This document shows, in pieces, positions 1 through 64,000 of a stretch of 64,000 nucleotides of DNA; the first letter of the stretch is position 1, and the number at the start of each line of letters is the position of its first letter. Position numbers and translations under genes: made by a program. Below the pieces are notes generated by a model. The model did no database searches, was not told where the DNA came from, and saw nothing but the letters and a program-made list of their open reading frames with translations. This DNA comes from Massilia putida (GTDB lineage Bacteria > Pseudomonadota > Gammaproteobacteria > Burkholderiales > Burkholderiaceae_D): NCBI RefSeq assembly GCF_001941825.1, contig NZ_CP019036.1:14167-78166 (forward strand). Reading direction: 5' to 3'.

Positions 1-574
1 GGTCGAGACCGTGGCTGTGTCCATGGCTGTGACCGTGGCTGTGTCCATGATGGTCGCCGCTCAACAGCCAGACGCTCGCGATGTTGACCAGCAGGCCGAC
101 GATTGCAATCGGAATCGCCTCGCCGAAGTGGATGGGCACCGGAGACAGGAAGCGTGTGACGGCTTCGTAACCGATCAGGAGGGCAATCATCGCGAGCACA
201 ATAGCACTCGTGAACCCGGCCAGGTCGCCGAGCTTGCCGGTGCCGAACACGAAGCGCGGGTCGCTTGCGTGCTTGCGCGCATAGGTGTACGCGAGCGCCG
301 CAATCAGCATCGCCCCGGCATGGGTGGACATGTGCAGGCCGTCCGCGACCAGCGCCAGTGAGCCGAACAGGCTCCCCCCGACGATTTCGAGCAGCATCAT
401 CGCACTGCACAGCGCAATAACCGCCCACGTCTTGCGTTCATTGTTTTCGTGGCCGGCACCCAGAAAAATGTGGTCGTGGCCCGCGCCGAAGGCGGCGTCT
501 TCGAAACGGCTCATTTCCGCCTCCGGTTGGGGACGATCCGGGGCCGGAGCATGAAAGTGTGTCAGGTCTTGCAT
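1..574 (-). CDS. dmeF: DmeF/CzcD-type cation diffusion facilitator (3' end outside window)
   Basis: Inner-membrane proton-coupled exporter of divalent metals, probably Co2+ or Ni2+. The reading frame is open from an ATG at 574 to the window edge (191 codons), so the C-terminal part is missing. Visible features are an N-terminal His-rich leader, transmembrane helices with the CDF metal-site motif ADGLHM in the second helix, and near the edge a repeated HGHSHG tract that forms the cytosolic His-rich loop typical of DmeF. It lies last in a minus-strand group after the RcnR/DmeR sensor and a DUF1289 gene, which is the usual dmeRF pairing. Family assignment is firm; the exact metal is inferred from the sensor. 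Confidence 0.9.
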   Translation of the reverse strand, partial: MQDLTHFHAPAPDRPQPEAEMSRFEDAAFGAGHDHIFLGAGHENNERKTWAVIALCSAMMLLEIVGGSLFGSLALVADGLHMSTHAGAMLIAALAYTYARKHASDPRFVFGTGKLGDLAGFTSAIVLAMIALLIGYEAVTRFLSPVPIHFGEAIPIAIVGLLVNIASVWLLSGDHHGHSHGHSHGHSHGLD

Positions 575-596
575 AAGGTTTCCTCGGCCGGCTGCG

Positions 597-773
597 CTAT
601 CGCCCAGCCAGCTTTTTCTCGCGCCGTGCGCGTTCGTTGATGATGTGATGCCTGCGGTGATCCGTCATCTTCTTCCACTCACGCGCTTCGGCGAGCGTGC
701 GCAGACATCCTGTGCAATAGCCGGTCTTGCCGTCGAACTGGCATAGCTCGACACATGGCGATTTCACGGCCAT
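597..773 (-). CDS. DUF1289 small Cys-rich protein
   Basis: A 58-residue protein starting MAVKSPCVELC. It has the DUF1289 pattern of clustered cysteines (CVELC followed by YCTGC), consistent with a small metal- or cluster-binding protein, then a basic RRHHIINER-type tail. No biochemical role is established for the family. It sits 5 bp after the metal sensor gene and 22 bp before dmeF on the same strand, so it is probably co-transcribed with them. A longer in-frame reading exists upstream but it only runs antiparallel through the sensor gene region, so the ATG at 773 is preferred. Confidence 0.75.
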   Translation of the reverse strand: MAVKSPCVELCQFDGKTGYCTGCLRTLAEAREWKKMTDHRRHHIINERARREKKLAGR

Positions 774-778
774 AGCTG

Positions 779-1054
779 CTACTTGAGATAGGCTCGGATT
801 ACATCGAGGAGTTCGCTCGCGCCTTCCGCACGCGCGGCTTCTGACAGGTCGCTCGCGGCGACGTGTTCGCGAACATGGTCTTCGATCACTTCGGCCATCA
901 GGCCGTTCATGGCACCGCGGCTGGCAGCCAGCAGGTGCAGAACCTCGGCACACCCGGCTTCAGACTCCAGGGCGCGTTCGATCGCCTCTACTTGCCCACG
1001 TATACGGCGTACGCGAGCAAGCAGCTTTGCCTTTTCTCTTGTTGTGTGAGACAC
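779..1054 (-). CDS. dmeR: RcnR/DmeR-type Ni/Co-responsive repressor (CsoR family)
   Basis: A 91-residue all-helical DNA-binding repressor. It carries the full RcnR metal fingerprint: His3 (MSH), Cys35 (EAGC), His60 and His64 (EDHVREH). In RcnR this set senses Ni2+ and Co2+; CsoR uses Cys-His-Cys and FrmR lacks most of it. On metal binding these proteins leave their G-tract operator, and a candidate operator lies upstream at 1074-1094. It is the first gene of the minus-strand group that ends in dmeF, so it most likely controls its own operon. Choice of the name dmeR over rcnR rests on the dmeF neighbour. Confidence 0.88.
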   Translation of the reverse strand: MSHTTREKAKLLARVRRIRGQVEAIERALESEAGCAEVLHLLAASRGAMNGLMAEVIEDHVREHVAASDLSEAARAEGASELLDVIRAYLK

Positions 1055-1073
1055 ATGAATACCTTCAAATATA

Positions 1074-1094
1074 GGGTAAGGGGGTATATTACCC
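1074..1094. promoter_or_regulatory. Candidate RcnR/DmeR operator
   Basis: An inverted repeat GGGTAA...TTACCC surrounds a run of five G and a short AT spacer, 20 bp upstream of the sensor start. G-tracts flanked by short inverted arms are the known operator form of RcnR-type repressors. Binding is inferred, not shown. Confidence 0.6.
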
Positions 1095-1192
1095 GAAGCG
1101 AGCGTCGATCGAAAACTGTTACCGTCAGCTTGTGTTGATTCAGATACCGCTATCGAGCGGCAGCGCGGGCTGCCGCTCGCTTCATTCAGCGA

Positions 1193-2188
1193 TTACATCA
1201 AGAACGGGACGCCAGCAGCGAACACGATGTACAGAGCCCCGAACGCGGCGAGTTTCCTGGCACTCAAATGGCGGTGCTTCAAAAACCAGTACAGCCCGAC
1301 GATGGACGCGACCGTCACAACTGCAGCCCATACGAGCGTACGGTCCAGCATCCATGGAGTGAAAAGGAGGCCAAGCGCGCTTGGTATAGTCGCCTGGATC
1401 ATCATGGCGCCGCTAATGTTGGCAAGTGCCAGGTCGGACTTTCCTTGCCGGACCCAGATGACAGCGTTCATCGTCTCCGGCAACTCCGTCGCGATTGGAC
1501 TCAACAGTAATGCGACCAGTTGCGCCGGCAATCCGATGAGAGGTCCTACTACACCGATTTCGCGCACGAACAACTGGGAAGCAGCGAAGATCGCGACCAG
1601 TGCGCCAACCGTCTGCAGGACCGCCCACAGGGTACGCGGGTTCTTGGCGCGCGGTGTAAGTTTCAAAGGCTCAAGTTCCTCGGCGTCTGCTGTCTCACCT
1701 GAAGCAGTTATCTCGCGCCAGACATAGGCCGCGTATGCAAGCAAGAAGAGCACACCAAGCCACGGCTTGAATGCGAACGCGACGAGGCCCAAGGCGACCT
1801 TACATACGAAAATCGCCAGGAACCATCGTTGGTCGTCCAGTAGGCGCCGCCTTGCTGGACGTGAAACGACGCGGCGCTCTTGCGTATTCTTGACGGTCAT
1901 GAACGCGATGCCGACCACGGCATAGGCAATGGTTGCGAGAACCAGGGGGCCGCCAAGGGCGGCGCCGACACCGATTTCCTTGTGCGCCGCATCGTGCCCG
2001 AAGACGACGGCAACGAAAGTCACGACGCTCTCAGGCAGTGCAGTACCAAAGGCCGCAAGCACTGTCCCGGTCGCGGTCTGCGACATGCCGAAGCGATGGC
2101 CCACCCATTCCACGCCGTTGACGAAATATTCGCACGACACATAGATTGCAGCGGCCGAAAGAAGGAGGAGGACGAAGGGGACTAGCAT
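1193..2188 (-). CDS. Sodium/calcium exchanger-family cation antiporter (YrbG-like, probable Mn2+ exporter)
   Basis: A 331-residue membrane protein of the CaCA superfamily with two inverted halves. Each half has its alpha-repeat acidic motif: GTALPESVVT near residue 50 and SPIATELPETMNAV near residue 230. These glutamates bind the cation in the family. About ten hydrophobic helices are visible. The gene follows a yybP-ykoY manganese riboswitch on the same strand, which makes Mn2+ the likely exported ion, although the family name is sodium/calcium exchanger. Its stop is about 100 bp from the DmeR operator, so the genes form two transcription units in the same direction. Confidence 0.85.
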   Translation of the reverse strand: MLVPFVLLLLSAAAIYVSCEYFVNGVEWVGHRFGMSQTATGTVLAAFGTALPESVVTFVAVVFGHDAAHKEIGVGAALGGPLVLATIAYAVVGIAFMTVKNTQERRVVSRPARRRLLDDQRWFLAIFVCKVALGLVAFAFKPWLGVLFLLAYAAYVWREITASGETADAEELEPLKLTPRAKNPRTLWAVLQTVGALVAIFAASQLFVREIGVVGPLIGLPAQLVALLLSPIATELPETMNAVIWVRQGKSDLALANISGAMMIQATIPSALGLLFTPWMLDRTLVWAAVVTVASIVGLYWFLKHRHLSARKLAAFGALYIVFAAGVPFLM

Positions 2189-2301
2189 GGCGCCACCATG
2201 AGAACCACGGCGGCGGAATCAGTACGGAAGATTTTTTTTGACACGACAGCTCCAAGCCGGACAAAAACCGATGACCATACGCCCCGTCCGGCCTGGAAGG
2301 G

Positions 2302-2412
2302 CAATATGGCCAAAGGTCTTGCAAGGCTCGACGAGCCGCTTGCGCCATGGCCTGCTGGCCAAGGATGTTGACGCAAGCTCCTTTCAGAGAAAGGTAGCTA
2401 CTCCCCAATGAC
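2302..2412 (-). promoter_or_regulatory. yybP-ykoY (Mn2+) riboswitch
   Basis: Read on the minus strand, the leader contains the conserved blocks of this class in the right order: GGGGAGTAGC near 2406-2397, then GCGTCAACAT near 2370, then AAGACCTTTGGCCA at 2320-2307. Between the last two lies a variable stem. The start codon of the exchanger is about 115 bases downstream. The class binds Mn2+ and usually turns on exporters. I could not fold the sequence, so stem boundaries are approximate. Confidence 0.85.
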
Positions 2413-2576
2413 GGGGGGTATTGTAACAGTGCAAATACGCAGCGTCCATTGGTTCCGGTGAAAAGCTGGAGACGCAACGCATGGGCAGCTCTGGCTTAGA
2501 TGAGCAAATTGTCTATAACTCCGTGCCGGCGTCGGTTGCTATTTTTGTTACTAACAGGTTTTGTTAGGCGTTCTAA

Positions 2577-3802
2577 CAGGGTGTGGACGAAATTAAGCCT
2601 GATAAGTCAATCTGTTGAGTAGCATTCGGGCCTCTGCGAGCCAGACCCAAGCGGTCGAGATTTCCAGTTTTCGGTCGTGATGCATCACCGTACGACGCCA
2701 GCGCTCAGTCCACGCGTGCGTGCGCTCAACGACCCAGCGCTTCGGTAAGGCCACGAATCCTTTTTCGATTTCCATAGTCGGGACAGTCGCTTGTGCAGCA
2801 TTGTGCAGCGTTCCGGTCGTGCCGTTACCTGGGCGCCGTACGACTTCGACACGGATGTGATGTTGCTGCTCGATGTCGCGAGCACACTTTCCGCTGTACG
2901 CCCCGTCTGTGTAAAGCTTCTCGAGCCGGGGCGCTTTGGCACACGCCTGTGCGACAACGGCTGCGGCGGCGTCTCGATCCTGCACGCTTGCAGCAGTCAC
3001 CGTCACGGCAAGAACCAGGCCCAATGTATCGACGACGAGGTTGCGTTTTCGGCCTTTGACCTTTTTGCCTGCATCGAAGCCGCTCTCGCCGCCCTGTGGC
3101 GAGCTGCGATTGGACTGGGCATCGATAACGGCCGCAGTCGGCGTACTTGGGCGTCCGATACGCGAGCGCCATTGCTCGCGTAACCGATCTTGCATCTGCT
3201 CGAATACTCCTGCTGCAGCCCAGCGCGCGAAGGTTTTGTAGACTGCTTGCCAAGGCGGGAATGTCTTGGGCAAGAGTCTCCAGGCGCACCCCGTGCGCAA
3301 GACGTAAGAACAGGCGTTGACCAGCTCGCGCCTGCTGTACTGCGCCGGGGTACCTCGTTGGCCTGGGGCCCGCTCGAACAAATCAGCGACCAGCTCCCAT
3401 TCTGCGTCAGTCAAGTTGGTACTGTAGAAGGGAACGTCTTCGCGCCGGTGCGCTTCCGTGTAGCCGTAGCGCTTAGGGCCTTTATCGGCCGTGGGAGATA
3501 CCCGTCGAGCGGCCTTGAGCCGTACGATGCCTTCCGCGCGTAACGCGCGCCGGATCGTTGCTGTGCAAACGCGCACGCCGCAGCGACGATCCAACTCATC
3601 GGCAATTTCATCCAAGCTTGCCTGCGCGTGCTCCAACACGATTCCGTGCAAAGCTGCGATATGCTCAGGCTTCAATGCTGACGGCCTGCCGCCAAGATTT
3701 GCTGGCGACGAAGGATCAGACTGCTGTTTCGATGCCATGGCATGCCCTCCCATAACCGGAATAGCATGCCACAGGTACGCCAGCGATTTTGTCTACACCC
3801 TC
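2577..3802. mobile_element. IS5-family insertion sequence (IS427-like)
   Basis: A 1,226-bp element with imperfect terminal inverted repeats: CAGGGTGTGGACGAAATT at the left and GAGGGTGTAGACAAAATC at the right (read inward). It is flanked by TAA at 2574-2576 and 3803-3805, matching the TNA target duplications of this group. The single transposase gene lies inside. It separates the metal genes at the left from the transfer region. Confidence 0.88.
2593..3738 (-). CDS. IS5-family DDE transposase with N-terminal helix-turn-helix
   Basis: A 381-residue transposase. The first ~90 residues form an IS630/winged-helix-like DNA-binding region (GGRPSALKPEHIAALH and following). The C-terminal part is an IS5 catalytic domain starting about YSTNLTDAEWELV, with acidic residues in AVIDAQS, YTDGAYSG and VERTHAW. 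The ATG at 3738 is chosen because GGAGGG lies six bases upstream; an ATG 15 bases further upstream would overlap that ribosome site. The gene is intact in one frame, which is less common for IS427 elements that use frameshifting. Confidence 0.88.
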   Translation of the reverse strand: MASKQQSDPSSPANLGGRPSALKPEHIAALHGIVLEHAQASLDEIADELDRRCGVRVCTATIRRALRAEGIVRLKAARRVSPTADKGPKRYGYTEAHRREDVPFYSTNLTDAEWELVADLFERAPGQRGTPAQYSRRELVNACSYVLRTGCAWRLLPKTFPPWQAVYKTFARWAAAGVFEQMQDRLREQWRSRIGRPSTPTAAVIDAQSNRSSPQGGESGFDAGKKVKGRKRNLVVDTLGLVLAVTVTAASVQDRDAAAAVVAQACAKAPRLEKLYTDGAYSGKCARDIEQQHHIRVEVVRRPGNGTTGTLHNAAQATVPTMEIEKGFVALPKRWVVERTHAWTERWRRTVMHHDRKLEISTAWVWLAEARMLLNRLTYQA

Positions 3803-3929
3803 TAAGCCCCTTGGTAGTTAGTGGCGAGTTGCCGCAGGTATCTTTCTCACGTGTCGAGCAGCCTATGTCGGAGAAAGAGAGCACGAAGCCATTTACTGGC
3901 CATGCGGAGGCTTTAAGCCTACCATCCAC

Positions 3930-4226
3930 TTGCACCAGGTGCATTTCAAGGTTCGTTTAGGGAAGACCTACTACAACGAGGGATTTTTCAATGTGCCAGT
4001 CGCATTTGCGCGGCATTTTGCTGAGCATGGTACTGAGCTAAAGATGTACTGCGGTAGCGAGCGCGCCCTACTGATGGGTATGCTTGACCGTAAAGCCAAC
4101 CAAAAAAGTGGTACACCGCGCATTTATGGCAAGGCTGAACTGGCACGCTGGATTCAAAAAAGCCTGAAAATGGACGATTTTCTAGAGGTGACAGTCGTTA
4201 GCACTCGTGAGTTGTTGCTGAACTAG
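3930..4226 (+). CDS. Unknown 98-residue protein, weakly B3/EcoRII-N-like
   Basis: No confident family. The protein starts MHQVHFKVRLGKTYYNEGF and has the pattern of a small beta-rich domain: FFNVPVAF, an acidic turn, KMYCGSERALLMG, then GTPRIYGKAELARWIQ and LKMDDFLEV. This order of strands, a G-x-x-x-L/W helix and a final K-x-x-D-x-L-E-V strand resembles the B3-like effector-binding fold seen in EcoRII-N-type proteins, but the match is by eye only. It lies between the IS5 element and the convergent end of the transfer operon. The true start may be further upstream if the IS insertion cut the gene. Confidence 0.55.
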   Translation: MHQVHFKVRLGKTYYNEGFFNVPVAFARHFAEHGTELKMYCGSERALLMGMLDRKANQKSGTPRIYGKAELARWIQKSLKMDDFLEVTVVSTRELLLN

Positions 4227-4231
4227 GCTTG

Positions 4232-4266
4232 AACGGCAGCGCTGCTTTGCCCAGCGCCGCCGTTTT
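4232..4266 (+). terminator. Rho-independent terminator between convergent units
   Basis: A GC-rich hairpin (arms around CGGCAGCGCTG and CAGCGCCGCCG) is followed by TTTT at 4263-4266. It closes the plus-strand gene before it meets the end of the transfer operon, and merges into the first 16-bp palindrome. Confidence 0.65.
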
Positions 4267-4279
4267 CGCGTCCGCGAAA
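4264..4279. repeat. Backbone palindrome copy 1 (KorB/parS-like)
   Basis: TTTCGCGTCCGCGAAA, abutting the stop codon of the last gene of the transfer operon. One of eleven copies of TTTCGCG-NN-CGCGAAA spread over the plasmid backbone. Confidence 0.85.
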
Positions 4280-6217
4280 TCAGCGGGTACGTTCTAGCTC
4301 AGGCTGTCGCGCCTGCCTTGAGGGGGAGGATTTTTCCGCTACCTGGGGCGCGGGCAGCTTCATATCGCCCTTTTCGACGGAGGCGTTGAATCGTCCAAGG
4401 ACTTCACGGCGCAGGTCTTCGGGATATTTCGACAGCTGCTTGTCCAGCACCTTGAAGGCCGCCTCGACCTTGACCTTTTCGTCCGGTGAAAGCGTCCGCA
4501 TCACGACCAGGCCGGCCGGCTTGACTTCCCATTCGTTGCGCTTGGCAGGTACCTGTTGCTCGCCAATGACCTTGCCCGCACCGTCGCGCACGTTGGCTGT
4601 CACCTGGACGCTCTGTTGGTCGTTGAGCTTCAACGAGATTCCGTCCCCGGCCTTGAACTTGCCGTCGCTCATCGAGCGCTCCAGATCCTTGCCCCATACC
4701 GTTCGTTCTCCTGCCTGCGTCTGCAGCTTCACGTAGTAACTCTGCTTCTCGTCCGGATCGTGCTTGTAGTTCGCGCGTCCATGATCGAGCAGGCGTCCAA
4801 CGATCGGGGTCTTGCCTTCACCCGGTGCATCTGTTTTGGCTTGAGCCTGATCCGGGGTGTCCTTGCGGCTTGCAGTTGGTTCAGCTGCAGTGTTCGGACT
4901 AGCTGGGTTAGCCGATGCGCTCTTAGTGCCGCGTTGGTCGGCTTTCTCTGCTGCTTCCAGGCGCCCGGCAGATCGTGTTCCGGTACCTAAAATTTCTTCC
5001 CGCGTTGCTGCCTGCCGAGCTTTCGCCAAATCTAGCTCAACTTCAACCGCCGCCCTCTGGTTCGGTGTCAAGCCGTTCATGATCTTGGCGGATTGAGGAC
5101 CTTCGCCCAAGGTCAATATCTGCTTTGCAGCTTCTTGAACCCGCTCCAGGTCTGGAAAGCGCGAGGCCGACTGCACTTGGCTATTTGTCGAGGGGGTATT
5201 AATCTCGCGGTCTACCTTGACCTCGATAGTGTTCTTGACGTCCTTGTCCGCCTTTCCAGCGCTGACGGCCGGATCGCCGGCGACGCCGCGTTCGCGCTTG
5301 AGTTGCTCCAGCTGCTGCAGGTCGTGTTGGGTAGGCTCGTAGCCCTTGGTACGCAGGCCGCGCGATTCGGCCTCCAGCCAGGCCGTTTGTCTGAACGAGT
5401 CAGTACCTTTCAACTCGATTTGATTCCAGTTTTTAGCCGCGGCGATGGCCACCATGTCCGCGATCGTGGCGCGATCTTCAACGGTAGTCGACAACTTCTT
5501 GCCGTGGTCCTGGAAGCGCAGCGTGTCCGACTCCTTGTCGTGGTATTTCCCGTCCCTGACCATATACGACGTCAGGATCTGCTCAGGCAAGTCATAGCCG
5601 GTTTTTTTCAGTACCGGCTTGCCGGCAGCCGGCTCGCCTTGTTCGGCGGCGCCAGGGCTTGGCTTGTCAGCCTTCGATCCGACAACCGAGGCATCGACGG
5701 CTGGCCCGGCAGGTTTGGCGGGATCTGCCTTGTCGAGCGTGACGCCGGATTTTGCGTGGGCCGAGGACTTGTCATTGTCCTTTGCTTCTGCCGGTGCTTT
5801 CGGCTCATCCGGCGATTTCGCGTCCTTGGCCACGCGACGGTCGAAGGCTTCGGTGTTCAGGGGCAGCTTTTGATAGAAGCTGTCCAGCACGGTTTCTCCG
5901 GTACCGCGCACATAGCGGCCGTCCTTCTCGATCGGCTCGATCTTGCGGCCGACGTCGACGTCATTGTGGATGTTCGACTTCGCGTGCACGGCGAGCGGAT
6001 TGGCCTTCTCGTTGACCAGGATGTCTTGCCCCTTGGCCTGGAACTGTTCGGCCTTCTTCATCGCCTGCTGGAAGTCGGGCGTTTCGTACTGCAGGGCGTA
6101 CGTGTTGTTCTCCTTCACGTACACCCGCAGCGGCGGTGCGTCAGGCGCTGGTCGATCGGCCGGCTTCGCCTGCGCGGTGTCCCGCTGGGGATCGTTCGAT
6201 GCTTCGATGGTGTTCAT
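4280..6217 (-). CDS. LPD7-domain, KfrB-like C-terminal domain plasmid transfer protein
   Basis: A 645-residue, mostly polar protein, last in the transfer operon. Around residues 210-310 it has the LPD7 pattern (FQDHGKKLSTTVEDRATIADMVAIAAAKNW... ELKGTDSFRQTAWLEAESRGL), a domain common in relaxases and associated conjugation proteins. Around residues 490-590 is a KfrB-type segment (VGRLLDHGRANYKHDPDEKQSYYVKL... VWGKDLERSM). The parts between are low-complexity Ala/Lys/Pro linkers. No relaxase catalytic tyrosine or HUH motif is visible, so it is probably an accessory to a relaxase encoded outside the window. Domain names are recalled from family patterns; exact role unknown. Confidence 0.7.
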   Translation of the reverse strand: MNTIEASNDPQRDTAQAKPADRPAPDAPPLRVYVKENNTYALQYETPDFQQAMKKAEQFQAKGQDILVNEKANPLAVHAKSNIHNDVDVGRKIEPIEKDGRYVRGTGETVLDSFYQKLPLNTEAFDRRVAKDAKSPDEPKAPAEAKDNDKSSAHAKSGVTLDKADPAKPAGPAVDASVVGSKADKPSPGAAEQGEPAAGKPVLKKTGYDLPEQILTSYMVRDGKYHDKESDTLRFQDHGKKLSTTVEDRATIADMVAIAAAKNWNQIELKGTDSFRQTAWLEAESRGLRTKGYEPTQHDLQQLEQLKRERGVAGDPAVSAGKADKDVKNTIEVKVDREINTPSTNSQVQSASRFPDLERVQEAAKQILTLGEGPQSAKIMNGLTPNQRAAVEVELDLAKARQAATREEILGTGTRSAGRLEAAEKADQRGTKSASANPASPNTAAEPTASRKDTPDQAQAKTDAPGEGKTPIVGRLLDHGRANYKHDPDEKQSYYVKLQTQAGERTVWGKDLERSMSDGKFKAGDGISLKLNDQQSVQVTANVRDGAGKVIGEQQVPAKRNEWEVKPAGLVVMRTLSPDEKVKVEAAFKVLDKQLSKYPEDLRREVLGRFNASVEKGDMKLPAPQVAEKSSPSRQARQPELERTR

Positions 6218-6285
6218 AGGAGTGTGCTCCTGTTGGATGAAAGGGTATGCGGCTTACAGCTGGGACTTCATGGCAGCGTCCGCAT

Positions 6286-8166
6286 CTACGCTGCTTTGGC
6301 CATTTCTTCTTCCGCTGCTTCGTCAGGTACGAAGCTGGCGAAGTCGAAGCCGATGGCATCACCGATGGCCTGCAAGATCGCGGCCTTGTTGAGGATGTCG
6401 TCAGCGTCGGTTTGCTCGATTTCCTCTTGTCGCATCACGCGCGTGCGGTGCATCGCGCGCTTGATTTCGAGGGGCGGCACGGCCGGCACCGGGAAGCCCA
6501 GGCGCTCTTTCAACTCCGGGTCTTCGTGATAAATGATCTTGTCCGCGAAGATCGGTTTGCAGTTTTCCATCGAGATCAGCAGCTTCTTGAACCCGATTTC
6601 TTTCACTTCCTGCGGCAGCATGAGCGCGCGCTTTTGTTCGGAATCGCTGTGACCAGTACCGGGCTTTCCGGTCGTGCGCGAGATCGAACGGGACTTCACC
6701 GTTTGGTAGCCCAACGTCTCTGAATATTCCTTCGCGTCGGCTTCTTCCTTGGGCTGGTACATGATCTTGAGAGCGCAGTTCGTCAGCAGCGTTTTCGTCC
6801 CCTGGACACCGTAACCGCGACCTTCGTCCCCGATCAGCTGGCCATTGTTCTGATAGATCAGAACAGCCCGCATGTTGTACGCGGCCTGATAGCCGATCGC
6901 CTTGGCCAGGATTGCGATACGGCCGAGCGCGGCCACCTCGTCCAGCAGCAGCAAGCATTGGTATTTCAGCGACGGATCATGTTCGGGCAGGACGCGCGTG
7001 TTCTCGTTCATCAGCTGGGAGAAGAACACGTTCATGAGCACTTCGTAGCGCACCAGGTCTTCGGGCGTCATGCCGATGTACAGCGAGATCTTCCGGCGGC
7101 GCAGATCGCGGAAATCGAAGTCGTCGCCCGAGGTCGCCGCCGCCAGGCGCGGATCGCGGAAGATGTCGAGCGGTGCCATCAGCGTGCTAAGGATGTTGGA
7201 GCGCGTCTTGTCGGTTTGGGTGGCGTAAGTCCGCAGAGATTCAACGCACTCCGGGGACAGTCGCGGCAGGCCATTTTCGGGATTCTCGCGCTTCAAAATC
7301 GTGGCCTCGATCCATTCATGCAGGCCGCTACCGTCAGCCGGCGTAACGAGGCGCACCAGGTTGGGCATCGTGACTGGTTCGTCAGGAGTCTCCAGCATGT
7401 AGAGCACCAGGCCCAGGAACAGTGATCGCGCGTTGTCGTTGAAAAAGGCGTCCTTGCCGCCTGTCGGCCACCACATCGTCCCGATGTTTTGGATGTCGCC
7501 CACGCGGAATTCGTACGCTCGACGCACGTACGACAGCATGTTCCAGCGATGCGAAAGGAACTCGGGATGGCCAGGCGCGAACAGGTAGCATTCTTGGCCG
7601 TGTGCCGCACGATACCCGGCCGTCAGATGCCAGTTTTCGAGCTTGATGTCTGTGGCGACAACGGAATGCGGATACGTCAGCAGATTGGGGATCACAAGAC
7701 CGACGCCCTTGCCGCTGCGCGTCGGCGCTGCAAGGCTCACGAACTGCTGGCCGAAGAACGTAAGGAACTTTCCTTTGTACTTGCCGACCAGGATGCCAGG
7801 CCATTTTTCGTTTTCGCCGTCGCCAAGCAGGCCCGCTTTCTGGATCTCGGCCGTCTTGGCAAATCGTGCGCTACCGTGCAATTCGCGCTTCGAGCCGCTG
7901 AGAAGGGCGGCGATCGCCAGAACGACCGGCACTACCGGGACAGCGATCGAGAAGACGTAGCCGAGCTGGAGCGCAGCGCGGACCTTCTTGATGTGGCTGT
8001 AGTCGTGCCAATAGTTGCTGAGCGTGTCGACGTTCACCGTTTCTGGCGGAATGTGCTGCATGGCGGCGAAGGCGCGGCCGCCCAGGTAACGACCGAGGAA
8101 CCAGAAGCCGGTAACGACCACGGCGCCCATCACGGCCGCCACCGCGTACTTTGCTATTTTCGACAT
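6286..8166 (-). CDS. virD4: VirD4/TraG-type conjugative coupling protein
   Basis: A 626-residue inner-membrane ATPase that links the relaxosome to the secretion channel. It has two N-terminal transmembrane helices (VMGAVVVTGFWFLG and VFSIAVPVVPVVLAIAALL), a Walker A motif APTRSGKGVG near residue 150 and a Walker B strand LLLLDEVAALG near residue 400, plus the conserved KTLLTNC...KIMY region. Length matches VirD4 of VirB/D4 systems. The start at 8166 follows AGGAG at good spacing. It follows virB11 by 19 bp and precedes the LPD7 gene, as expected for a single transfer operon. Confidence 0.95.
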   Translation of the reverse strand: MSKIAKYAVAAVMGAVVVTGFWFLGRYLGGRAFAAMQHIPPETVNVDTLSNYWHDYSHIKKVRAALQLGYVFSIAVPVVPVVLAIAALLSGSKRELHGSARFAKTAEIQKAGLLGDGENEKWPGILVGKYKGKFLTFFGQQFVSLAAPTRSGKGVGLVIPNLLTYPHSVVATDIKLENWHLTAGYRAAHGQECYLFAPGHPEFLSHRWNMLSYVRRAYEFRVGDIQNIGTMWWPTGGKDAFFNDNARSLFLGLVLYMLETPDEPVTMPNLVRLVTPADGSGLHEWIEATILKRENPENGLPRLSPECVESLRTYATQTDKTRSNILSTLMAPLDIFRDPRLAAATSGDDFDFRDLRRRKISLYIGMTPEDLVRYEVLMNVFFSQLMNENTRVLPEHDPSLKYQCLLLLDEVAALGRIAILAKAIGYQAAYNMRAVLIYQNNGQLIGDEGRGYGVQGTKTLLTNCALKIMYQPKEEADAKEYSETLGYQTVKSRSISRTTGKPGTGHSDSEQKRALMLPQEVKEIGFKKLLISMENCKPIFADKIIYHEDPELKERLGFPVPAVPPLEIKRAMHRTRVMRQEEIEQTDADDILNKAAILQAIGDAIGFDFASFVPDEAAEEEMAKAA

Positions 8167-8185
8167 GGGATCTCCTGTACGGTGT

Positions 8186-9241
8186 TCAAACGTCGGAATC
8201 GCCGCGCAGCATCTTTGCGCGCCGCGCCGGGTCGTAATAAAGGTCGGTCATTCGCGTCCGCGAAAATTGGGCTACCACGTCGATCGACGTGCTGACCAGG
8301 CGGTAGATATGGCTCCAGTCCAGGGACATGCCGACTTCGCTTTGCTTGATGAGCGTGGCGATTCGGCTGTGCGCCGCCAGCGGCGTGTTCGCGTGCGTCG
8401 TCGTCAGCGAGCCGGGATGGTCCGTGTTGAGCGCCGAGATATAGTCGAACGCTTCGTCGCCGCGCAGCTCCGTCAAAAAGATCCGGTCCGGCTTCATGCG
8501 CATGCACGACTTCAACGCATCACGCGGGGTAACGAAGTCGCCGTAGAACAGGTGAACCTTGTTTTCGTGCAGCGGCAGGTTCAGTTCGTGGACGTCCTCG
8601 ATCGTGATGATTCGGGTATCGGTAGGCACCAGGTCGCTAAGCGCCTTCATGAAGGTGGTCTTGCCGCTGCCGGTACCGCCCGAAATGCAGACGTTCAGCT
8701 TGTGGTCAATGCACAGTTGGAAGAAGCGCTGCATGTCGCGCTTCTCCTTTGCTTCGAGAATTTCAAGCTCGAAGTCCTGCAGGTGCACGCCGGCCGGTAC
8801 CTGCCGAAACACGGACACGTCCTTGAAGTTGGCGAGCCGGCCGGTGCTGATGTATTCCGACATCGGATACCGTTCGCCCCCGCCGAGGCGGAACGCGAGC
8901 GCTACGGTTCCTTCCGGGCAGGCGGGCGGGATCACCAGCTGGCCGCGCTGCCCATCGGGCAGGTGTACCGACTTGATGGGCGAGCGGATGTCGAGCGCCG
9001 TACCGCCATGAAAGATCGACGCGGCGTTGGCCAGCTCGCGCAGCAGCTGGAGCGAGCATTGCGGCACATCGTGGCGGGTCCGGCCGGCGGACGATTCCGT
9101 GAAAATCACACCCGGCTCGTTGACCTCGACATCGGTTAGACCAGGCATGTCGAGGAACCGTTGAATGCCCGCCTGCTTTAGCTTTTCGCGCAGCGTAACG
9201 CTCTTGTCGTAGGCCGCGACATTAGTACCGAGCGAGTTCAT
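8186..9241 (-). CDS. virB11: VirB11 secretion ATPase
   Basis: A 351-residue hexameric ATPase of the type IV secretion system, cytosolic face of the inner membrane. It shows Walker A SGGTGSGKTTF, the Asp box IITIEDVHEL, a Walker B region with DRIFLTELRGDEAF, and the His box TTTHANTP, in the family order. The ATG at 9241 is chosen because GGAG lies six bases before it; a GTG six bases earlier is possible. It overlaps the end of virB10. A copy of the 16-bp palindrome lies in the coding region near its 3' end. Confidence 0.95.
   Translation of the reverse strand: MNSLGTNVAAYDKSVTLREKLKQAGIQRFLDMPGLTDVEVNEPGVIFTESSAGRTRHDVPQCSLQLLRELANAASIFHGGTALDIRSPIKSVHLPDGQRGQLVIPPACPEGTVALAFRLGGGERYPMSEYISTGRLANFKDVSVFRQVPAGVHLQDFELEILEAKEKRDMQRFFQLCIDHKLNVCISGGTGSGKTTFMKALSDLVPTDTRIITIEDVHELNLPLHENKVHLFYGDFVTPRDALKSCMRMKPDRIFLTELRGDEAFDYISALNTDHPGSLTTTHANTPLAAHSRIATLIKQSEVGMSLDWSHIYRLVSTSIDVVAQFSRTRMTDLYYDPARRAKMLRGDSDV
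8250..8265. repeat. Backbone palindrome copy 2
   Basis: ATTCGCGTCCGCGAAA inside virB11, one base off the consensus. It reads through as coding sequence. Confidence 0.75.
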
Positions 9242-10535
9242 AGACACTCCCGAAGTCGAGGTCGCGCGCGACGAAAATATTGATGGCCTCGCCTTGGAGG
9301 CTGTAGCCGGTAGGCGGGATGTTGATGGTCTTGTCGAGCGCGCGCCCGGCCAGGTCTTGGCCAGCGTTCGCGGTCGTCGTCAGGCGAATCGTTCCTTCGG
9401 CATTCGATGCCTTGTTGGCGGCCGCTTGGCCCAGGTCGCTAATCAGGCTGAGCATGATGGCGGCGCCGAAGCGCTTGCGCCAGTGTTCATCGACATCTAC
9501 AGGCAGGCCCGAGGCGCCGAGCGTGTCTGTTGCGAGCGAGTTGATGTCGATGACGACACCGCGCGGCGTCACGATGCGGTTCCACAGGACCGGCATCAAT
9601 TCCTGTCCGAGCTGGAGCGGCTGGGAGCGTTCGCCCAGGACTTGGCTTCCACGCTCGATGAGCAAGGTCGAGCCATTGGCCGAGTACACGTCTTTCGAGA
9701 CGACGCATGAAGTCTGCCCCGGATTCGTGCTCACGATAAGCGTCCGCTGGCCACAGGGGATCGTCGTGCTTGCCAACAGCATGAGATCCAGGCTGCGATG
9801 GCGAGACGCCGACGTTGCGTGCAGTTGGCTTGGCTTGAGCGATTCTTCCAGGCCGCTCTTGTTCGCGTCCATGCGAGGCACGCCGAGCTGCGCTGGCATC
9901 ATGCCGTTGTCGGCTGCCCGGCCAGGCATGGCCGCTTGTGGTTCGCTGCCGGTGGACACCAGCACTTCGCCCGAAAGCCTGCGTTGCCGAGGCGTTTCTA
10001 CCTGCGGCCGTTGTTGACCTGCGTAGGCGCCTTGGCCTTGTGGGTACTGGCCAGGTCCGCCGGCACCCCCAGCACCGTTCGCGCCGTTCGGCACGCCAGC
10101 GCCGTTCGGGCCGCCAGGACCAGTTTTCGCGGACGCGAAATCAGACGCGCCGTTGGCCGGCACAACGCCGATGGCGCCGGACGGTGGCGGCAGCTGCGAT
10201 GCCGTGGTTTGTGGAGCCGGCTGGCTTGCCTCGTCCTCGGCCTTGATACGCTTCTTGACCGCATCCAGGTTCAGGGTCGCGACGTCGGTGTTGGCCACGG
10301 CGGTTTGCTGCTTTAGCTTCTCGGCCTTTTGCTGCACGGCGCGATCCTTGAGCCGCTGCATGAAAAGGGCCGAGCCGATCACCAACATGACCACGGCGAG
10401 CAAGATAGCGACTGTGATCGCCAGGCGCTTGACACCGCTTTTCTTTTTCTTCGTCAGCAGCTTTGGAATGTCGCGGTCGACATTCACGTCTTCGTGTTCG
10501 GCCGGGCTGGCCGAAGCGGGGTTCATCGTGTTCAT
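9222..10535 (-). CDS. virB10: VirB10/TrbI channel protein
   Basis: A 437-residue bitopic protein that spans both membranes of the type IV secretion channel. It has a short cytosolic N-terminus with a KKKK stop, a single transmembrane helix (LAITVAILLAVVMLVIGSALF), a long Pro/Gly/Ala-rich periplasmic linker, and a C-terminal TrbI/VirB10 beta-barrel domain with the helical antenna region. The start forms an ATGA overlap with virB9, which implies translational coupling. A palindrome copy lies in the linker coding region (10125-10140). Confidence 0.95.
   Translation of the reverse strand: MNTMNPASASPAEHEDVNVDRDIPKLLTKKKKSGVKRLAITVAILLAVVMLVIGSALFMQRLKDRAVQQKAEKLKQQTAVANTDVATLNLDAVKKRIKAEDEASQPAPQTTASQLPPPSGAIGVVPANGASDFASAKTGPGGPNGAGVPNGANGAGGAGGPGQYPQGQGAYAGQQRPQVETPRQRRLSGEVLVSTGSEPQAAMPGRAADNGMMPAQLGVPRMDANKSGLEESLKPSQLHATSASRHRSLDLMLLASTTIPCGQRTLIVSTNPGQTSCVVSKDVYSANGSTLLIERGSQVLGERSQPLQLGQELMPVLWNRIVTPRGVVIDINSLATDTLGASGLPVDVDEHWRKRFGAAIMLSLISDLGQAAANKASNAEGTIRLTTTANAGQDLAGRALDKTINIPPTGYSLQGEAINIFVARDLDFGSVYELARY
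10125..10140. repeat. Backbone palindrome copy 3
   Basis: TTTCGCGGACGCGAAA inside virB10, in the part coding for the variable linker, where extra bases are tolerated. Confidence 0.85.
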
Positions 10536-11362
10536 TGGGCCTCCTTATCCATGCGAACGGTGCGTGGCAGCGTGCTACCGGTGAGATTCAGTGCTCCATC
10601 GGGGTTCCAGCCGTCGTTACGGATCGCCATGACCGCTTTCCCGTACCGGAGGATGAAATTCGACGCGGTTTCGTGGACCACCATCGTTCCGGTGTCAGGG
10701 TCCATGTGGAAGTTCGTCAGCGCTTCGCGGCCGTCAGGCAGCAGCTTGTAGACCACAGGGAGTTCACGCGTCGAGTCGAAGCGGAAGTAGGTAAAGCGGC
10801 CGTCGTCCTCGACCAGGCTTGGCGACAGCGACTCGTCGCCACGCTTCATGTACTGTCGATTGCGCGTCCTTGTCGTGCCGTCCTTGCCGCTGGTCTGTTG
10901 CAGGCGCCTTGCAATGACGTCCTGCCGGTCCGCTTCGGCCCTTGCCAGCTTGGCCTTGGTGTCCGGATACGTGAAACGCACGATCAGCGTTGGCTGAATA
11001 CGGGACTTTTTCGGGACCGACATGATCTCGAAGGCGTACGTGCGCTTGTTGGTGACGACCAGGGCTTTCGTGTCCGGCTGCGTGACCTTTGGCTTGAGCA
11101 TAATGTTGCTGCCCCTCGGGCCAACGGACCACGCCTTTGCGTCTCCGAAGCCGATCATGCCCTTCGGCGTGTCGACAACCTGTTCGTCGTCCTCGAACTG
11201 GATCAGCGTCGGGTTGTTGGTTGCCGTGTAGATCTCGACTACGCGGTTCGGATCGTACTGCTCGATGTGGATACGCGGATCGACGGTGGCTGCCATCGCG
11301 GCCGTGCACGTCAGCAGGCAGGCTGCATTGAGCAAGACAGCCGTGTTCAGTTTCGCATTCAT
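10532..11362 (-). CDS. virB9: VirB9 outer-membrane core protein
   Basis: A 276-residue periplasmic protein of the type IV secretion outer-membrane core, which pairs with VirB7 and VirB10. It begins with a Sec signal peptide (MNAKLNTAVLLNAACLLTCTAAMA) and has the CagX/VirB9 pattern including DPRIHIEQYDPNRVVEIYT and, in the C-terminal half, the FTYFRF... VYKLLPDGREA... NFHMDPDTGTMVVH motif. Start and stop overlap neighbours by ATGA on both sides. Confidence 0.95.
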   Translation of the reverse strand: MNAKLNTAVLLNAACLLTCTAAMAATVDPRIHIEQYDPNRVVEIYTATNNPTLIQFEDDEQVVDTPKGMIGFGDAKAWSVGPRGSNIMLKPKVTQPDTKALVVTNKRTYAFEIMSVPKKSRIQPTLIVRFTYPDTKAKLARAEADRQDVIARRLQQTSGKDGTTRTRNRQYMKRGDESLSPSLVEDDGRFTYFRFDSTRELPVVYKLLPDGREALTNFHMDPDTGTMVVHETASNFILRYGKAVMAIRNDGWNPDGALNLTGSTLPRTVRMDKEAQ

Positions 11363-12144
11363 TGTGCGCTCCCCTCGGCCTTGGTTGCAGAGGCTTCATC
11401 CTTCGTGAAGTCGGATGCCACGGCGTAGCTGTTGACCTGGAAGCCGGACACGTTATAGCCGCGCTCTTGGTCGTCCATCGCCTTGTTCTCGTAGCCATAC
11501 GCGATCGTGGCGACGTAGTACTTCGTGGCCGGCGCCTTGTCGCCGGTAAGCGATACAACACGCTTCGAGAACGAGACGAGTGCGGTTTTGCCGATCCATG
11601 ACACGGTTCCGGCCTTCGCGATCACGCGGTACTTGTCGCGCAGGACGTTGACCGGCGCGGCCTGATTGGTTTCGGCGTTCTGCGCTCGATAGATGCTTTG
11701 CTCGCGCGGCGACGACATCGACATCGTTGCGTCGAACGTGTCCTGAATGGTTTCCCAATCGTAGGACTCGCGCAGTTCGACATACCGGCGCAGGTTGTAC
11801 AGGTCGGTCGCTTGGCTATACGAGATTTTCGCGTCCGCAAGTGTCTTGAGCACGTGGACATCGCCTGTGTCGGCCACCTGGAGCACGGCCGGCGGGTTCG
11901 GCTTGTTGTTCAGGACGACGATGCCGGACGTGACGATCGTTACGAGCGTCACCAGCATGGCACCGCCCGCGACACGCCAGGCGACGGACTTGCTCTTGCG
12001 CGCGTCTTCGGTCTTGTCGCGTTCAGCGGTCATCGCCTGTTCCAGGTACCACTTGGCGGCTTGATCGTGCCAGGCCGCTTCCTGTTGGGCCGTGGCTGGT
12101 TGTTCTGCAGTGGCCGAAGTGCGCTTGAATTTTTCCATCAACAT
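11359..12144 (-). CDS. virB8: VirB8 inner-membrane assembly protein
   Basis: A 261-residue bitopic protein that nucleates the inner-membrane complex. One transmembrane helix (AGGAMLVTLVTIVTSGIVVL) follows a cytosolic N-terminus, then a periplasmic NTF2-like domain with the conserved YVELRESYDWETIQ segment. The ATG at 12144 is used because the longer reading overlaps virB7. A degenerate copy of the 16-bp palindrome is present at 11827-11841 with a damaged right arm. Confidence 0.93.
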   Translation of the reverse strand: MLMEKFKRTSATAEQPATAQQEAAWHDQAAKWYLEQAMTAERDKTEDARKSKSVAWRVAGGAMLVTLVTIVTSGIVVLNNKPNPPAVLQVADTGDVHVLKTLADAKISYSQATDLYNLRRYVELRESYDWETIQDTFDATMSMSSPREQSIYRAQNAETNQAAPVNVLRDKYRVIAKAGTVSWIGKTALVSFSKRVVSLTGDKAPATKYYVATIAYGYENKAMDDQERGYNVSGFQVNSYAVASDFTKDEASATKAEGSAQ

Positions 12145-12149
12145 GTCGT

Positions 12150-12275
12150 TCACTCCTTCGCCTGTAGCGACTGGTTGACCGGCTTCCATTCGCCGGCAGG
12201 CTGGGTTGCTTTGGGAGGCGTGCTGCAGGCGACCAAGAGCGCTGCGCACGCGAGTTTCAGAATTAGCTGTTTCAT
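12150..12275 (-). CDS. virB7: VirB7-like lipoprotein
   Basis: A 41-residue protein starting MKQLILKLACAALLVAC, with the lipobox LVAC followed by STPPKA. Short lipoproteins of this kind between virB6 and virB8 are VirB7, which anchors the VirB9/VirB10 core to the outer membrane. The ATG at 12275 is chosen because it puts the signal peptide at the N-terminus; the longer frame has a polar leader. Confidence 0.85.
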   Translation of the reverse strand: MKQLILKLACAALLVACSTPPKATQPAGEWKPVNQSLQAKE

Positions 12276-12291
12276 GGTTTCCTCATCGTGC

Positions 12292-13239
12292 TTAGGTTTT
12301 TTGTTCAGGTGCGAGCGATCCCCCTGCCCGGCCGCCACCAGATCCAGTTGGGCTCATCGTGTTGTTGCCGCCTTGGGCTACTCCAGGGTTTCCGCCACCG
12401 CGAAGGTTCGGTAGTTGCCTGAATTTGCCCACCATCGAAGAGATACCGACACCGCCAGCCAGCGAGGACGCCAGGCTAGGCAGGTTCAAAGATACGAAGA
12501 CCATCACCGCGCAAATCAGGCAGACTTTCATCACAGCGGAAATCGACAGATCTGCAGGTATGACGCTGTTGACCATGGCGATTTCGATTTGTGCCGCGAA
12601 GCTGAACAGCATCACCAGGAAGGCGTAGTTCAAGCATTGGCCGGTCCAGTTCTTGAACAAATCTCGGCTTGCTGGGAACAGGGCGGCCACGATAAACAGC
12701 GGGCCGATAGCCAGGAGGATTCCAAGGGCGACTTTTGCCAACAGGATGTATGCGATCGCTACGACCATGAACAATCCCGCAAAGAGCCAGATAAGCAGAA
12801 TGGCGAGTGCCGCGTAGATAGACTCTTTGATGCCGCTGGCGTCATGCATGATTTTTGCGAACGCGGTTGCGAAGCCGTTTGCCATGTTGTCGAGTGCGGA
12901 GGCCGAGTTGAACGCCGGTCCAACCACGCCGGCCAAGTCGTCGCCAAGATGGTTGACGAACGGGACAACGTAGGTGTTGTACATGTCGATATGCATACCG
13001 AACACGATGGCGGCCCCCCAACCAACCATTCGGGATAGGAAGTCCATCACCGGCTCGTCGTTGTCTTCACCACGAAGATAGGAAAACAGGATCAAGGTCA
13101 CGTAGAGGCTGAAGCACGCGGCAACAAGTGGACTGATCAGCGCAATCATGCTGGCCGTTCCGCTCGTCAAAGTGCCTACAACTGCTGTATCGAAGAACGT
13201 GTAGATCTCGGTAAAAGGTGTGATTGCTGGAGCAGCCAT
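12292..13239 (-). CDS. virB6: VirB6/TrbL polytopic channel protein
   Basis: A 315-residue inner-membrane protein with at least six hydrophobic segments, including MIALISPLVAACFSLYVTLI and the pair LAILLIWLFAGLFMVVAIAYILLAKVALGILLAIGPLFIVAALF region. The GPLF motif followed by a charged turn is the TrbL/VirB6 signature. It is placed between virB5 and virB7 as in the canonical order. It forms the inner-membrane part of the substrate path. Confidence 0.92.
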   Translation of the reverse strand: MAAPAITPFTEIYTFFDTAVVGTLTSGTASMIALISPLVAACFSLYVTLILFSYLRGEDNDEPVMDFLSRMVGWGAAIVFGMHIDMYNTYVVPFVNHLGDDLAGVVGPAFNSASALDNMANGFATAFAKIMHDASGIKESIYAALAILLIWLFAGLFMVVAIAYILLAKVALGILLAIGPLFIVAALFPASRDLFKNWTGQCLNYAFLVMLFSFAAQIEIAMVNSVIPADLSISAVMKVCLICAVMVFVSLNLPSLASSLAGGVGISSMVGKFRQLPNLRGGGNPGVAQGGNNTMSPTGSGGGRAGGSLAPEQKT

Positions 13240-13291
13240 AAGTGTTTGGAGCCGCGAGGCTCCAACCTCCTGTGATTAGTTCGATCGGGTT

Positions 13292-13951
13292 TTACTGGAA
13301 GTACTTGGACGCAAACTCGGACGAACGCTGCTGGTCAGCCATTTGCATTTCGACCTGTTGCAACTGCATGGCCAGGTTGAGCCGTACTTGCTCGTTCTGG
13401 ATGGCCGCGTTCTCCGCCGCCATGCGGTTTTGCAGGTCGGCCGCCGCCTTCATGTCGTTGGTCGCGTCCGCCTTCTGCATGAGCAAATTGATGTTTTGCA
13501 CCCGGGCGAGCGTGGCGTCGTAGGACTGCATTGCCATCGCCTTGTTAGCGGCGAGGATGTCCAGCTGGCGTTTCTGGCCGCCGGTAGCATGGGAATCGAA
13601 GCCTTCGGCTGCGAAGATCGCGGCCGCCTTGCTGCTCAGTCCCGGTAAGCCACCCGATTTGATCTGGTCGTAGATGTTTGCCCAGGAGTCGGGCAAATAG
13701 TTGCGCAGCGCCGGATTGTTGAGGATCTGGCCCAGGCCGCGCGTGCCGGTAATGGCGTCGTACTGGTTCTTCAAGTGGGTAATCTGCTGGACCATTTGGC
13801 CATACTGCTTTGCCCATTGAGCCATCGTCTGGATTTGGTTCATCGTCGCCGGAATGTCCGAGTTGACGTTGACAGTCCATTGCGCGTACGCGGGCGTAGC
13901 CACGATCGTGCTGACGGCCGCTGCTACTGCAAGTATTTTCAGCTGCTTCAT
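13292..13951 (-). CDS. virB5: VirB5 minor pilus protein
   Basis: A 219-residue secreted protein with a clear Sec signal (MKQLKILAVAAAVSTIVATPAYA) and a helical body rich in Gln and Met, including the QWAKQYGQMVQQITHLKNQYDAITGTRGLG segment of the VirB5/TrbJ family. It acts at the pilus tip in adhesion. The ATG at 13951 gives the signal peptide; the longer frame runs through the twin palindromes and is not believed. Confidence 0.92.
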   Translation of the reverse strand: MKQLKILAVAAAVSTIVATPAYAQWTVNVNSDIPATMNQIQTMAQWAKQYGQMVQQITHLKNQYDAITGTRGLGQILNNPALRNYLPDSWANIYDQIKSGGLPGLSSKAAAIFAAEGFDSHATGGQKRQLDILAANKAMAMQSYDATLARVQNINLLMQKADATNDMKAAADLQNRMAAENAAIQNEQVRLNLAMQLQQVEMQMADQQRSSEFASKYFQ

Positions 13952-13974
13952 GTGAGACTCCGTTGGTTGAGTTT

Positions 13975-13990
13975 TTTCGCGTCCGCGAAA
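13975..13990. repeat. Backbone palindrome copy 4 (twin, left)
   Basis: TTTCGCGTCCGCGAAA in the 79-bp gap between virB4 and virB5. It is paired with another copy 26 bp away, suggesting an internal control point of the operon. Confidence 0.88.
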
Positions 13991-14000
13991 ATTCGGCTTT

Positions 14001-14016
14001 TTTCGCGTCCGCGAAA
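14001..14016. repeat. Backbone palindrome copy 5 (twin, right)
   Basis: TTTCGCGTCCGCGAAA, same orientation as the neighbouring copy at 13975. Start-to-start distance is 26 bp, about two and a half helical turns. Confidence 0.88.
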
Positions 14017-14030
14017 ATCCCTGGCAGGGA

Positions 14031-16448
14031 TTAGTTGCTGAGGCTGCCTTCGCGCAGCTGTCGCTTGCCACGCCGGCGCCGCTGGAACTCGGGCATCCAC
14101 ACCTCGGGGTCGACGCCGACCTCGGCTACCAGGTCGTTGAAGATCGCGACGTTTTCGGTATTGCTCGACAGGATCGAAATGGCGTCGTCCATGCCGTACA
14201 GGTCCAGCTTGGCAAAGCAGCTTTGGTTGCCCTGCTTGATGAGGAACGTGCGCGAGTCAACTTCCAAATCCTTGAGCTGCGCGAATTCCTTGCGGGTGAG
14301 GCCGCAGCGTTGATAGCTCTCGAATTCAGCCGATGGGTTCGGCAGAAAAATCTTCGTGATAGTCAGGTCGCGGATCGCATCGAAGATCGGAGACTTGATG
14401 GCGTCCTCGGGCGATTGCGACGGCATCACCAGGTACTCATCACGCTTGCGGCCCGTCTTGAGAACGTCGAACATCATCCCGGCCGTGGTGGGGTACATCG
14501 CCGGCACGTGGAATTCCTCAACCACTGTCGCCAGCAGGCCGCCGTTGCGCTGCATGAGCTTTTTCAGGTGCAGCAAGTACGCCAGGACTGGTTCGGTCGG
14601 CTCATAGTTCGGCTTGAGGAAGTCCGATACGTCAAACCCGACCTTGCGTTCCGACGTGATGCCGATGTTGCTCCCCGAAGCGTTATCGAGCGCCCAGGCA
14701 AAGCGTCCATTGGCGGCATGGCACCATTTGCCGAGGCGCGCGGCCAGGCAGTTGCCGCCTAGGTCCGGGATGTTTTCGAGCAGGCGGCTGAACTGGCGGT
14801 GCGCCAGGTCGAGGCCAAGCACGGCGTCGACGGCGATCTTGATTTGCTTCTCTTCCTCGGCCGTGACCTTGCCCTTGTCGTCGCGGCCGCATGCCGTGAC
14901 CAGCTCGTAGAGGAAGCCCCTGTTTTCCGGGGTGTCGGGCAGCTGGAACGGCGCCAGGCCCGTAGGTTCGCCTTCGCGGATCGTGAAGTAGACGCCACCC
15001 AAAGCCGTGATAAACAGCTTCAAGCCCTCGTCCTTGTCCAGAGCGAAGATCTTGGTGTCGAAACGCTCCGTGAAGCCAATCAGCGCCGTTTCCAGCGTGG
15101 TCTTGCCGCTACCAGTCGTACCTAGGATCATCGTGTGAGCGGCCAGCTTCTCGCCTAGGTTGTCCTCACCTTCCTTCGAGTAGTGGAAGTTGAAGTTGTA
15201 CAGCGAACCGGACATAGTTTGCAGCGGCATCACGGCAGAGCCATCGCCAATAGGGTTGCCCGACGACTTGCCCGACGAGTAGTTGTGCAGCGAGAAGGAT
15301 GCAGCTAAATTGCGGCTGGCCTTCGGCATCGGCCGTGGAATCCACTTGGCGCCAGGGACGTGCGCCACGTAGGTATACGGCGCCGAGGCCGTCGCCTTGA
15401 CGAATCGCGTACCGCACTGAGCCAGGAAGCAAGTCGTGACTTCCGTACCGGCATCGGCTGCTTGCTTTTGTGTGTCGCCATAGACCGTCAAGGCACCGTG
15501 ATACTCAGCGAATGCCAGTTCTCCGGTGCTGAGGTAGGCTTCGGCCTCTTCAAGTTCCTGCAGCTGGTGGCCTGCCTTGTCCTTGACCGACTTTAACTTG
15601 TTGCCTTGCGAGGAAATAGCCTTCTTCCCTTCCATGATGCCGAGGCACTTAAACCCTTGCGTGAAAATGAACTCGGCCGGCAACGCAAGGATCGGGTCGA
15701 GCATCCCATTCTTGGTATCGTCGGGGAAGTCCTTCATGTCATAGTTCACCGCAAAGCGCGTGCGATGCTCGGCCCGGACCTCTGCGATTTCGTATCCGAA
15801 ATGAAGCCAGGAGCTAGGAATCAGCTCGCACGCGGGCGCGGCCATGACCGGAATCTCTTCCTCGACGCCGTTGATGAGGATTCCCAGGAACTTGTAGACA
15901 TCCGAGAACACGATGCCGTTGCGCTGGTAGGTCCCCAGCGTCTCCGGGGCGTAGCTGGAGAGCGATTTCGTCAACTGCTCGCCCAAGTCTTCCAGCTCGC
16001 GGACGCCCTCGGCCAGGTCGTCATACTTCAACAGGACCGACAGATAAAACACGTTCTCGAAGTAGTCCCCCGTCGTGAAGCGCTTGAGGTACGCCGACGC
16101 GAACTGCTGCATGAACGCGGATTTGAAGGTAAAGCGGCTGGTGAACTCGATGCGGCGGCGCTGCAGCGTGCTCCAGAAGGCGAGCCGGTTGCCCTTTGAC
16201 TTCGCGGCGGCCGCGATGATGCGGTTGCGCTGGTTGAAGCGTGTCTCGATTTCGTCCTCTGACAGGGACTCGAAGGCCATGCCGGACAGACGGATGACCA
16301 GCAGCGCGCGGCCGTCTTCGTAGTTCACGACATGCGGTGAGACATGCCGGCCGATCTTCGGCAGCTTGTCTTCGATCGCGGGTTGATTGTCGAGCACCTG
16401 ATTACTGATGGTCGGACGCATTGTGTTTGAAGTAGCGCTTGTAAACAT
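14031..16448 (-). CDS. virB4: VirB4 ATPase
   Basis: An 805-residue ATPase that powers pilus assembly and transfer at the inner membrane. It has an N-terminal CagE/VirB4 domain (VVNYEDGRALLVIRLSG and following), Walker A GTTGSGKTT near residue 450, and a Walker B region around GLLATVVEEFHV. The ATG at 16448 is chosen because GGAGGG lies just upstream; the next ATG at 16421 has no ribosome site. The start overlaps the 3' end of virB3 by 47 bp, in keeping with tight coupling. Confidence 0.95.
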   Translation of the reverse strand: MFTSATSNTMRPTISNQVLDNQPAIEDKLPKIGRHVSPHVVNYEDGRALLVIRLSGMAFESLSEDEIETRFNQRNRIIAAAAKSKGNRLAFWSTLQRRRIEFTSRFTFKSAFMQQFASAYLKRFTTGDYFENVFYLSVLLKYDDLAEGVRELEDLGEQLTKSLSSYAPETLGTYQRNGIVFSDVYKFLGILINGVEEEIPVMAAPACELIPSSWLHFGYEIAEVRAEHRTRFAVNYDMKDFPDDTKNGMLDPILALPAEFIFTQGFKCLGIMEGKKAISSQGNKLKSVKDKAGHQLQELEEAEAYLSTGELAFAEYHGALTVYGDTQKQAADAGTEVTTCFLAQCGTRFVKATASAPYTYVAHVPGAKWIPRPMPKASRNLAASFSLHNYSSGKSSGNPIGDGSAVMPLQTMSGSLYNFNFHYSKEGEDNLGEKLAAHTMILGTTGSGKTTLETALIGFTERFDTKIFALDKDEGLKLFITALGGVYFTIREGEPTGLAPFQLPDTPENRGFLYELVTACGRDDKGKVTAEEEKQIKIAVDAVLGLDLAHRQFSRLLENIPDLGGNCLAARLGKWCHAANGRFAWALDNASGSNIGITSERKVGFDVSDFLKPNYEPTEPVLAYLLHLKKLMQRNGGLLATVVEEFHVPAMYPTTAGMMFDVLKTGRKRDEYLVMPSQSPEDAIKSPIFDAIRDLTITKIFLPNPSAEFESYQRCGLTRKEFAQLKDLEVDSRTFLIKQGNQSCFAKLDLYGMDDAISILSSNTENVAIFNDLVAEVGVDPEVWMPEFQRRRRGKRQLREGSLSN

Positions 16449-16779
16449 GTTCCCTCCGTCCGTACTTCGCTGGTGCCATGGTGTAGGTCCCGCCGAAGTA
16501 CTTAGCATTTCGTTTTCCCAACCAGCACTTGATCTCTAGTAGGGCTATGCGCAGCGCCTGATCGTCGTCTTTGCAGGTGTCCCGGCAGTAGAAGAAGATC
16601 GGCACGCCAATCGCGGCCATCAGCAGTCCGCCGGGACCCAGGAAAAGCGCTCCGAGTGTTCCGGCAGCCAGGCTGAAAAGCGCGAGCAGGATGGCTACTA
16701 CGAGCGGGACGCCCTTGAGCATGGCGACCCGCGCGAGAGCGTTGTACGAGGGGTACTTAGCTCTGTCGTTCATGGTCAT
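16402..16779 (-). CDS. virB3: VirB3
   Basis: A 125-residue inner-membrane protein that works with VirB4. It has a short charged N-terminus (MTMNDRAKYPSYNALARVAMLKG), a hydrophobic stretch (VPLVVAILLALFSLAAG) and a second one (GPGGLLMAAIGVPIFFYC), then a cytosolic tail with DDDQALRIALLEIKCWLGKRN, typical of the family. Its ATG overlaps the virB2 stop as ATGA. Confidence 0.9.
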   Translation of the reverse strand: MTMNDRAKYPSYNALARVAMLKGVPLVVAILLALFSLAAGTLGALFLGPGGLLMAAIGVPIFFYCRDTCKDDDQALRIALLEIKCWLGKRNAKYFGGTYTMAPAKYGRREHVYKRYFKHNASDHQ

Positions 16780-17066
16780 GCGTAGACCGCGTACGCCCAG
16801 GCTCCGAGGACCGGCACGCCGCCGATAACGGCGACCTTGGCGATGGCATAGCCCAGGTCGATCCATTGGATTTTTTCTCCGGCCAGCTGTACGCACTTGA
16901 AGGTCAAGTACGAGATCGAGACGATGCCGATGAATGCGAACAGCCAGGTGTTGAAAGTCGTCACGGCGGTAGTGCCGGACGAGAGGCCACCAGCAGCATG
17001 CGCGTGGGCTGCGAAGACGGCCGAGATAGCGATTACGGAAGACAGTTTGTTGAAGAAGCGTTTCAT
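16776..17066 (-). CDS. virB2: VirB2 pilin
   Basis: A 96-residue major pilin. It has a signal peptide ending AHAHA, then a mature part with two hydrophobic helices (TTFNTWLFAFIGIVSISYLTF and DLGYAIAKVAVIGGVPVLGAWAYA). The ATG at 17066 has AAGGA upstream at proper spacing. Location between virB1 and virB3 supports the call. Confidence 0.92.
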   Translation of the reverse strand: MKRFFNKLSSVIAISAVFAAHAHAAGGLSSGTTAVTTFNTWLFAFIGIVSISYLTFKCVQLAGEKIQWIDLGYAIAKVAVIGGVPVLGAWAYAVYA

Positions 17067-17086
17067 GGTAAGTCCTTCGGATAAGT

Positions 17087-17716
17087 TCACAGTTCGTTAA
17101 AAACGTCCCAATCGGCCAGCTTCGTGTTGCTGGCGTCCTGGACATGCTCAGGTGTCGGACTGGACGGCGGTACTGCCTTCCGGTTGTCCGCTTTCGCGCT
17201 CTTGGGTTTGGTTGAGACAACCGGGATAGGCTGCGCATCGCCGCGTGTTTCCCCCGGTGTGGTTTTGGCTAAAACCTTGTCGACATAGCTGGGTTGGTTT
17301 CCCTCCTTTCGTTGTCCAGTTGTGAAGTTGCCGCTGTAGTAGCAAGACAAAGCGGCGCGTGTGGCCGCTTCGCCGTTCCCGAATTGCTTGGTTGCGCGGG
17401 CCAGGCATTCCCCATAAATCGAAGACCCGGCCATCGAGTTCTTGGCGGCGTCGAACGCCGTGTCCAGCGTCAAGCCGTACTTGTCGAGGTTGCCGACGTT
17501 GACCTGCCGGCAGCCCATGCTGAAGTTGTAGCCCTGCGCCTTGAGCGCCTGCGCGGTAGCGACCGCCTCGGCCTTGTTGCGCGGCTGACGAACCAGGTAG
17601 CCGTTCACAACGCCGATGGCGTAAGGGTTGAAGGACGATTCGACCGTCACGATCGCTTGTTCGATGGGCGCCTGTACGTGTTGGGCACAGTCGTTGCTCA
17701 TCAAAATTCCTGCCAT
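17087..17716 (-). CDS. virB1: VirB1-type lytic transglycosylase
   Basis: A 209-residue peptidoglycan-cleaving enzyme that opens the cell wall for the channel. It has the SLT catalytic motif VESSFNPYAIG with the catalytic Glu, a second motif MGCRQVNVGN, and SCYYSGNFTTG in the C-terminal lobe. The ATG at 17716 has GAGG five bases upstream; a TTG 15 bases earlier is also possible. No cleavable signal peptide is visible. A Pro/Ser/Lys-rich tail follows the domain. Confidence 0.88.
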   Translation of the reverse strand: MAGILMSNDCAQHVQAPIEQAIVTVESSFNPYAIGVVNGYLVRQPRNKAEAVATAQALKAQGYNFSMGCRQVNVGNLDKYGLTLDTAFDAAKNSMAGSSIYGECLARATKQFGNGEAATRAALSCYYSGNFTTGQRKEGNQPSYVDKVLAKTTPGETRGDAQPIPVVSTKPKSAKADNRKAVPPSSPTPEHVQDASNTKLADWDVFNEL

Positions 17717-17727
17717 TTCTTCCTCAC

Positions 17728-18033
17728 TCAGCAAGGTTTTTTCCAGCACAGCTGCCAGTCGCCTACGTGGACCGTCACGGAGGCGGCCGACGCGCAATTC
17801 GCACGCACAAAAGTGAGAGCACCGATCACGTCGCGCCAAATCTTGGTGTCGCCACGCGCCGTCATGACCGGGTGCGCGTCGACCGTCTCGGGCAGCTTTA
17901 CGGACACCGTCCACAGGCCGTTTCCAGCCGTCTCGCTCACCGCCACGTCGTATCGACCGGCAAACGTCGCCGTCAGGATCTGCAAGTACCGCTTCGTCAG
18001 TTGAATCTCTTGGGACGCCTTGGGGGCAAGCAT
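17728..18033 (-). CDS. Small unknown protein at head of the transfer operon
   Basis: A 101-residue protein of unknown function and first gene of the virB operon. Its C-terminal half, with ARGDTKIWRDVIGALTFVRANC then VTVHVGDW, matches the gene at 21612 by eye (QRGELKTWRELAGAVGFIQETC then VTIVVGTW). The two are paralogues. The ATG at 18033 aligns with the start of the paralogue (a GTG 12 bases earlier is possible). Its end overlaps the virB1 ribosome site region. Confidence 0.65.
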   Translation of the reverse strand: MLAPKASQEIQLTKRYLQILTATFAGRYDVAVSETAGNGLWTVSVKLPETVDAHPVMTARGDTKIWRDVIGALTFVRANCASAASVTVHVGDWQLCWKKPC

Positions 18034-18070
18034 GGCGGTTCTCACTTTCGCGTTTTGATTACGTTTTCAG

Positions 18071-18088
18071 GATTTTGAAATCAAAATC
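18071..18088. promoter_or_regulatory. Candidate operator of the virB operon
   Basis: A perfect inverted repeat GATTTTGA-AA-TCAAAATC in the 186-bp gap between the divergent virB operon and mnmH. A TTGACG hexamer lies about 17 bp further upstream on the minus strand, within GATTGACGAAA, which resembles one half-site of the parA-type operator. A weak -10 (CAAAAT) would then overlap this palindrome. Confidence 0.45.
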
Positions 18089-18121
18089 GGATTTCGTCAA
18101 TCGAATTTCGGGAGTGGTTTT

Positions 18122-18150
18122 TTTACAGCGGTTTTGCATTGGTGTAGCAT
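18122..18150 (+). promoter_or_regulatory. Candidate sigma70 promoter of mnmH
   Basis: TTTACA at 18122-18127, a 17-bp spacer, and TAGCAT at 18145-18150, about 70 bp upstream of the mnmH start. Confidence 0.5.
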
Positions 18151-18219
18151 TCTGGCTTTGGCCGAGCCGGAACTACAGGTGGTCAACTTCTTTGGTGAAC
18201 TGCGAAGGTAGGTGGTACG

Positions 18220-19299
18220 ATGGAAGGTTTTGTTAAATTCAATGATGTGCGGGATGTCACAATGCAAGAGTTGCGTGACCTCAATATCTATGACCTCATC
18301 ATTGATGCGCGGTCGCCGCGCGAGTACGAGGAAGATCACATTCCGGGCGCTGTAAACATGCCCGTGGTGAACAATGAGGAATACGCGGAAGTGGGTACGC
18401 TGCACCGGACGAACACGACGGCGGCGTACCAAATCGGCGTGCAGTACTCGCTGGTGAACATGGCGCGGCACCTGCGCGAAGACATCGTGCCCAAGTTCCC
18501 TGACAAGGCCAGGATCTTGGTTTACTGCTTCCGGGGCGGTAAGCGAAGCAAGCTCTGGACGGACAACCTCGAAACGATCGGGTATCGAGTCCACAAGCTC
18601 AAAGGCGGTTGGAAGGGTTACAGGCGCTTCGTGAACGAGCAGCTGGCCACTCTGCCGACGAAGTACCGGTACAACGTGCTTACCGGGCCTACAGGCTGCG
18701 GAAAGACACGTTTGCTGTACGCGCTACGCGAGGCCGGCGAACAGGTCCTGGATCTCGAAGAGATCGCCGCGCATCGGGGATCGGTTCTTGGCGCCCTGCC
18801 CGATGGCACGCCGCAGCCGTCGCAAAAATACTTCGATTCTTTGCTGCTAAAGGAAATGGATGCGCTCGATCCGGCGCGGCCAGTCTGGGTCGAAGCGGAG
18901 AGCAAAAAGATTGGCAACGTCCAAGTGCCGGACGCTTTGCTTGAGACGATGCGCAAGGGAACCACGTACCAGGTCGACGCTGAAATGGCGCAGCGCGTGC
19001 TGCTTTGGCGTGAAGACTACCGACACTTCGAGGAAGACCCACCGGGCATGATCGAGCGTCTGGTCTTCCTGCGGCCGCTCGTCGGTGGCGAGGAATTCAA
19101 GGCGTGGGAGGATCTGGCTGCAGAGAAGCGCATGCCCGAATTGTTCGAGCGACTTATGCGCAAACACTACGACCCGGCCTACCGTCGTTCTGTGCTGCGC
19201 AACTATCCTGAGATCGACAAGTCGCCGGTCATCTACCTGGACGACCTGTCGCCGGCAGGTTTGCTTAAGGTCGCAAAGTCGTTGAAAACGGGAGAGTGA
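18220..19299 (+). CDS. mnmH: tRNA 2-selenouridine synthase
   Basis: A 359-residue enzyme (also selU/ybbB) that replaces sulfur with selenium in 2-thiouridine at the tRNA wobble position, using selenophosphate; it also geranylates the base. The N-terminal rhodanese domain holds the active Cys103 in VYCFRGGKRS, with the family motif IIDARSPREYEEDHIPGAVNMP. The second half is a P-loop domain with GPTGCGKT at 156-163. No selD or other selenium gene is seen nearby, so it would depend on the host's selenophosphate. A tRNA-modifying enzyme is unusual cargo next to a conjugation operon. Confidence 0.93.
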   Translation: MEGFVKFNDVRDVTMQELRDLNIYDLIIDARSPREYEEDHIPGAVNMPVVNNEEYAEVGTLHRTNTTAAYQIGVQYSLVNMARHLREDIVPKFPDKARILVYCFRGGKRSKLWTDNLETIGYRVHKLKGGWKGYRRFVNEQLATLPTKYRYNVLTGPTGCGKTRLLYALREAGEQVLDLEEIAAHRGSVLGALPDGTPQPSQKYFDSLLLKEMDALDPARPVWVEAESKKIGNVQVPDALLETMRKGTTYQVDAEMAQRVLLWREDYRHFEEDPPGMIERLVFLRPLVGGEEFKAWEDLAAEKRMPELFERLMRKHYDPAYRRSVLRNYPEIDKSPVIYLDDLSPAGLLKVAKSLKTGE

Positions 19300-19308
19300 C
19301 GCCAGGGG

Positions 19309-19336
19309 CAGGATTTTCGCGTCCGCGAAAATCCTG
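19309..19336. repeat. Backbone palindrome copy 6, extended
   Basis: The 16-bp core at 19315-19330 is extended to 13-bp arms, CAGGATTTTCGCG and its complement, around a TC centre. It lies just after the mnmH stop and could also act as a terminator stem. Confidence 0.88.
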
Positions 19337-19351
19337 TGGAAGGGCAAACTT

Positions 19352-19367
19352 TTTCGCGGACGCGAAA
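19352..19367. repeat. Backbone palindrome copy 7
   Basis: TTTCGCGGACGCGAAA, opposite orientation to copy 6 and 37 bp away, between convergent mnmH and the hydroxylase gene. Confidence 0.88.
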
Positions 19368-19383
19368 ATGTGCTGAGGTGCTA

Positions 19384-20553
19384 CTAATGTCTTTGGGAAA
19401 CGCCGCGGCCGAGCATTCCGATGCCGAAGCAATCGGTACGGTGCATCATGTTCTTCCGGGCCATCTCGTCGTTCATCCACAATGCCAAGTGAGCCTTCAT
19501 GACGCGGGTAAGCACTGGCGGGAACAGGGCCATCAAGAACATGACCGGATAGGACGCAGGCAAGGCCAATGCCTCCTTCGACATCGTAAGTTGATAGTAG
19601 GGTTTGCGGACGTACAAGTGATGCTGGCCGTGGAATGAATTGTTGAGAGTAATGCACGCCTGAATCCAGCAGCCCTCTTCCCATGAAAAGCCATGATCGC
19701 CTAGCTCTGGCGTCATCTTTTCGGACAGTCCCCAATGCTGGAGGTAAGTGATCGCCTGTACGGCGAACGCTGTTGCGACCACCTCAAACACATACACCCC
19801 CAGGGCTACAGGGCCGCCGATCGCATAGAAAAGGCACGCGACCAGGACAGGGATTAGGGCAGTCCAGTACACACGGTTATGGGCTTTGCTCAAGCCGTTC
19901 CGGCGCAGGCGCGCGCACTCGAAGTCCAGCGCCGATCGAATCGTCTCCAAGTAACGATTCCAGCTGTACCCGTAGATCGACTGGCCAGGTCGGGCCACGT
20001 CCGCGCTGTGATAGTGGCCCGTACGCTCATGGTGGCTAAAGTGTTCTTCATACAGCTGAAAATAGCCGACCGAAGCCGCCAGGACGCGCCCTAGCCGGCG
20101 ATCAAGCGGGCTATCGACAGTGTGTATCAACTCATGCGCAACGCAGGTGGCCAGGGCGAAAACGGTCCAGAGGGACAACGCAAAGCCGGCGATCGAGCCG
20201 TGTATTCTCGGAACCGCCACGAAAGTCCAAGCAGTCCAAGGCAAGAGGATCGCAAACGTCAGGCAGTAGAGTCTTGGCAGGCTACGGAGATAGCCGCGCA
20301 CCAGGGGGCTAATCTGCTTCGGATTCGGTGGCGACAGATCATTGCCGATCAGGTAGCGGAGCAGCGGCAGGCCGGCGAAGAAGAACAGCAGGACAAGCCA
20401 AGGTAGGCCGATATGGACGCTCACTACCAAGAGAATTTGCGGTAGCAAGACGAGCGAATAGCCCGCATTCTTTATGGACGTGCTACGGACCCCCACGACG
20501 TATCCTTTCGTATGACTTGCCGGCCTCCAGATCGGCAACGTCCGGGGCGGCAC
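19384..20553 (-). CDS. AlkB/XylM-like membrane di-iron hydroxylase
   Basis: A 389-residue integral membrane monooxygenase of the fatty-acid-desaturase/alkane-hydroxylase superfamily, expected to hydroxylate a lipid-like or alkyl substrate with O2 and reduced rubredoxin or ferredoxin. It has the His boxes of AlkB: HELIH at 140-144, EEHFSHHERTGHYHSAD from 169, LQHWGLSEK, and a last box NNSFHGQHHLYVRKPYYQL, followed by the AlkB-like ASYPVMFLMALFPPVLTRVM. About six hydrophobic segments are visible. It starts with GTG that overlaps the TAG of the upstream luxR gene, so the two are translationally coupled. No rubredoxin is encoded nearby. Substrate unknown. Confidence 0.82.
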   Translation of the reverse strand: MPPRTLPIWRPASHTKGYVVGVRSTSIKNAGYSLVLLPQILLVVSVHIGLPWLVLLFFFAGLPLLRYLIGNDLSPPNPKQISPLVRGYLRSLPRLYCLTFAILLPWTAWTFVAVPRIHGSIAGFALSLWTVFALATCVAHELIHTVDSPLDRRLGRVLAASVGYFQLYEEHFSHHERTGHYHSADVARPGQSIYGYSWNRYLETIRSALDFECARLRRNGLSKAHNRVYWTALIPVLVACLFYAIGGPVALGVYVFEVVATAFAVQAITYLQHWGLSEKMTPELGDHGFSWEEGCWIQACITLNNSFHGQHHLYVRKPYYQLTMSKEALALPASYPVMFLMALFPPVLTRVMKAHLALWMNDEMARKNMMHRTDCFGIGMLGRGVSQRH

Positions 20554-21302
20554 TATTCCAGTAAGCCGATCGACTCAGCCACAACGACGGCGTGTTCGAT
20601 CTTCTCGACGTCTAGTTTCTCCTTGAGCGCTTCCCACTTCCGGTAGATCACAGACACTTTCACATCGTAGAATGCCGCTATCTCCGAGGCAACCTTTCCT
20701 TTGCGGACAAGCTGCAATATCTCGATTTCCTCATCAATCAGGCTGTACTTGCGCATTGCCTGTTGCTTCAACCGCGCATTCCACCACTGGAGCAGTTCGT
20801 GACCCAAGGCCACGAACTGGCCGCGCTTCCGCCATAGCATCGGTTCCCCTTCTTCCGGCGGCAGCTCCGAACCAATGTAGAACAGGCCAAGGCGCTTGTT
20901 GCCCATGCTTGTGTGCGTGGGGACCACTAGCCCGCTGCGAAAGCCCAGCTCCGCGCCAGTGCGCAAGATCTCGACTTGGCCAGGTGTCGCCAGTTTGACC
21001 TTGGAACCCAAAATTGGTGCGCTGTTGGAGAGAGCGTATTCCAGGAAGGGATCGTTCATCTTCCACATACGCTGATTGTAAATATTACACAACTCTTCCC
21101 GGCATCCGATGAAGTAGTGAAAGCTCTCATCGGCCTTGTTCAGTTCAGGTGGCAGTAGTGTCGCGTACACGAACCAGTCGGCGCCCAGGTGGCGAACGAC
21201 TTCCATAGTCAGGCTGTTCGCATCGTCTTCCGTAACACACTGTTCAAGTTCGCAGATGACATCAACCACATCCGCAACTTCGTACCCGCTTCTGTTGTTC
21301 AT
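20553..21302 (-). CDS. LuxR-family solo regulator with autoinducer-binding domain
   Basis: A 249-residue regulator. The N-terminal ~165 residues look like an acyl-homoserine-lactone-binding domain (ADWFVYATLL..., MNDPFLEYA with the conserved Asp). The Trp that normally follows in P-x-x-W is replaced (APILGS), so the ligand may not be a usual AHL. The C-terminal helix-turn-helix (IDEEIEILQLVRKGKVASEIAAFYDVKVSVIYRKW) is recognisable but diverged in the recognition helix. No luxI is present. It is the first gene of a coupled pair with the AlkB-like hydroxylase. Confidence 0.8.
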   Translation of the reverse strand: MNNRSGYEVADVVDVICELEQCVTEDDANSLTMEVVRHLGADWFVYATLLPPELNKADESFHYFIGCREELCNIYNQRMWKMNDPFLEYALSNSAPILGSKVKLATPGQVEILRTGAELGFRSGLVVPTHTSMGNKRLGLFYIGSELPPEEGEPMLWRKRGQFVALGHELLQWWNARLKQQAMRKYSLIDEEIEILQLVRKGKVASEIAAFYDVKVSVIYRKWEALKEKLDVEKIEHAVVVAESIGLLE

Positions 21303-21340
21303 AGCTTTGCCGTTCGCCTGCTAGCCGAACACTAGAGTTG

Positions 21341-21610
21341 TTAGAGGTCGTCGTCGTCGTCCTCCTGCTGTCGGAATGGTTTGCCACATACCTTACAACA
21401 CAGGTTTTCGACAACTTCCGCAGGAGGCTTGGCGTTCCAAGTAAAGACGCTTTCGCCATTACACATTTGACACTCCTTTAGCAAGGCGACAAATGTGTTA
21501 GCACAATGTTCACAACGAAAATCATGCAGAACGTCGTAGTCGAGCAGTTCTAGGATCTCGTCGTCGTACCGATGGCTGCACACAGGGCAGCAGATTGAAA
21601 TATTGCTCAT
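21341..21610 (-). CDS. Small double zinc-ribbon protein
   Basis: An 89-residue protein with four Cys pairs: CPVC, CEHC, CQMC and CKVC, which would make two zinc ribbons. It ends in an acidic tail (QQEDDDDDL). No named family is recognised. The ATG is at 21610, and the gene lies 1 bp after the stop of the upstream gene at 21612 on the same strand, so both are probably one unit with the luxR pair downstream. Confidence 0.65.
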   Translation of the reverse strand: MSNISICCPVCSHRYDDEILELLDYDVLHDFRCEHCANTFVALLKECQMCNGESVFTWNAKPPAEVVENLCCKVCGKPFRQQEDDDDDL

Positions 21611-21611
21611 G

Positions 21612-21890
21612 CTATTCAGTCCGGGTGAATGTCCACGTACCCACTACGATCGTCACTTTTTCGCAGTCGGGGCAAGTTTCTTGAATGAACCCAACGGCGC
21701 CCGCCAGTTCGCGCCAGGTCTTGAGTTCGCCACGCTGCGTAAAGGCTTGAAACCGCCGAGCTGGATTCGCTAGCTCGATGTCGACTTGCCAAAGTCCGGC
21801 TTCTTCCGAGTAGATCTTGACCGAGTAGTTGTCGTGGTTCGCTTGCGCGATCACCTGGATTTCTTTCTTGTTAAGTCCCTGGAGTCCCAT
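21612..21890 (-). CDS. Small unknown protein, paralogue of the gene at 17728
   Basis: A 92-residue protein starting MGLQGLNKKEIQVIAQANHDNYSVK. The region from VDIELANP to VGTWTF matches the protein encoded at 17728-18033 in pattern (short beta strands, an R/G-x-x-K-x-W-R-x helix, and a Cys near the end). Function unknown. A longer reading from a TTG exists, but this ATG aligns with the paralogue. Confidence 0.65.
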   Translation of the reverse strand: MGLQGLNKKEIQVIAQANHDNYSVKIYSEEAGLWQVDIELANPARRFQAFTQRGELKTWRELAGAVGFIQETCPDCEKVTIVVGTWTFTRTE

Positions 21891-22114
21891 AGTCGGTCGA
21901 TGTGATTTTGATAGTAGCCATCGCTTTGGCGGCAACTCATTTTACCGGAGCGATACTAAATCTGGCTTTTTCGCATCAATCGCCGCAAATGCGGACCTTA
22001 CGGCAAGAACGTAACTTCGGGCGCGCGCCTCGACTTCCGGCGGAAGTCCTGTACTCCTAGTCCCTATGTCAAATACTGCCAGCCTCGACAGGGCCACACT
22101 CTATCCAAATGTCA

Positions 22115-22440
22115 CATCGTCGGTGGCCTGCAGGTGGCCAGGTGCGCCGGCATCGAGCGGCGGCCGGCGCTGGCCACGACCAGGTTGCCGGCGATCGCGC
22201 GCAGCTGGTGGACGTCGACGCGATCGAGCAGGGCCGGCCGGCGCTGGCACCAGGCGGCCGCGATCGGCCTGCAGCTGGCCAGGTGCGCCGGCATCGAGCG
22301 GCGGCCGCAGCTGGCCACGACCAGGTTGCCGGCGATCGCGCCCGCTGCTGGTGGACGTCGACGTGATCGAGCGGCGCAGGCCGGCGCCGGCGCCAAGCGG
22401 CCGCGATCGGCCTGCAGCTGGCCAGCTGCGCCGGCAGGCA
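22115..22440. repeat. GC-rich palindrome-hexamer array A
   Basis: About 2.3 tandem units of ~143 bp, very GC-rich and full of self-complementary hexamers (CAGCTG, CGATCG, GTCGAC, GCCGGC, CGGCCG, TGGCCA). The block GATCGGCCTGCAGCTGGCCA recurs at 22262 and 22405. Related arrays are at 40020 and 56991. All frames are open on both strands, but no codon pattern supports a gene. It lies ~90 bp upstream of the ompW-like gene. The flanks 21891-22114 and 22441-22531 hold nothing I recognise. Confidence 0.85.
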
Positions 22441-22531
22441 AAATCGATGGCGGCGCTGCTTTTCATTCGGTTTTTATATGATTGTAACTAGAGCGTACCA
22501 ATTGTTGGTCGCAGCTTGATATGGAGTGACA

Positions 22532-23188
22532 ATGAGAGTAATCCCACTAGCGTGTGTCGCCGGCATTCTGTTCGCAAATGGCAACGCCCTTGCTCAATCG
22601 GCCGGAACCTGGAGCGGTAAGGTTGGTTACAACGAATTCATGCCCAAGGTTAGCAGCGGTGACATCACTGGTGTTCCGAATGGAAAGGTCGACGTCGGCA
22701 ACGGTGGCGGGATCTTCGGCAGTGCGATGTACATGCTGACCGACCAAGCATCCGTAGAACTTGCTTTCGGCGTTCCGCCGAAGCTCGACATCGAGGGGCG
22801 CGGAACTATCGAGAAGGCGGGCAAGATCGCTGACACGAAAGTTTGGTCCCCTATCCTCATGTTTCAGTACCGTTTCGGCGGTACCGATAGCCTGTTCCGT
22901 CCGTATGTCGGCCTCGGCGGTACGTACACCAAGTACACCAGCGTGACCACCACGCCGATGTTGAGCATGTTGACCAATCCAGGCGGCACTACCACCGCGA
23001 GCATCGATAGCGCCTGGGGCTTCGTTGGCCAAGTCGGGGCGACGTACAAGCTCAGCGATCATTGGTTCCTGGACGGTTCGATCGTTCCGATGCGTCTCAA
23101 GACGACCGCCCACCTTTCGACTGGTCAAAGTGTCGATGTGTCGGTCAATCCGTTGCTGGTCAATCTGGCCGTCGGGTATCGCTTCTGA
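22532..23188 (+). CDS. OmpW-family outer-membrane beta-barrel protein
   Basis: A 218-residue protein with a signal peptide ending ALA and eight-strand barrel features: SGKVGYNEFMPKVSSGD, VELAFGVPPKLDIEGRGT, VWSPILMFQYRFGG, RPYVGLGGTYTKYTS, and a C-terminal F in NLAVGYRF. OmpW proteins form small hydrophobic channels in the outer membrane. The ATG at 22532 follows GGAG at good spacing. It stands alone between the GC-rich array and the RHH gene. Confidence 0.85.
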   Translation: MRVIPLACVAGILFANGNALAQSAGTWSGKVGYNEFMPKVSSGDITGVPNGKVDVGNGGGIFGSAMYMLTDQASVELAFGVPPKLDIEGRGTIEKAGKIADTKVWSPILMFQYRFGGTDSLFRPYVGLGGTYTKYTSVTTTPMLSMLTNPGGTTTASIDSAWGFVGQVGATYKLSDHWFLDGSIVPMRLKTTAHLSTGQSVDVSVNPLLVNLAVGYRF

Positions 23189-23202
23189 CTTCGACAGTAA
23201 GG

Positions 23203-23223
23203 CATCGTGGCTGCGGCCACGAT
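23203..23223. terminator. Hairpin after ompW-like gene
   Basis: CATCGTGG, six-base loop, CCACGATG, 15 bp past the stop. No U-run follows, so termination efficiency is unclear. Confidence 0.4.
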
Positions 23224-23322
23224 GACCACACCGTTGAAAAATTGTCCAGTTGTGCAGGACTAGCACGCAAAAAAACAACAACTTGCTACCTGAAATGCTT
23301 TCCGGCTATTATCGTACTACTT

Positions 23323-23338
23323 GTAATACACGTATTAC
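23323..23338. promoter_or_regulatory. Palindromic operator of the RHH gene
   Basis: GTAATAC-AC-GTATTAC, a perfect inverted repeat 22 bp upstream of the start. Ribbon-helix-helix antitoxins usually repress their own promoter at such sites. Confidence 0.55.
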
Positions 23339-23360
23339 ACCGAAACGTTGGACGGACGAT

Positions 23361-23594
23361 ATGGCTTTTTCGATCAGACTGCAGAAAAACATAGAGGAAC
23401 GCTTGGAGCGCTTGTCAGCATTGACGAACCGCCCTAAGAGCTTTTATGTCAACGAAGCCCTGATGCACGGCCGGTCGGTGGCGTTGCTGGAAACGATTTA
23501 TTTGAGCGAGAAGGACCGCGAGAGCGCGGCCGCTGAAAGCCTCGGACACGATCTAGGAAGGGAAGACCCAGTACAACAACTGAGCCTTGTATAA
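23361..23594 (+). CDS. RelB/StbD-like ribbon-helix-helix antitoxin
   Basis: A 77-residue protein starting MAFSIRLQKNIEERLERLSALTNRPKSFYVNEAL, the usual pattern of RHH antitoxins: one beta strand, then two helices. The C-terminal part is acidic and polar, as in antitoxin tails. A toxin gene is expected just downstream but a terminator follows at once, so the gene is an orphan here or works alone as a regulator. Start is fixed by the ATG at 23361 with a GGAC site upstream and the palindrome before it. Confidence 0.7.
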   Translation: MAFSIRLQKNIEERLERLSALTNRPKSFYVNEALMHGRSVALLETIYLSEKDRESAAAESLGHDLGREDPVQQLSLV

Positions 23595-23599
23595 AGAAC

Positions 23600-23629
23600 A
23601 AAACCCTCATGCGCCAACATGAGGGTTTT
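23600..23629. terminator. Bidirectional rho-independent terminator
   Basis: AAAACCCTCATG, loop CGCCAA, CATGAGGGTTTT. The stem has A-run and U-run on both sides, so it can work in both directions. Confidence 0.85.
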
Positions 23630-23799
23630 GGATTAAAACTTGCGTTAGGACTGTTTGGAGCAGACCCAACAAGCGACTTGGAACGCGCTGTGTTAGGTCC
23701 ATTCTAAGCATTCCCTTTACGCCTTGCAAGCGGCACGTGTGCCGTAACGCCCCCGTTTGACCTTTTCAAACGTAGGTGTTGCGCACGTGCACATGAGGA

Positions 23800-25122
23800 A
23801 TGCATGAAATGCAGCAGCTAAGGCTGGCCCTGCGCCTGCCATCGGACCATTACGATCTCGTCGCCCCGCACCAGGAGCGCGAGCTGATCGCGTACACGCC
23901 GAACCAGGCCAAGAACTGGCACGTGCTCAACCGTGAGGTTGCACGTGACACGTTGTCGCGCTGGGTCGACCAGCCGGACGTGTACGTGACGCCCAATGAG
24001 TTCTTCAATTGGCGCCTCATCAAGAACGCGGCCGCGTTGAATGCCCTCTACGTCGACATCGACGCTCACGACGGCGAAGACGTCATGTACCAGGTCGAGC
24101 TTGCCCTGTCCGCGCTGGAACATGCGCGCATCCCTGAACCGAATTGCATCGTGTACACCGGCCGCGGTGCTCATCTGTATTGGCTGATCGAGCGCACCGA
24201 TGCGCGCGCCTTGCCGCGTTGGCAGGCGTGTCAGCGGCACCTCGTCAAGATCTGCAACGGCGATCGAATGAGCGCGGATGCAACGCGCGTCCTCCGGGTC
24301 GTCGGCACCGTGAACAGCAAGGCAGACGGGTTCCGTGTGCGTGCCGAGCCAATCCACGTCAAGCGGCACGATTTCGACTGGCTGGCCGACCAGATCCTTC
24401 CGCACACGCGCGCGGAAATCCGCGACCTGCGCGCCACGCGCGCGGCCCGCCAGCTGGACTACTTGTCACCAAAGACCCAAGGCAAGCCCTACGGGAGCAT
24501 CTACGAGCGGTGGGCGCTCGTCTATCGTGATCTGCACGCGATCGTTGCCCATAACTGGCCAGGTGCGCCAGTTGAAGACGGCCAGCGCGACACCGTGCTT
24601 TTCCACATGGCGAACGCACTGTCGTGGTTCACCTTGTCCGAGGCGTTGGAAGCAGAGGTCGAGTCGGTGGCCAGGCAGATCACGCCAAGCCTGAGTGCCG
24701 AGCAGGCCCGCAGCTATTGCAGCAGCGTCGCGCGCCGTGCGCGGGAGACGGCCGACAGCGGCCGCGAGCAACGCTATCGCTACAAGAGGGAAACGCTGTA
24801 CGAGCAGCTGGCCCCGCTGATTCCGGACGATCTGTTGCCGAACCTTCGCGCGATCATCCCGGACGATCTAGCCGCCGATCGCAAGCGCGATCGGGACCGC
24901 GAAAGTAAGCGCCGGACACGTGCCGCTGCCGGCGTCATGGCCAGAGACGACTACATTGCCCAGGGCGAGGAAAAGCGTGACCAGGCACACGTACTGCGCC
25001 GGCAGGGCCTGACGGTGCGCGCGATCGCGGAGACGATGGGAATTTCTGTCGGCGCAGTGAGCGGATACCTGAAAACTCCCCCGAAGGACGAGCAGTGTTC
25101 AAAGTGTGTCGGCCTTGTATAG
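23800..25122 (+). CDS. RepB-primase-like replication initiator
   Basis: A 440-residue plasmid replication protein with an archaeo-eukaryotic-primase type core. The DxD metal motif is in ALYVDIDAHDG (86-88), followed by the nucleotide-binding IVYTGRGAHLYWLIE and RVLRVVGTVNSK, which is the RepB-primase order. The C-terminus has a basic linker (DRKRDRDRESKRRTR) and a helix-turn-helix (RRQGLTVRAIAETMGISVGAVSGYLK) likely to bind origin DNA. It lies 550 bp before parA. No separate helicase gene is seen. I call it the initiator by its place and fold; copy-control elements were not identified. Confidence 0.75.
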   Translation: MHEMQQLRLALRLPSDHYDLVAPHQERELIAYTPNQAKNWHVLNREVARDTLSRWVDQPDVYVTPNEFFNWRLIKNAAALNALYVDIDAHDGEDVMYQVELALSALEHARIPEPNCIVYTGRGAHLYWLIERTDARALPRWQACQRHLVKICNGDRMSADATRVLRVVGTVNSKADGFRVRAEPIHVKRHDFDWLADQILPHTRAEIRDLRATRAARQLDYLSPKTQGKPYGSIYERWALVYRDLHAIVAHNWPGAPVEDGQRDTVLFHMANALSWFTLSEALEAEVESVARQITPSLSAEQARSYCSSVARRARETADSGREQRYRYKRETLYEQLAPLIPDDLLPNLRAIIPDDLAADRKRDRDRESKRRTRAAAGVMARDDYIAQGEEKRDQAHVLRRQGLTVRAIAETMGISVGAVSGYLKTPPKDEQCSKCVGLV

Positions 25123-25225
25123 TGGGCGTAGCCCTGGCCGGCGGATGCCGGTATGTAGACTATGAATATCTGTTTTGGCCCTCGACGGTTAGTTGCATGT
25201 TCAGAGTGCGTCCGCCTTGTATACG
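25096..25225 (+). repeat. Spaced direct repeat at the rep 3' end
   Basis: A 28-bp near repeat at 25096-25123 and 25198-25225 (core GTTCA-A/G-AGTG then CCTTGTATA). The first copy encodes the last residues of the rep protein, the second is intergenic. Spacing is 102 bp. Could be a small duplication or an origin element. Confidence 0.55.
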
Positions 25226-25426
25226 AACATCGGTTAGGACACGTGCGCGTGACGATCGGTGTTCGGGTTTTAGATTTTCCGGGGTACCCGGCGTAACGCA
25301 GCCGTGCGCGTTTTCCGAAGGAAAATGGGTGCGGAACCGCGCGAGAGCGCGGAGAATGTCTTGTTGGCGTTTGAGCTTGTGTTGACTTTGCTTGTAGATC
25401 GCAGCGAAATTTTGGCCGCGATATTT

Positions 25427-25442
25427 TTTCGCGGCCGCGAAA
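25427..25442. repeat. Backbone palindrome copy 8
   Basis: TTTCGCGGCCGCGAAA, with a symmetric GC centre instead of the usual TC, about 90 bp upstream of the parA operator. Confidence 0.85.
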
Positions 25443-25515
25443 ATTGTTATCCTTCGAGTTGTCGAAATGCACCTATCCGACGATGTTTTGACTCATCAAT
25501 GTGAAGAAACTACGG

Positions 25516-25562
25516 TTTGTCAATCAAAATAGATTGACAAAGCTATGAGCGACAGCTATACT
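25516..25562 (+). promoter_or_regulatory. parA promoter with overlapping operator
   Basis: Inverted repeat TTTGTCAATC, six bases, GATTGACAAA (25516-25541) contains the -35 TTGACA (25534-25539). A 17-bp spacer leads to TATACT (25557-25562). The same arrangement occurs at 60241-60287 and 60329-60375. A leader motif ATCAACGTAA follows at 25645. Confidence 0.85.
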
Positions 25563-25670
25563 GACTTCGTAGTGATGAAGGCCACTGGCCGATCGTAGCG
25601 CTGCGAAACCGGCAACATAGCCGGCACCTAAGAATACAAACCATATCAACGTAATCCGATGAGGTCAGTT

Positions 25671-26468
25671 ATGAAAATGAAATCTGTCGCTGTTGCGAAC
25701 CCCAAGGGCGGGATCGCCAAGAGCGCCGTTTCGGTGAACCTTGGGCATCAATCGATCGAGCAGGGCAACCGGACGTTGTTGGTGGACTTTGACAAGCAGG
25801 GCAGCCTTTCGCTGGCATTTCCGCGTACGGCAGATCCCTCAAAGCGATACATCAAGACGGTTGACTTGTTCGGGACGCCGGATGGGCTGGTTGGTGCGGA
25901 GCTTGAGTACGTGACTCCTACGGTGGCGATCATTCGCGCCGAGAAGGAGGACTTCGAGGCATTGAGGGCCTTGGAGCGGGCGCCGGATGATTTCGCAAAG
26001 CGGCCGGCGCGCGTGTTGCGCGAACTGTCGGACAAGTTCGAGGTTGGCGTTTTCGATACACCAGGTGTTATCGGGGTGCCTCTGCTGGCCGCGTTGACGG
26101 CGGCTGATGCGGTCGTGTGTCCGCTGGCCCTCGGCCTGTTTGAGACGGATGGCCTGGCGCAGCTCTGGCAGATCATTCGCCAGGTGAAATCCGGCGGCTT
26201 CAATCCGAAGTTGCGCATGATCGGCATGTTGCCGTCCCGCGTGAATACGCGCGACAAGATGGCGATGGCCGAGTTGGAAAGTCTGCGCAAGCATCCCCAG
26301 CTTGGGCCGATCATCTTGCCGTTCATGCTGGCGGAAAGGGTACCGGTGGCTCGCGCGATCAACATGCGCAAGCCGGTATGGCAGGGTGCGAAAACGGCTT
26401 CGCACAAAGCGGCTGGACAGGAATGGAAGCATGCCTGCAGCCACGTATTGACGAGTTTGGAGGGTTAA
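25671..26468 (+). CDS. parA: ParA/IncC-type partition ATPase
   Basis: A 265-residue deviant-Walker ATPase for plasmid segregation. The P-loop is NPKGGIAKS, followed by the NLGHQSIEQGNRTLLVDFDKQGSLS segment and the Walker B-like GVFDTPG. It lacks an N-terminal DNA-binding domain, so it is the IncC-like short form (type Ib). The ATG at 25671 is used because GAGG precedes it; an ATG 12 bases earlier has no site. It is followed after 3 bp by parB, forming an IncC-KorB style pair. Confidence 0.92.
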   Translation: MKMKSVAVANPKGGIAKSAVSVNLGHQSIEQGNRTLLVDFDKQGSLSLAFPRTADPSKRYIKTVDLFGTPDGLVGAELEYVTPTVAIIRAEKEDFEALRALERAPDDFAKRPARVLRELSDKFEVGVFDTPGVIGVPLLAALTAADAVVCPLALGLFETDGLAQLWQIIRQVKSGGFNPKLRMIGMLPSRVNTRDKMAMAELESLRKHPQLGPIILPFMLAERVPVARAINMRKPVWQGAKTASHKAAGQEWKHACSHVLTSLEG

Positions 26469-26471
26469 ACG

Positions 26472-27617
26472 ATGACCGCGCAGGTTTACGATTTTGGGGA
26501 CGCTCTCGGCGCCGGGTTTGCTGAAATGATGGAGTCCGGACGAGGCTACCAACTGGCGGTCGTGAAGTTTTCCGACATCAAGGTATCGCCGCAGATCCGC
26601 GAACAGATGGAGGACGAGACGAGCACGCTGCAGGAAATGGGCGGCAGTATCAAGCAGCACGGCATCTTGCAGACGATGTTGCTTCGACCGATCCCAGGTC
26701 CGATCCCGTACGAGCTGGTTGCCGGCGGCCGTCGCTATGCTAGTGCGACCCTTGTTGGCGAAACCGAAGGGCCATGCCTCATCAAGGAAATGACCGACGA
26801 GCAGAAGGACGACATTCAGCTTGCCGAGAACATCCAGCGGAAAAATCTTACGCAGATTGAGGAAGCAAAGAAGGTGCAGCGGGATCTCGACGCGGCCAAT
26901 GGCGATGTCGAGGCCGTCATGGCCAAGCATCACAAGGGCCGTGCGTGGGTGTCGAAGATGCTTGGGTTATTGAAGTTGTCGGACCAGGCCCGGCGTCTGC
27001 TGTCGGAAAATATCAGCGCCGACCTTGAAGTGATCGGCAAGGTCAAAGCGATCGAGAAGGTCGATCCCGAGGCCGCGAAAAGCCTTGTGGACGAATTGGC
27101 CGCCACGCGCGGTAAGGAGGACGCCAGGAAGAAGGCCGATGCGGTGAAGGATCGCGTGAAGCCGAAGGCCGAAAAGTCGGCGCCTGCAGATCCGGCCGCC
27201 GAGAGCGATACGCGCACGCTGACATTACCAGGTGTCGACGCGGTAAAAAATTTCGCGGACGCGAAAATCGAGCAGCCTGCACAGGTTGCAGCCAAATCGT
27301 CCGCAGTTGATGCGCGCCAGTTTCTGGACCGGGCCTATGGGCTGATTTTCGAGGACGGGGCTAGTCCGAAAACCGTTGCAATGTCGTGGGAAGAGGGCGA
27401 ACGCGCGGCAGTTGAAGCGGTCCTTCATAAGCACTATCACGACGGTAGCGTGATCTCCGAGGCGAAGGTACCGCGTGAAATCATGCAGGGCCTGCGTGAC
27501 GGTAAATTTGGCGCAGATGGTGTTGGCGCCTTCGCCATGATGGCGTTCCTTCATGGCACGATGAAGGATGCACAACCGTTCGACGTCGTTCAAATTCTCG
27601 CGTTGGCTAAAGCGTGA
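26472..27617 (+). CDS. parB: ParB/KorB-like partition and regulatory protein
   Basis: A 381-residue ParB. The N-terminal nuclease-like domain has ELVAGGRRYASA and ENIQRKNLTQIEEAK, the ParB/CTP motifs. A helix-turn-helix region covers about residues 120-200 (HKGRAWVSKMLGLLKLSDQARRLL). The C-terminal part is a linker and dimer domain. By analogy with IncP KorB it may both centre the plasmid and silence promoters at a distance. I infer that it binds TTTCGCG-NN-CGCGAAA, of which one copy lies in its own coding region. Confidence 0.88.
   Translation: MTAQVYDFGDALGAGFAEMMESGRGYQLAVVKFSDIKVSPQIREQMEDETSTLQEMGGSIKQHGILQTMLLRPIPGPIPYELVAGGRRYASATLVGETEGPCLIKEMTDEQKDDIQLAENIQRKNLTQIEEAKKVQRDLDAANGDVEAVMAKHHKGRAWVSKMLGLLKLSDQARRLLSENISADLEVIGKVKAIEKVDPEAAKSLVDELAATRGKEDARKKADAVKDRVKPKAEKSAPADPAAESDTRTLTLPGVDAVKNFADAKIEQPAQVAAKSSAVDARQFLDRAYGLIFEDGASPKTVAMSWEEGERAAVEAVLHKHYHDGSVISEAKVPREIMQGLRDGKFGADGVGAFAMMAFLHGTMKDAQPFDVVQILALAKA
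27251..27266. repeat. Backbone palindrome copy 9 (inside parB)
   Basis: TTTCGCGGACGCGAAA in the linker region of parB, reading FADAK. Confidence 0.88.
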
Positions 27618-27672
27618 CGATCGAGCCGGGCCGGTTCTACCGGTCCGGAGTGTGTTTTCTCCAGGAGCGATC

Positions 27673-28152
27673 ATGAGCTTACAAGATGCTGTTGAAGTGC
27701 TGACCAGGTTGGGAAGTGGCCAAGAGCTACCCGGTCGATCGCAGATCATCGCCGCCGCGCTGGCGGCAGAGACGGTTACGCTTGATATGCCGGGTCGAGA
27801 TATTCAGGATGCCGCCGCCGGCTTGAAGACTCTCGCTGTTGGTCAAAGGCTGTTTCTGGATGAGGCCGGCCGCGCGCGCGCATTGCACTTGGCTAATGTT
27901 CTCGCTGCTTATGACTGGCGGAAGGAGCGCGGCTATGTTGGGCGCGGTGGGGTCGTCGTTTTTTATGCCGGGAAAATCAATAGCTGGGTGAATGAGCTGC
28001 GTAACCCGGATCATTGGGTTGCTGGAGCTGTTGCCGTGAACGAGGCAGGGAATTCATGGCTTGCTATCGGGGGCGACGAACAAAATGGTGCGACCGCGTG
28101 GAAACCCCAATGGGTTGATGGCCGGATTGCCGAAGTAGTAAGTACATCATAA
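27673..28152 (+). CDS. Unknown protein between parB and korA
   Basis: A 159-residue protein, no family recognised. It starts at an ATG after AGGAG. The middle contains LPGRSQIIAAALAAETVTLDMPGRDI and KRLFLDEAGRARALHLANVLAAYDW-like helical parts, and the end reads GGDEQNGATAWKPQWVDGRIAEVV. A GC-rich hairpin lies between parB and this gene (27626-27650). Its place in the control block suggests a role in plasmid maintenance, but nothing in the sequence proves it. Confidence 0.65.
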   Translation: MSLQDAVEVLTRLGSGQELPGRSQIIAAALAAETVTLDMPGRDIQDAAAGLKTLAVGQRLFLDEAGRARALHLANVLAAYDWRKERGYVGRGGVVVFYAGKINSWVNELRNPDHWVAGAVAVNEAGNSWLAIGGDEQNGATAWKPQWVDGRIAEVVSTS

Positions 28153-28159
28153 AAATATC

Positions 28160-28525
28160 ATGCCTAAAACCCTTCATCGTAGCCTCACGCCGGCTGAGTT
28201 TCATGCGTGCGTGCCTTTGGTTCCCCAACTGTCGCCGGAACGTGTCTCAGCTGCGCGCGCTGTATTGGTGGACGATGAAAAGCAGGTTGAGGTAGCAAAC
28301 CGGTACGGGATCACCAGGCAAGCCGTAAATGGCTCCGTCAAAGCCATGTGGGAAATCTTTCAGAGCTACCAGGCCGCAAAACAGATCGAGGTCGACATGA
28401 CCGAGGCGGCGTTGCCTCCAGGCTGGAGGGTAGCCACGGTGGCCGCACCAGGCGAAATGCTAGACCGATTGCGCGTGGACGCGGCCGCAGCAGCAGCAGC
28501 AGCAGCGGCCGGAATCGAGTGTTGA
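28160..28525 (+). CDS. korA: KorA/TrfB-family repressor
   Basis: A 121-residue helix-turn-helix repressor matching IncP KorA by eye: LTPAEFHACVPLVPQLSPERVSAARAVLVDDEKQVEVANRYGITRQAVNGSVKAMW aligns with LTESQFQEAI...IARGVLVDGKPQATFATSLGLTRGAVSQAVHRVW. It would repress plasmid maintenance promoters. I infer that its target is the GRTTGACAAA inverted repeat found at three promoters. The C-terminus ends in a run of ten alanines encoded by a GCA repeat, which is not in IncP KorA. Confidence 0.85.
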   Translation: MPKTLHRSLTPAEFHACVPLVPQLSPERVSAARAVLVDDEKQVEVANRYGITRQAVNGSVKAMWEIFQSYQAAKQIEVDMTEAALPPGWRVATVAAPGEMLDRLRVDAAAAAAAAAAGIEC

Positions 28526-28551
28526 GCTTCGTCCGTAGGATAGGCCGTAAA

Positions 28552-28578
28552 CAAAAAAGCCCGGTCATGGGACCGGGC
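28552..28578 (-). terminator. Minus-strand terminator after korA
   Basis: GCCCGGTC, ATGG, GACCGGGC. The run of six A on the plus-strand left side gives a U-run for transcripts reading leftward. It suggests that a leftward gene once lay to the right, before the IS3 and Tn insertions. Confidence 0.65.
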
Positions 28579-28584
28579 CGAAAT

Positions 28585-28596
28585 ATCAACGTAAGC
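28585..28596 (+). promoter_or_regulatory. Leader motif ATCAACGTAAGC, orphan copy
   Basis: Same 12-mer as in the leaders at 60425-60436 and (minus) 60197-60186, and one base off at 25645-25656. Here no start codon for a known gene follows; IS3 starts 95 bp downstream. Confidence 0.55.
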
Positions 28597-28753
28597 CGGG
28601 GAACTCGTCCACTGCTCACGATGCGGATTATACCACTAGGCTAATCCTACGTATCCGGACATAGAGGCAAAGGCTGCTGAGAGAGCGGACTGTAGTGGTC
28701 TAATGTTCCCGGACACCTCGATAGGTGGATAATTCACCTTCGAAGGAGTTTAC

Positions 28754-28898
28754 ATGACCAGGCAGCGCCGCAATTTCGATCCCAGCTTCAAGCTCGAGGT
28801 CGTCCGTATGATCACAGAACAGGGTCTCAGTATCTCGCATGTCAGCCAGACGATGGACGTTGGCGTGACCTCGATACGTCGTTGGATGGAGCAGTACG
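28754..28898 (+). pseudogene. IS3 orfA, 5' part
   Basis: Encodes MTRQRRNFDPSFKLEVVRM and on to RRWMEQY, a helix-turn-helix OrfA. The frame is broken by the transposon after AGTACG. The remaining part is at 38139-38290, and joining them restores [14 protein letters not shown] without a gap. Confidence 0.9.
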
Positions 28899-29067
28899 TG
28901 TAGTGACCTGCATTTGAAACAGGCCCGACCAGCATTCCAGCCGATTCTCGGCCCGAATTAACTGCAACTGACGGCCTCCGCAAACCAGCATTGACTGCGA
29001 GCGAACCTGCATTTATCCGCGCCGACCTGCATTCCATCACCGCGAACCAGCATTATTTGCAACTGAC
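28899..29067. repeat. Left terminal inverted repeat of the transposon
   Basis: 169 bp, first ~55 bp identical to the right end. It contains repeated motifs CCTGCATT and CCAGCATT (six in all), probably transposase-binding sites, as in Tn7-like ends. Confidence 0.88.
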
Positions 29068-29170
29068 GATGTACCACGAACCCGGCAGATCGCGCCCCTT
29101 TCGGCCAAATTTGCCCATCCCCTAGAAAAGGTAAAAGTTGCGTAACTCTATGCCGGCTTTACCACTTATC

Positions 29171-29198
29171 AATACACAATTACATGATATGGTGTATT
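29171..29198. promoter_or_regulatory. ArsR operator
   Basis: AATACAC, 14 bp, GTGTATT, ending 9 bp before the arsR start. Inverted repeats of this kind are typical of ArsR/SmtB operators. Confidence 0.65.
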
Positions 29199-29206
29199 AT
29201 TAGCGT

Positions 29207-29578
29207 ATGACCAAAGAAACTACCTCCTGCCGTCGCCCCAAGCCGGTGCTCGCCGAGCGCCCGTTGCTGACATCTGCCGAATCGGACGATGTCGCGAACC
29301 TATTCAAAATTCTTTCGAATCCGACCCGATTGCGCATTCTGCACGCGCTCGCACGCAAGCAGGAATTGTGTGTCACGGATTTGGCTGCGCTGGTAAATAT
29401 GAAGGCGCAAGCTGTCTCGAATCAATTGCAGCGTCTGGTTGACCGAAAAATGCTTGCGTGCCGACGTGACGGCACGCACTCGTACTACCGCATCGCCGAT
29501 CCCTGTGTGGCCGAGCTGCTCGATTCCGGCATCTGTTTGCTGGAAGACACGAATTCGCCGTGCGGCGCGTCATGCTGA
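29207..29578 (+). CDS. ArsR/SmtB-family metal sensor
   Basis: A 123-residue winged-helix repressor. The sensor motif is KQELCVTDLAALV, with Cys55 in the ELCV position. Further cysteines are Cys100 (DPCVAELL), Cys110, Cys119 and Cys123. A Cys in helix 3-4 with one near 100 is like the CmtR type that senses Cd2+/Pb2+, but arsenite or other soft metals are possible. The DNA-recognition helix is KAQAVSNQLQRLV. It is first in a run of overlapping genes, so it most likely controls the whole cargo operon through the inverted repeat at 29171. Confidence 0.85.
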   Translation: MTKETTSCRRPKPVLAERPLLTSAESDDVANLFKILSNPTRLRILHALARKQELCVTDLAALVNMKAQAVSNQLQRLVDRKMLACRRDGTHSYYRIADPCVAELLDSGICLLEDTNSPCGASC

Positions 29579-30513
29579 AACGTGCTGTGTGGGCGGCCGC
29601 TATGCTCGGATCAGCCATACCCACTGAAATATGGGCGCAAGGCGCTACCGTCGCTGGTGGGGTGGACTTGCGCGCCTCCACCCTGGACGGCGCTACCGGG
29701 CGACTGGAAGGGGCGTTTCTCAATTATCGACAGGTGATCGTGGCTGATGGCGTGGATCGCTGGATTGTCGTCGCCCAAGCCGACAGCGGGACCAACGCAG
29801 ACCACCCTCATCTCTACCAGTCCTATCTCCAGTACAAAGGCCCTTTGGGACGCTGGAATGCTGTCGCCGGGCGTTTCATTGTTCCTTTCGGACTGTTGGC
29901 TACCTATGACAGCGAACGCCAGTTGCTCACCACGATCGAGGCGCTGAGTACCGGTATCAAACTTGCCCAGGGAGCGGAGTTGCACGGTTTTCGGGGGGAC
30001 GGCACCTATGCCCTGGCCCTGACGACGGCACCTGGTGGACGCGGAGCAGTAGTGACCGGCCGCCTCGCGCGCAACTGGGATGGCGGCAACATGGGCATTT
30101 CTTTGCTGAGCGGCTTGCTGCCTGAAACGACGACCAAGGAAAGCCTCGAACGGGTCAACAGCATTCTGGACAATGTTCAAGTCGTTGCCAAGCGCCGGCT
30201 CGCAGTGGACGCAACGTTGCAAAACGGCCCCGATTTGGTCCGCAGTGAGCTAATTGCCGGTACCGACGACGGACGTTTCGTAAAAGGGGCATACCTCAAC
30301 TACGAGCGGTCACTGAATGCGGCATGGACCCTGGGCGCCGATGTCGGTTTTTGGGCTGGATCGTCTGCGCGGCGGCGCTATGGATTGGCGCTATCGCGCA
30401 GCTTCGACAATAGCGTCGTTTTGCGCACCGCCTACGTCAATGCCGACGATGCAGAAGGCAAGAGCCATCAACTTTTGGTCCAACTTTATTGGGAGTTTTC
30501 GCATGCGCTTTAA
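29572..30513 (+). CDS. Outer-membrane beta-barrel (porin-like) protein
   Basis: A 313-residue protein with a signal peptide ending IWAQ and many amphipathic strands: AGGVDLRASTLDGATGRLEGAFLNYRQVIV, SYLQYKGPLGRWNAVAGRFIVPFG, and a final LLVQLYWEFSHAL. It looks like a small porin, but the C-terminal Phe is not last. The ATG at 29572 lies inside the arsR stop region (7-bp overlap); GTG 12 bases upstream is possible. It may export or sense the toxic compound. Substrate unknown. Confidence 0.7.
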   Translation: MLKRAVWAAAMLGSAIPTEIWAQGATVAGGVDLRASTLDGATGRLEGAFLNYRQVIVADGVDRWIVVAQADSGTNADHPHLYQSYLQYKGPLGRWNAVAGRFIVPFGLLATYDSERQLLTTIEALSTGIKLAQGAELHGFRGDGTYALALTTAPGGRGAVVTGRLARNWDGGNMGISLLSGLLPETTTKESLERVNSILDNVQVVAKRRLAVDATLQNGPDLVRSELIAGTDDGRFVKGAYLNYERSLNAAWTLGADVGFWAGSSARRRYGLALSRSFDNSVVLRTAYVNADDAEGKSHQLLVQLYWEFSHAL

Positions 30514-31075
30514 GCATCTTATTGTCACCGCCGTCCTCGGGTTAACTGTCACCCCCGCCTTCGCTGATGTATGCGTCTGGCGCGACCCGGAACAGACCAT
30601 GACGAAAATCTTCCCGGAAGCAAAAGACTACCGAACCGTCGACGTGCGCTTGACCCCGGCGCTGCAAGCACGTATCGAAACGGCGATTGCGCGCAAGCTT
30701 ACGCCCGGCGAAGCCGATTCCTGGACGTATTACTCTTTAGTCGGCGCGGGAGGTAAACCGGTCGGCATCGTCCTGGCCGACGCGGAAAAAGGCGAATACG
30801 GCGTGATCGAAATGGTGATGGGCATCGATCTCTCGGGAAAAATCCGCCAGCTCTATATCCAGCGCAGCCGCGAGCGTAAGGCCAAGGAACTGGCGTCGCC
30901 CGCCTTTCTGCACCAGTTCGACGGTAAGAATGCCGCCGATACGTTCGAGATCGGTCGCACCGTGACACCGGTTGACGGCGCTGACCTGGCTAGCAGGGAA
31001 ATCGCCTTCGGCGTCAAGAAGATGCTGACCTTTCACCATGAACTTTCCAATACCACCAAGGAGCAAAAAAAATGA
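30503..31075 (+). CDS. Periplasmic FMN-binding-domain-like protein
   Basis: A 190-residue exported protein (signal ends AFA). The body follows the FMN-binding-domain pattern: GYGVIEMVMGIDLSGKIRQLYIQRSRE-type core, SPAFLHQFDGKNAADTF, and DGADLASREIAFGVKKMLTFHH. The usual Thr/Ser in the S-G-A-T flavin-attachment motif is not present (DGADLASR), so covalent FMN may be lost. It overlaps the porin gene by 11 bp. Likely a redox or scaffold part of the ABC system that follows. Confidence 0.65.
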   Translation: MRFKHLIVTAVLGLTVTPAFADVCVWRDPEQTMTKIFPEAKDYRTVDVRLTPALQARIETAIARKLTPGEADSWTYYSLVGAGGKPVGIVLADAEKGEYGVIEMVMGIDLSGKIRQLYIQRSRERKAKELASPAFLHQFDGKNAADTFEIGRTVTPVDGADLASREIAFGVKKMLTFHHELSNTTKEQKK

Positions 31076-31455
31076 CAGCCATGACTTCGATTACCCGTCT
31101 CTTCTGCATCGGCTCTCTGCTGGCCGCTTTTTCACATAACGCGCTTGCGCAAGACAAGCAGTTTGGCGCATCGATACCGAAGGAGACGCAGACGGTCGCC
31201 CTGAGCGAAGTCGTCAAGCATCCTGACCTGTACAAGGGCAAGACCCTGGCGGTGACCGGCACGCTAGGCGACATGTGCTCGGACGGCGACGATTTCTTTT
31301 TCAAGGACAAGTTCGACTTGATTGAAGTGGTCCCGCCACGTGGTGTCACGCTGCCGTACAAGGACATGAAAGGTGCCAAGACGCGGGTGTATGGCAAGGT
31401 GATGGTGCGCCGGGGCGAGGTCCACATTGATGCGCAAGGGGTGGCATTCGAATGA
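31072..31455 (+). CDS. Periplasmic OB-fold-like (DUF4920-type) protein
   Basis: A 127-residue exported protein (signal ends ALA). The core LSEVVKHPDLYKGKTLAVTGTLGDMCSDGDDFFFKDKFDLIEVVPPRGVTLPYKDMKGAKTRVYGKVMVRRGE resembles the OB-fold of DUF4920. Such proteins are found with metal and redox systems, but function is not established. It joins its neighbours by ATGA overlaps on both sides. Confidence 0.55.
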   Translation: MTAMTSITRLFCIGSLLAAFSHNALAQDKQFGASIPKETQTVALSEVVKHPDLYKGKTLAVTGTLGDMCSDGDDFFFKDKFDLIEVVPPRGVTLPYKDMKGAKTRVYGKVMVRRGEVHIDAQGVAFE

Positions 31456-32612
31456 ATCTTGTCACCTTAAGTTTGCGCAATCTGGAGCGGCGCAAGGTCA
31501 GGACGGCATTGACGATGCTCGGTGTGGCGATTGCCGCTGCATCGCTGTTTGCGATGCTGTCGTTCAATCGCGGCTTCGAGCAGGCGATGATTCAGGAAAT
31601 GTCGGACTCTGGAATCCATCTGTTCGTATCGACTGAAGGCTGCCCGATGGAAGCGGCCTCGCTGGCACTGCACGGCGGCGAGATCCCGAAATTTCTGTCT
31701 GCGAACAGCCTGCCATTGATCAAGGACACGGTCGGCGTGAAGGAAGCGGCCGGCCTCCTAATTTTTTCGCAGGCCAGTAGCAACGGCAAGGGCACGGACC
31801 TGTTTTACGGCATCGGCGAGGCCATGCGCAAGCTCAAGCCGCACTGGAAAATTCGCGGTAGCTGGTTCACCAGCTCCGACTCGATCATTCTTGGTGCCGA
31901 AGCTGCCAAAGTGGAAAAACGCGAGGTCGGCGACAAAATCTATTTCCAGAATATCGACCATGAGTTCGTCGTCTCTGGGATCATCGAACGTACGGGGTCG
32001 GAGGACGATGGATTTTTCTATCTCCCGCTGGAGACCGCTCAGAAGATCTTCCACAAGGAGGGCAAGCTGACCGGCGTGGCGGTCTCGCTCAGCAACGTCG
32101 AGAAAATCGCCGATGTGAAAGACCGACTGGAAACTATTCCCGATATCTATGTTGTGACGTCGCAGCAGATGATGGATCAGATTGGCAAACTGGTCTCGTC
32201 CAGCAAGACCTTGATGTTCGCGGTGCTGGCAATTGCTCTGGTGATCAGTCTTTTGGGCGTATTGAATACCATCCTGATGACGGTGTTTGAAATGACCCGC
32301 GAATTCGGCTATTTGCGCTGCGTGGGCGCATCACGATCCGCCATTGTCAAACTGGTGCTGATGGAAACCGGATTGTTGTGTCTCGGTGGCGCAGCCTTCG
32401 GCGTCGCCGCCGGCGCCGCGCTGTCGTCGGGCATCGACAACTTGATTCGCCATGTATTGCCGTATGCGCCGTCAGGTCAAATGGTGGCGCCGCACGCTTC
32501 GATCATGGCCATGACGGTCGCGATGGCTGTGGCGGCAGGCCTGGTCGCCGGCATAATTCCGGCAATGCGCGCCTCCTTCATTTCTCCCAAACAGGCGGTC
32601 CGTTATGAATGA
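31452..32612 (+). CDS. MacB/FtsX-type ABC transporter permease
   Basis: A 386-residue permease. One N-terminal helix (LTMLGVAIAAASLFAMLSF) is followed by a large periplasmic MacB_PCD domain and three C-terminal helices (SKTLMFAVLAIALVISLLGVLNTILMTV, GLLCLGGAAFGVAAGAALSSG, MTVAMAVAAGLVAGIIPAMRAS). The family does mechanotransmission rather than classical transport, often for lipoprotein, peptide or signal export. It pairs with the ATPase that starts 8 bp before its stop. Confidence 0.9.
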   Translation: MNLVTLSLRNLERRKVRTALTMLGVAIAAASLFAMLSFNRGFEQAMIQEMSDSGIHLFVSTEGCPMEAASLALHGGEIPKFLSANSLPLIKDTVGVKEAAGLLIFSQASSNGKGTDLFYGIGEAMRKLKPHWKIRGSWFTSSDSIILGAEAAKVEKREVGDKIYFQNIDHEFVVSGIIERTGSEDDGFFYLPLETAQKIFHKEGKLTGVAVSLSNVEKIADVKDRLETIPDIYVVTSQQMMDQIGKLVSSSKTLMFAVLAIALVISLLGVLNTILMTVFEMTREFGYLRCVGASRSAIVKLVLMETGLLCLGGAAFGVAAGAALSSGIDNLIRHVLPYAPSGQMVAPHASIMAMTVAMAVAAGLVAGIIPAMRASFISPKQAVRYE

Positions 32613-33267
32613 TCTGATTACATTGAGAGAAGCCGTCAAGACACACCATCGCGGCACGGAAGCCATTCATGCTGTCGATCACGTGTCTCTAACTGTCGCC
32701 CAAGGGGAGTTTGTTGCAGTCGTGGGGCCATCCGGCTCCGGCAAGACGACACTGCTGGAGTTGATCGGCGCGATTGACAAGCCATCGGCCGGGGAGATTA
32801 CGATTGACGGGCAAAGCGTGACGGCTATGAATGATGCCGCGCTGACGCGCCTGCGCAGCCGCACAATCGGCTTCGTGTTTCAGCAGTTTTTTCTACTGCC
32901 AACGCTAACCGCAGCGGAAAACGTCGCTTTGCCCGCGATGTTCGCGGGAAAAAGCAATGCCGACCGGCGCGCGCGCGAATTGCTGTCCCTGGTTGGATTG
33001 GATGGCCGCGAGGATCACTTACCGTCCCAACTGTCGGGCGGACAGATGCAGCGCGTAGCGATTGCGCGCGCACTGATCAATGACCCGAAGATTCTGTTGG
33101 CGGACGAGCCGACCGGCAGTCTTGATTCGGTCGCCGCGCAAGGTATATTCGATACCTTGCGCAGCCTGCACCAGTCAGGCACGACCGTTCTGGTCGTGAC
33201 CCATAACCCAGACCTGGCGGCCGCCTGCGGTCGCGTCATTCGCATGCGTGACGGGAAGATTCATTGA
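32605..33267 (+). CDS. ABC transporter ATP-binding protein (LolD/MacB type)
   Basis: A 220-residue ATPase with Walker A GPSGSGKTT, Q-loop, signature LSGGQMQRVAIARAL, Walker B ILLADEPTGSLD and the H-loop VTHNPDL. Its length and the SLDS motif after Walker B are of the LolD/FtsE/MacB-N type. It drives the FtsX-like permease encoded just before. Confidence 0.93.
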   Translation: MNDLITLREAVKTHHRGTEAIHAVDHVSLTVAQGEFVAVVGPSGSGKTTLLELIGAIDKPSAGEITIDGQSVTAMNDAALTRLRSRTIGFVFQQFFLLPTLTAAENVALPAMFAGKSNADRRARELLSLVGLDGREDHLPSQLSGGQMQRVAIARALINDPKILLADEPTGSLDSVAAQGIFDTLRSLHQSGTTVLVVTHNPDLAAACGRVIRMRDGKIH

Positions 33268-33306
33268 GTTGGCCGGCTTCGACTATGTAGAGATAAGGAA
33301 AACAAG

Positions 33307-33807
33307 ATGAACACGAAGTCGAAGATTACCCTTTCGGCGGCATTTTGCGTCGCCGGGGGCATCGCCGCTGTCGCGTGGGCGCAGCAGTCGTCATTAAGCG
33401 GAAAGTCTCCAATGGCCGGTATCCTGCTCAAGGATAAAGCCCCGGAATTGCTGGAGCCGGACGAAGCCTTCAAATCAAGGGTGAGCGTCGTCGGTCCCAA
33501 TAAGCTGGCGATCGATGTTACCCCGGCCGGCGGCTACTACGTGTACAAGGACAAAATCCGCGTGACCATCAAGAACGCGGGCGGTGCGTCGCTTGGAGCG
33601 GTTCACTTGCCGCCAGCGGAAACGAAAGTCGATCAAACTTTTGGCAAGACCGAGGTTTATCACCAGACCGTCAAGGTCGGCGTCGACCTGGTGCGGGTGC
33701 CAACATCGAAAAAGGTGACAGTGGTGACGACGTACCAAGGCTGCAATGAAAAAATCGGCGTGTGTTATTCGCCGATTGAGAAGTCGGTAGATGTGGTCTT
33801 GCCTTGA
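33307..33807 (+). CDS. Stand-alone DsbD alpha-domain-like periplasmic protein
   Basis: A 166-residue exported protein (signal around FCVAGGIAAVAWAQ). The body matches the N-terminal domain of DsbD: LEPDEAFKSRVSVVGPNKLAIDV, GGYYVYKDKIRVTIKNAGG, and the active Cys pair in VTTYQGCNEKIGVCYSPIEKSVDVVL. In DsbD this domain hands electrons to periplasmic thiol partners. Here it occurs without the membrane and C-terminal domains. It may take electrons from another carrier to act with the FMN-binding-like protein. Confidence 0.85.
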   Translation: MNTKSKITLSAAFCVAGGIAAVAWAQQSSLSGKSPMAGILLKDKAPELLEPDEAFKSRVSVVGPNKLAIDVTPAGGYYVYKDKIRVTIKNAGGASLGAVHLPPAETKVDQTFGKTEVYHQTVKVGVDLVRVPTSKKVTVVTTYQGCNEKIGVCYSPIEKSVDVVLP

Positions 33808-33947
33808 GTGCCAAAGACAGACTCGACCAATTATTGGGTTCAAGCGTTCGGAGATGGTAAAGCCGGTTCGTTAAACCTTGAATTCAGTCATCTACGAAAA
33901 ATTTATCTTTTTTCAAGGGGCGAAACATCACCTTGTCATTCATGCAG

Positions 33948-33973
33948 GTCCAATAAACGAGGGTTTGTTGGAC
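33948..33973. promoter_or_regulatory. Candidate resolution (res) site element
   Basis: GTCCAATAAAC, GAGG, GTTTGTTGGAC within the 282-bp gene-free gap before the resolvase. Serine resolvases of the TniR type act at a res site just upstream of their gene. No full three-site res was mapped. Confidence 0.45.
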
Positions 33974-34089
33974 TCCTCCGTCCGGCCGGCGAGCGGCGGG
34001 TAGCTCAAGCACAACGACACTCCACAATCCCTTTCCAATATTCAAAGTCCAGCTATACTGAACTTTCGTGATTTCTTGGACAAGTCACC

Positions 34090-34665
34090 ATGCTAATTGG
34101 CTACGCCCGTGTTTCGACCGACGACCAGAACCTGGACCTGCAGCGCGACGCGTTACAGGCGGCCGGTTGCGAGCGCGTCTTTGAGGATATGGTGAGTGGA
34201 GCCAGGGCGGACCGCACCGGACTGACCACTCTCATGAGCATGCTGCGTGCCGGCGACACGGTTGTCATCTGGCGGCTGGATCGGCTGGGCCGGTCGCTCA
34301 AGAACTTGATCGAGCTGGTCGAGCGGTTCGAAGCCGCCAAGGTCGGGCTGCGCAGTCTGCAAGAAAACATCGACACCACATCGAGCGGCGGCAAGCTGGT
34401 CTTTCATCTGTTCGGCGCACTGGCCGAGTTCGAGCGAAATCTGATCCGCGAGCGCACGCAAGCCGGACTGGTCGCGGCACGCGCGCGCGGTCGCATGGGC
34501 GGGCGGCCGACGCGACTTGATCCGGTCAAGCTCGCGCTTGCCGTGAAACTGCACCGGGAGCGTAACCACACCGTTGACGAAATCTGCAAGATGATGGGGA
34601 TTTCCAAATCCACGCTCTACAATTATCTCGATAAGGCTGAGAGCGGTGGCGGCCGGGTGGCGTAA
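34090..34665 (+). CDS. TniR-like serine resolvase
   Basis: A 191-residue site-specific recombinase. Active Ser is in MLIGYARVSTDDQ, with the usual R-rich helices (WRLDRLGRSLKNL) and a C-terminal helix-turn-helix (NHTVDEICKMMGISKSTLYNYL). It resolves cointegrates of replicative transposition. It overlaps the start of the transposase gene. Confidence 0.9.
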   Translation: MLIGYARVSTDDQNLDLQRDALQAAGCERVFEDMVSGARADRTGLTTLMSMLRAGDTVVIWRLDRLGRSLKNLIELVERFEAAKVGLRSLQENIDTTSSGGKLVFHLFGALAEFERNLIRERTQAGLVAARARGRMGGRPTRLDPVKLALAVKLHRERNHTVDEICKMMGISKSTLYNYLDKAESGGGRVA

Positions 34666-36304
34666 ACAGATCCCGGCCGAATCGCTGCTGCAATTGCGGC
34701 AGCGGCTTGACCGTCTGCCTCACAAAAGTCCGGAGCGTGCGACCCAGGTGCGCGCTATGTCCGAGTTATACGGCATATCCACCACGTCGGTGTATCGCGC
34801 CCTGAAGGACTTTCTGAAGCCACGCGTCGTCCACCGCACCGACCACGGCAAGCCGCGCGTGCTGCCGAAATCTGAACTGGAGCGGTACTGCGAGCTGGTC
34901 GCCGCCCTCAAGCTGCGGACCACCAACAAGCAGGGCCGCCACCTGTCCACGAAGCGCTCCATCGAGCTGCTGGAGGAATATGGCATCGAGACGGCGCAGG
35001 GACTGGTGCGCGCGCCGAAAGGCGTGCTGACGCGCAGCACGGTCAACCAATACCTCACACTTTGGCACCTCGACCAGCCGCGCCTGCGCCGGCAGCCGCC
35101 AGCCGTGCGCTTCCAGGCCGAGCACAGCAACGACTGCTGGCAGTTCGACATGTCGCCGTCCGACCTCAAGCGGATCGAGAAGCCGGACTGGATCGAGCCG
35201 GGAAAGGGCGAGCCGACGCTGATGCTGTACAGCGTCGTGGACGACCGCAGCGGCGTGGCATACCAGGAATACCGCTGCGTCTATGGCGAGGATGCCGAAT
35301 CGGCGCTACGCTTCTTGTTCAACGCGATGGCGCCGAAGGCAGACCCCGAATACCCTTTCCAGGGACGGCCGCTGATGATCTATCTGGACAACGGCCCTGT
35401 CGCCAAGAGCCGCGTATTCCAGAATGTGATGCACGCGCTGGGCATCGAGTGGATGACGCACATCCCGGCCGGCAAGGACGGCGAGCGCGTCACGGCCCGC
35501 TCCAAGGGAAAAGTCGAGCGGCCATTCCGCACGGTGAAGGAAGCCCACGAGACGCTTTACCACTTCCACAAGCCCGAAACCGAGCAAGAGGCCAACGAAT
35601 GGCTGTTGCGCTACCTGATGCGCTACATTCGCCAGGATCATCGCTCCGAGCAGCATTCGCGCATCGAGGACTGGCTTGCCAATTTCCCGAGCGGCGGCAT
35701 CCGGCAGATGTGCGCCTGGGAGCAGTACTGTCGCTTCGCCCGCGAGCCGGAGCGGCGCCGCGTGGGTGTGGACGCGCGCGTGTCGGTCGAGGGCACCAGC
35801 TATGAAGTGGAGCCGGACATGGCCGGCGAATACGTGTTGCTGCTGTGGGGGCTGTTCGACAACGAACTGTACGTTGAGTACGAAAGCGTGCGTACTGGCC
35901 CGTACTACCCGGTCGCCGGGCCGATTCCATTGAACCGCTATCGCGCCTTCAAGCGCGGCGCGGCCGACGCGCGCGCCGACCGTATACGCACCCTGGCCGA
36001 CCAGCTCAAGCTGCCCATCGAGGCGCTGGCCGGCAAGGACCTACACTTAGCACCACTGAATTTACCAGGCGAATTACCAATCCAGCCTTTCGACGCCGAG
36101 GCGCATGAATTCCATTTTGCGAACGTCATCGCCGCCAAGCTGGCGATAGCGAACGAGCTAGCCAGGCCACTGGCCAAGCTGTCGCTCGTGGATCGCACCG
36201 TCATCGACCAGGTGCTGAGTGAGACGCTGACGCGCAGCGTCGTACTCGCGCGCATACGAGATTATTTCCGAAACAAGAAGACTGGAGAGGACCATGCGAG
36301 TTGA
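34646..36304 (+). CDS. TniA-like DDE transposase (rve/Mu type)
   Basis: A 552-residue transposase with an N-terminal helix-turn-helix, an rve catalytic core and a Mu-transposase-type C-terminal beta barrel. The catalytic triad is Asp168 (WQFDMS), Asp248 (IYLDNGP) and Glu291 (KGKVERPF). It starts at GTG 34646 within the resolvase 3' end and overlaps the ATPase gene by 11 bp. The layout is of the Tn7/Tn5053/Tn402 group. Confidence 0.9.
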   Translation: MAAGWRKQIPAESLLQLRQRLDRLPHKSPERATQVRAMSELYGISTTSVYRALKDFLKPRVVHRTDHGKPRVLPKSELERYCELVAALKLRTTNKQGRHLSTKRSIELLEEYGIETAQGLVRAPKGVLTRSTVNQYLTLWHLDQPRLRRQPPAVRFQAEHSNDCWQFDMSPSDLKRIEKPDWIEPGKGEPTLMLYSVVDDRSGVAYQEYRCVYGEDAESALRFLFNAMAPKADPEYPFQGRPLMIYLDNGPVAKSRVFQNVMHALGIEWMTHIPAGKDGERVTARSKGKVERPFRTVKEAHETLYHFHKPETEQEANEWLLRYLMRYIRQDHRSEQHSRIEDWLANFPSGGIRQMCAWEQYCRFAREPERRRVGVDARVSVEGTSYEVEPDMAGEYVLLLWGLFDNELYVEYESVRTGPYYPVAGPIPLNRYRAFKRGAADARADRIRTLADQLKLPIEALAGKDLHLAPLNLPGELPIQPFDAEAHEFHFANVIAAKLAIANELARPLAKLSLVDRTVIDQVLSETLTRSVVLARIRDYFRNKKTGEDHAS

Positions 36305-37265
36305 AGTGATGCAGTACTACGGGCTGACGCAACCACTGAGCCAGGCCGGCTACTACGAAACCGACCACCACAAGCAGCTGATCAAGGACATCAAAGGGGC
36401 CACCCTTGAGGGGCGGCTGATCGCCCTGTGCGGTGTTGTCGGCAGTGGCAAGACGGTGACGCTGCGCCGCCTTCAGCAGATTTTGAAAGACGAGAACCGT
36501 GTGGCCGTCGCCAAGTCGCTGTCCGTGGAAAAGCACAGCATCAAGCTGGCCACCTTGATCTCCACGCTCTACTACGACCTGACGCAGGACAAGCAGGTGC
36601 AAATTCCCAAGCAGAGCGAGAAGCGGGAGCGCGAATTGCAGGAGATCGTCAAGAAGGGAAAGAGGCCAGTGGCGCTGTTCGTCGATGAGGCGCACGACCT
36701 GAACGGACACACGCTCATCGGCCTCAAGCGCCTGATGGAAGTGGTCGAGGACGCAGGCGGCCGGTTGTCGGTGATCCTGGCCGGCCATCCGAAGCTGCGC
36801 AACGACTTGCGTCGCCCGACCATGGAAGAAATCGGCTACCGCACCGATATCTTCACGCTCGATGGCGTCGCCGGCAGCCAGCGCGAGTACATCCTGTGGC
36901 TGCTTGGCGCCAGCGCGGCTCCGAACACTGATCCAGAATCGATCCTGAACAGCGAGGCAATCGATATCCTGTCCACCAAGCTGCGCACGCCGTTGCAAGT
37001 CCAACTGCACCTGACCCTGGCATTGGAAGCGGGCTACCAGACCGGCGAGAAGCCCGTGACGGCCGCGCTGGTGGAAACCGTGCTGTCGCGCCAGCTCGAC
37101 GATCTGGAGCCTACCCTGACCCGTCACGGGTACCGGCTGAAGGATATGGTGGAACAGTTCGACGCCAAGCCTGCGGAAATCCGCGCGCTGTTCAACAACA
37201 AACTCGAACCGGCGCGCACAGCGGAGTTACGCGACCGGATGCTTGCCGCTGGCCTGCCCATCTGA
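36294..37265 (+). CDS. TniB/ExeA-like AAA+ transposition ATPase
   Basis: A 323-residue ATPase with Walker A GVVGSGKT and Walker B VALFVDEAHDL. The N-terminus MQYYGLTQPLSQAGYYETDHH is of the ExeA type. In this group of elements it selects and marks the target DNA for the transposase. It is followed after 8 bp by the next gene. Confidence 0.88.
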   Translation: MRVEVMQYYGLTQPLSQAGYYETDHHKQLIKDIKGATLEGRLIALCGVVGSGKTVTLRRLQQILKDENRVAVAKSLSVEKHSIKLATLISTLYYDLTQDKQVQIPKQSEKRERELQEIVKKGKRPVALFVDEAHDLNGHTLIGLKRLMEVVEDAGGRLSVILAGHPKLRNDLRRPTMEEIGYRTDIFTLDGVAGSQREYILWLLGASAAPNTDPESILNSEAIDILSTKLRTPLQVQLHLTLALEAGYQTGEKPVTAALVETVLSRQLDDLEPTLTRHGYRLKDMVEQFDAKPAEIRALFNNKLEPARTAELRDRMLAAGLPI

Positions 37266-37273
37266 TTCTGCCC

Positions 37274-37963
37274 ATGAAATTCAAACAATTTACAGTCGCG
37301 TCCTGCTTTTCGTCCTTCATGTTGCCGCACATTCTCTTCGTTGAAGAAAAGGAGGCGCGAAAGAAGGCGGCCATGAGTTGCTGCCTCGCTTGGAATATCA
37401 GTTTGTTTCCTGAGGCTGAGCAGGACGACCACATCGAGCGTATTTGGAAAATGGTCGAGGCAGACAACCAGGACGCACGGCCTCCCGGTTTGGAGCAGGG
37501 ATTCAAGCAGGACCTGCGCATGCTGGTGGAGCAAAAACTGGAGCTGTTTCCGTGGACGCATACGAACATCCCGAAGGCGGACTTGATCGGAGCTGGCTTC
37601 CATGATGTCTTGAGGATCGCAACCGGCACCGGCACGACCGAGGAAATCGAAATCCTGCCGTGGCCGAATCCGACCGGACTTCCGCTCATCATCGAGCACC
37701 TTCGTGGAATCCAAAGCGATACGGCCGCCCAGGTCGGACTACTTGAGCAGGCCAGCCGCGCCCCTGGCGGATTCACCGACATCGAGGCGACCCAGATGAC
37801 GACCGCGTATTGCGTGCAGCGGGCTGATCTGGTCGGCTACCAGCGCATCCTGACGGTTTGGCGCGACACGCAGCCGGCACCGAGCGTCAAGCGGGTCATA
37901 GGTCACTGGCTGGGCGTGTTGGCCGAAATCGAGGCCGATACCAAGGCCGTGTTGAACAGCTTG

Positions 37964-37978
<15 letters not shown>
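37274..37978 (+). CDS. Fourth transposition-module protein of unknown fold
   Basis: A 234-residue protein in the place where TniQ or an equivalent target factor would be. It has no zinc fingers typical of TniQ and no family that I recognise. There are two short Cys segments (VASCFSSF, MSCCLAW) and a helical C-terminus (GHWLGVLAEIEADTKAVLNSL). Its 3' end lies in the right terminal repeat. It may be a target-site or regulatory protein for this transposon type. Confidence 0.6.
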
Positions 37979-39171
<1,193 letters not shown>

Positions 39172-39208
39172 CCACTACAGACGGTCGGGCGGCTGCACTC
39201 GTCCTACT

Positions 39209-39988
39209 TCACTTGGTCCAGACCCAAAATTTTCCTTTGGCGTGTGTCAAGGCACCTTTGGCCAACGCCACAGCAAATTCGTCCAGACATAGTTCTCGTA
39301 CAGGCCAACCCTCCGGCGGTAGGAATACGCTCACGCGGACGGCATCATCAGTAGGTTGGCCTTTTGGGCATTTGAACGTTAACGGGAATGCTGGGAAGTG
39401 ACGGCTGAACTGTTCCCCGTTCTTAACCGGGCCGCCAGGCCTCGATAGATCTCGTCCGTTGTCGGCCAAACATCCAAGAGTGAAATTTCGGAAATGTCTA
39501 TTATTGACTAGCCAAACCACTTTGACACCGGATTGTCTGTACTTCTCAGACCTGCGCACGTACTCATCGAAAGTCTGCTGGGAAACCTGTACTTCGATCG
39601 CAATCTTGCGGCTCCCATCTTCGATATAGACGTCTGCTTCCCATTTCTCCCCAGCAGGAGTGTCACCAGGTTCTTCGATACGCGCGTTGACGCCTGCGAC
39701 ACGTAGTGCTTTGACTAGACGGATCTGGGCGAATTCGTGTTCAGGTGACGTAGGCTTCCAACTTGAGTCGCTTTCCCCAGGTCGAGCAGCAAACCAACGT
39801 GTACCGCGCAAATTTTGCTTGAGGATCGCCGGCAGGCGGCTACGCCGAATGAGGTAGGACCCTGGAGGTTCCGCCTTCATAGTCGACCACTGTTCGGCCG
39901 TGAGATCGAATGCTTCGACTATCTCCCCGTTAGAGGTGCGTACAGCAGTTAGAGGCAATCTGTCACCCGTATGGTTGTACTTTGGCAT
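39209..39988 (-). CDS. CoiA-like nuclease-domain protein
   Basis: A 259-residue protein. The nuclease core reads HEFAQIRLVKALRVAG, then KWEADVYIEDGSRKIAIEVQVSQQTFDEYVRRSEKYRQSGVKVVWLV, which has the CoiA/restriction-nuclease order of E, D and E-x-Q-x-S. Such proteins are found in competence and in plasmid defence or transfer loci; role here unknown. The ATG at 39988 is used. A longer reading of 78 codons runs back into the GC-rich array and is not believed. Confidence 0.7.
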   Translation of the reverse strand: MPKYNHTGDRLPLTAVRTSNGEIVEAFDLTAEQWSTMKAEPPGSYLIRRSRLPAILKQNLRGTRWFAARPGESDSSWKPTSPEHEFAQIRLVKALRVAGVNARIEEPGDTPAGEKWEADVYIEDGSRKIAIEVQVSQQTFDEYVRRSEKYRQSGVKVVWLVNNRHFRNFTLGCLADNGRDLSRPGGPVKNGEQFSRHFPAFPLTFKCPKGQPTDDAVRVSVFLPPEGWPVRELCLDEFAVALAKGALTHAKGKFWVWTK

Positions 39989-40019
39989 CTTACGTGATTT
40001 GGTGGCATAGACTACATTC

Positions 40020-40320
40020 TGCCGATCGTCTGCAGCTGGCCAGTGCGCCGGCATCGAACGGCAGCCGCAGCTGGCCACGACCAGGTTGCCGGCGATCGCA
40101 CGCCGCAGCTGGTGGACGTCGACACGATCGAGCGGCGCCGGCCGGCGCCGGCACCAAGCGGCCGCGATCGGCCTGCAGCTGGCCAGGTGCGCCGGCATCG
40201 AGCGGCGGCCGCAGCTGGCCACGACCAGGTTGCCGGCGATCGCGCGCGCAGTTAGTGGACGTCGACGCGATCGAACAGCGCCGGCACCAGGCGGCCACGA
40301 TCGGCCTGCGGCCGGGCCGC
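40020..40320. repeat. GC-rich palindrome-hexamer array B
   Basis: Two tandem units of ~143 bp closely related to array A, with the same hexamers and the block GGCCTGCAGCTGGCCAGGTG. It begins 30 bp upstream of the CoiA-like start. All of the 350-bp gap 39989-40338 is this array and its edges. Confidence 0.85.
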
Positions 40321-40338
40321 CTTCCCCTGCTTGAGGAA

Positions 40339-40526
40339 TTAGATCAAGGGGGTGGCCATTTTTTGAGCGCTTCTTTGTATTGTCTTTCGAGATCCCCTAT
40401 TCAGGTTCTGTGGGAGCAGGACGCCTTTCAATTTTGCGTCACCGTCCAGATATTGCGGATGCCACTCCCGTTCTTTGACCCGGCGAAAATGCGCCCATCC
40501 GTCTTCGATACGGCCGTCTCTATAGA
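40339..40526 (-). pseudogene. 3' half of a small plasmid gene split by Tn3
   Basis: On the minus strand this encodes RDGRIEDGWAHFRRVKEREWHPQYL and ends at a TAA (40341-40339). Joined with the 5' half at 56788-56935 it gives one open frame of ~109 codons. Function unknown. Confidence 0.75.
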
Positions 40527-40564
40527 GGGGTAGGCAGAGAAAACGGGAAAAAATGCACGTTAAG
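40527..40564. repeat. Tn3 left inverted repeat
   Basis: 38 bp: GGGGTAGGCAGAGAAAACGG then GAAAAAATGCACGTTAAG. It aligns with the right end and with known Tn21-like ends. Confidence 0.88.
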
Positions 40565-40722
40565 CACTGGGCGAATGAGGAGAGTCTACATCATCACTGG
40601 CGGTGATGGAGCCTGACATAAGCGGTCTCATGGCTAATTCCAAGCGCGGTCTATAATCTGCTTCGCGTACGATTTTCTCCGAGTTCTGTTGTTCTTCTCG
40701 TAATTGCTCAAAAATCCGGTGC

Positions 40723-41031
40723 GTGCCACTACATCCGGCCGCCGCCTGCGGGATCGCTGCCTACCTTGAAGTGGCTGGCCATGGCGACGACAAGCCCGGA
40801 CTGAATCGTCCCGTGAGCAAATATGCGCGTTGCGCCCGTGCGATTACGCTCGATGGCGTCTACAAAGTATTTCTCGAATATGCTGTCACGGTCGGGATCG
40901 ACGTCGAGGGCTTCGGGCCGCACACACTGCGCGCCACTGCCGCCACCAATGCGCTCGAACACGACGCCGACATGTACAACCGGCTCCAGACGCGCGCCGA
41001 GGACAGCCCGACGTTCAAGGTGGTTTATTGA
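40723..41031 (+). pseudogene. Tyrosine recombinase C-terminal remnant
   Basis: The end of an XerC/D-like integrase: FGPHTLRATAATNALEH... RAEDSPTFKVVY. The N-terminal part is missing, and the part with the second Arg-x-x-Tyr-type helix (the L-G-H...Y region) is deleted, so no active site remains. It marks a former integration module beside the transposon end. Confidence 0.75.
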
Positions 41032-41139
41032 AATTGAAGAGAGAAAACAGAAAATTCAGGTGCTAAGCTGACTGGCGAATTGCGTTTTCAACTCCTCGTC
41101 CAAGGGCGAGGGCAAGGTCCAGCGTGCGAAATGCGACTT

Positions 41140-42339
41140 TCACTCTGCGCTCGTCAAATAATGACTGCCACTGATGATCAAAACAGCGGCCAGCACACTG
41201 AACAAGGCGCCCGCATAAAACGTCGCCTCCGCGCCAAATTGTTCCCAAAGTAGTCCGGCGACGACGCTTGCCACAAGCATGGCCACGCCACTTACCAAAT
41301 TGAAAAAGCCAAATGCCGTGCCCTTCAGGTCGGCCGGCGCTGTGTGCGCCACCATTACGGCCAACAAACCCTGAGTCATGCCCATGTGCAGCCCCCATAG
41401 GCTTACCCCGAGCAGGACAGCTGGCCACGCGCTGCTTTGTGCCAGCACCATATCCGCGCAGACGAGAAATCCCAGCCCGATGACGAGCAGGCGCATATGG
41501 TTCATCGAGTCGGCTAGCTTCCCGAAGGGATAGGCGGACAGTGTGTACACCACGTTCATGGCCACCATCACGAGCGGCACCAGGGCCGGCTTCATACCGC
41601 CCTGCATGGCACGCAATACGAGAAAGGCTTCGCTGAACCGTGCCAGTGTAAACGCGGCGCCGATGGCGACAACCCACCAGTAGGAAGCAGAGAGCTTGCG
41701 CAGGCTCTCCCTTCGAATGGGATTGACACCCTTCGACGAAGCGGCATGTGCCGGTTCTTCGACGCCGAGTGTCAACAGCAAAACGGCCAGCGCGCCAGGG
41801 ATCAGGGCAATCCAGAAGATGCGCCGGTAGTCATTCGCCCACAAGAACATCAATCCAACCGCAATCAAGGGGCCGGTGAATGCGCCAATCGTATCCAGAG
41901 ACTGCCGCAAGCCAAACGCCGCACCTCGGTATTCTGCCGGAGCGATATCGGCGACCAGCGCGTCCCTGGGCGCGCCGCGTATGCCTTTGCCGATGCGGTC
42001 GGCAAAGCGCGCCGCCAGCACAAGTTCCGCCGACGCCGCGATGGCGAAGAACGGCTTGCTTGCCGCGCCGAGCGCATAGCCGGCCACGGCGAGCCATTTC
42101 CGGTTACCCAAGTAGTCACTAAGACTGCCAGAGAAAACTTTCACGATGGGCGCCGCGGCTTCGGCGATGCCTTCGATCAGCCCGACCGTTGCAACGCTCG
42201 CGCCCAAGCCAGAGACCAGGAACATCGGCAGCAGGCTGTGGACGATCTCGGAGGAGATATCCATTAGCATACTCACGAAGCCCAGCACCCAGACCGCGCG
42301 CGGAATCCGACGCAACGTGGAAAACCTTGGATTGGTCAT
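41140..42339 (-). CDS. MFS exporter (NreB-like)
   Basis: A 399-residue major facilitator with 12 hydrophobic segments and the motif SDYLGNRKWLAVAGY. It is of the group around NreB, a nickel efflux protein of beta-proteobacteria, but lacks the His-rich C-terminal tail of NreB. It overlaps the DedA-PAP2 gene by ATGA and is last in the four-gene unit that starts with the response regulator. Metal substrate is inferred from context. Confidence 0.75.
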   Translation of the reverse strand: MTNPRFSTLRRIPRAVWVLGFVSMLMDISSEIVHSLLPMFLVSGLGASVATVGLIEGIAEAAAPIVKVFSGSLSDYLGNRKWLAVAGYALGAASKPFFAIAASAELVLAARFADRIGKGIRGAPRDALVADIAPAEYRGAAFGLRQSLDTIGAFTGPLIAVGLMFLWANDYRRIFWIALIPGALAVLLLTLGVEEPAHAASSKGVNPIRRESLRKLSASYWWVVAIGAAFTLARFSEAFLVLRAMQGGMKPALVPLVMVAMNVVYTLSAYPFGKLADSMNHMRLLVIGLGFLVCADMVLAQSSAWPAVLLGVSLWGLHMGMTQGLLAVMVAHTAPADLKGTAFGFFNLVSGVAMLVASVVAGLLWEQFGAEATFYAGALFSVLAAVLIISGSHYLTSAE

Positions 42340-43739
42340 CTCATTATTTCCTCATGTTTTAGACGAGCATCCCCACGCGCGGCACGGTGCCCCTGGTAGG
42401 TATGCAAGCCCGTCATGCAGAACGCCAGCCATGTCACGCCTTCGGCCATGCCGCCCAGTACATCGCTCAGGTAATGTACCCCCAGGGCCATCCTGCTGAA
42501 CGCCACGGTCAGGACGAGCGTCAGCGCGACGAGCAAGGCCCCGATGCGCCACGACCATGACCTGACCTTGCCGACGACGATACAAGCGAGGACGCCGAAA
42601 AACAGAGTTGCCCCCGCAGTGTGCCCACTCGGAAAGCTGTAGGTTGCCAGCGACAGCAGCGGATGCTCGAAGCTCGGACGCGCCCTGTGGAAAGCCAGCT
42701 TCATCAAGGTGTTGACGAGCATGCCGCTCGGGACCGTCAGCAGGAGCGCCGCGAACCAGTACCATTCGCGCCTGACCATCAGGTAGAGCGCCGTCATCAG
42801 GACATAAGCAGTAATCGCGAGCGGCCCGGTTGCCGTACCGATGCCGATCATGACATTTGCCATGCCTGACGTGACCTGGGCGTGCAGCCAATGCGCAATC
42901 AGCACGTCGACTTTCGTGAGCGGGTCATTGGTCGCGACGTCTTCTGCGATACCGCCGAACAGCCAGCCGGCAGCCAGCAGGAAAGCCGCGCCAATGCTCA
43001 AGCTCAGGCCGAGATAGCTGTTGGGCGACAGCCTGGCTTGCAGGAAGGCGATTTGCGGCGCTAACTTCCCGCGAATCTTCGTCAAGAGGGGACTGCCCAG
43101 AATGCGATGCCAACCCCGCTGGAGGTGCTGCTGATGCCCGCTGACGATCCGGTGCAACCACACCAACACGATGCAAAACACGATGAACCCGCCAAGGACC
43201 AGACTGGCCGCTCCCACCCACCGTGCGGCATGCTGCCAGCTGGCGCCGAGAAAATAGCCGAGCAGGACCAGGACCGACGACCAGATACCCGCGCCCAGTA
43301 CATTAAAGGGGAAAAAGACGCGGTAGCGCATTCGGGTCGATCCTGCCAGGAAGGGCACGATGGCCCGGGCGAAGCCAATGAATCGGCCAAGGAAAACAGA
43401 TTTGCCACCGTGCTTTTGAAAGAAGGCGTCGGCCTTGTCAACACGCTCCTCCGTCAATCCCACATGGCGACCGTAGCGGATCAGGGTGGCGCGGTCGAGG
43501 CGCCGCCCGAGCTCATAGCCCAAGCTGTCGCCGACAAAGGCGCCGAGCGTGATCGTCCAGATCGACACGTCGAGATCGAGCGTTCCTTGCGCGGCCAGGA
43601 AGCCGGTCACTAGTACCAGGCTTTCCCCCGGAACGAACAATCCCAGGAACGCCGCCGATTCGAGAGCCGCCGCCAGGAAGATGACCAGGTAGCCCCAGTG
43701 CCCCATTCGATTGATGACGCTGATCAGGTACTCGAGCAT
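42336..43739 (-). CDS. DedA-PAP2 fusion membrane protein
   Basis: A 467-residue protein. Residues 1-200 are a DedA/SNARE-associated domain (GESLVLVTGFLAAQGTLDLDV, FGRFIGFARAIVPFLAGSTRM-type motifs). The C-terminal half is a type 2 phosphatidic acid phosphatase with all three motifs: KLAFHRARPS, SFPSGHT and SRMALGVHYLSD. It likely recycles lipid carriers such as undecaprenyl pyrophosphate or changes membrane lipids. The ATG at 43739 follows the kinase stop by 1 bp; an 88-residue upstream extension lies in the kinase gene and is rejected. Confidence 0.88.
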   Translation of the reverse strand: MLEYLISVINRMGHWGYLVIFLAAALESAAFLGLFVPGESLVLVTGFLAAQGTLDLDVSIWTITLGAFVGDSLGYELGRRLDRATLIRYGRHVGLTEERVDKADAFFQKHGGKSVFLGRFIGFARAIVPFLAGSTRMRYRVFFPFNVLGAGIWSSVLVLLGYFLGASWQHAARWVGAASLVLGGFIVFCIVLVWLHRIVSGHQQHLQRGWHRILGSPLLTKIRGKLAPQIAFLQARLSPNSYLGLSLSIGAAFLLAAGWLFGGIAEDVATNDPLTKVDVLIAHWLHAQVTSGMANVMIGIGTATGPLAITAYVLMTALYLMVRREWYWFAALLLTVPSGMLVNTLMKLAFHRARPSFEHPLLSLATYSFPSGHTAGATLFFGVLACIVVGKVRSWSWRIGALLVALTLVLTVAFSRMALGVHYLSDVLGGMAEGVTWLAFCMTGLHTYQGHRAARGDARLKHEEIMR

Positions 43740-43740
43740 G

Positions 43741-45099
43741 TCAGCAGTCCGCCGATGGTTGGCGATAGATGAACGCCAGTCCGCTGGCGGCGTCGGACCT
43801 GAGGTTGCGCAGGGTGACCGTCCCGCCGAGGCGCGCCGCCGCCGCGCGGACAATGGCCAAACCCAGGCCGCTGCCGGGCTGGCCGGATCCAGGAATCCTG
43901 AAGAATGGATCGAACACACGCGATAACTGCTCCGGTGGGATGCCCGGCCCCGTGTCGTCGACTTGGAACACGGCGTCATCGCCGTCCGGGTATAGGCGCA
44001 CATCGACCTTGCCGCCGGACGGCGTGTACAAGACTGCGTTTTCGATCGCGTTTCTCGCCAGTGCTCGGAAATCGTGCTCGCTGCCCAGCAAGGTCAGTTC
44101 GTCACCAACGACGAGGCCGAGGTCGACGCCTTTCGCATCCGCGACAGGAAAGACTTCGGCGATCGCCTCAACGACAACGGGGCGTCCGTCAAATCGCACA
44201 GGCGCATGCACAGAAGGAGCTTGCATGCCGGCGAGCGAGAGCAACTGTTCGACGACCATTCGCATGCGTTCCAGTCCTGCACCAATCGGAGAGAGGGTCG
44301 CCTGCAGGGCAGGAGAAGCTTCAGGGCCGCCCAAGGCATTTTCCAAGTGCAGTGTCATGGCCGTGACTGGCGAGCGCAATTCGTGTGCGGCCGAGGCGAC
44401 AAATTGCCGGTGCTTCGACACCGCGCTGTCGACGCGTTCCAGCAGGCGGTTCGTCGCGGCGACGAAGGGAATGATTTCAGCCGGCACCGCCGTCATTCCC
44501 AGCGGTTCGAAATCGCCATTGCCCTTCTGGTCCACCTGGTGGGCGACCTCGCCGACCTTCTCCAGCAGCACCCGGACCAGGATCGCGGTCAGCAGCACGA
44601 GTATCGGAATCACGATGAGAAAAGGCACGAGGGTCCGCAAGGCACTGTCGCGCGCGATCTCGTCGCGCGCAGACGTACGCTGCGCCACCGCGAGGCCATG
44701 TTCACTGTCGATCGTCCTGGCGTACAGGCGCCAGGATTCCCCTCGCGACTGCACTGTGTGCAAGCCATCGGTCAGGTTGGCCGGCAGGGTCAGCATCAGG
44801 TCGGGTGTCCTGACCAGCGTCCCGCCCTTGAACGTGCGGATGACCCAGATCCGCATTTCCGGCTCATCGTTGGCCGAAGGCTGTGCCTCGGACGAAACGA
44901 CGGTTCTGTTCTTCAGTTGCACGAGCTGGGCGATCTCCCGCAATTCGTCATCTTGTAAATCCTTGGCCTCGTCGAAAGCAAATTGGAACGACACGAAAGC
45001 GCCTATGATTCCGACCACAAGGATTGCGCTGCAGATGGACGCGGACAGCATCGAGCGCAGGGAGCGAGAGCGCGTCACGGTTCTTTTGGAATCATCCAT
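43741..45099 (-). CDS. Sensor histidine kinase (QseC/PmrB-like)
   Basis: A 452-residue membrane kinase with two transmembrane helices (SASICSAILVVGIIGAFVSF, TLVPFLIVIPILVLLTAILVRVLL) around a periplasmic sensor, H-box AHELRSPVTA, and an ATPase with N-box, DTGPGIPPEQLSRVFDPFFR and GSGLGLAIVRA. It is thought to sense metal or cationic stress. The ATG at 45099 has a G-rich site just upstream; an ATG at 45114 is an alternative that overlaps the regulator gene. Confidence 0.9.
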   Translation of the reverse strand: MDDSKRTVTRSRSLRSMLSASICSAILVVGIIGAFVSFQFAFDEAKDLQDDELREIAQLVQLKNRTVVSSEAQPSANDEPEMRIWVIRTFKGGTLVRTPDLMLTLPANLTDGLHTVQSRGESWRLYARTIDSEHGLAVAQRTSARDEIARDSALRTLVPFLIVIPILVLLTAILVRVLLEKVGEVAHQVDQKGNGDFEPLGMTAVPAEIIPFVAATNRLLERVDSAVSKHRQFVASAAHELRSPVTAMTLHLENALGGPEASPALQATLSPIGAGLERMRMVVEQLLSLAGMQAPSVHAPVRFDGRPVVVEAIAEVFPVADAKGVDLGLVVGDELTLLGSEHDFRALARNAIENAVLYTPSGGKVDVRLYPDGDDAVFQVDDTGPGIPPEQLSRVFDPFFRIPGSGQPGSGLGLAIVRAAAARLGGTVTLRNLRSDAASGLAFIYRQPSADC

Positions 45100-45100
45100 C

Positions 45101-45736
45101 CTACCCCCTGACATTCTTGATGACGCTGCTGTCGAGCTTTCGGCGCAGATTATGGATCAGGAATTCGATCGCATTGCTCTCGACTTCCTCGTTCCAGCCG
45201 TAGATCCGCTGTTCCAGCTCACCACGCGACAGAATCATGCCGGGCCGTCGAAGGAACTCGTGCAGGACGGCGAATTCGCGCGGTGACAGCTGGCGCGCTT
45301 CGCCGCCGTAGGTCACCTCGTGGCGGGACGGGTCCAACGTCAGGCGCCCGTTGCGCAATACCGTCTGGACGTCGGATCCCTGCCGGCGCACCTGCGCGCG
45401 CACGCGGGCGAGCAGTTCGCCCACATGGAAGGGTTTTACCAGATAGTCGTCGGCACCTGCATCAAGGCCGTCGATACGTTCCTCGACAGCGGCGCGGGCC
45501 GTCATCACCAGGACCGGCACCGCATTGCGGCTGGCTCGCAAGCCTCGCAATACGTCGAGTCCATCCCTACCGGGCAGGGTCAGGTCTAGCAGGACCAGCG
45601 CGTACTTCTCCACCGTGGCCGCCGTCAGTGCAGCATTCCCTTCCTGGACCCAGTCGACTGTATAGCCGGCATTGCACAGCGCCTTCTCGACGGCGCTACC
45701 GATGGACAGGTCGTCTTCGACCAACAACACCCGCAT
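45101..45736 (-). CDS. OmpR-family response regulator with truncated C-terminus
   Basis: A 211-residue regulator. Receiver domain with phospho-Asp in LVLLDLTLPG and Lys in YLVKPFH, then a winged-helix DNA-binding domain. It ends SSVIKNVRG, missing the final VGW-type strand. In the other frame the sequence goes on as VGWMIPKEP and then stops, so loss of one G from a run of now five (45104-45108) removed about 8 residues. The wing may be damaged. It faces the RND efflux operon and likely binds the repeated boxes at 45781. Confidence 0.88.
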   Translation of the reverse strand: MRVLLVEDDLSIGSAVEKALCNAGYTVDWVQEGNAALTAATVEKYALVLLDLTLPGRDGLDVLRGLRASRNAVPVLVMTARAAVEERIDGLDAGADDYLVKPFHVGELLARVRAQVRRQGSDVQTVLRNGRLTLDPSRHEVTYGGEARQLSPREFAVLHEFLRRPGMILSRGELEQRIYGWNEEVESNAIEFLIHNLRRKLDSSVIKNVRG

Positions 45737-45780
45737 ATCGCTCCTTCTTGAATTTTGTCGGCCGAGATTGTCATTGCAGA

Positions 45781-45816
45781 CTTAGTAAATACTTAGCGTG
45801 CTAAGGGTTTGCTAAG
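45781..45816. promoter_or_regulatory. Response-regulator boxes between divergent operons
   Basis: CTTAG at 45781 and 45792, and CTAAG at 45801 and 45812. Each pair has 11-bp period (one helical turn) and the two pairs are mirror images. This is the PmrA/QseB type of binding site and would serve both directions. Confidence 0.75.
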
Positions 45817-45859
45817 TCTGGGACGTTATTTTTCCGGCACCTCACGATTTCGATGCTCC

Positions 45860-47266
45860 ATGCCAGAGACACCGCCATCTTTCCCCTGCCCGCGCAGCGT
45901 CATGCTGCCGCTCGTCCTATGCATGTTGCTTTCCGGATGCGCGGTCCAACGCTACGTCGCAATGCCGTTTGACGCGGGGACGAGCGCTAAGGCACTGGCA
46001 GCTCGCTCTCTGGACGCAGAAGACCTGCGGAAGTATATCCAGGCCGGGCATCAGGGCAGCCTGCCACTCGAATGGCCGCCACGCCAGTGGACACTGGACC
46101 TGTTGACACAGGTAGCCTTTCACTTCAATCCCGACCTGGAGGCGGCACGGGCTAAACTGGCCGCAGCGGAAGCGGCAGTGACCACGGCCAGACAGGTCCC
46201 CAATCCAACCTTGCAGGTGCCTCTGCAATATGCGCTGATCCCCAAGGATGGCGAATCGTCATGGACGCTGGGGCTGGCGTTGGATGTGCCGATCGAAACC
46301 CAGGGCAAACGAGGGTTTCGTGTGGCCGTTGCGTCCCATCAAGCCACTGCCGCGCGCTTGCAGTTGGCAAGCATCGGATGGGATGTGCGCAGCCGCTTGC
46401 GGCAGCAGCTCCTGGTGTTGTGGGCGAGTACGGAGAAAGCGCGGCTGCTCCAACAGCAGGTCGAGCTAGACCAGTCGCTGGTTGCCCTGCTCCAGCGGCG
46501 GCTGCGCGAAGGATATATCTCGGCCCGTGAAGTGAACCAGCAGCAGCTCGCGCTGATCCAGTCGAGCACCGACCTGCTGAACGCCCGTAAGGAAGCTCGC
46601 GGCGCACGCATCGAAGTAGCGGGCCTGCTCGGACTGAACTCGCATGCCCTGGATGGAATCGAGCTGGACCTGGGCGAGTTCGTGCAGCCGGATCCTCCGC
46701 TTCCGGCTGCCGAACTGAAGACCCTGGTCTTGCAAAACCGTGCGGATGTGAGGGCGGCGCTGGAAGGCTACGAGGCGAGCCAGTCGGCCCTGCAGCTCGA
46801 AGTCGCCAAACAATACCCGGACATCCACCTCGGCCCTGGCTACACCTTCGACCAGGGAGTCAGGAAGCCCGGATTCGATTTTACCGGCATTGAACTTCCG
46901 CTGTTCAACCGGAACGAAGGACCGATCGCGGAAGCCAGTGCACGACGGCAGGAAGCAGCGGCCGGCGTCCGGCAGGCGCAAACCAAGGCGTGGACCGAGC
47001 TGGATGGCGCTATGACGGCCTACCGCATCGCGCGCGACGCCCTGCGCGAGGCCGACCAGCAATTCCTCGTCCAGCAGGAACAACTGGCAGCTACAAGACG
47101 CGCTTTCAAGTTGGGTGAGGACGATCGCGTATCGCTGGAAGCGAACCGAAAGACGGAACTCTCTGCCCGCCTTGCCTTGTTCGACGCATCCCTCCAGGTA
47201 CAACAGGCGCTGGGGCGAATCGAAGATGCAATCCAACGTCCTCTGGCATCCGAATCGAAGAAATGA
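45860..47266 (+). CDS. CzcC-like outer-membrane efflux channel (TolC family)
   Basis: A 468-residue outer-membrane factor of a tripartite RND system. It has a signal with lipobox LLSGC, two OEP repeats with helices (TLDLLTQVAFHFNPDLEAARAKLAAAEAAV, and again from AELKTLVLQNRADVRAALEGYEASQSALQLEVAKQYPDI), and the usual GYTFDQG motif. The start at 45860 is used because an earlier ATG would lie within the regulator boxes; the ATG at 45902 is also possible. Confidence 0.85.
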   Translation: MPETPPSFPCPRSVMLPLVLCMLLSGCAVQRYVAMPFDAGTSAKALAARSLDAEDLRKYIQAGHQGSLPLEWPPRQWTLDLLTQVAFHFNPDLEAARAKLAAAEAAVTTARQVPNPTLQVPLQYALIPKDGESSWTLGLALDVPIETQGKRGFRVAVASHQATAARLQLASIGWDVRSRLRQQLLVLWASTEKARLLQQQVELDQSLVALLQRRLREGYISAREVNQQQLALIQSSTDLLNARKEARGARIEVAGLLGLNSHALDGIELDLGEFVQPDPPLPAAELKTLVLQNRADVRAALEGYEASQSALQLEVAKQYPDIHLGPGYTFDQGVRKPGFDFTGIELPLFNRNEGPIAEASARRQEAAAGVRQAQTKAWTELDGAMTAYRIARDALREADQQFLVQQEQLAATRRAFKLGEDDRVSLEANRKTELSARLALFDASLQVQQALGRIEDAIQRPLASESKK

Positions 47267-47269
47267 CAT

Positions 47270-48303
47270 ATGCCCAAGATTAAACTCGCCAAGGTTTTGT
47301 TTTTGATGTCGCCAACGATTCTGGCGCTCGCGCTGGTGTCAGCCCATTGGATCAGCAAGAAGGAGCGATCAAGCGAGGCCGAGCGCGAAGCACCGATCCA
47401 CAAGACGTTCGCGATCGAGGTCGACGATGGATTGACGACGCTGACCGTGGACGAAGCTGCCCAGGCGCATAGCGGCATTCAGACGGCCGCGCTGGCGGCG
47501 GCGCAGGCAACGGACGGCCCCGCCCTCTACGGCACGGTGATCGACTTGCAGCCCCTGTTCGACCTCGCCACCCGCTATGCGGCCGGCGCGGCAGACTTGC
47601 GCGCTGCGCAGGCGGAACTCGCGCAACGCGAAGCGGAACTGAAACGCGTACAGGCCCTGTATGACGACAAGCAGAACGTCTCGCGCAAAGCCCTGGATGC
47701 GGCGCACGCCGATGCCGAGGCGTCGAAAGCCAAGGCCAGCGCTGCGCAGATCGCCGTCACTGCCGTAGGAACGGCCCTACGGCAGCAATTCGGGCCGCGC
47801 GTCGCCGCCTGGGCTATGGCGCCGGCATCGCCCGAGCTAACCAGCTTAACGAACAGGACGGCGGTCCTGGTGCGTGTCGTGCTCTCGTCCCCAAACGACG
47901 TAGCGCCACAGCGCTTGACGCTGTCGGTCGATATGAGCGCCCCAGTGGAAGCCCGCTTGATCTCCACATCGCCGCAGACGGATCCGGCCATGCAGGGCCA
48001 AGCCTGGCTGTATCGGGCGGATGCGCCATTGGCGGTTGGCGCCCGCCTGGCTGGCCGTAGCGGCGCGCAACAGCGTTCGGGCGTGCGAATTCCTAGTGAA
48101 GCGGTCGTGTGGTACGGCGGCCAGCCTTGGGCCTACGTGCGCAAGAGCGCGAAGGAGTTCGAGCGGCGTCCGATTGTTCAGGCGACGCCCTCGGGCAATT
48201 CGTTTGTGGCTCTCAAAGGCTTCGATGCCGGCGAAGCGGTCGTGGTGCAGGGGGGCAACTGTTGCTATCAGAAGAGAGCCGCGCCTTGCTCAGCAGCGAC
48301 TGA
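47270..48303 (+). CDS. CzcB-like membrane fusion protein with 3' frameshift
   Basis: Periplasmic adaptor of the RND pump: N-terminal anchor (LMSPTILALALVSAHW), a helical hairpin (DLRAAQAELAQREAELKRVQALYDDKQNVSRKALDAA), lipoyl-like and barrel parts. After GEAVVVQGG the frame departs from the family. In the next frame it continues QLLLSEESRALLSSD and stops at 48303, the normal end. One base appears lost from a G-run (48250-48255). As the sequence stands the frame runs on into the RND gene, making a 1,382-residue fusion. Confidence 0.8.
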
Positions 48304-48316
48304 CAGGCGTCCCACT

Positions 48317-51300
48317 ATGCTCACACCCATCATTGAATTTTCCGTACGCCTGCGCGGCGTGATCTTTGCCCTGGCTTGCCTGGTCGCGGGCTACGGCGTA
48401 TATGCGCTGACCCAGTCGCGCCAAGACGTGTTCCCCGAGTTCGCGCCGCCGCTCGTCAGCATCCAGACCGAGGCCCCGGGTCTGTCGGCCGAGCAGGTCG
48501 AGCAACTGGTGACGCAGCGCGTCGAGAACGTGCTCGGCGGATCGATCGGCCTGCAATCGATGCGCTCGCAATCGATCCAGGGGGTCTCGGTGGTCAACCT
48601 CATCTTTGACGACACGGTCGACATCCAGCGCGCGCGCCAGACGGTGGCCGAACAAGTCTCAACGCTGGCCGGCAGCCTGCCCGCCGGCGTAGCGGTACCC
48701 AAGATGACGCCGCTGAGTTCCTCGACCAGCGTGACGCTGGCTATCGGGTTGACCTCGTCCAAGCGCTCGCTAATGGACCTACGCAGCTTTGCCGAATGGA
48801 CCTTGAAACCAAGACTGCTGGCCAGTCCCGGCGTTTCCGACATCGGTATCTACGGCGGCGAGATTAAGCAGTATCAGATCCAGGCCGATCCGGCGAAGCT
48901 GGTGCGCTACGGGCTGTCGCTCCAGGACGTTATTGCGGCCGCCAGGCGGGCGACCGGCATCCTCGGTTCGGGCGTCATCGATACGGCCAACCAGCGCCTA
49001 GTGTTGGACACGGTAGGCCAGCTTACAAACGCGGAGCAACTGGGCCAGGTGGTCCTGTTGCAGAAGAACGGGGCCGTTGTGCGCCTGGCCGACGTCGGCA
49101 AGGTCGTGGCCGGGCAGGAAACGCCAGTCAGCGGCGCGACCATCCAGGGCCGGCCTGGCGTCATCCTCATGGTCAGCAACCAGTACGGCTCGGACATCGT
49201 CAGCGTCACTAGGAACGTAGAAAGCCGCCTGGCCGCCATGAAGCAAGTGTTCGCTTCCGAGGGCATTGACTTGCATCCCAGCCTGTTTCGTCCTGCCGAT
49301 TTCATTGCCACATCGACCACCCACCTGCGCAATGCCTTGCTGGTCGGTGCGGCGCTAGTCGTCATCGTATTGTTCCTATTCCTGTTCAACGTGCGCACGG
49401 CGCTGATCTCGGTGACGGCCATTCCGTTGTCCCTCCTCACGGCGCTTATCGTGCTGTACCACTTCAAGGTACCGCTGAACACGATGACGTTGGGCGGCTT
49501 GGCCATCGCGCTGGGCGAGGTTGTCGACGACGCCATCATCGACGTGGAAAACATCTACCGCCGCCTACGGGAAAATCGCCATCTGCCGCAGCCACATCCA
49601 GTTGCCGACGTGGTCATCGCGGCGTCCACCGAAGTGCGCGGCGCCGTCATCTACGCCACGTTCACCGTGGCGGCAATCTTCCTACCAGTGCTGACCCTGT
49701 CTGGCGTGTCCGGCAAGCTGTTCGCGCCTCTCGGCATGGCCTATATCCTGGCTATCATGGCGTCGTTGCTGGTGGCACTGACGTTGACCCCAGCGCTGTG
49801 CTACGCGCTGCTTGCGGGACAGACCGAGGACAAGGCAGAGCCGCGCGCCTACCGCTGGCTGAGGACGCGCTACGTGACCGTCCTGGGCCAGGTCGAGGCC
49901 CATTGGGGCGTCGCCTTGACGGTGTTTGGTGGATTCCTTCTCGCGGCGCTCATCGCTCTGCCATTCTTCACCCGCGAATACCTGCCGGAACTGCGTGAAG
50001 GTCATTTTATCCTGCACATGCAGGCAGCTCCGGGCACCTCGATTCAGGAATCGATGCGCGTGGGCGAACGCGTCAGCCATGCATTGCTGGAGGTGCCCAA
50101 CGTCCGCACGGTGGCCCAGCGGGTCGGCAGGACCGCCCAAGGCATCGACGTATTTGGACCACAGTACAGCGAATTCGAGGTCGGCCTCACGCAGGGGCTG
50201 GGCGCGGAAGAACAGGAACAGGCGCAGGCCGCCCTCCGCGCTAAGCTGGCGGATTTTCCCGGGCTCGTCTTCACCGCCGAGACCTTCCTGACCGAACGCG
50301 TGCAGGAAACGATCTCGGGATATACAGCGCCCGTCATCGTCAACATTTATGGTCCCGACCTGGACGTGCTGGACCGGATGGGTGCACAGGTAACGAAAGC
50401 CTTGAACGCCGTGCCGGGTGCGGCGGGCGTAACCCTGCAGGCGCCGGCGGCCCTGCCGGCGCTATCCATCCGGTTGCGTCACGACCAGCTCGCGCGCTGG
50501 GGACTAGCGCCCGTTGATGTGATGGAAGCCATCCAGACTGCCTACCAGGGGACCGCAGTCGCCCAGGTCTACGACGCCAACGCCGTGTATGGGGTCGTCG
50601 TTATCCTGGCAGACGAGGCGCGCCGCAGCCCTGAACAGATCGGCGAACTTCCGTTGAGGACGTCAGATGGCGTCGTCGTGCCGCTCGGTACGCTGGCCGA
50701 TATCCGCCAGACCGGCGGACGGTCACTGATCCTCCACGACAGCGCCCAGCGCCTGCAAACGGTCACTGCCCAGGTCAACGGCAAGCCGGTCGGCCAGTTC
50801 GTCGACGAGGCAAGGCGCAAGGTCGCTGCCGAGGTCAAGCTGCCCCAGGGTTACAGCATTGCCTTCGAGGGCGAGGCCCAGGCCCAGGCAAGCGCGCAGC
50901 GCGACCTCCTAATATACTTCGCGGTATCGGCGGTCGTCATTTGCCTGCTGGTCTTCCTCGCACTGCGTGATGCCCGAGGCCTCGTCCTCATGATGACAAA
51001 CCTGCCGTTCGCTCTCGTCGGCGGCGCGCTGACCGTGTTCGCGACCGGTGGCGTTATGACGCTCGGTTCGATGGTCGGGTTCGTAACGCTGTTCGGCATC
51101 ACACTGCGCAACTCTATCATGCTGATCTCTCATTATCAGCACCTCGTGCACCAGGAAGGCCATCGGTGGAACGCGGAAACGGCGACGCTGGGCGCCTCGG
51201 AGCGCCTGGCGCCGATCCTGATGACAGCGCTGGTGACGGGCCTAGGCCTGTTGCCTCTGGCGATCATGAGCGGCGAGCCGGGCAACGAGGTCGAAGGGCC

Positions 51301-51418
51301 GATGGCCGTGGTCATCCTGGGTGGACTGTTCACGTCGACGCTGCTCAACCTGCTCGTATTGCCAGCCCTTGCATTGCGGTTTGGCCGGTTCACGCCGCCA
51401 GCACAGACGGCACGCTAA
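48317..51418 (+). CDS. HME-type RND efflux pump (CzcA/CusA-like)
   Basis: A 1,033-residue inner-membrane proton/metal antiporter with 12 helices and two large periplasmic loops. It begins MLTPIIEFSVRLRGVI, has the family motif DVFPEFAPPLVSIQTEAPG and ends after LPALALRFGRF. In helix 4 the key motif reads ALGEVVDDAIIDVEN: compared with CzcA (DFGIIVDGAVVIVEN), the first Asp is replaced while the other two acidic residues are kept and extra Asp/Glu added. So it is an HME relative with altered proton relay; Zn/Co/Ni or Cu/Ag cannot be decided. Confidence 0.9.
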   Translation: MLTPIIEFSVRLRGVIFALACLVAGYGVYALTQSRQDVFPEFAPPLVSIQTEAPGLSAEQVEQLVTQRVENVLGGSIGLQSMRSQSIQGVSVVNLIFDDTVDIQRARQTVAEQVSTLAGSLPAGVAVPKMTPLSSSTSVTLAIGLTSSKRSLMDLRSFAEWTLKPRLLASPGVSDIGIYGGEIKQYQIQADPAKLVRYGLSLQDVIAAARRATGILGSGVIDTANQRLVLDTVGQLTNAEQLGQVVLLQKNGAVVRLADVGKVVAGQETPVSGATIQGRPGVILMVSNQYGSDIVSVTRNVESRLAAMKQVFASEGIDLHPSLFRPADFIATSTTHLRNALLVGAALVVIVLFLFLFNVRTALISVTAIPLSLLTALIVLYHFKVPLNTMTLGGLAIALGEVVDDAIIDVENIYRRLRENRHLPQPHPVADVVIAASTEVRGAVIYATFTVAAIFLPVLTLSGVSGKLFAPLGMAYILAIMASLLVALTLTPALCYALLAGQTEDKAEPRAYRWLRTRYVTVLGQVEAHWGVALTVFGGFLLAALIALPFFTREYLPELREGHFILHMQAAPGTSIQESMRVGERVSHALLEVPNVRTVAQRVGRTAQGIDVFGPQYSEFEVGLTQGLGAEEQEQAQAALRAKLADFPGLVFTAETFLTERVQETISGYTAPVIVNIYGPDLDVLDRMGAQVTKALNAVPGAAGVTLQAPAALPALSIRLRHDQLARWGLAPVDVMEAIQTAYQGTAVAQVYDANAVYGVVVILADEARRSPEQIGELPLRTSDGVVVPLGTLADIRQTGGRSLILHDSAQRLQTVTAQVNGKPVGQFVDEARRKVAAEVKLPQGYSIAFEGEAQAQASAQRDLLIYFAVSAVVICLLVFLALRDARGLVLMMTNLPFALVGGALTVFATGGVMTLGSMVGFVTLFGITLRNSIMLISHYQHLVHQEGHRWNAETATLGASERLAPILMTALVTGLGLLPLAIMSGEPGNEVEGPMAVVILGGLFTSTLLNLLVLPALALRFGRFTPPAQTAR

Positions 51419-51492
51419 ATGCTCATCGAGCATAAGGCCAGTCGGAGGCCTTGGAGAAAAGGCTGATTCGTGCGCAAAAAAATGGAGTTGAG

Positions 51493-51669
51493 ATGGAAAA
51501 GCCGTCAGGTGAAGAGAATTCACGTTATCAAGAACGCCGTAAAAGCGGCAAAACAGAGCAACGTAAGTCTGACAGGAAATGGTTAATTTTTTTAACTTGT
51601 CTCGTTGCCGTACTAATCACAATCTACGCGCTTATTTACATTATTCAAATACACACATTTTTAGACTAA
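51493..51669 (+). CDS. Small single-helix membrane protein
   Basis: A 58-residue protein with a charged N-terminus (KPSGEENSRYQERRKSGKT) and one C-terminal transmembrane helix (WLIFLTCLVAVLITIYALIYII). GGAG lies upstream. It follows the RND gene by 74 bp and could be a pump accessory protein. No family recognised. Confidence 0.55.
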   Translation: MEKPSGEENSRYQERRKSGKTEQRKSDRKWLIFLTCLVAVLITIYALIYIIQIHTFLD

Positions 51670-51764
51670 TCCGCCCGAGACTGCCCCAGCATCAGCCAGC
51701 CGGATTCACTGCGGTATTGACGCGGTCGACGGTCGTACCTGCGTTAGGGCCGCACGGACCGGAA

Positions 51765-51804
51765 GGGAGTGAATAGGGAAACGGGAAAAAAATTGGGCGC
51801 TAAG
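51765..51804. repeat. Internal Tn3-type inverted repeat
   Basis: A diverged 38-40-bp Tn3 end reading inward to the right, with CGGGAAAAAAA and GGGCGCTAAG. It marks the former left end of a 5-kb core transposon (tnpR-CDF-hepT-mntA-tnpA). No TATAGA duplication flanks it. The tnpR stop lies inside it. Confidence 0.75.
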
Positions 51805-52357
51805 CGGGCGTTGAAGCTGGCACCCAACGATAGAGGGTAGGGATCGAGACGCCGAGATTTTTTGCCACGTCCCTTGGCGGCACTCCACTAGCGAGAAGTT
51901 TCTTAGCCGAGGCAATTTTGCTGTCGGTCATTTTCGGCTTGCGGCCGCCTTTACGGCCAAGTTGTCTTGCGACTTCAAGTCCTGCACGTGTGCGCTCGAC
52001 GGTCAGTTCGCGCTCCATTTCAGCCAGGCTTGCCATGACGTGAAAGAAAAAGCGTCCGGATGGTGTGCCGGTGTCAATGGCATCGGTCAGGCTCCGGAAA
52101 TGAACACCTTGCTTGTAAAGCTCGCCGACCAGGTCGACCAACTGTTTGACGCTGCGGCCCAGACGATCCAGCTTCCACACCACAAGGGTATCGCCTTCGC
52201 GCAACAATTCGAAAGCCTTCGCCAAGCCGGGGCGGTCGGCGCGCGAGCCGCTCACTTTGTCCTCGAAGATTTTTTGGCACCCGAGCTTGGCCAGGGCTTC
52301 GCGCTGAAGCTCCAGATTCTGATCCGGCGTCGAGACCCGGGCATATCCAATCAACAT
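51800..52357 (-). CDS. tnpR: TnpR serine resolvase
   Basis: A 185-residue resolvase/invertase: active Ser in MLIGYARVSTPDQ, WKLDRLGRSVKQL, and a C-terminal helix-turn-helix (GVPPRDVAKNLGVSIPTLYRW). It resolves Tn3 cointegrates. It lies 8 bp after the CDF gene on the same strand and ends in the internal inverted repeat. Confidence 0.9.
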   Translation of the reverse strand: MLIGYARVSTPDQNLELQREALAKLGCQKIFEDKVSGSRADRPGLAKAFELLREGDTLVVWKLDRLGRSVKQLVDLVGELYKQGVHFRSLTDAIDTGTPSGRFFFHVMASLAEMERELTVERTRAGLEVARQLGRKGGRKPKMTDSKIASAKKLLASGVPPRDVAKNLGVSIPTLYRWVPASTPA

Positions 52358-52365
52358 GGCTTAGA

Positions 52366-53010
52366 TCACCGACGCTTGATTGCGACAACCTGTATCGCCG
52401 GCGCCCGCAACGCCTGCAACGATTGCCGCAGCACACCGAACGCGGAGTGCAGGAACAACACGGCGATGGCGCTGCCGACAACGATGTCGGGCCAGGGAGA
52501 GGACCATAAGTAGCTGCTGCCGGCGGCGAGTAGAACCCCGACGTTTGCGATCAGGTCGTTGCGGGAGCACAGCCAGGTCGAACTCATGTTGAGGTTGTCA
52601 CTACGGTGCCGGTACAGCAAGAAAAAGCATACGAGGTTAGCGCACAGTGCGAGAGCGCCGATGACACCCATCGTTGCAACGCCCGGCATTACTGGGGTAA
52701 GCATCTTATAAAATGCTTCCGTCAACACGCCGAGTCCGAAAACCAGCATGAACACCCCTTTGGCCAGCGCGGCGCCGGTCTGCCATTGTGTAGAACGTGC
52801 CAACACAAGCAGACTGAACCCATACACGAGGGCATCACCGAACATGTCAAGCGCATCGGCCAGCAGCGACGTGGAGTTGGCCAATAGGCCGGCCACGCCC
52901 TCGACCAGGAACATTGCGGCATTTATCACAAGCACGACCCACAGTACGCGGCTGTGATTCGCGCGCATCGCGGTCACTTCGCAACTCTTATTTTCACAGC
53001 ACCCAGTCAT
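52366..53010 (-). CDS. CDF cation transporter lacking the cytosolic domain
   Basis: A 214-residue membrane protein with the CDF metal motif [16 protein letters not shown] in helix 2 and [14 protein letters not shown] in helix 5. A Cys-rich start ([10 protein letters not shown]) may bind metal. The C-terminal cytosolic dimer domain is absent, a form known in Tn3-borne transporters. It overlaps hepT by ATGA. Confidence 0.82.
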
Positions 53011-53390
53011 GGCGTCATTCCATTGTCATCGCGGCTTTCGTCGACATCCCGACGTACGGCAGGCAGTTGTTGAAGCAACTGCGGCAGCCACTCTTGTACC
53101 GTCTCCCACACCACATCGAGGTTGATATCGAAGTAGCCATGGGCCATGCGATTACGCATGTTGCGCATGCTGCGCCACGGAACGGCCGTGTGCATCTCGG
53201 TGAAATCAGGGTAGCCATCCATTACCTTCGTAGCCGCTTCGCCAATGATGATGAGGCTCATGATAACGGCCTGCTGGGTGCGCTTATCGACCAGGAAGTC
53301 GGCCTTGGCCAAGCCGTCCACGAAGCTGCGCGCATCGGTGGCGGCCTGCTGTATGTGGTCGAGGTAATCGGGCAGTCGGTTTTCGCTCAT
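53007..53390 (-). CDS. hepT: HepT-like HEPN toxin
   Basis: A 127-residue HEPN-domain RNase toxin. The R-x4-H-x-Y motif is in RNRMAHGYF, and the N-terminal helices ([21 protein letters not shown]) are typical of DUF86. It pairs with the MNT antitoxin gene just upstream (ATGA overlap). It may add stability to the transposon. Confidence 0.88.
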
Positions 53391-53677
53391 ACCGGCTGTG
53401 CCTCGGCGAGCACCTTGGCGCGGAACTTCGGGGGCAAATCGCCAGGCGTCAGGAGATCAACGTCAACGCCGAGCAGCGATTTCAGCTCCTCCTCCAAATC
53501 GCCCAAGTCCAGCAACGTGGCACCGGGCAGCGCATCGACCAGCAGATCGAGGTCGCTGCCATCCCGGTCGGTGCCATGCAGCACCGAGCCGAAGATGCGT
53601 GGGTTAGCAGTGCGAAAGCGGCTCACCGCTTCACGTACGGCGTTTCGCTTCATGGCGAGCACAACGGACGGTCGCAT
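53387..53677 (-). CDS. mntA: MntA-like nucleotidyltransferase antitoxin
   Basis: A 96-residue minimal nucleotidyltransferase with [19 protein letters not shown], the GS-x-x-G-x-D-x-D site. In known systems it blocks HepT by adding AMP groups near the HEPN motif. First gene of the minus-strand unit mntA-hepT-CDF-tnpR. Confidence 0.88.
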
Positions 53678-53834
53678 GGGTATCCCTTCTTATCGAAACT
53701 CGTTGAGATGGTATGCAATCAAGAATAGAATTTCAAGAACTATTTTCGAGAATCGCAACCCCTTGATTGCCGTGCCCGTGTTGGTTGCCGTGGCGAGCAT
53801 TCATAAACCTACGTTTTCAAGAAGAAGGGAACGC

Positions 53835-56744
53835 ATGCCCCGCCGTGTACTACTTTCCGGGACCGAACGAGACAGCTTGCTGATATTGCCAGAAAGCGAA
53901 GATGATCTGATTCAGCAGTACAGCTTCACGGATGCCGATCTGGCGTTGATCCGGCAACGCCGTGGCGCCGCAAACCGCCTCGGCTACGCCGTGCAGATGT
54001 GCCTGCTACGCTACCCCGGCTACGCGCTGGCCAGCGACACCGTACTGCCAGATTCGGTGCTCCATTGGATTGCCAAACAGGTGCGTAGCGACGCCGGCGC
54101 TTGGCCCGAATACGGCGAGCGGGAGAAAACGCGAAACGAGCATTTGCACGAGCTGCGCGCCTACTTGGGGTTGTCCGTGTTCGGCCTGCCTGATTTCCGC
54201 AAGTTGGTACACAGCCTGGCCGACCTCGCCATGCAGACCGATAGGGCCATGATCCTTGCAGCGCACGCCCTCGATACGCTGCGCCAGAAGCGCATCATCC
54301 TTCCTGCGCTGACCGTCATCGAACGGGCCTGCGCCGAAGCCGTGACCAGGGCGAACCGGCGAATCTATCGCACGCTGATCGAGCCGCTGGAGCGCCACCA
54401 TAGGCGCTCCCTGGACAACCTGCTCAACGTCGCGCCCAACATGAGCATCACCTGGCTCGTATGGCTGCGTCAGTCGCCGCTCAAGCCCAATTCCCGCTAC
54501 ATGCGCGAGCACATCGAACGCCTCAAGGTGTTCCAGTCGCTCGCGCTTCCGGACGGGCTGGGCCGCCAGATCCACCAGAACCGGCTGCTGAAGATGGCCC
54601 GCGAGGGCGCGCAGATGACGCCGCGCGACCTGGCCAAGTTCGAGGATGAGCGACGCTATGCCACCCTGGCGGCGCTGGCCATCGAAGGCATGGCCACCGT
54701 CACGGATGAATTGGTCGACCTGCACGACCGCATCATGATCAAGCTGTTCAGCGTCGCCAAGAACAAGCATCAACAGGACTTTCAGAAGCAGGGCAAGGCG
54801 ATCAACGACAAGGTGCGTCTGTATTCGAAGGTCGGCCGCGCGCTGGTCGAGGCCAAGGAATCGGGCTGCGACCCGTTCGCCGCGATCGAGGCAATCCTGC
54901 CATGGTCAGATTTCGCGCAGAGCGTCACCGAGGCCGGCCAGTTGGCACAGCCCGAATCGTTCGACCACCTGTCCCTGATCGGCGAACAATACAGCACGCT
55001 GCGCCGTTATACGCCCGAGTTCCTCGACGTGCTCAAGCTGAAGGCAGCGCCGGCCGCGCAAGCGGTGCTCGACGCGATCAACGTGCTGCGCGAAATGAAC
55101 ATGACCGGCGCGCGCAAGGTGCCCGACGACGCGCCAGTCACATTCGTCAAGGCGCGCTGGAAGCCCCTCGTCATCACCGACGAGGGGCTTGACCGCCGCT
55201 TCTACGAAATCTGCTTGCTGACGGAGCTGAAGAATTCGCTGCGGTCGGGCGATATCTGGGTGCAGGGATCGCGGCAGTTCCGCGACTTCGACGAATACCT
55301 CCTGCCGGCGGCCAAATTCGGTGCCATGAAGGCTGCGAGCGAGCTACCGATCGCGGTCGACCAGGACTGCGACCAATACCTGCATGACCGCTTGCTGCTG
55401 CTCGAACAGCAGCTGACCAAGGTCAACCGCCTGGCGCTGACCAATGAACTGCCGGACGCGGCGCAGGTACTGATCAACCTTACGAGCGGCCTGCTGCCCC
55501 GCATCAAAATCACGGAACTGCTGATGGACGTGGACGACTGGACCGGATTCACGCGCCATTTCGTCCACCTCAAAAACGGCGAGGAGGCCAAGGACCGCCC
55601 GCTGTTACTGTCGGCGATCCTGGCCGACGCGATCAACCTCGGGCTGACCAAGATGGCGGAATCGAGCCCCGGCGCCACCTACGCGAAGCTGTCCTGGTTA
55701 CAGGCCTGGCACATCCGCGACGAAACGTACTCGGCCAGCCTGGCCGAACTCGTCAACGCCCAGCTCAGGCACTCGTTTGCGGGGCACTGGGGCGACGGCA
55801 CCACGTCGTCATCGGACGGCCAGCGCTTCCGCACCGGCGGCCGGGCGGAGAGCACAGGGCATATCAATCCGAAATACGGCGCCGAGCCGGGCAAGCTGTT
55901 CTACACCCACATCTCCGACCAGTACGCGCCGTTCAGCACCAAGGTGGTCAATGTCGCGGTGCGCGATTCGACCTACGTGCTGGACGGCCTGCTGTACCAC
56001 GAATCGGACTTACGCATTGAGGAGCACTACACCGACACGGCCGGCTTCACCGACCACGTGTTCGCGCTGATGCACCTGCTGGGGTTCCGGTTTGCGCCAC
56101 GCATCCGCGACCTGGGCGACACCAAGCTGTACGTGCCTGGCAAGGTGGCGGACCACCCAGCGCTGAGATCGATGATCGGCGGCACCCTTAATATCAAGCA
56201 CCTGCGCGAGCATTGGGACGATATTCTGCGGCTGGCTTCGTCCATCAAACACGGAACTGTCAGCGCGTCCCTCATGCTCCGCAAGCTCGGCAGCTACCCG
56301 CGCCAGAACGGCCTGGCCATCGCGCTGCGCGAGCTGGGCCGCATCGAGCGCACACTGTTCATCCTGGACTGGTTGCAAAACATTGAGCTGCGCCGGCGAG
56401 TGCATGCTGGGCTGAACAAAGGTGAAGCCCGCAACGCGCTGGCCAGGGCGGTCTTCATCCACAGGCTGGGCGAGATCCGAGACAGAACATTCGAACAGCA
56501 GCGGTACCGGGCCAGCGGCCTGAACCTGGTGACGGCCGCTATCGTCCTGTGGAACACCGTGTATCTGGAGCGCTCAACGCAGGCCCTGCGCGAGGCCGGC
56601 AAGCTGGCCGACGACGACATGCTGCAATTCCTGTCGCCGTTGGGATGGGAGCACATTAACCTGACCGGGGATTACGTCTGGCGGCAAAGCAGGAAGGTCG
56701 ACGAGGGCAAATATCGGCCGCTGCGGGACTTCAAGGATCGGTAA
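53835..56744 (+). CDS. tnpA: Tn3-family TnpA transposase
   Basis: A 969-residue DDE transposase starting [20 protein letters not shown], with the DUF4158 N-terminal domain and the catalytic part containing [39 protein letters not shown] and the [11 protein letters not shown] end region. ATG at 53835 has AGAAGGGA upstream; the upstream open frame to 52914 runs opposite to the CDF/HepT/MntA genes and is not coding. It stops 5 bp before the right inverted repeat. Confidence 0.93.
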
Positions 56745-56749
56745 CAGGG

Positions 56750-56787
56750 CTTAGCGCCCGATTTTCTCCGTTTTCCCTATTTGCCCC
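56750..56787. repeat. Tn3 right inverted repeat
   Basis: 38 bp, read inward GGGGCAAATAGGGAAAACGG then AGAAAATCGGGCGCTAAG. Followed by TATAGA, the same sequence that precedes the left repeat. Confidence 0.9.
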
Positions 56788-56935
56788 TATAGACGACATG
56801 GCCGTCGACCAGCACGGAGGTGATATCGATCGGGCGACCGCCCAAAGTGGTGGCTGTGGGATGGATTCGGCGCACTTTAAAGTAAGGATATCTGTAGAGT
56901 GCAAGCCGGATTCTCTTCAATAAACGCTGAAACAT
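56788..56935 (-). pseudogene. 5' half of the small plasmid gene split by Tn3
   Basis: On the minus strand from an ATG at 56935 with AGGA upstream: MFQRLLKRIRLALYRYPYFK then RRIHPTATTLGGRPIDITSVLVDGHVVYR. The last part looks like the end of an amidohydrolase-type strand, but the protein is too short for that family. The rest is at 40339-40526. Confidence 0.75.
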
Positions 56936-56990
56936 TTCCGTCCTAAAAATTGTTGAGTGATTGAATGGCAACTTCCGCCAGCATACAACG

Positions 56991-57075
56991 GCGCCCGCGA
57001 TCGGCTTGCAGCCGGCCGGCGTCAGCATCGAGGTCGGCCGTGGCCACCACCAGATTGCCGACGATCCCAGCTTAT
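56991..57075. repeat. GC-rich palindrome-hexamer array C (single degenerate unit)
   Basis: About 85 bp with CGCGATCGGC, GCCGGCCGGCGTCAGCATCG and TTGCCGACGATC, a partial unit of the same repeat as arrays A and B. It lies ~55 bp upstream of the start of the split gene. The rest of the gap to 57241 is AT-rich with no clear feature apart from a TTGACA at 57194. Confidence 0.7.
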
Positions 57076-57241
57076 TACGCACTGGATAATTTGGATAGAT
57101 AAAAAATAGCTGTATAATTTGAAATGCGGAACGTCATTATTATCCATGCGAATTCATATGGATATCTAGGGTGTACCTAAATTATCATGTGCGCTTGACA
57201 ACTTGGCATGTGCGGACCACATAAATTGCATTGGAGACAAC

Positions 57242-57673
57242 GTGTCATTTACCGACCAAGATATTGCTAACTGGACCCGTATTGTCGAAATCTTCGGAGC
57301 GATTGAAGTAGAAATTGATGATGATACGCAGCGGGTTGTATTAGTCCCAATAAGAATGAATGTTTTTGAACGCAACTTGGGCCAGATCTTGGCCGATGGC
57401 ATACGTTCGATAACGCGAATTGATGAGGATGTGCATGTGTGGATGGATGTTCAGGGCGATGAAATTCCCGCATACGTTGAGGAAGCAATTCGTTTATGCA
57501 GTGGATGCGCTTTGAGGGTAATTCTGACTCACGAAGACGCTAGTTCTCACCCACCAGGTGGACGACTATCTCCGGGCCTGATGGAAATGCTGCGTAAAGC
57601 AGCTGCACCAGGCTTCGTTTGGCATCCTTTCGCGAATAAGTTGGTACCGTCGTTGTGGTCGGATTTCAAATGA
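57242..57673 (+). CDS. Unknown acidic protein before the resolvase
   Basis: A 143-residue protein starting at GTG (VSFTDQDIANWTRIVEIFG) after GGAG. It has VEIDDDTQRVVLVPIRMNVFERNLGQILADGIRSIT and ends FANKLVPSLWSDFK. No family recognised. It overlaps the resolvase gene as ATGA, so the two are co-translated. It may act with the resolvase in multimer resolution. Confidence 0.6.
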   Translation: MSFTDQDIANWTRIVEIFGAIEVEIDDDTQRVVLVPIRMNVFERNLGQILADGIRSITRIDEDVHVWMDVQGDEIPAYVEEAIRLCSGCALRVILTHEDASSHPPGGRLSPGLMEMLRKAAAPGFVWHPFANKLVPSLWSDFK

Positions 57674-58329
57674 AGATCGCACGCATATATATCCGCGTCA
57701 GCACCGACGACCAGGATCTAGCACGACAAGCGACATTGCGTGCAGCAACGGAAGCGGCAGGATTTTATGTCGCTGCTGTGTATGCGGAGAAAGCCAGCGG
57801 TGCGCGCGCCGATCGGCCCGAATTACTCCGGCTGATCGCTGATTTGCAGGCTGGCGAAGTGGTGGTAGCGGAACACATTGACCGTATCACCCGCTTGCCG
57901 TTGCCCGAGGCCGAAGCGTTGATCGCAAAAATCCGTGCTGCCGGCGCCAAGCTATCAGTGCCAGGTTTGGTCGACTTGTCGGAGCTGGTGGCCGAGGCGT
58001 CAGGCGTGGCCAGGATCGTGCTGGAGGCTGTTCAAGACATGCTCTTGAAGATCCTCTTGCAAATGGCAAGAGAGAACTACGAAACGATGCGTCGACGTCA
58101 GCGCGAGGGGATCGCCTTGGCCAAGGAGCAAGGCAAGTACAAAGGTGGCCGGAAGGCCGACACGGCGCTACACGCGCGGATCATCGCCTTGAGGCAGAAC
58201 CACAGCATTGCGGCCACGGCCAAGCTGGCGGGCTGTTCTGAGCCGCTGGTCAAATTGGTTTGGCGCGCGCATCAAAAGAGAGTTTCCACAGCGGCCGATG
58301 AGATAGAGCTAGCTTCTCAACCGTCCTGA
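57670..58329 (+). CDS. Plasmid serine resolvase
   Basis: A 219-residue serine recombinase: ARIYIRVSTDDQ with active Ser, GARADRPELLRLIADL, and a C-terminal helix-turn-helix (HSIAATAKLAGCSEPLVKLVW). The E-helix region differs from Tn3 resolvases. Likely resolves plasmid multimers, as it is in the backbone outside both large transposons. Confidence 0.85.
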   Translation: MKIARIYIRVSTDDQDLARQATLRAATEAAGFYVAAVYAEKASGARADRPELLRLIADLQAGEVVVAEHIDRITRLPLPEAEALIAKIRAAGAKLSVPGLVDLSELVAEASGVARIVLEAVQDMLLKILLQMARENYETMRRRQREGIALAKEQGKYKGGRKADTALHARIIALRQNHSIAATAKLAGCSEPLVKLVWRAHQKRVSTAADEIELASQPS

Positions 58330-58521
58330 CGGCGAATTGAGGTCGGCGCTGCATTGCTCTACCGGGTTGTCCATTTTCTCAGTCGGGGTAGTTCGGGAAG
58401 CCTGAGCCCTGCGACTTCTTGATTCGGCAAGCAACTTTTTCGTGTGTTCACGGTGCAGTTTGATAGCCTCTTCCAGTTCGGCAGAGGTCATGTACTGCGG
58501 AGATTTTTCGTTAAAGATCAT
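58309..58521 (-). CDS. Small unknown protein
   Basis: A 70-residue polar protein (MIFNEKSPQYMTSAELEEAIKLHREHTKKLLAESRSRRAQ) with one likely coiled helix. It converges with and overlaps the resolvase end by 21 bp. A backbone palindrome lies 48 bp upstream of its start. Support is limited to an open frame with plausible codons. Confidence 0.45.
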   Translation of the reverse strand: MIFNEKSPQYMTSAELEEAIKLHREHTKKLLAESRSRRAQASRTTPTEKMDNPVEQCSADLNSPSGRLRS

Positions 58522-58568
58522 CCTGTTATTCTACTCCTGCTGTTGTCCAACTGCTCACGGAACAAGAA

Positions 58569-58584
58569 TTTCGCGGACGCGAAA
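58569..58584. repeat. Backbone palindrome copy 10
   Basis: TTTCGCGGACGCGAAA in the divergent gap between the small gene and the SOS locus, 34 bp before the LexA box. Confidence 0.88.
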
Positions 58585-58618
58585 ACGGCTCACCCTTGCC
58601 AAAACATGAACTAGCCGG

Positions 58619-58638
58619 TACTGTACATTCATACAGTA
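58619..58638. promoter_or_regulatory. LexA (SOS) box
   Basis: TACTGTACATTCATACAGTA matches the E. coli-type CTGT-N8-ACAG box with both flanking TA. It is 15 bp before the start at 58653, so it likely controls that gene and imuA. Confidence 0.85.
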
Positions 58639-58652
58639 TTTAGGCATTTTTC

Positions 58653-59000
58653 ATGTACGTGAAGGCTTGCAGGATTTATAACGACGGCGGCGCGCCGATG
58701 CTGCGCCACGATCTGGCGTTCGCGCATCCCACTGACAGCGGGTGGCTTGTCTGCCGGGATGCATTGGACAAGCGCACTGGTCGCATGGTCAAGCGCGCAT
58801 GGTTGCTGAACGACGATCGCACGCGGAACGTGTATCCGCCGCTGTGTTATGTCGACTCGGTTTTCGAGAACGGCGCAATCCATATTCGCGGGGAGGAACG
58901 CGACGACCTGTCTGGAAAGCTGACCGCGATGGGCTGGTATTGCGAGATCGTGGACGGCCGGCGACACGGCCAGGACGCGCGCGGACCCTTGCCGATCTGA
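58653..59000 (+). CDS. Unknown protein at head of SOS operon
   Basis: A 115-residue protein starting MYVKACRIYNDGGAPMLRHD. No family recognised. It has many aromatic and basic residues (GWLVCRDALDKRTGRMVKRAWLL, GWYCEIVDGRRHGQD). It lies directly behind a LexA box and 4 bp before imuA, so it should be induced with it by DNA damage. Confidence 0.65.
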   Translation: MYVKACRIYNDGGAPMLRHDLAFAHPTDSGWLVCRDALDKRTGRMVKRAWLLNDDRTRNVYPPLCYVDSVFENGAIHIRGEERDDLSGKLTAMGWYCEIVDGRRHGQDARGPLPI

Positions 59001-59004
59001 CGCC

Positions 59005-59724
59005 ATGACCTCAGAACGCGCCCCAGCCCCCGAATCCCTGCATCCGTCGCTATGGCGTGCATCGCAGCTGGCCCGAGCCGATGTCCGATGCATCGACACA
59101 GGACACGTCGCCTTGTCCAGTCAATTACCTGGTGGAGGCTGGCCAGTTGGAACCCTGATTGACATGCTCGTCCAGCAGCCAGGCATAGGCGAGATCCGCC
59201 TACTCGCCCCTGCGCTCGCGCGCGTTGCCAAGCGCTGTATCGTCATGGTCGAGCCACCGCAGGCGCCGCAGGCGATCGCACTTGCTTCACTTGGGCTGGC
59301 TCCCTCACAACTGATCTGGATACGTAGCCCCCGCAGCGCCGACGCCCTCTGGAGCGTAGAACAGGTATTGCGCAGCGGTTCATGCGGAGCGGTCCTGTTC
59401 TGGCAACCGCATATTCGTGCCGAGAGCTTGCGCCGCCTGCACTTGGCGGCCCAACATGGCGAGACGTTGTTTTTCATGTTCCGACCGCTTGCCGCCGCCC
59501 AGGATACTTCGCCGGCGCCACTCCGCTTGAGCCTACGGCCTGCAGCTGGTGGAATCGAAATCGGCTTCGTCAAACGGCGCGGGCCACAAAGGGACGAGCC
59601 GCTGTTCTTGCCTATGTCGGTACCATCAATGACGCCCACTGTGCCGCCGCGCCATGTCCCAACGCCACGCCCTGTCCAGGTACCCGCCGTCGAGCAACGG
59701 CGTGCAGATGAGCTAGTACGGTAG
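59005..59724 (+). CDS. imuA: ImuA (RecA/SulA-like translesion factor)
   Basis: A 239-residue RecA-like protein: LHPSLWRASQLARADVRCIDTGHVALSSQLPGGGWPVGTLIDML and IGEIRLLAPALARV match the start of ImuA. It normally works with ImuB and DnaE2 (ImuC) in mutagenic repair. Here no imuB or dnaE2 follows; instead a structured repeat begins 18 bp after the stop. It may use chromosomal partners, or the operon is a remnant. Confidence 0.82.
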   Translation: MTSERAPAPESLHPSLWRASQLARADVRCIDTGHVALSSQLPGGGWPVGTLIDMLVQQPGIGEIRLLAPALARVAKRCIVMVEPPQAPQAIALASLGLAPSQLIWIRSPRSADALWSVEQVLRSGSCGAVLFWQPHIRAESLRRLHLAAQHGETLFFMFRPLAAAQDTSPAPLRLSLRPAAGGIEIGFVKRRGPQRDEPLFLPMSVPSMTPTVPPRHVPTPRPVQVPAVEQRRADELVR

Positions 59725-59741
59725 ATCCGCGATCGCGGCCG

Positions 59742-59866
59742 GCGCTCTGGAGGAGCGCCGTGATACGAGGGGTGTCGCCCTGAACGGGCGACAGGCCGCT
59801 AAAGCGAAAGACCGGCCCGCTGGCGCGCCCCCCTCGATCCTTCACACGTTGCCTTGTTTGGCCTCC
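59742..59866 (+). repeat. Structured repeat, copy 1 (inverted relative to copy 2)
   Basis: About 125 bp, over 90% identical by eye to the complement of 61968-62097. It contains hairpins GGCGCTC/GAGCGCC (in this copy), TGTCGCCC/GGGCGACA and CGCT/AGCG. It directly follows imuA. Confidence 0.88.
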
Positions 59867-59913
59867 AGAAGAAGGTTTTTCCCTGCCTGCGATCTTCGTC
59901 ACACGGCAGGGAT

Positions 59914-59930
59914 GCCCCGCCGTGCGGGGC
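59914..59930. terminator. GC hairpin before convergent gene
   Basis: GCCCCGC, CGT, GCGGGGC at the convergent junction. No strong U-run. Confidence 0.4.
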
Positions 59931-59936
59931 CGGGCC

Positions 59937-60173
59937 TTACTGTATCTCGGCCAGCTTCTTTGCTTTCATAATTTCTTCTTCCTTCCACCAAGTACGGATG
60001 TGCGATTCCAGTTTCAGACTGTCCATATAGGCAGCGTTGCGAATCACAGCGGCCTTTTCGTTTAACGCGGCCGCCTCACGTACTTTCATTTCGATTTCTT
60101 CCCGAGCTTGCCGAATTTGCTCAGTGACGTTTTCCAGATTTTCGACCCACTTCATTACCGTGCATTGCGTCAT
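59937..60173 (-). CDS. Small coiled-coil protein
   Basis: A 78-residue protein (MTQCTVMKWVENLENVTEQI, then REEIEMKVREAAALNEKAAV) that is almost all helix and likely a coiled coil. It has its own strong promoter with the shared operator (60241-60287) and the ATCAACGTAAGC leader, then AGAGG before the ATG. The shared control ties it to plasmid maintenance; function unknown. Confidence 0.65.
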   Translation of the reverse strand: MTQCTVMKWVENLENVTEQIRQAREEIEMKVREAAALNEKAAVIRNAAYMDSLKLESHIRTWWKEEEIMKAKKLAEIQ

Positions 60174-60240
60174 GATTAACCTCTTGCTTACGTTGATAAG
60201 AATTTCTATTTACTGATGAATCTCTGTTCACCATGAGATT

Positions 60241-60287
60241 AGTATATTCCCGGCCTATATCTTTGTCAACCTAAATAGGTTTACATA
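60241..60287 (-). promoter_or_regulatory. Promoter/operator of the small coiled-coil gene
   Basis: On the minus strand: imperfect inverted repeat with GGTTGACAAA (60271-60262), -35 TTGACA (60269-60264), 17-bp spacer, and -10 TATACT (60246-60241). Leader motif ATCAACGTAAGC at 60197-60186. Divergent from the promoter at 60329. Confidence 0.82.
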
Positions 60288-60328
60288 AGATTGTATTTTC
60301 TAATCGGGCCGAATAAACCGTTCAATAT

Positions 60329-60375
60329 TTTGTCAATCTATATAGGTTGACAAAGCGGATTTAGGGGACTATACT
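60329..60375 (+). promoter_or_regulatory. Promoter/operator of the DUF932 gene
   Basis: TTTGTCAATC, TATATA, GGTTGACAAA (60329-60354) covers -35 TTGACA (60347-60352). 17-bp spacer, TATACT at 60370-60375. Leader motif ATCAACGTAAGC at 60425 and AAGGAG before the start. Confidence 0.88.
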
Positions 60376-60451
60376 TGTATTCAAGGTAGACGAACGATCT
60401 ACCGGTAAAAAAGCAAATCACTTAATCAACGTAAGCTAAAGGAGAAATACC

Positions 60452-61279
60452 ATGAAACTCGCAACCCGCTTTGGCCGCAACAATACCTCCGTCCGTTCGA
60501 GCATCCCGCTCACCAACGACGAAATCCGTCTCGTGGCCCCGTCGATCTTTGCGGAAGAAAAGCACGACAGCCGCTCGGAGCGTTACACCTACATCCCGAC
60601 GATTCACGTCCTGGACAACCTGCGCAAGGAAGGCTTCGAGCCGTTCATGGCCTGCCAGGCTAAATGCCGCGATGAAGGCAAGCGCGAATTCACCAAGCAC
60701 ATGCTGCGCCTGCGCCACGCAAGCCAGATCACGACCGGCGAGGCCAACGAGATCATCTTGCTCAACAGCCACGATGGCACCAGCAGCTATCAAATGCTGG
60801 CCGGCACCTTCCGCTTCGTGTGCAGCAACGGCATGGTGTGCGGCGATACGCTCAACGATATTCGCATCCACCACAAAGGAAACGTCGTTGACAACGTGAT
60901 CGAAGGCGCTTTCCGCGTCGTCGACGACTTCGAGCGCATCGACGGCCAGATTGTCGACATGAAGTCGTTGACCCTGAACCAAGGCGAGCAACAAGCCTTC
61001 GCACATGCAGCGCTGGCACTCAAGTACGACACGGAGATTGCGCCGGCACCGATCACCGAACGCCAGATCCTGACTCCGAAGCGCCGCGACGATGCTGGTG
61101 ACGATCTGTGGCGCACCTTCAACCGCGTGCAAGAACGCATGCTGCAAGGTGGCGTTCCGGGCCGCGCTGCCAACGGCCGCAACATGACCACGCGCGCGGT
61201 TACTGGTATCGACCAAGGCATCAAGCTCAACCGGGCGCTGTGGCTTCTGGCCGAGAAGATGAAAGAGTTGAAGGCGTAA
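60452..61279 (+). CDS. DUF932 plasmid protein
   Basis: A 275-residue cytosolic protein of DUF932 (phage/plasmid-like TIGR03299 relatives). Core: YTYIPTIHVLDNLRKEGFEPFMACQAKCRDEGKREFTKHMLRLRHASQ... NEIILLNSHDGTSSYQMLAGTFRFVCSNGMVCGDTLNDIRIHHKGNVVDNVIEGAFRV. The family is common on plasmids and phages but its role is not established. It has one of the strongest predicted promoters of the window. Two small genes follow after a terminator. Confidence 0.85.
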   Translation: MKLATRFGRNNTSVRSSIPLTNDEIRLVAPSIFAEEKHDSRSERYTYIPTIHVLDNLRKEGFEPFMACQAKCRDEGKREFTKHMLRLRHASQITTGEANEIILLNSHDGTSSYQMLAGTFRFVCSNGMVCGDTLNDIRIHHKGNVVDNVIEGAFRVVDDFERIDGQIVDMKSLTLNQGEQQAFAHAALALKYDTEIAPAPITERQILTPKRRDDAGDDLWRTFNRVQERMLQGGVPGRAANGRNMTTRAVTGIDQGIKLNRALWLLAEKMKELKA

Positions 61280-61287
61280 CGGCCGGG

Positions 61288-61310
61288 GAGGGGCGCCGTC
61301 CCCCTCTTTT
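61288..61310 (+). terminator. Terminator after DUF932 gene
   Basis: GAGGGG/CCCCTC stem with TTTT at 61307-61310. Confidence 0.7.
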
Positions 61311-61341
61311 ATGTGGACGTTGGAAATCATAGGAGCGACCC

Positions 61342-61596
61342 ATGAAAACCCGAATGATGGGCCAGGCGCTGCAGGCCAATAAGCGCGCCCGTACCCAGGC
61401 GCGCCGCCTCGGCGCGATCGTCAAGCAGTACCAGGACGACCCGGAGCGCAATTACTGGCGGCATAGTGAGGCGGTATCGCTTGCTCGCAAGGTGTCTGCC
61501 AACTGGCGGACGTTTGAGACGGTCGGGCGCGTCATCCTGACCGACCGCGGCGACCGCCGGCAAGTGTTTTTGCCGGACGTCGACTCGGCCGTGTAG
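61342..61596 (+). CDS. Small basic unknown protein
   Basis: An 84-residue basic protein (MKTRMMGQALQANKRARTQARR, then LGAIVKQYQDDPERNYWRHSEAVSLARK). AGGAG precedes the ATG. It could bind nucleic acid, but no motif is recognised. Same strand as the DUF932 gene and followed by another small gene after 18 bp. Confidence 0.6.
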   Translation: MKTRMMGQALQANKRARTQARRLGAIVKQYQDDPERNYWRHSEAVSLARKVSANWRTFETVGRVILTDRGDRRQVFLPDVDSAV

Positions 61597-61614
61597 CCGC
61601 AGCTGGAGGACGTC

Positions 61615-61929
61615 ATGATTCATCACAAACACATCCCGACGCCGGTTGTGGCACGCGCACTCATCGCAATCGAAATGGAGAAAATGCCGTTTGGCGCCCT
61701 TTCAGACGAACGCCGCGACGAGATCGCGCGCGGTGCGCTTGGACCAGTGCTTTTCGTGATCGAGGCTTTGCAGATCGCGGCAGAATCCGGCGCCGACGTG
61801 GACGCAGTAGTAAGGCACTACATCGGTTCGGTAGCGGCTGAAACGGAGCTTGAGAAGAGGGAGCAACACTTTCACGACCTCATCACGCGCTTGCAGACCA
61901 GGACGCCGCCCGGCCGACTGTCTAGCTGA
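61615..61929 (+). CDS. Small helical unknown protein
   Basis: A 104-residue helical protein starting MIHHKHIPTPVVARALIAIEMEKMPFGALSDE, with LEKREQHFHDLITRLQTR near the end. GGAGG precedes the start. No family recognised. It is followed by copy 2 of the structured repeat, in the convergent position. Confidence 0.6.
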   Translation: MIHHKHIPTPVVARALIAIEMEKMPFGALSDERRDEIARGALGPVLFVIEALQIAAESGADVDAVVRHYIGSVAAETELEKREQHFHDLITRLQTRTPPGRLSS

Positions 61930-61967
61930 TCCGGCCGCGTCCGCACGGCCAGCGGCAAACACCTTCC

Positions 61968-62097
61968 GCTGGAGGCCAAACAAGGCAACGTGTGAAGGAT
62001 CGAGGGGGCGCGCCAGCGGGCCGGTCTTTCGCTTTAGCGGCCTGTCGCCCGTTCAGGGCGACACCCCCCGCATCACGGCGCTCATCCAGAGCGTCCG
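61968..62097 (-). repeat. Structured repeat, copy 2
   Basis: Complement of copy 1 (59742-59866). Read on the minus strand it comes ~65 bp after the stop of the 54-residue gene, the same relation as copy 1 to imuA. Hairpin TGTCGCCC/GGGCGACA is kept. Confidence 0.88.
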
Positions 62098-62144
62098 GTC
62101 GCGCTGGTTGATGAGAGGAACAACGGTTGAACGATGCTCGACGT

Positions 62145-62160
62145 TTTCGCGCCCGCGAAA
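62145..62160. repeat. Backbone palindrome copy 11
   Basis: TTTCGCGCCCGCGAAA, abutting the stop codon of the 54-residue gene, as copy 1 does for the transfer operon. Confidence 0.85.
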
Positions 62161-62325
62161 TTAGGCTGTCAACGCCACATAGGCATAGTTTGCCATCCAA
62201 TAGAGCAATAGGAAGGCGCTGATGGCAAACAGAGGCCGGGGGATGCCCAGGGCAGGGGCGACGACATTCCAGCCGTATAATACGGTCCTGCGCATTGTAC
62301 GAAGGACAAAAGCAGTCGCTTTCAT
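62161..62325 (-). CDS. 54-residue single-helix membrane protein
   Basis: Starts MKATAFVLRTMRRTVLYGWN, with one transmembrane helix (PLFAISAFLLLYWMANYAYVAL). GGAG lies upstream. Too short for most gene finders. It is the last gene of the minus-strand traKLM-like unit; an inner-membrane role in transfer or entry exclusion would fit but is not shown. Confidence 0.6.
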   Translation of the reverse strand: MKATAFVLRTMRRTVLYGWNVVAPALGIPRPLFAISAFLLLYWMANYAYVALTA

Positions 62326-62397
62326 GCTGATCTCCGGTTGCGCGTCGAGCGGAGCCGTCCGGGCCGAATTAGCGAGTGCGGCGCTCGGGCTTCGACG

Positions 62398-62529
62398 CTA
62401 CTTGAAATATTTCTGATCGAAAGCCTTGTCTTTCTCGGCGGCCACGTTCTTTTCGTGACGATCCATCGCCAGATATCCGACGATCGCAACCAATAGGACG
62501 ACCACGACGGCAATAAGGGATCTGCGCAT
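62398..62529 (-). CDS. 43-residue membrane-anchored peptide
   Basis: MRRSLIAVVVVLLVAIVGYL then a charged tail (AMDRHEKNVAAEKDKAFDQKYFK). A very strong site GGAGGAAA lies upstream. One N-terminal helix, charged periplasmic tail. It follows the TraM-like gene by 14 bp. Confidence 0.6.
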   Translation of the reverse strand: MRRSLIAVVVVLLVAIVGYLAMDRHEKNVAAEKDKAFDQKYFK

Positions 62530-62543
62530 AGTTTCCTCCAACT

Positions 62544-63026
62544 TCATCTAAGGTACATGGCCGCGAGCACGACCAGCGCGCCCACGATACCACTGATAAT
62601 CGCCTGCACGATTGCAAGGCCCCAGCTGCTAGACCGCGCCTTTTTGCGCTCGGCGGCCAGCTGCGCGGCGCCTTCGCTGATGATTCCCGACGCTTTGCTT
62701 ACTTCGACAGTCACGGCATCCCGCGCAGCCTTGAAAATCTCCGCTTTTGCTTCTGCTACTGCTTTCATTGCGGCCGCGAGCTGTGCTTGATCCACACGCG
62801 CCGCCAGGTCTTTTGACCCGGCTAGAATCTGCTCGTTGATCTTGACCAGGGCGCCAATCTTCGCGTCCAGGTCCGCATTATTGTGCGCCCACTGTTCTTG
62901 CGCGCCCGCCAACAGATCCGCAACAACGATTTCGTTGAGTGCGACGAGCGCGAAAACAGGATCGGTACGATCTAGCCGAATTCCTGTCTTGTCAAAAACA
63001 GCGGTTTGCAGCCGTTGGATGTCCAT
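62544..63026 (-). CDS. TraM-like transfer protein with C-terminal membrane helix
   Basis: A 160-residue protein: helical body (MDIQRLQTAVFDKTGIRLDRTDPVFALVALNEI, long Ala-rich helices) and one C-terminal transmembrane helix (AIVQAIISGIVGALVVLAAMYL). In position behind a TraL homologue it corresponds to IncP TraM. The ATG at 63026 overlaps the TraL stop (TAATG). Confidence 0.7.
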   Translation of the reverse strand: MDIQRLQTAVFDKTGIRLDRTDPVFALVALNEIVVADLLAGAQEQWAHNNADLDAKIGALVKINEQILAGSKDLAARVDQAQLAAAMKAVAEAKAEIFKAARDAVTVEVSKASGIISEGAAQLAAERKKARSSSWGLAIVQAIISGIVGALVVLAAMYLR

Positions 63027-63745
63027 TACCAATCGACCTTATCCAGCTTGCTAAAGACGTCTTTTACTACAGTATTTAGTCGGCTGCGCTCCAACATGTT
63101 GAACTTTTCGCTTGCCATGATTTCCCGCAAGGTGAGCCGTTCTTTGTTCATACGCCGGATGTCGTCGCCGAACGTGTCGCTGGTGCGGCCTTGTAGCAGG
63201 ATGACACCACGCACATTGTCGGCGTTTTTTGCGAACGTATCCGACTCGATAAAGTTTTCTGTGCCGCCCCAAGCCGAGTTTTCGTTAAGCCAAAGGACCA
63301 AAGGGCAAGACGTTTGCTTTGCAAGCGAAACAAATCCGGCGGTAGTGTCGCGGAGGTTATCGCCCCCACCGATGATCGTATGGATATCGACCTTTTTCCC
63401 CGAGTCTTGCAACATGTTGATAAAGTCGTTCTCCATGAGGTAGGACATGAGCGGCGAAAAAGTATTTGCGCCTGTGTCCACCACTACATTGTTGCGCGAA
63501 TCGAAGATTTTCAACAGCATCGAGTCGAACATTTTTCGATCGATGGTCCGATCCGGTTTCATCACGTTGACCAGCTGGACGTTCAGGCCCTTATACGCTC
63601 CGAATGACGCATTTTCTTGATCCGCGTCGAATCCTTCCAGCGTGCCAGGCGCTTTTTCTTCGATGTATTGCGCAAGCAGGGCAGAGGCAAATGTTTTGCC
63701 AATACCGCCTTTGCCTTGCAAAGTAAAGTGTACCGTGTTTTCCAT
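63026..63745 (-). CDS. TraL/VirC1-like ParA-family ATPase
   Basis: A 239-residue ParA-type ATPase with P-loop QGKGGIGKT and the GFDADQENASF segment. IncP TraL has this start (HFxLQGKGG) and lies between TraK and TraM. VirC1 relatives bring relaxosomes to the transfer channel. Coupled to the TraM-like gene. Confidence 0.85.
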   Translation of the reverse strand: MENTVHFTLQGKGGIGKTFASALLAQYIEEKAPGTLEGFDADQENASFGAYKGLNVQLVNVMKPDRTIDRKMFDSMLLKIFDSRNNVVVDTGANTFSPLMSYLMENDFINMLQDSGKKVDIHTIIGGGDNLRDTTAGFVSLAKQTSCPLVLWLNENSAWGGTENFIESDTFAKNADNVRGVILLQGRTSDTFGDDIRRMNKERLTLREIMASEKFNMLERSRLNTVVKDVFSKLDKVDW

Positions 63746-63755
63746 ATTGCCCGTC

Positions 63756-64000
63756 CTAATGATTATTTCCGGTTTTGTCGTGTGAGAATCGCTGTCTTTC
63801 TGCCTCGTCTCTTTGCTTTTGTGCTAGACGGCGTAGGCGTTCGGCCGGCGATTCCTTCGTGTTCGTTGCTTGCTGGGCTTCGGTTGACTTTTCGTTGCCG
63901 ACGTCCTGCACCATTTCTGTATTGGTGACTGGTGCGGATAATTCTTGCTCATCCTTGACCGCGTTTTCGTCCAGGTCGACCAAGTGTCGCTTGATGAACT
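63756..64000 (-). CDS. TraK-like oriT-binding protein (N-terminus outside window)
   Basis: C-terminal 80 codons only. The frame is open to the window edge (FIKRHLVDLDENAVKDEQELS), and the TTG seen at 63983 is unlikely to be the start. The tail is acidic then basic (AERLRRLAQKQRDEAERQRFSHD). In IncP plasmids TraK binds oriT beside traL, so the transfer origin should lie just to the right of this window. Confidence 0.65.
   Translation of the reverse strand, partial: FIKRHLVDLDENAVKDEQELSAPVTNTEMVQDVGNEKSTEAQQATNTKESPAERLRRLAQKQRDEAERQRFSHDKTGNNH

Follow-up and report, generated by a model that had tools for sequence, protein, structure and literature searches.

A 16-bp palindrome scattered over this plasmid, TTTCGCG-NN-CGCGAAA (extended form ATTTTCGCG-NN-CGCGAAAAT), is very probably the nucleation site, operator and parS in one, of the ParB protein encoded on the same molecule, as the initial annotation had suggested and as a comparison of plasmids with related ParBs now supports.

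The palindrome marks the plasmid backbone

We analysed a stretch of 64,000 nt (the window), which makes up most of a 78,166-bp contig, and also scanned the other two contigs of the 7.5-Mb genome. Ten exact copies lie in the window, all at the positions first given for them, together with a copy at 8250 that, as described in the initial annotation, has one mismatch; the TC/GA centre reported for nine of these eleven is likewise present (Table 1). The supposed degenerate copy at 11827 departs from the motif at three bases and was left out of the count because it does not rise above chance, 15 three-mismatch matches being present on the contig. A count against shuffled controls, one of the checks proposed with the annotation, gave 12 matches with up to two mismatches in the window, compared with a mean of 0.86 and a largest value of 3 in 100 shuffles. 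One more exact copy, the eleventh, is found beyond the window at contig position 9087, and all 11 exact copies in the genome are on the 78,166-bp contig; none was found on the other two, so the equal density in the host chromosome that was to count against the proposal is not seen. In a blind enumeration of perfect palindromes the motif also ranks first on the contig (11 copies, against one for the runner-up among 7-bp arms with the same spacing), and a chance origin is ruled out by the shuffles, the confinement to the contig and this blind count. The same procedure recovers known operators, such as the IncP word TTTAGC-N-GCTAAA (nine on pMBUI1); on RA3 the palindrome that we take for IR-SnaBI ties with TAGGCC-N5-GGCCTA at four copies, and on NZ_CP059562 the motif (four copies) ranks below ATATAT repeats.

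The sites mark the backbone: the 11 exact copies are dispersed on the contig, and the transposon block at 28691-56787, previously described as empty, is indeed free of copies with up to one mismatch but contains a two-mismatch match at 44131. Under uniform placement, the chance that none of 11 copies would fall in this block is 0.0017.

Table 1. Palindrome copies and partition genes in the window (window coordinates)
Feature	Position	Strand	Context
Site TTTCGCGTCCGCGAAA	4264..4279		directly 3' of the LPD7 gene end (LPD7 4280-6217, - strand)
One-mismatch site	8250..8265		within virB11
Site	10125..10140		within virB10, read FASAK
Site, first of pair (26-bp pitch)	13975..13990		between virB4 stop (14031) and likely virB5 ATG at about 13951
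Site, second of virB4/virB5 pair	14001..14016
Site, first of pair (37-bp pitch, opposite centres)	19315..19330		behind rhodanese-domain gene (mnmH of the initial annotation)
Site, second of 37-bp-pitch pair	19352..19367
Site	25427..25442		5' of parA, 91 bp ahead of the parA promoter -35 box
Perfect inverted repeat TTTGTCAATC-AAAATA-GATTGACAAA	25516..25541		covers the parA -35 box
parA promoter	25534..25562	+	TTGACA, 17-bp spacer, TATACT
parA (AAA_31/CbiA ATPase)	25659..26468	+	PF13614/PF01656
parB, proposed reader	26472..27617	+	ParB_N above cut-off, HTH_ParB just below cut-off
Site	27251..27266		within parB, in the linker that joins the DNA-binding part to the C-terminal part; reads FADAK
korA/TrfB-type gene	28160..28525	+	PF16509, E 7.3e-10; one unassigned ORF between parB and korA
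Site	58569..58584		between resolvase gene and ORF 58653
Site, CC centre	62145..62160		intergenic or within an unsupported ORF

The motif accompanies a group of plasmid ParB proteins

Ten related plasmids that bear such a ParB carry 4-13 copies each of TTTCGC-N4-GCGAAA, and in nine of these plasmids the copies have the exact form: KC170282, NZ_AP023178, NZ_CP100554 and CP098607 have 12 exact copies, NZ_CP070495 has 10, G074 (all on its ParB contig) and G408 have 7, NC_013930 (pTK9001) has 5 and NZ_CP059562 has 4, while a reversed-pattern control gave 0 in each of these motif records. The tenth, the sister plasmid G811, has 13 copies of TTTCGC-N4-GCGAAA on its ParB contig, a pattern noticed post hoc, and two exact copies, one there and one on another contig. 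One of its sites lies at the same virB4/virB5 junction as the site at 13975, and a pair repeats the 37-bp pitch of 19315/19352 with a partly similar spacer. The longest virB5 ORF of the window would overrun the 13975 site. The association also held in reverse, in that a scan for the motif alone led in G408 to a contig with a type IV secretion system (T4SS) and from there to a ParB of 50% identity with a site inside its gene. Genome searches returned our own genome as the sole match among 369 at class level and three of 392 at family level (our own, G811 and G849; G849 and G408 appear to be one genome); viral contigs yielded just 13 weak relatives.

Among 18 window proteins tested, ParA and ParB alone matched all nine motif plasmids compared. 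A tie between the motif and the T4SS was rejected because NZ_CP059562 has sites yet no match to the window Vir proteins. The site inside parB has the same position and frame in five other parBs, and topA of relatives also contains sites. Gene tables covered the whole record for three plasmids; in these, 20 of 28 sites are intergenic against 6.0 expected, a value reached in none of 200,000 draws. Mapped on the ParB tree, possession of the motif needs 2 changes against a shuffled mean of 5.8, and a single clade is not rejected (p-AU 0.41).

An alternative is that the palindromes are RNA hairpins, either intrinsic terminators or structures at mRNA ends, which several sites at gene ends would fit. 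We judge this exceedingly unlikely, despite a loose terminator-like scan (three stretches covering all 11 window sites) that flags three of them, 25427 (+), 27251 (-) and 58569 (-): the scan is barely above shuffles (24 vs 19.0, 7 vs 4.1 and 8 vs 6.3), TTTT occurs within 10 bases on either side of just 9 of 75 sites, and sites also lie within parB, virB10 and, in relatives, topA. Moreover, the 75 exact copies stand against only 4 with one mismatch, a conservation stricter than stem pairing needs.

The link between motif and ParB has exceptions. The ParBs of motif plasmids are 35-49% identical to the window ParB (49% for G811), and those of the motif-free NZ_CP065409, NC_008342 and AP019756 are 36-37% identical, so the two groups cannot be told apart by overall similarity of their ParBs; other ParBs, some of about equal overall similarity, go with zero copies and mostly with another repeated palindrome instead. 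The recognition helix of the motif-free NZ_CP065409 ParB is very similar, and no single residue was found that marks all motif plasmids. Conversely, a ParB of this group was not found in G406 (Aquabacterium; five copies and a T4SS) or in the metagenome-assembled G407 (four copies) and G399 (two copies). One copy each on NZ_CP114116, NZ_LT963406, AM157767 and JQ432563, and two each on NZ_MK376351 and NZ_CP019429, occur on plasmids taken to be without such a ParB (five of the six were searched for one), and phage contigs without ParB hold 2-3 clustered copies. The expectation that unrelated plasmids would differ from the window stands for the number of copies and falls short for absence, since some carry one or two.

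Such single or double copies on Pseudomonas and IncP-1gamma plasmids, the clusters on phage contigs without this ParB, and the copies in G406 would be accommodated if the palindrome were read by a DNA-binding protein of the host or by some other factor of plasmid or phage origin. We nevertheless hold such a reader to be very unlikely: the named hosts span beta- and gammaproteobacteria, the other two contigs of the own host are without a copy, nothing but ParA and ParB is common to all nine motif plasmids among the proteins compared, and the sharing of centre sequences within a plasmid (see below) argues for a plasmid-encoded reader.

A parAB locus with a KorA-type neighbour

The window ParB is preceded directly by the gene of a Walker ParA, and scores above the cut-off for PF02195, the ParB N-terminal CTPase domain (E 6.2e-15), and for TIGR00180. 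It contains GxRR and ENxxR motifs whose residues are invariant in six aligned ParBs and correspond, by motif, to KorB R117 and N146. As in type I ParB/parS systems, a repeated palindrome lies at or near parAB, with one copy upstream of parA and one within parB. Beyond these two, no centromere-like cluster is found beside parAB in the window; clusters of this kind occur in relatives, NC_013930 having a row of four copies 10-219 bp past its parB stop and NZ_CP059562 two that start 17 and 63 bp behind parB.

KorA-type proteins also bind palindromes, and both the window and eight of the ten motif records searched for KORA, our own genome included, have a korA gene behind parB, so that the sites might be operators of a KorA/TrfB-type repressor rather than of ParB. 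We regard this as highly improbable. NZ_CP059562 and NC_013930 have sites and no KORA match at E<=0.01, the site cluster of the latter lying directly behind parB; pRA2, by contrast, has a KorA (83% identical to that of pMBUI6), just a remnant of parB and no site; RA3, similarly, has a KORA match above the cut-off and no site; and weaker KORA matches on Nitrosomonas, Acidovorax, Paracidovorax and Diaphorobacter plasmids are also without sites. A better candidate for a KorA-type operator is the inverted repeat over the parA -35 box, which has a near-copy at 60330-60353. We propose the korA/TrfB-type protein as a partner of ParB and not as the reader of the motif.

The ParB resembles KorB in layout and not in domains

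The initial annotation had called this ParB KorB-like. Its layout bears this out, with putative operators dispersed over the backbone as for IncP KorB and a neighbouring korA gene, whereas its domains do not: ParB_N is present, PF08535 (the KorB DNA-binding domain) gives no match at E<=0.001, and PF06613 (the KorB C-terminal beta-barrel) has no match either here or in three motif-plasmid ParBs tested, among which PF08535 returned a single marginal match (NZ_AP023178, 24.7 vs 22.3 bits). In contrast, the three KorBs tested, from IncU RA3, IncP-1gamma pMBUI1 and PromA pTer331, match both families, PF08535 above the cut-off, and a branch with 100/100 support separates them from the window ParB. 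At the domain level the data therefore do not support placing the protein among the KorBs; it probably works like a KorB. The new code of the initial annotation is supported in that the motif differs from the IncP KorB operator TTTAGC-N-GCTAAA (TTTAGC-S-GCTAAA), of which the 78,166-bp contig has 0 copies.

A proposed model for partition and control

We infer that ParB binds the sites, switches with CTP there and serves both partition and silencing from them. The helix-turn-helix of a ParB dimer would read the two TTTCGC half-sites, after which the CTP-bound protein would close to a clamp and slide away from each site. ParB-loaded sites, the pairs above all, would form the plasmid centromere together with ParA, and the scattered sites would load ParB along the backbone and thereby stop or tune transcription of parA and the transfer genes, probably jointly with the KorA-type protein.

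A partition-only role for the sites, with ParB as reader and no regulatory function, we consider unlikely rather than remote. The clusters behind parB in two relatives would fit it, as would the consensus scan, in which just one of the 11 window sites (25427) has a promoter-like match no more than 200 bp away; yet a centromere would seem to need fewer than ten to twelve dispersed copies, most of them intergenic, and that one site, lying 91 bp ahead of the parA -35 box, is in the range termed OB-distal in a report on RK2 (PMC11790492).

Variation of the centre

The arms are strictly kept throughout, and most plasmids, among them that of the window, have copies with mixed centres. In some plasmids, however, nearly all copies share one kind of centre: CC in 10 of 10 copies in Methylomonas, CC/GG in 5 of 5 in NC_013930, and CTCC/GGAG or CCCC/GGGG in 12 of 13 in G811, the copy in parB among them. 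This in-gene copy follows the centre of its plasmid, reading FAGAK in Methylomonas, FAEAK in G811 and FADAK in four plasmids with GA/TC-rich sets. Candidate words of neighbouring ParB groups are TGTTCGC-N3-GCGAACA, GTTTCCC-N2-GGGAAAC, TTTCGTAC/GTACGAAA and TTGGTCA/TGACCAA. A branch of plasmid ParBs outside KorB may have built a KorB-like, plasmid-wide operator network independently, its recognition words drifting in concert, a tentative reading for which the balance is close but slightly adverse. With a copy carried inside parB, the gene would then travel with its own centromere seed.

Relation to known systems

A close parallel in organization is IncP-1 KorB of RK2, a ParB-fold protein encoded with a ParA (IncC) and KorA, whose palindromes are likewise dispersed over the backbone, as the exact operators on pMBUI1 illustrate. 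RK2 KorB is described as a CTP-dependent sliding clamp (PMC11790492), and the corresponding arginine and asparagine motifs are present in the window ParB. The systems differ in the operator word, in the two KorB domains, in sequence (22% identity to pMBUI1 KorB) and in gene order, korA lying behind parB in the window and before incC on QKH54.

Closer than the IncP operator, and the closest site known to us, is the RA3 palindrome TTTCGTACGTACGAAA, which contains the TACGTA of SnaBI and which we take to be IR-SnaBI; it has the same length and the same outer TTTCG/CGAAA arms, and differs in two inner bases per arm. It occurs on RA3 at 2075, 9707 and 23579, adjoining the first stability gene, mobC and an eexN-type gene, while TTTCGC-N4-GCGAAA is absent. 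IR-SnaBI is named as an RA3 KorB site (PMC4175270), and this KorB is reported at parS and at three operators (PMC7414963, PMC4175270); it has the KorB domains that the window ParB lacks and is 20% identical to it.

Among solved structures, the best matches of the window ParB are the chromosomal Spo0J and Noc (1vz0, E 1.6e-19; 7ng0, 2.9e-16), ahead of KorB (8qa8, 1.6e-6). Chromosomal parS, TGTTTCACGTGAAACA, shares the TTTC...GAAA arms; its TTTCAC and GTGAAA abut, whereas TTTCGC and GCGAAA stand 4 bp apart in the window motif. A Deinococcus parS, NGTTTcgcGtgaAACN, is listed in a review (PMC7022226). PromA pTer331, finally, has homologous virB transfer genes and a repeated palindrome with a copy in korB, but its own repeated palindromes include TTGGTCATGACCAA, and it has no copy of the motif. 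By KorB type the plasmid would fall outside PromA, the pTer331 KorB having PF08535 and PF06613 and the window ParB neither.

From sequence comparison, then, the motif is very probably a recognition word that is new within a familiar type of system for plasmid inheritance and control. It provides a ParB-operator pair that lies outside the KorB domain family and can be put to the test, together with a sister plasmid whose sites have a changed centre in 12 of 13 cases. Experiments could thereby address how specific ParB is, how a change spreads over many sites at once and how partition is linked to gene silencing. The words can also serve as simple sequence markers by which such plasmids are found and typed in genome and metagenome data. 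If the concerted drift is real, the series of words across ParB groups would be material on the co-evolution of ParB and operator and on the escape of plasmids from incompatibility.

A repeated palindrome marks the plasmid contig

The source genome comprises three contigs (7,523,017 bp), of which the 78,166-bp contig NZ_CP019036.1 carries the window at positions 14167-78166. The initial annotation had proposed TTTCGCG-N2-CGCGAAA as the operator or parS of the ParB encoded in the window, and the ten exact copies and one single-mismatch copy that it listed were all recovered at their places; an eleventh exact copy lies elsewhere on the contig (table). An excess over both shuffled controls and host chromosome was likewise found: with up to two mismatches the window contains 12 matches, against 0.86 expected, and the other two contigs hold no exact copy. 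A control with the reversed pattern gave zero matches across the whole genome, and a blind count of repeated perfect palindromes on the contig ranks this word first. ParA, ParB, an open reading frame and a KorA/TrfB-type gene form a row here, with a virB-type transfer operon alongside; among 18 plasmids compared, a stretch similar to the open reading frame occurs only in pRA2 (NC_005909). One site precedes the parA -35 box by 91 bp and another lies inside parB; close pairs are present at the virB4/virB5 junction (26-bp pitch) and behind a rhodanese-domain gene (37-bp pitch).

Coordinates of the features discussed (window positions for the Massilia contig unless stated; record positions for other plasmids)
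Sequence	Feature	Coordinates	Remark
Massilia window	parB	26472-27617	
Massilia window	ORF between parB and korA	27568-28152	no Pfam or NCBIfam match
Massilia contig	eleventh exact copy	9087	contig coordinate
Massilia window	TTTGTCAATC-N6-GATTGACAAA	25516-25541	perfect
Massilia window	near-copy of the same repeat	60330-60353	one mismatch
Massilia window	looser copy of the same repeat	about 60262-60285	
pTK9001 (NC_013930)	four motif copies	235299, 235367, 235437, 235493	parB end 235289
NZ_CP059562	parB end	1849	two copies follow
pRA2 (L355)	parB C-terminal part alone	11932-12465	neighbours: recombinase gene, Tn3-type element, korA-type gene
RA3	TTTCGTACGTACGAAA	2075, 9707, 23579	
N. stercoris plasmid	three TGTTCGC-N3-GCGAACA copies	6756-7022	within 270 bp, ahead of the gene preceding parA
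pTer331 (L303)	TTGGTCATGACCAA	9736, 10749, 17452	one inside korB, one before mobC

The palindrome accompanies a group of ParB proteins

A search of a plasmid collection with the window ParB matched 838 records, possibly including RA3 and similar controls, and 18 of these were chosen for examination: upper-list matches (H1-H6, H8-H10, H15, H20, H24) and a negative sample of more distant ones (H7, H11, H14, H19, H26, H30). Exact copies number 12 each in pMBUI6 (KC170282), NZ_AP023178, NZ_CP100554 and CP098607, 10 in NZ_CP070495, 5 in NC_013930 and 4 in NZ_CP059562; CP098607, apparently a near-twin of NZ_CP100554, does not count as independent. Exact copies are absent from NC_008342, NZ_CP065409, AP019756, NZ_AP025673 and NZ_CP029374, and the looser TTTCGC-N4-GCGAAA from all six distant ParB plasmids. 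In genome G074 all 7 copies lie on the contig encoding a 47%-identical ParB, and two genomes with ParBs of the Nitrosomonas type (G063 and G107) have zero. Identity to the whole window ParB is 35-49% in motif plasmids and 27-37% in motif-free ones, so that the two sets overlap.

Four plasmids were chosen by ParB similarity first and searched for the motif afterwards, yielding 5 exact copies in NC_013930, 12 in CP098607, 2 in G811 and 0 in pRA2. The exact-motif test failed on the ParB contig of G811 (1 copy), where a blind count returned 13 copies of TTTCGC-N4-GCGAAA. The reverse approach, a motif-only scan of genome contigs, gave at least 120 matches, lone matches in such a large collection being mostly chance. 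It reached an Oxalobacteraceae MAG (G408) with seven copies, one of them inside parB, and a ParB 50% identical to that of the window. Genomes G399, G407 and G406 hold 2, 4 and 5 copies, and a ParB of the window group was not found in these. The Aquabacterium copies (G406, contigs C3 and C14, L332-L336) occur together with a T4SS; a distant ParB-type protein (26% identity over 100 residues) is encoded on a contig with two of them, and other ParB-type proteins are also present. When 200 of the 240 motif loci were searched with the window transfer and control proteins, virB homologues appeared at four, namely those in G408, G399, G407 and G406, and the 240 loci gave a single ParB-like match, a weak one (L225).

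Copies also occur outside this ParB group. A tandem probe run through BLAST matched 24 plasmid records, of which five belong to the ParB-motif group; in six counted of the other 19, the expected low copy number on unrelated plasmids stood, but strict absence did not, one or two copies being present. Five of those six were searched for the window ParB, with weak matches in NZ_CP114116 only. Pseudomonas plasmids L306-L309 carry one or two copies each without a clear relative of the window ParB, and on L307 and L308 copies lie 1-2 kb from a ParA gene. On four viral contigs (L171, L180, L187, L191), 2-3 copies of the 16-mer stand about 110-150 bp apart without a ParB; the genes checked on L171 and L187 are filamentous-phage-like (secretin, Zot, G2P). 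Further viral contigs with two or more copies are L132, L221 and L239. Because copies occur on plasmids and phages without such a ParB, the word alone is insufficient to prove its reader, and it is copy number per plasmid together with ParB that makes the case for this protein.

In the literature searched, which included few subscription papers, neither the 16-mers with GA, TC, GG and CC centres nor the name pTK9001 appeared. Among the titles listed for TTTCGCG with ParB, or with plasmid and palindrome, none points to the motif (PMC7022226 was among the results). pMBUI6 is named in two papers, and in one of them the passages on KorB, ParB and palindromic sequences mention no such site (PMC4290620).

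Sites follow ParB rather than KorA or the transfer system

ParA and ParB are the only ones of 18 window proteins with a homologue on all nine motif plasmids, in a comparison that covered 15 kb of NC_013930 and only the fetched contigs of G074 and G408; at a stricter limit, eight further window proteins came nowhere near such presence. KorA as the reader is argued against from two sides, since NZ_CP059562 and NC_013930 have sites and gave no KORA match, while pRA2 has zero sites and a KorA with 83% identity to the pMBUI6 one. Of ParB, pRA2 retains only the counterpart of the final 125 residues of the pMBUI6 protein (91% identity). The transfer system was rejected as well, as NZ_CP059562 carries sites without a match to the window Vir proteins. 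Taken together, the shared ParA/ParB and these three plasmids indicate that the sites track ParB.

The word varies at its centre and is probably conserved within six parBs

Eight plasmids hold 75 exact copies versus four with one mismatch. Among the 150 half-site flanks, T occupies position -1 in 128 and A occupies position -2 in 90; within the centre, A never stands first and T never second. GA or TC fills the centre in 50 of the 75 copies, and within most plasmids the centre is mixed, shared centres being found in Methylomonas (CC, 10/10) and NC_013930 (CC/GG, 5/5). In G811, a sister plasmid of the Massilia contig (ParB 49%, VirB4 66% identical), the centre is of the CTCC/GGAG or CCCC/GGGG type in 12 of 13 copies, which breaks the inner dyad. 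Two site positions, inside parB and at the virB4/virB5 junction, look orthologous between the two plasmids, and the 37-bp pair is present on both, with a partly similar spacer and different cargo genes.

In six parBs a copy lies within the linker, always in the same frame. The peptide there reads FAGAK in Methylomonas, FAEAK in G811 and FADAK in the other four (window, pMBUI6, NZ_AP023178 and G408). The middle codon follows the centre of its own plasmid and the arms are constant; the parBs of NZ_CP059562, NZ_CP100554 and G074 have no internal copy. Judged from sequence, this pattern would fit conservation of a DNA word and hardly that of a peptide.

The ParB is distinct from KorB at the domain level

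The window ParB contains ParB_N, with an HTH_ParB match just below threshold. Its description as KorB-like did not survive at the domain level: PF08535 and PF06613 match the KorBs of IncU RA3, IncP-1gamma pMBUI1 and PromA pTer331, and neither matches the window protein. Three motif-plasmid ParBs tested also lack both, apart from a marginal PF08535 in NZ_AP023178. In a 17-protein tree the three KorBs split from the rest with 100/100 support, several inner branches being weak. Two changes account for the motif label, against a mean of 5.8 after shuffling, and the topology test does not reject one motif clade (p-AU 0.41, tree without G811 and NC_013930). Among solved structures, Spo0J and Noc outscore KorB as matches. 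G-x-R-R and E-N-x-x-R, as in RK2 KorB, are retained in the window ParB and invariant in six aligned ParBs.

Other ParB groups have candidate words of their own

On pMBUI1, the blind count gave nine copies of TTTAGC-N-GCTAAA, the known KorB operator. On RA3 it gave four of TTCGTA-N2-TACGAA, level with TAGGCC-N5-GGCCTA. Two studies locate RA3 KorB at orf02p, mobCp, orf023p and parS, one site being named IR-SnaBI (PMC7414963, PMC4175270), and we infer that the three full 16-mers, TTTCGTACGTACGAAA, are these published sites.

Other ParB plasmids gave new candidate words. TGTTCGC-N3-GCGAACA (7 copies in N. stercoris, 4 in N. eutropha; L280, L282) is a candidate parS of the Nitrosomonas ParBs, whose HTH region is longer by three residues and whose half-sites lie one base closer. 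GTTTCCC-N2-GGGAAAC occurs five times in Paracidovorax and twice in Acidovorax, which has 7 of the form with 6-bp arms, and (G)TTTCCC-N2-GGGAAA(C) is the candidate parS for that ParB group (L283, L284, L299-L301, L326, L327). The pTer331 word, level with a GC-rich repeat, is a candidate PromA KorB operator, and TTTCTC-N3-GAGAAA (7 copies) is weakly a candidate for the Diaphorobacter ParB. GCCGGC-type repeats in Paracidovorax and ATATAT repeats in NZ_CP059562 outranked the candidate word.

Layout and proposed function

Plasmid parS sites are often located just beside parAB. The four pTK9001 copies lie directly behind parB, as do two in NZ_CP059562, where another closely precedes parA on the other side of the record start. 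The nearest counterparts in the window are the site ahead of the parA promoter, the one within parB and the two close pairs. Most copies fall between genes (20 of 28 over three plasmids versus 6.0 expected, from incomplete gene tables).

The parA promoter, TTGACA-17-TATACT, scores 11 of 12, and its -35 box is covered by a perfect inverted repeat with 10-bp arms, TTTGTCAATC-N6-GATTGACAAA. The near-copy covers the -35 box of another TTGACA-17-TATACT promoter, and the looser copy that of the divergent one beside it. These repeats are candidate sites, and their promoters a candidate regulon, for the KorA-type protein. Allowing as many as three mismatches, the repeat was not seen on the other plasmids scanned.

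RK2 KorB is reported to load at its operator OB and, closed by CTP, to slide until KorA stalls it (PMC11790492). By analogy, the window ParB may load at its sites and slide, and the sites would double as centromere and dispersed ParB loading points. A role in partition is likely, and one in regulation is possible and perhaps probable.
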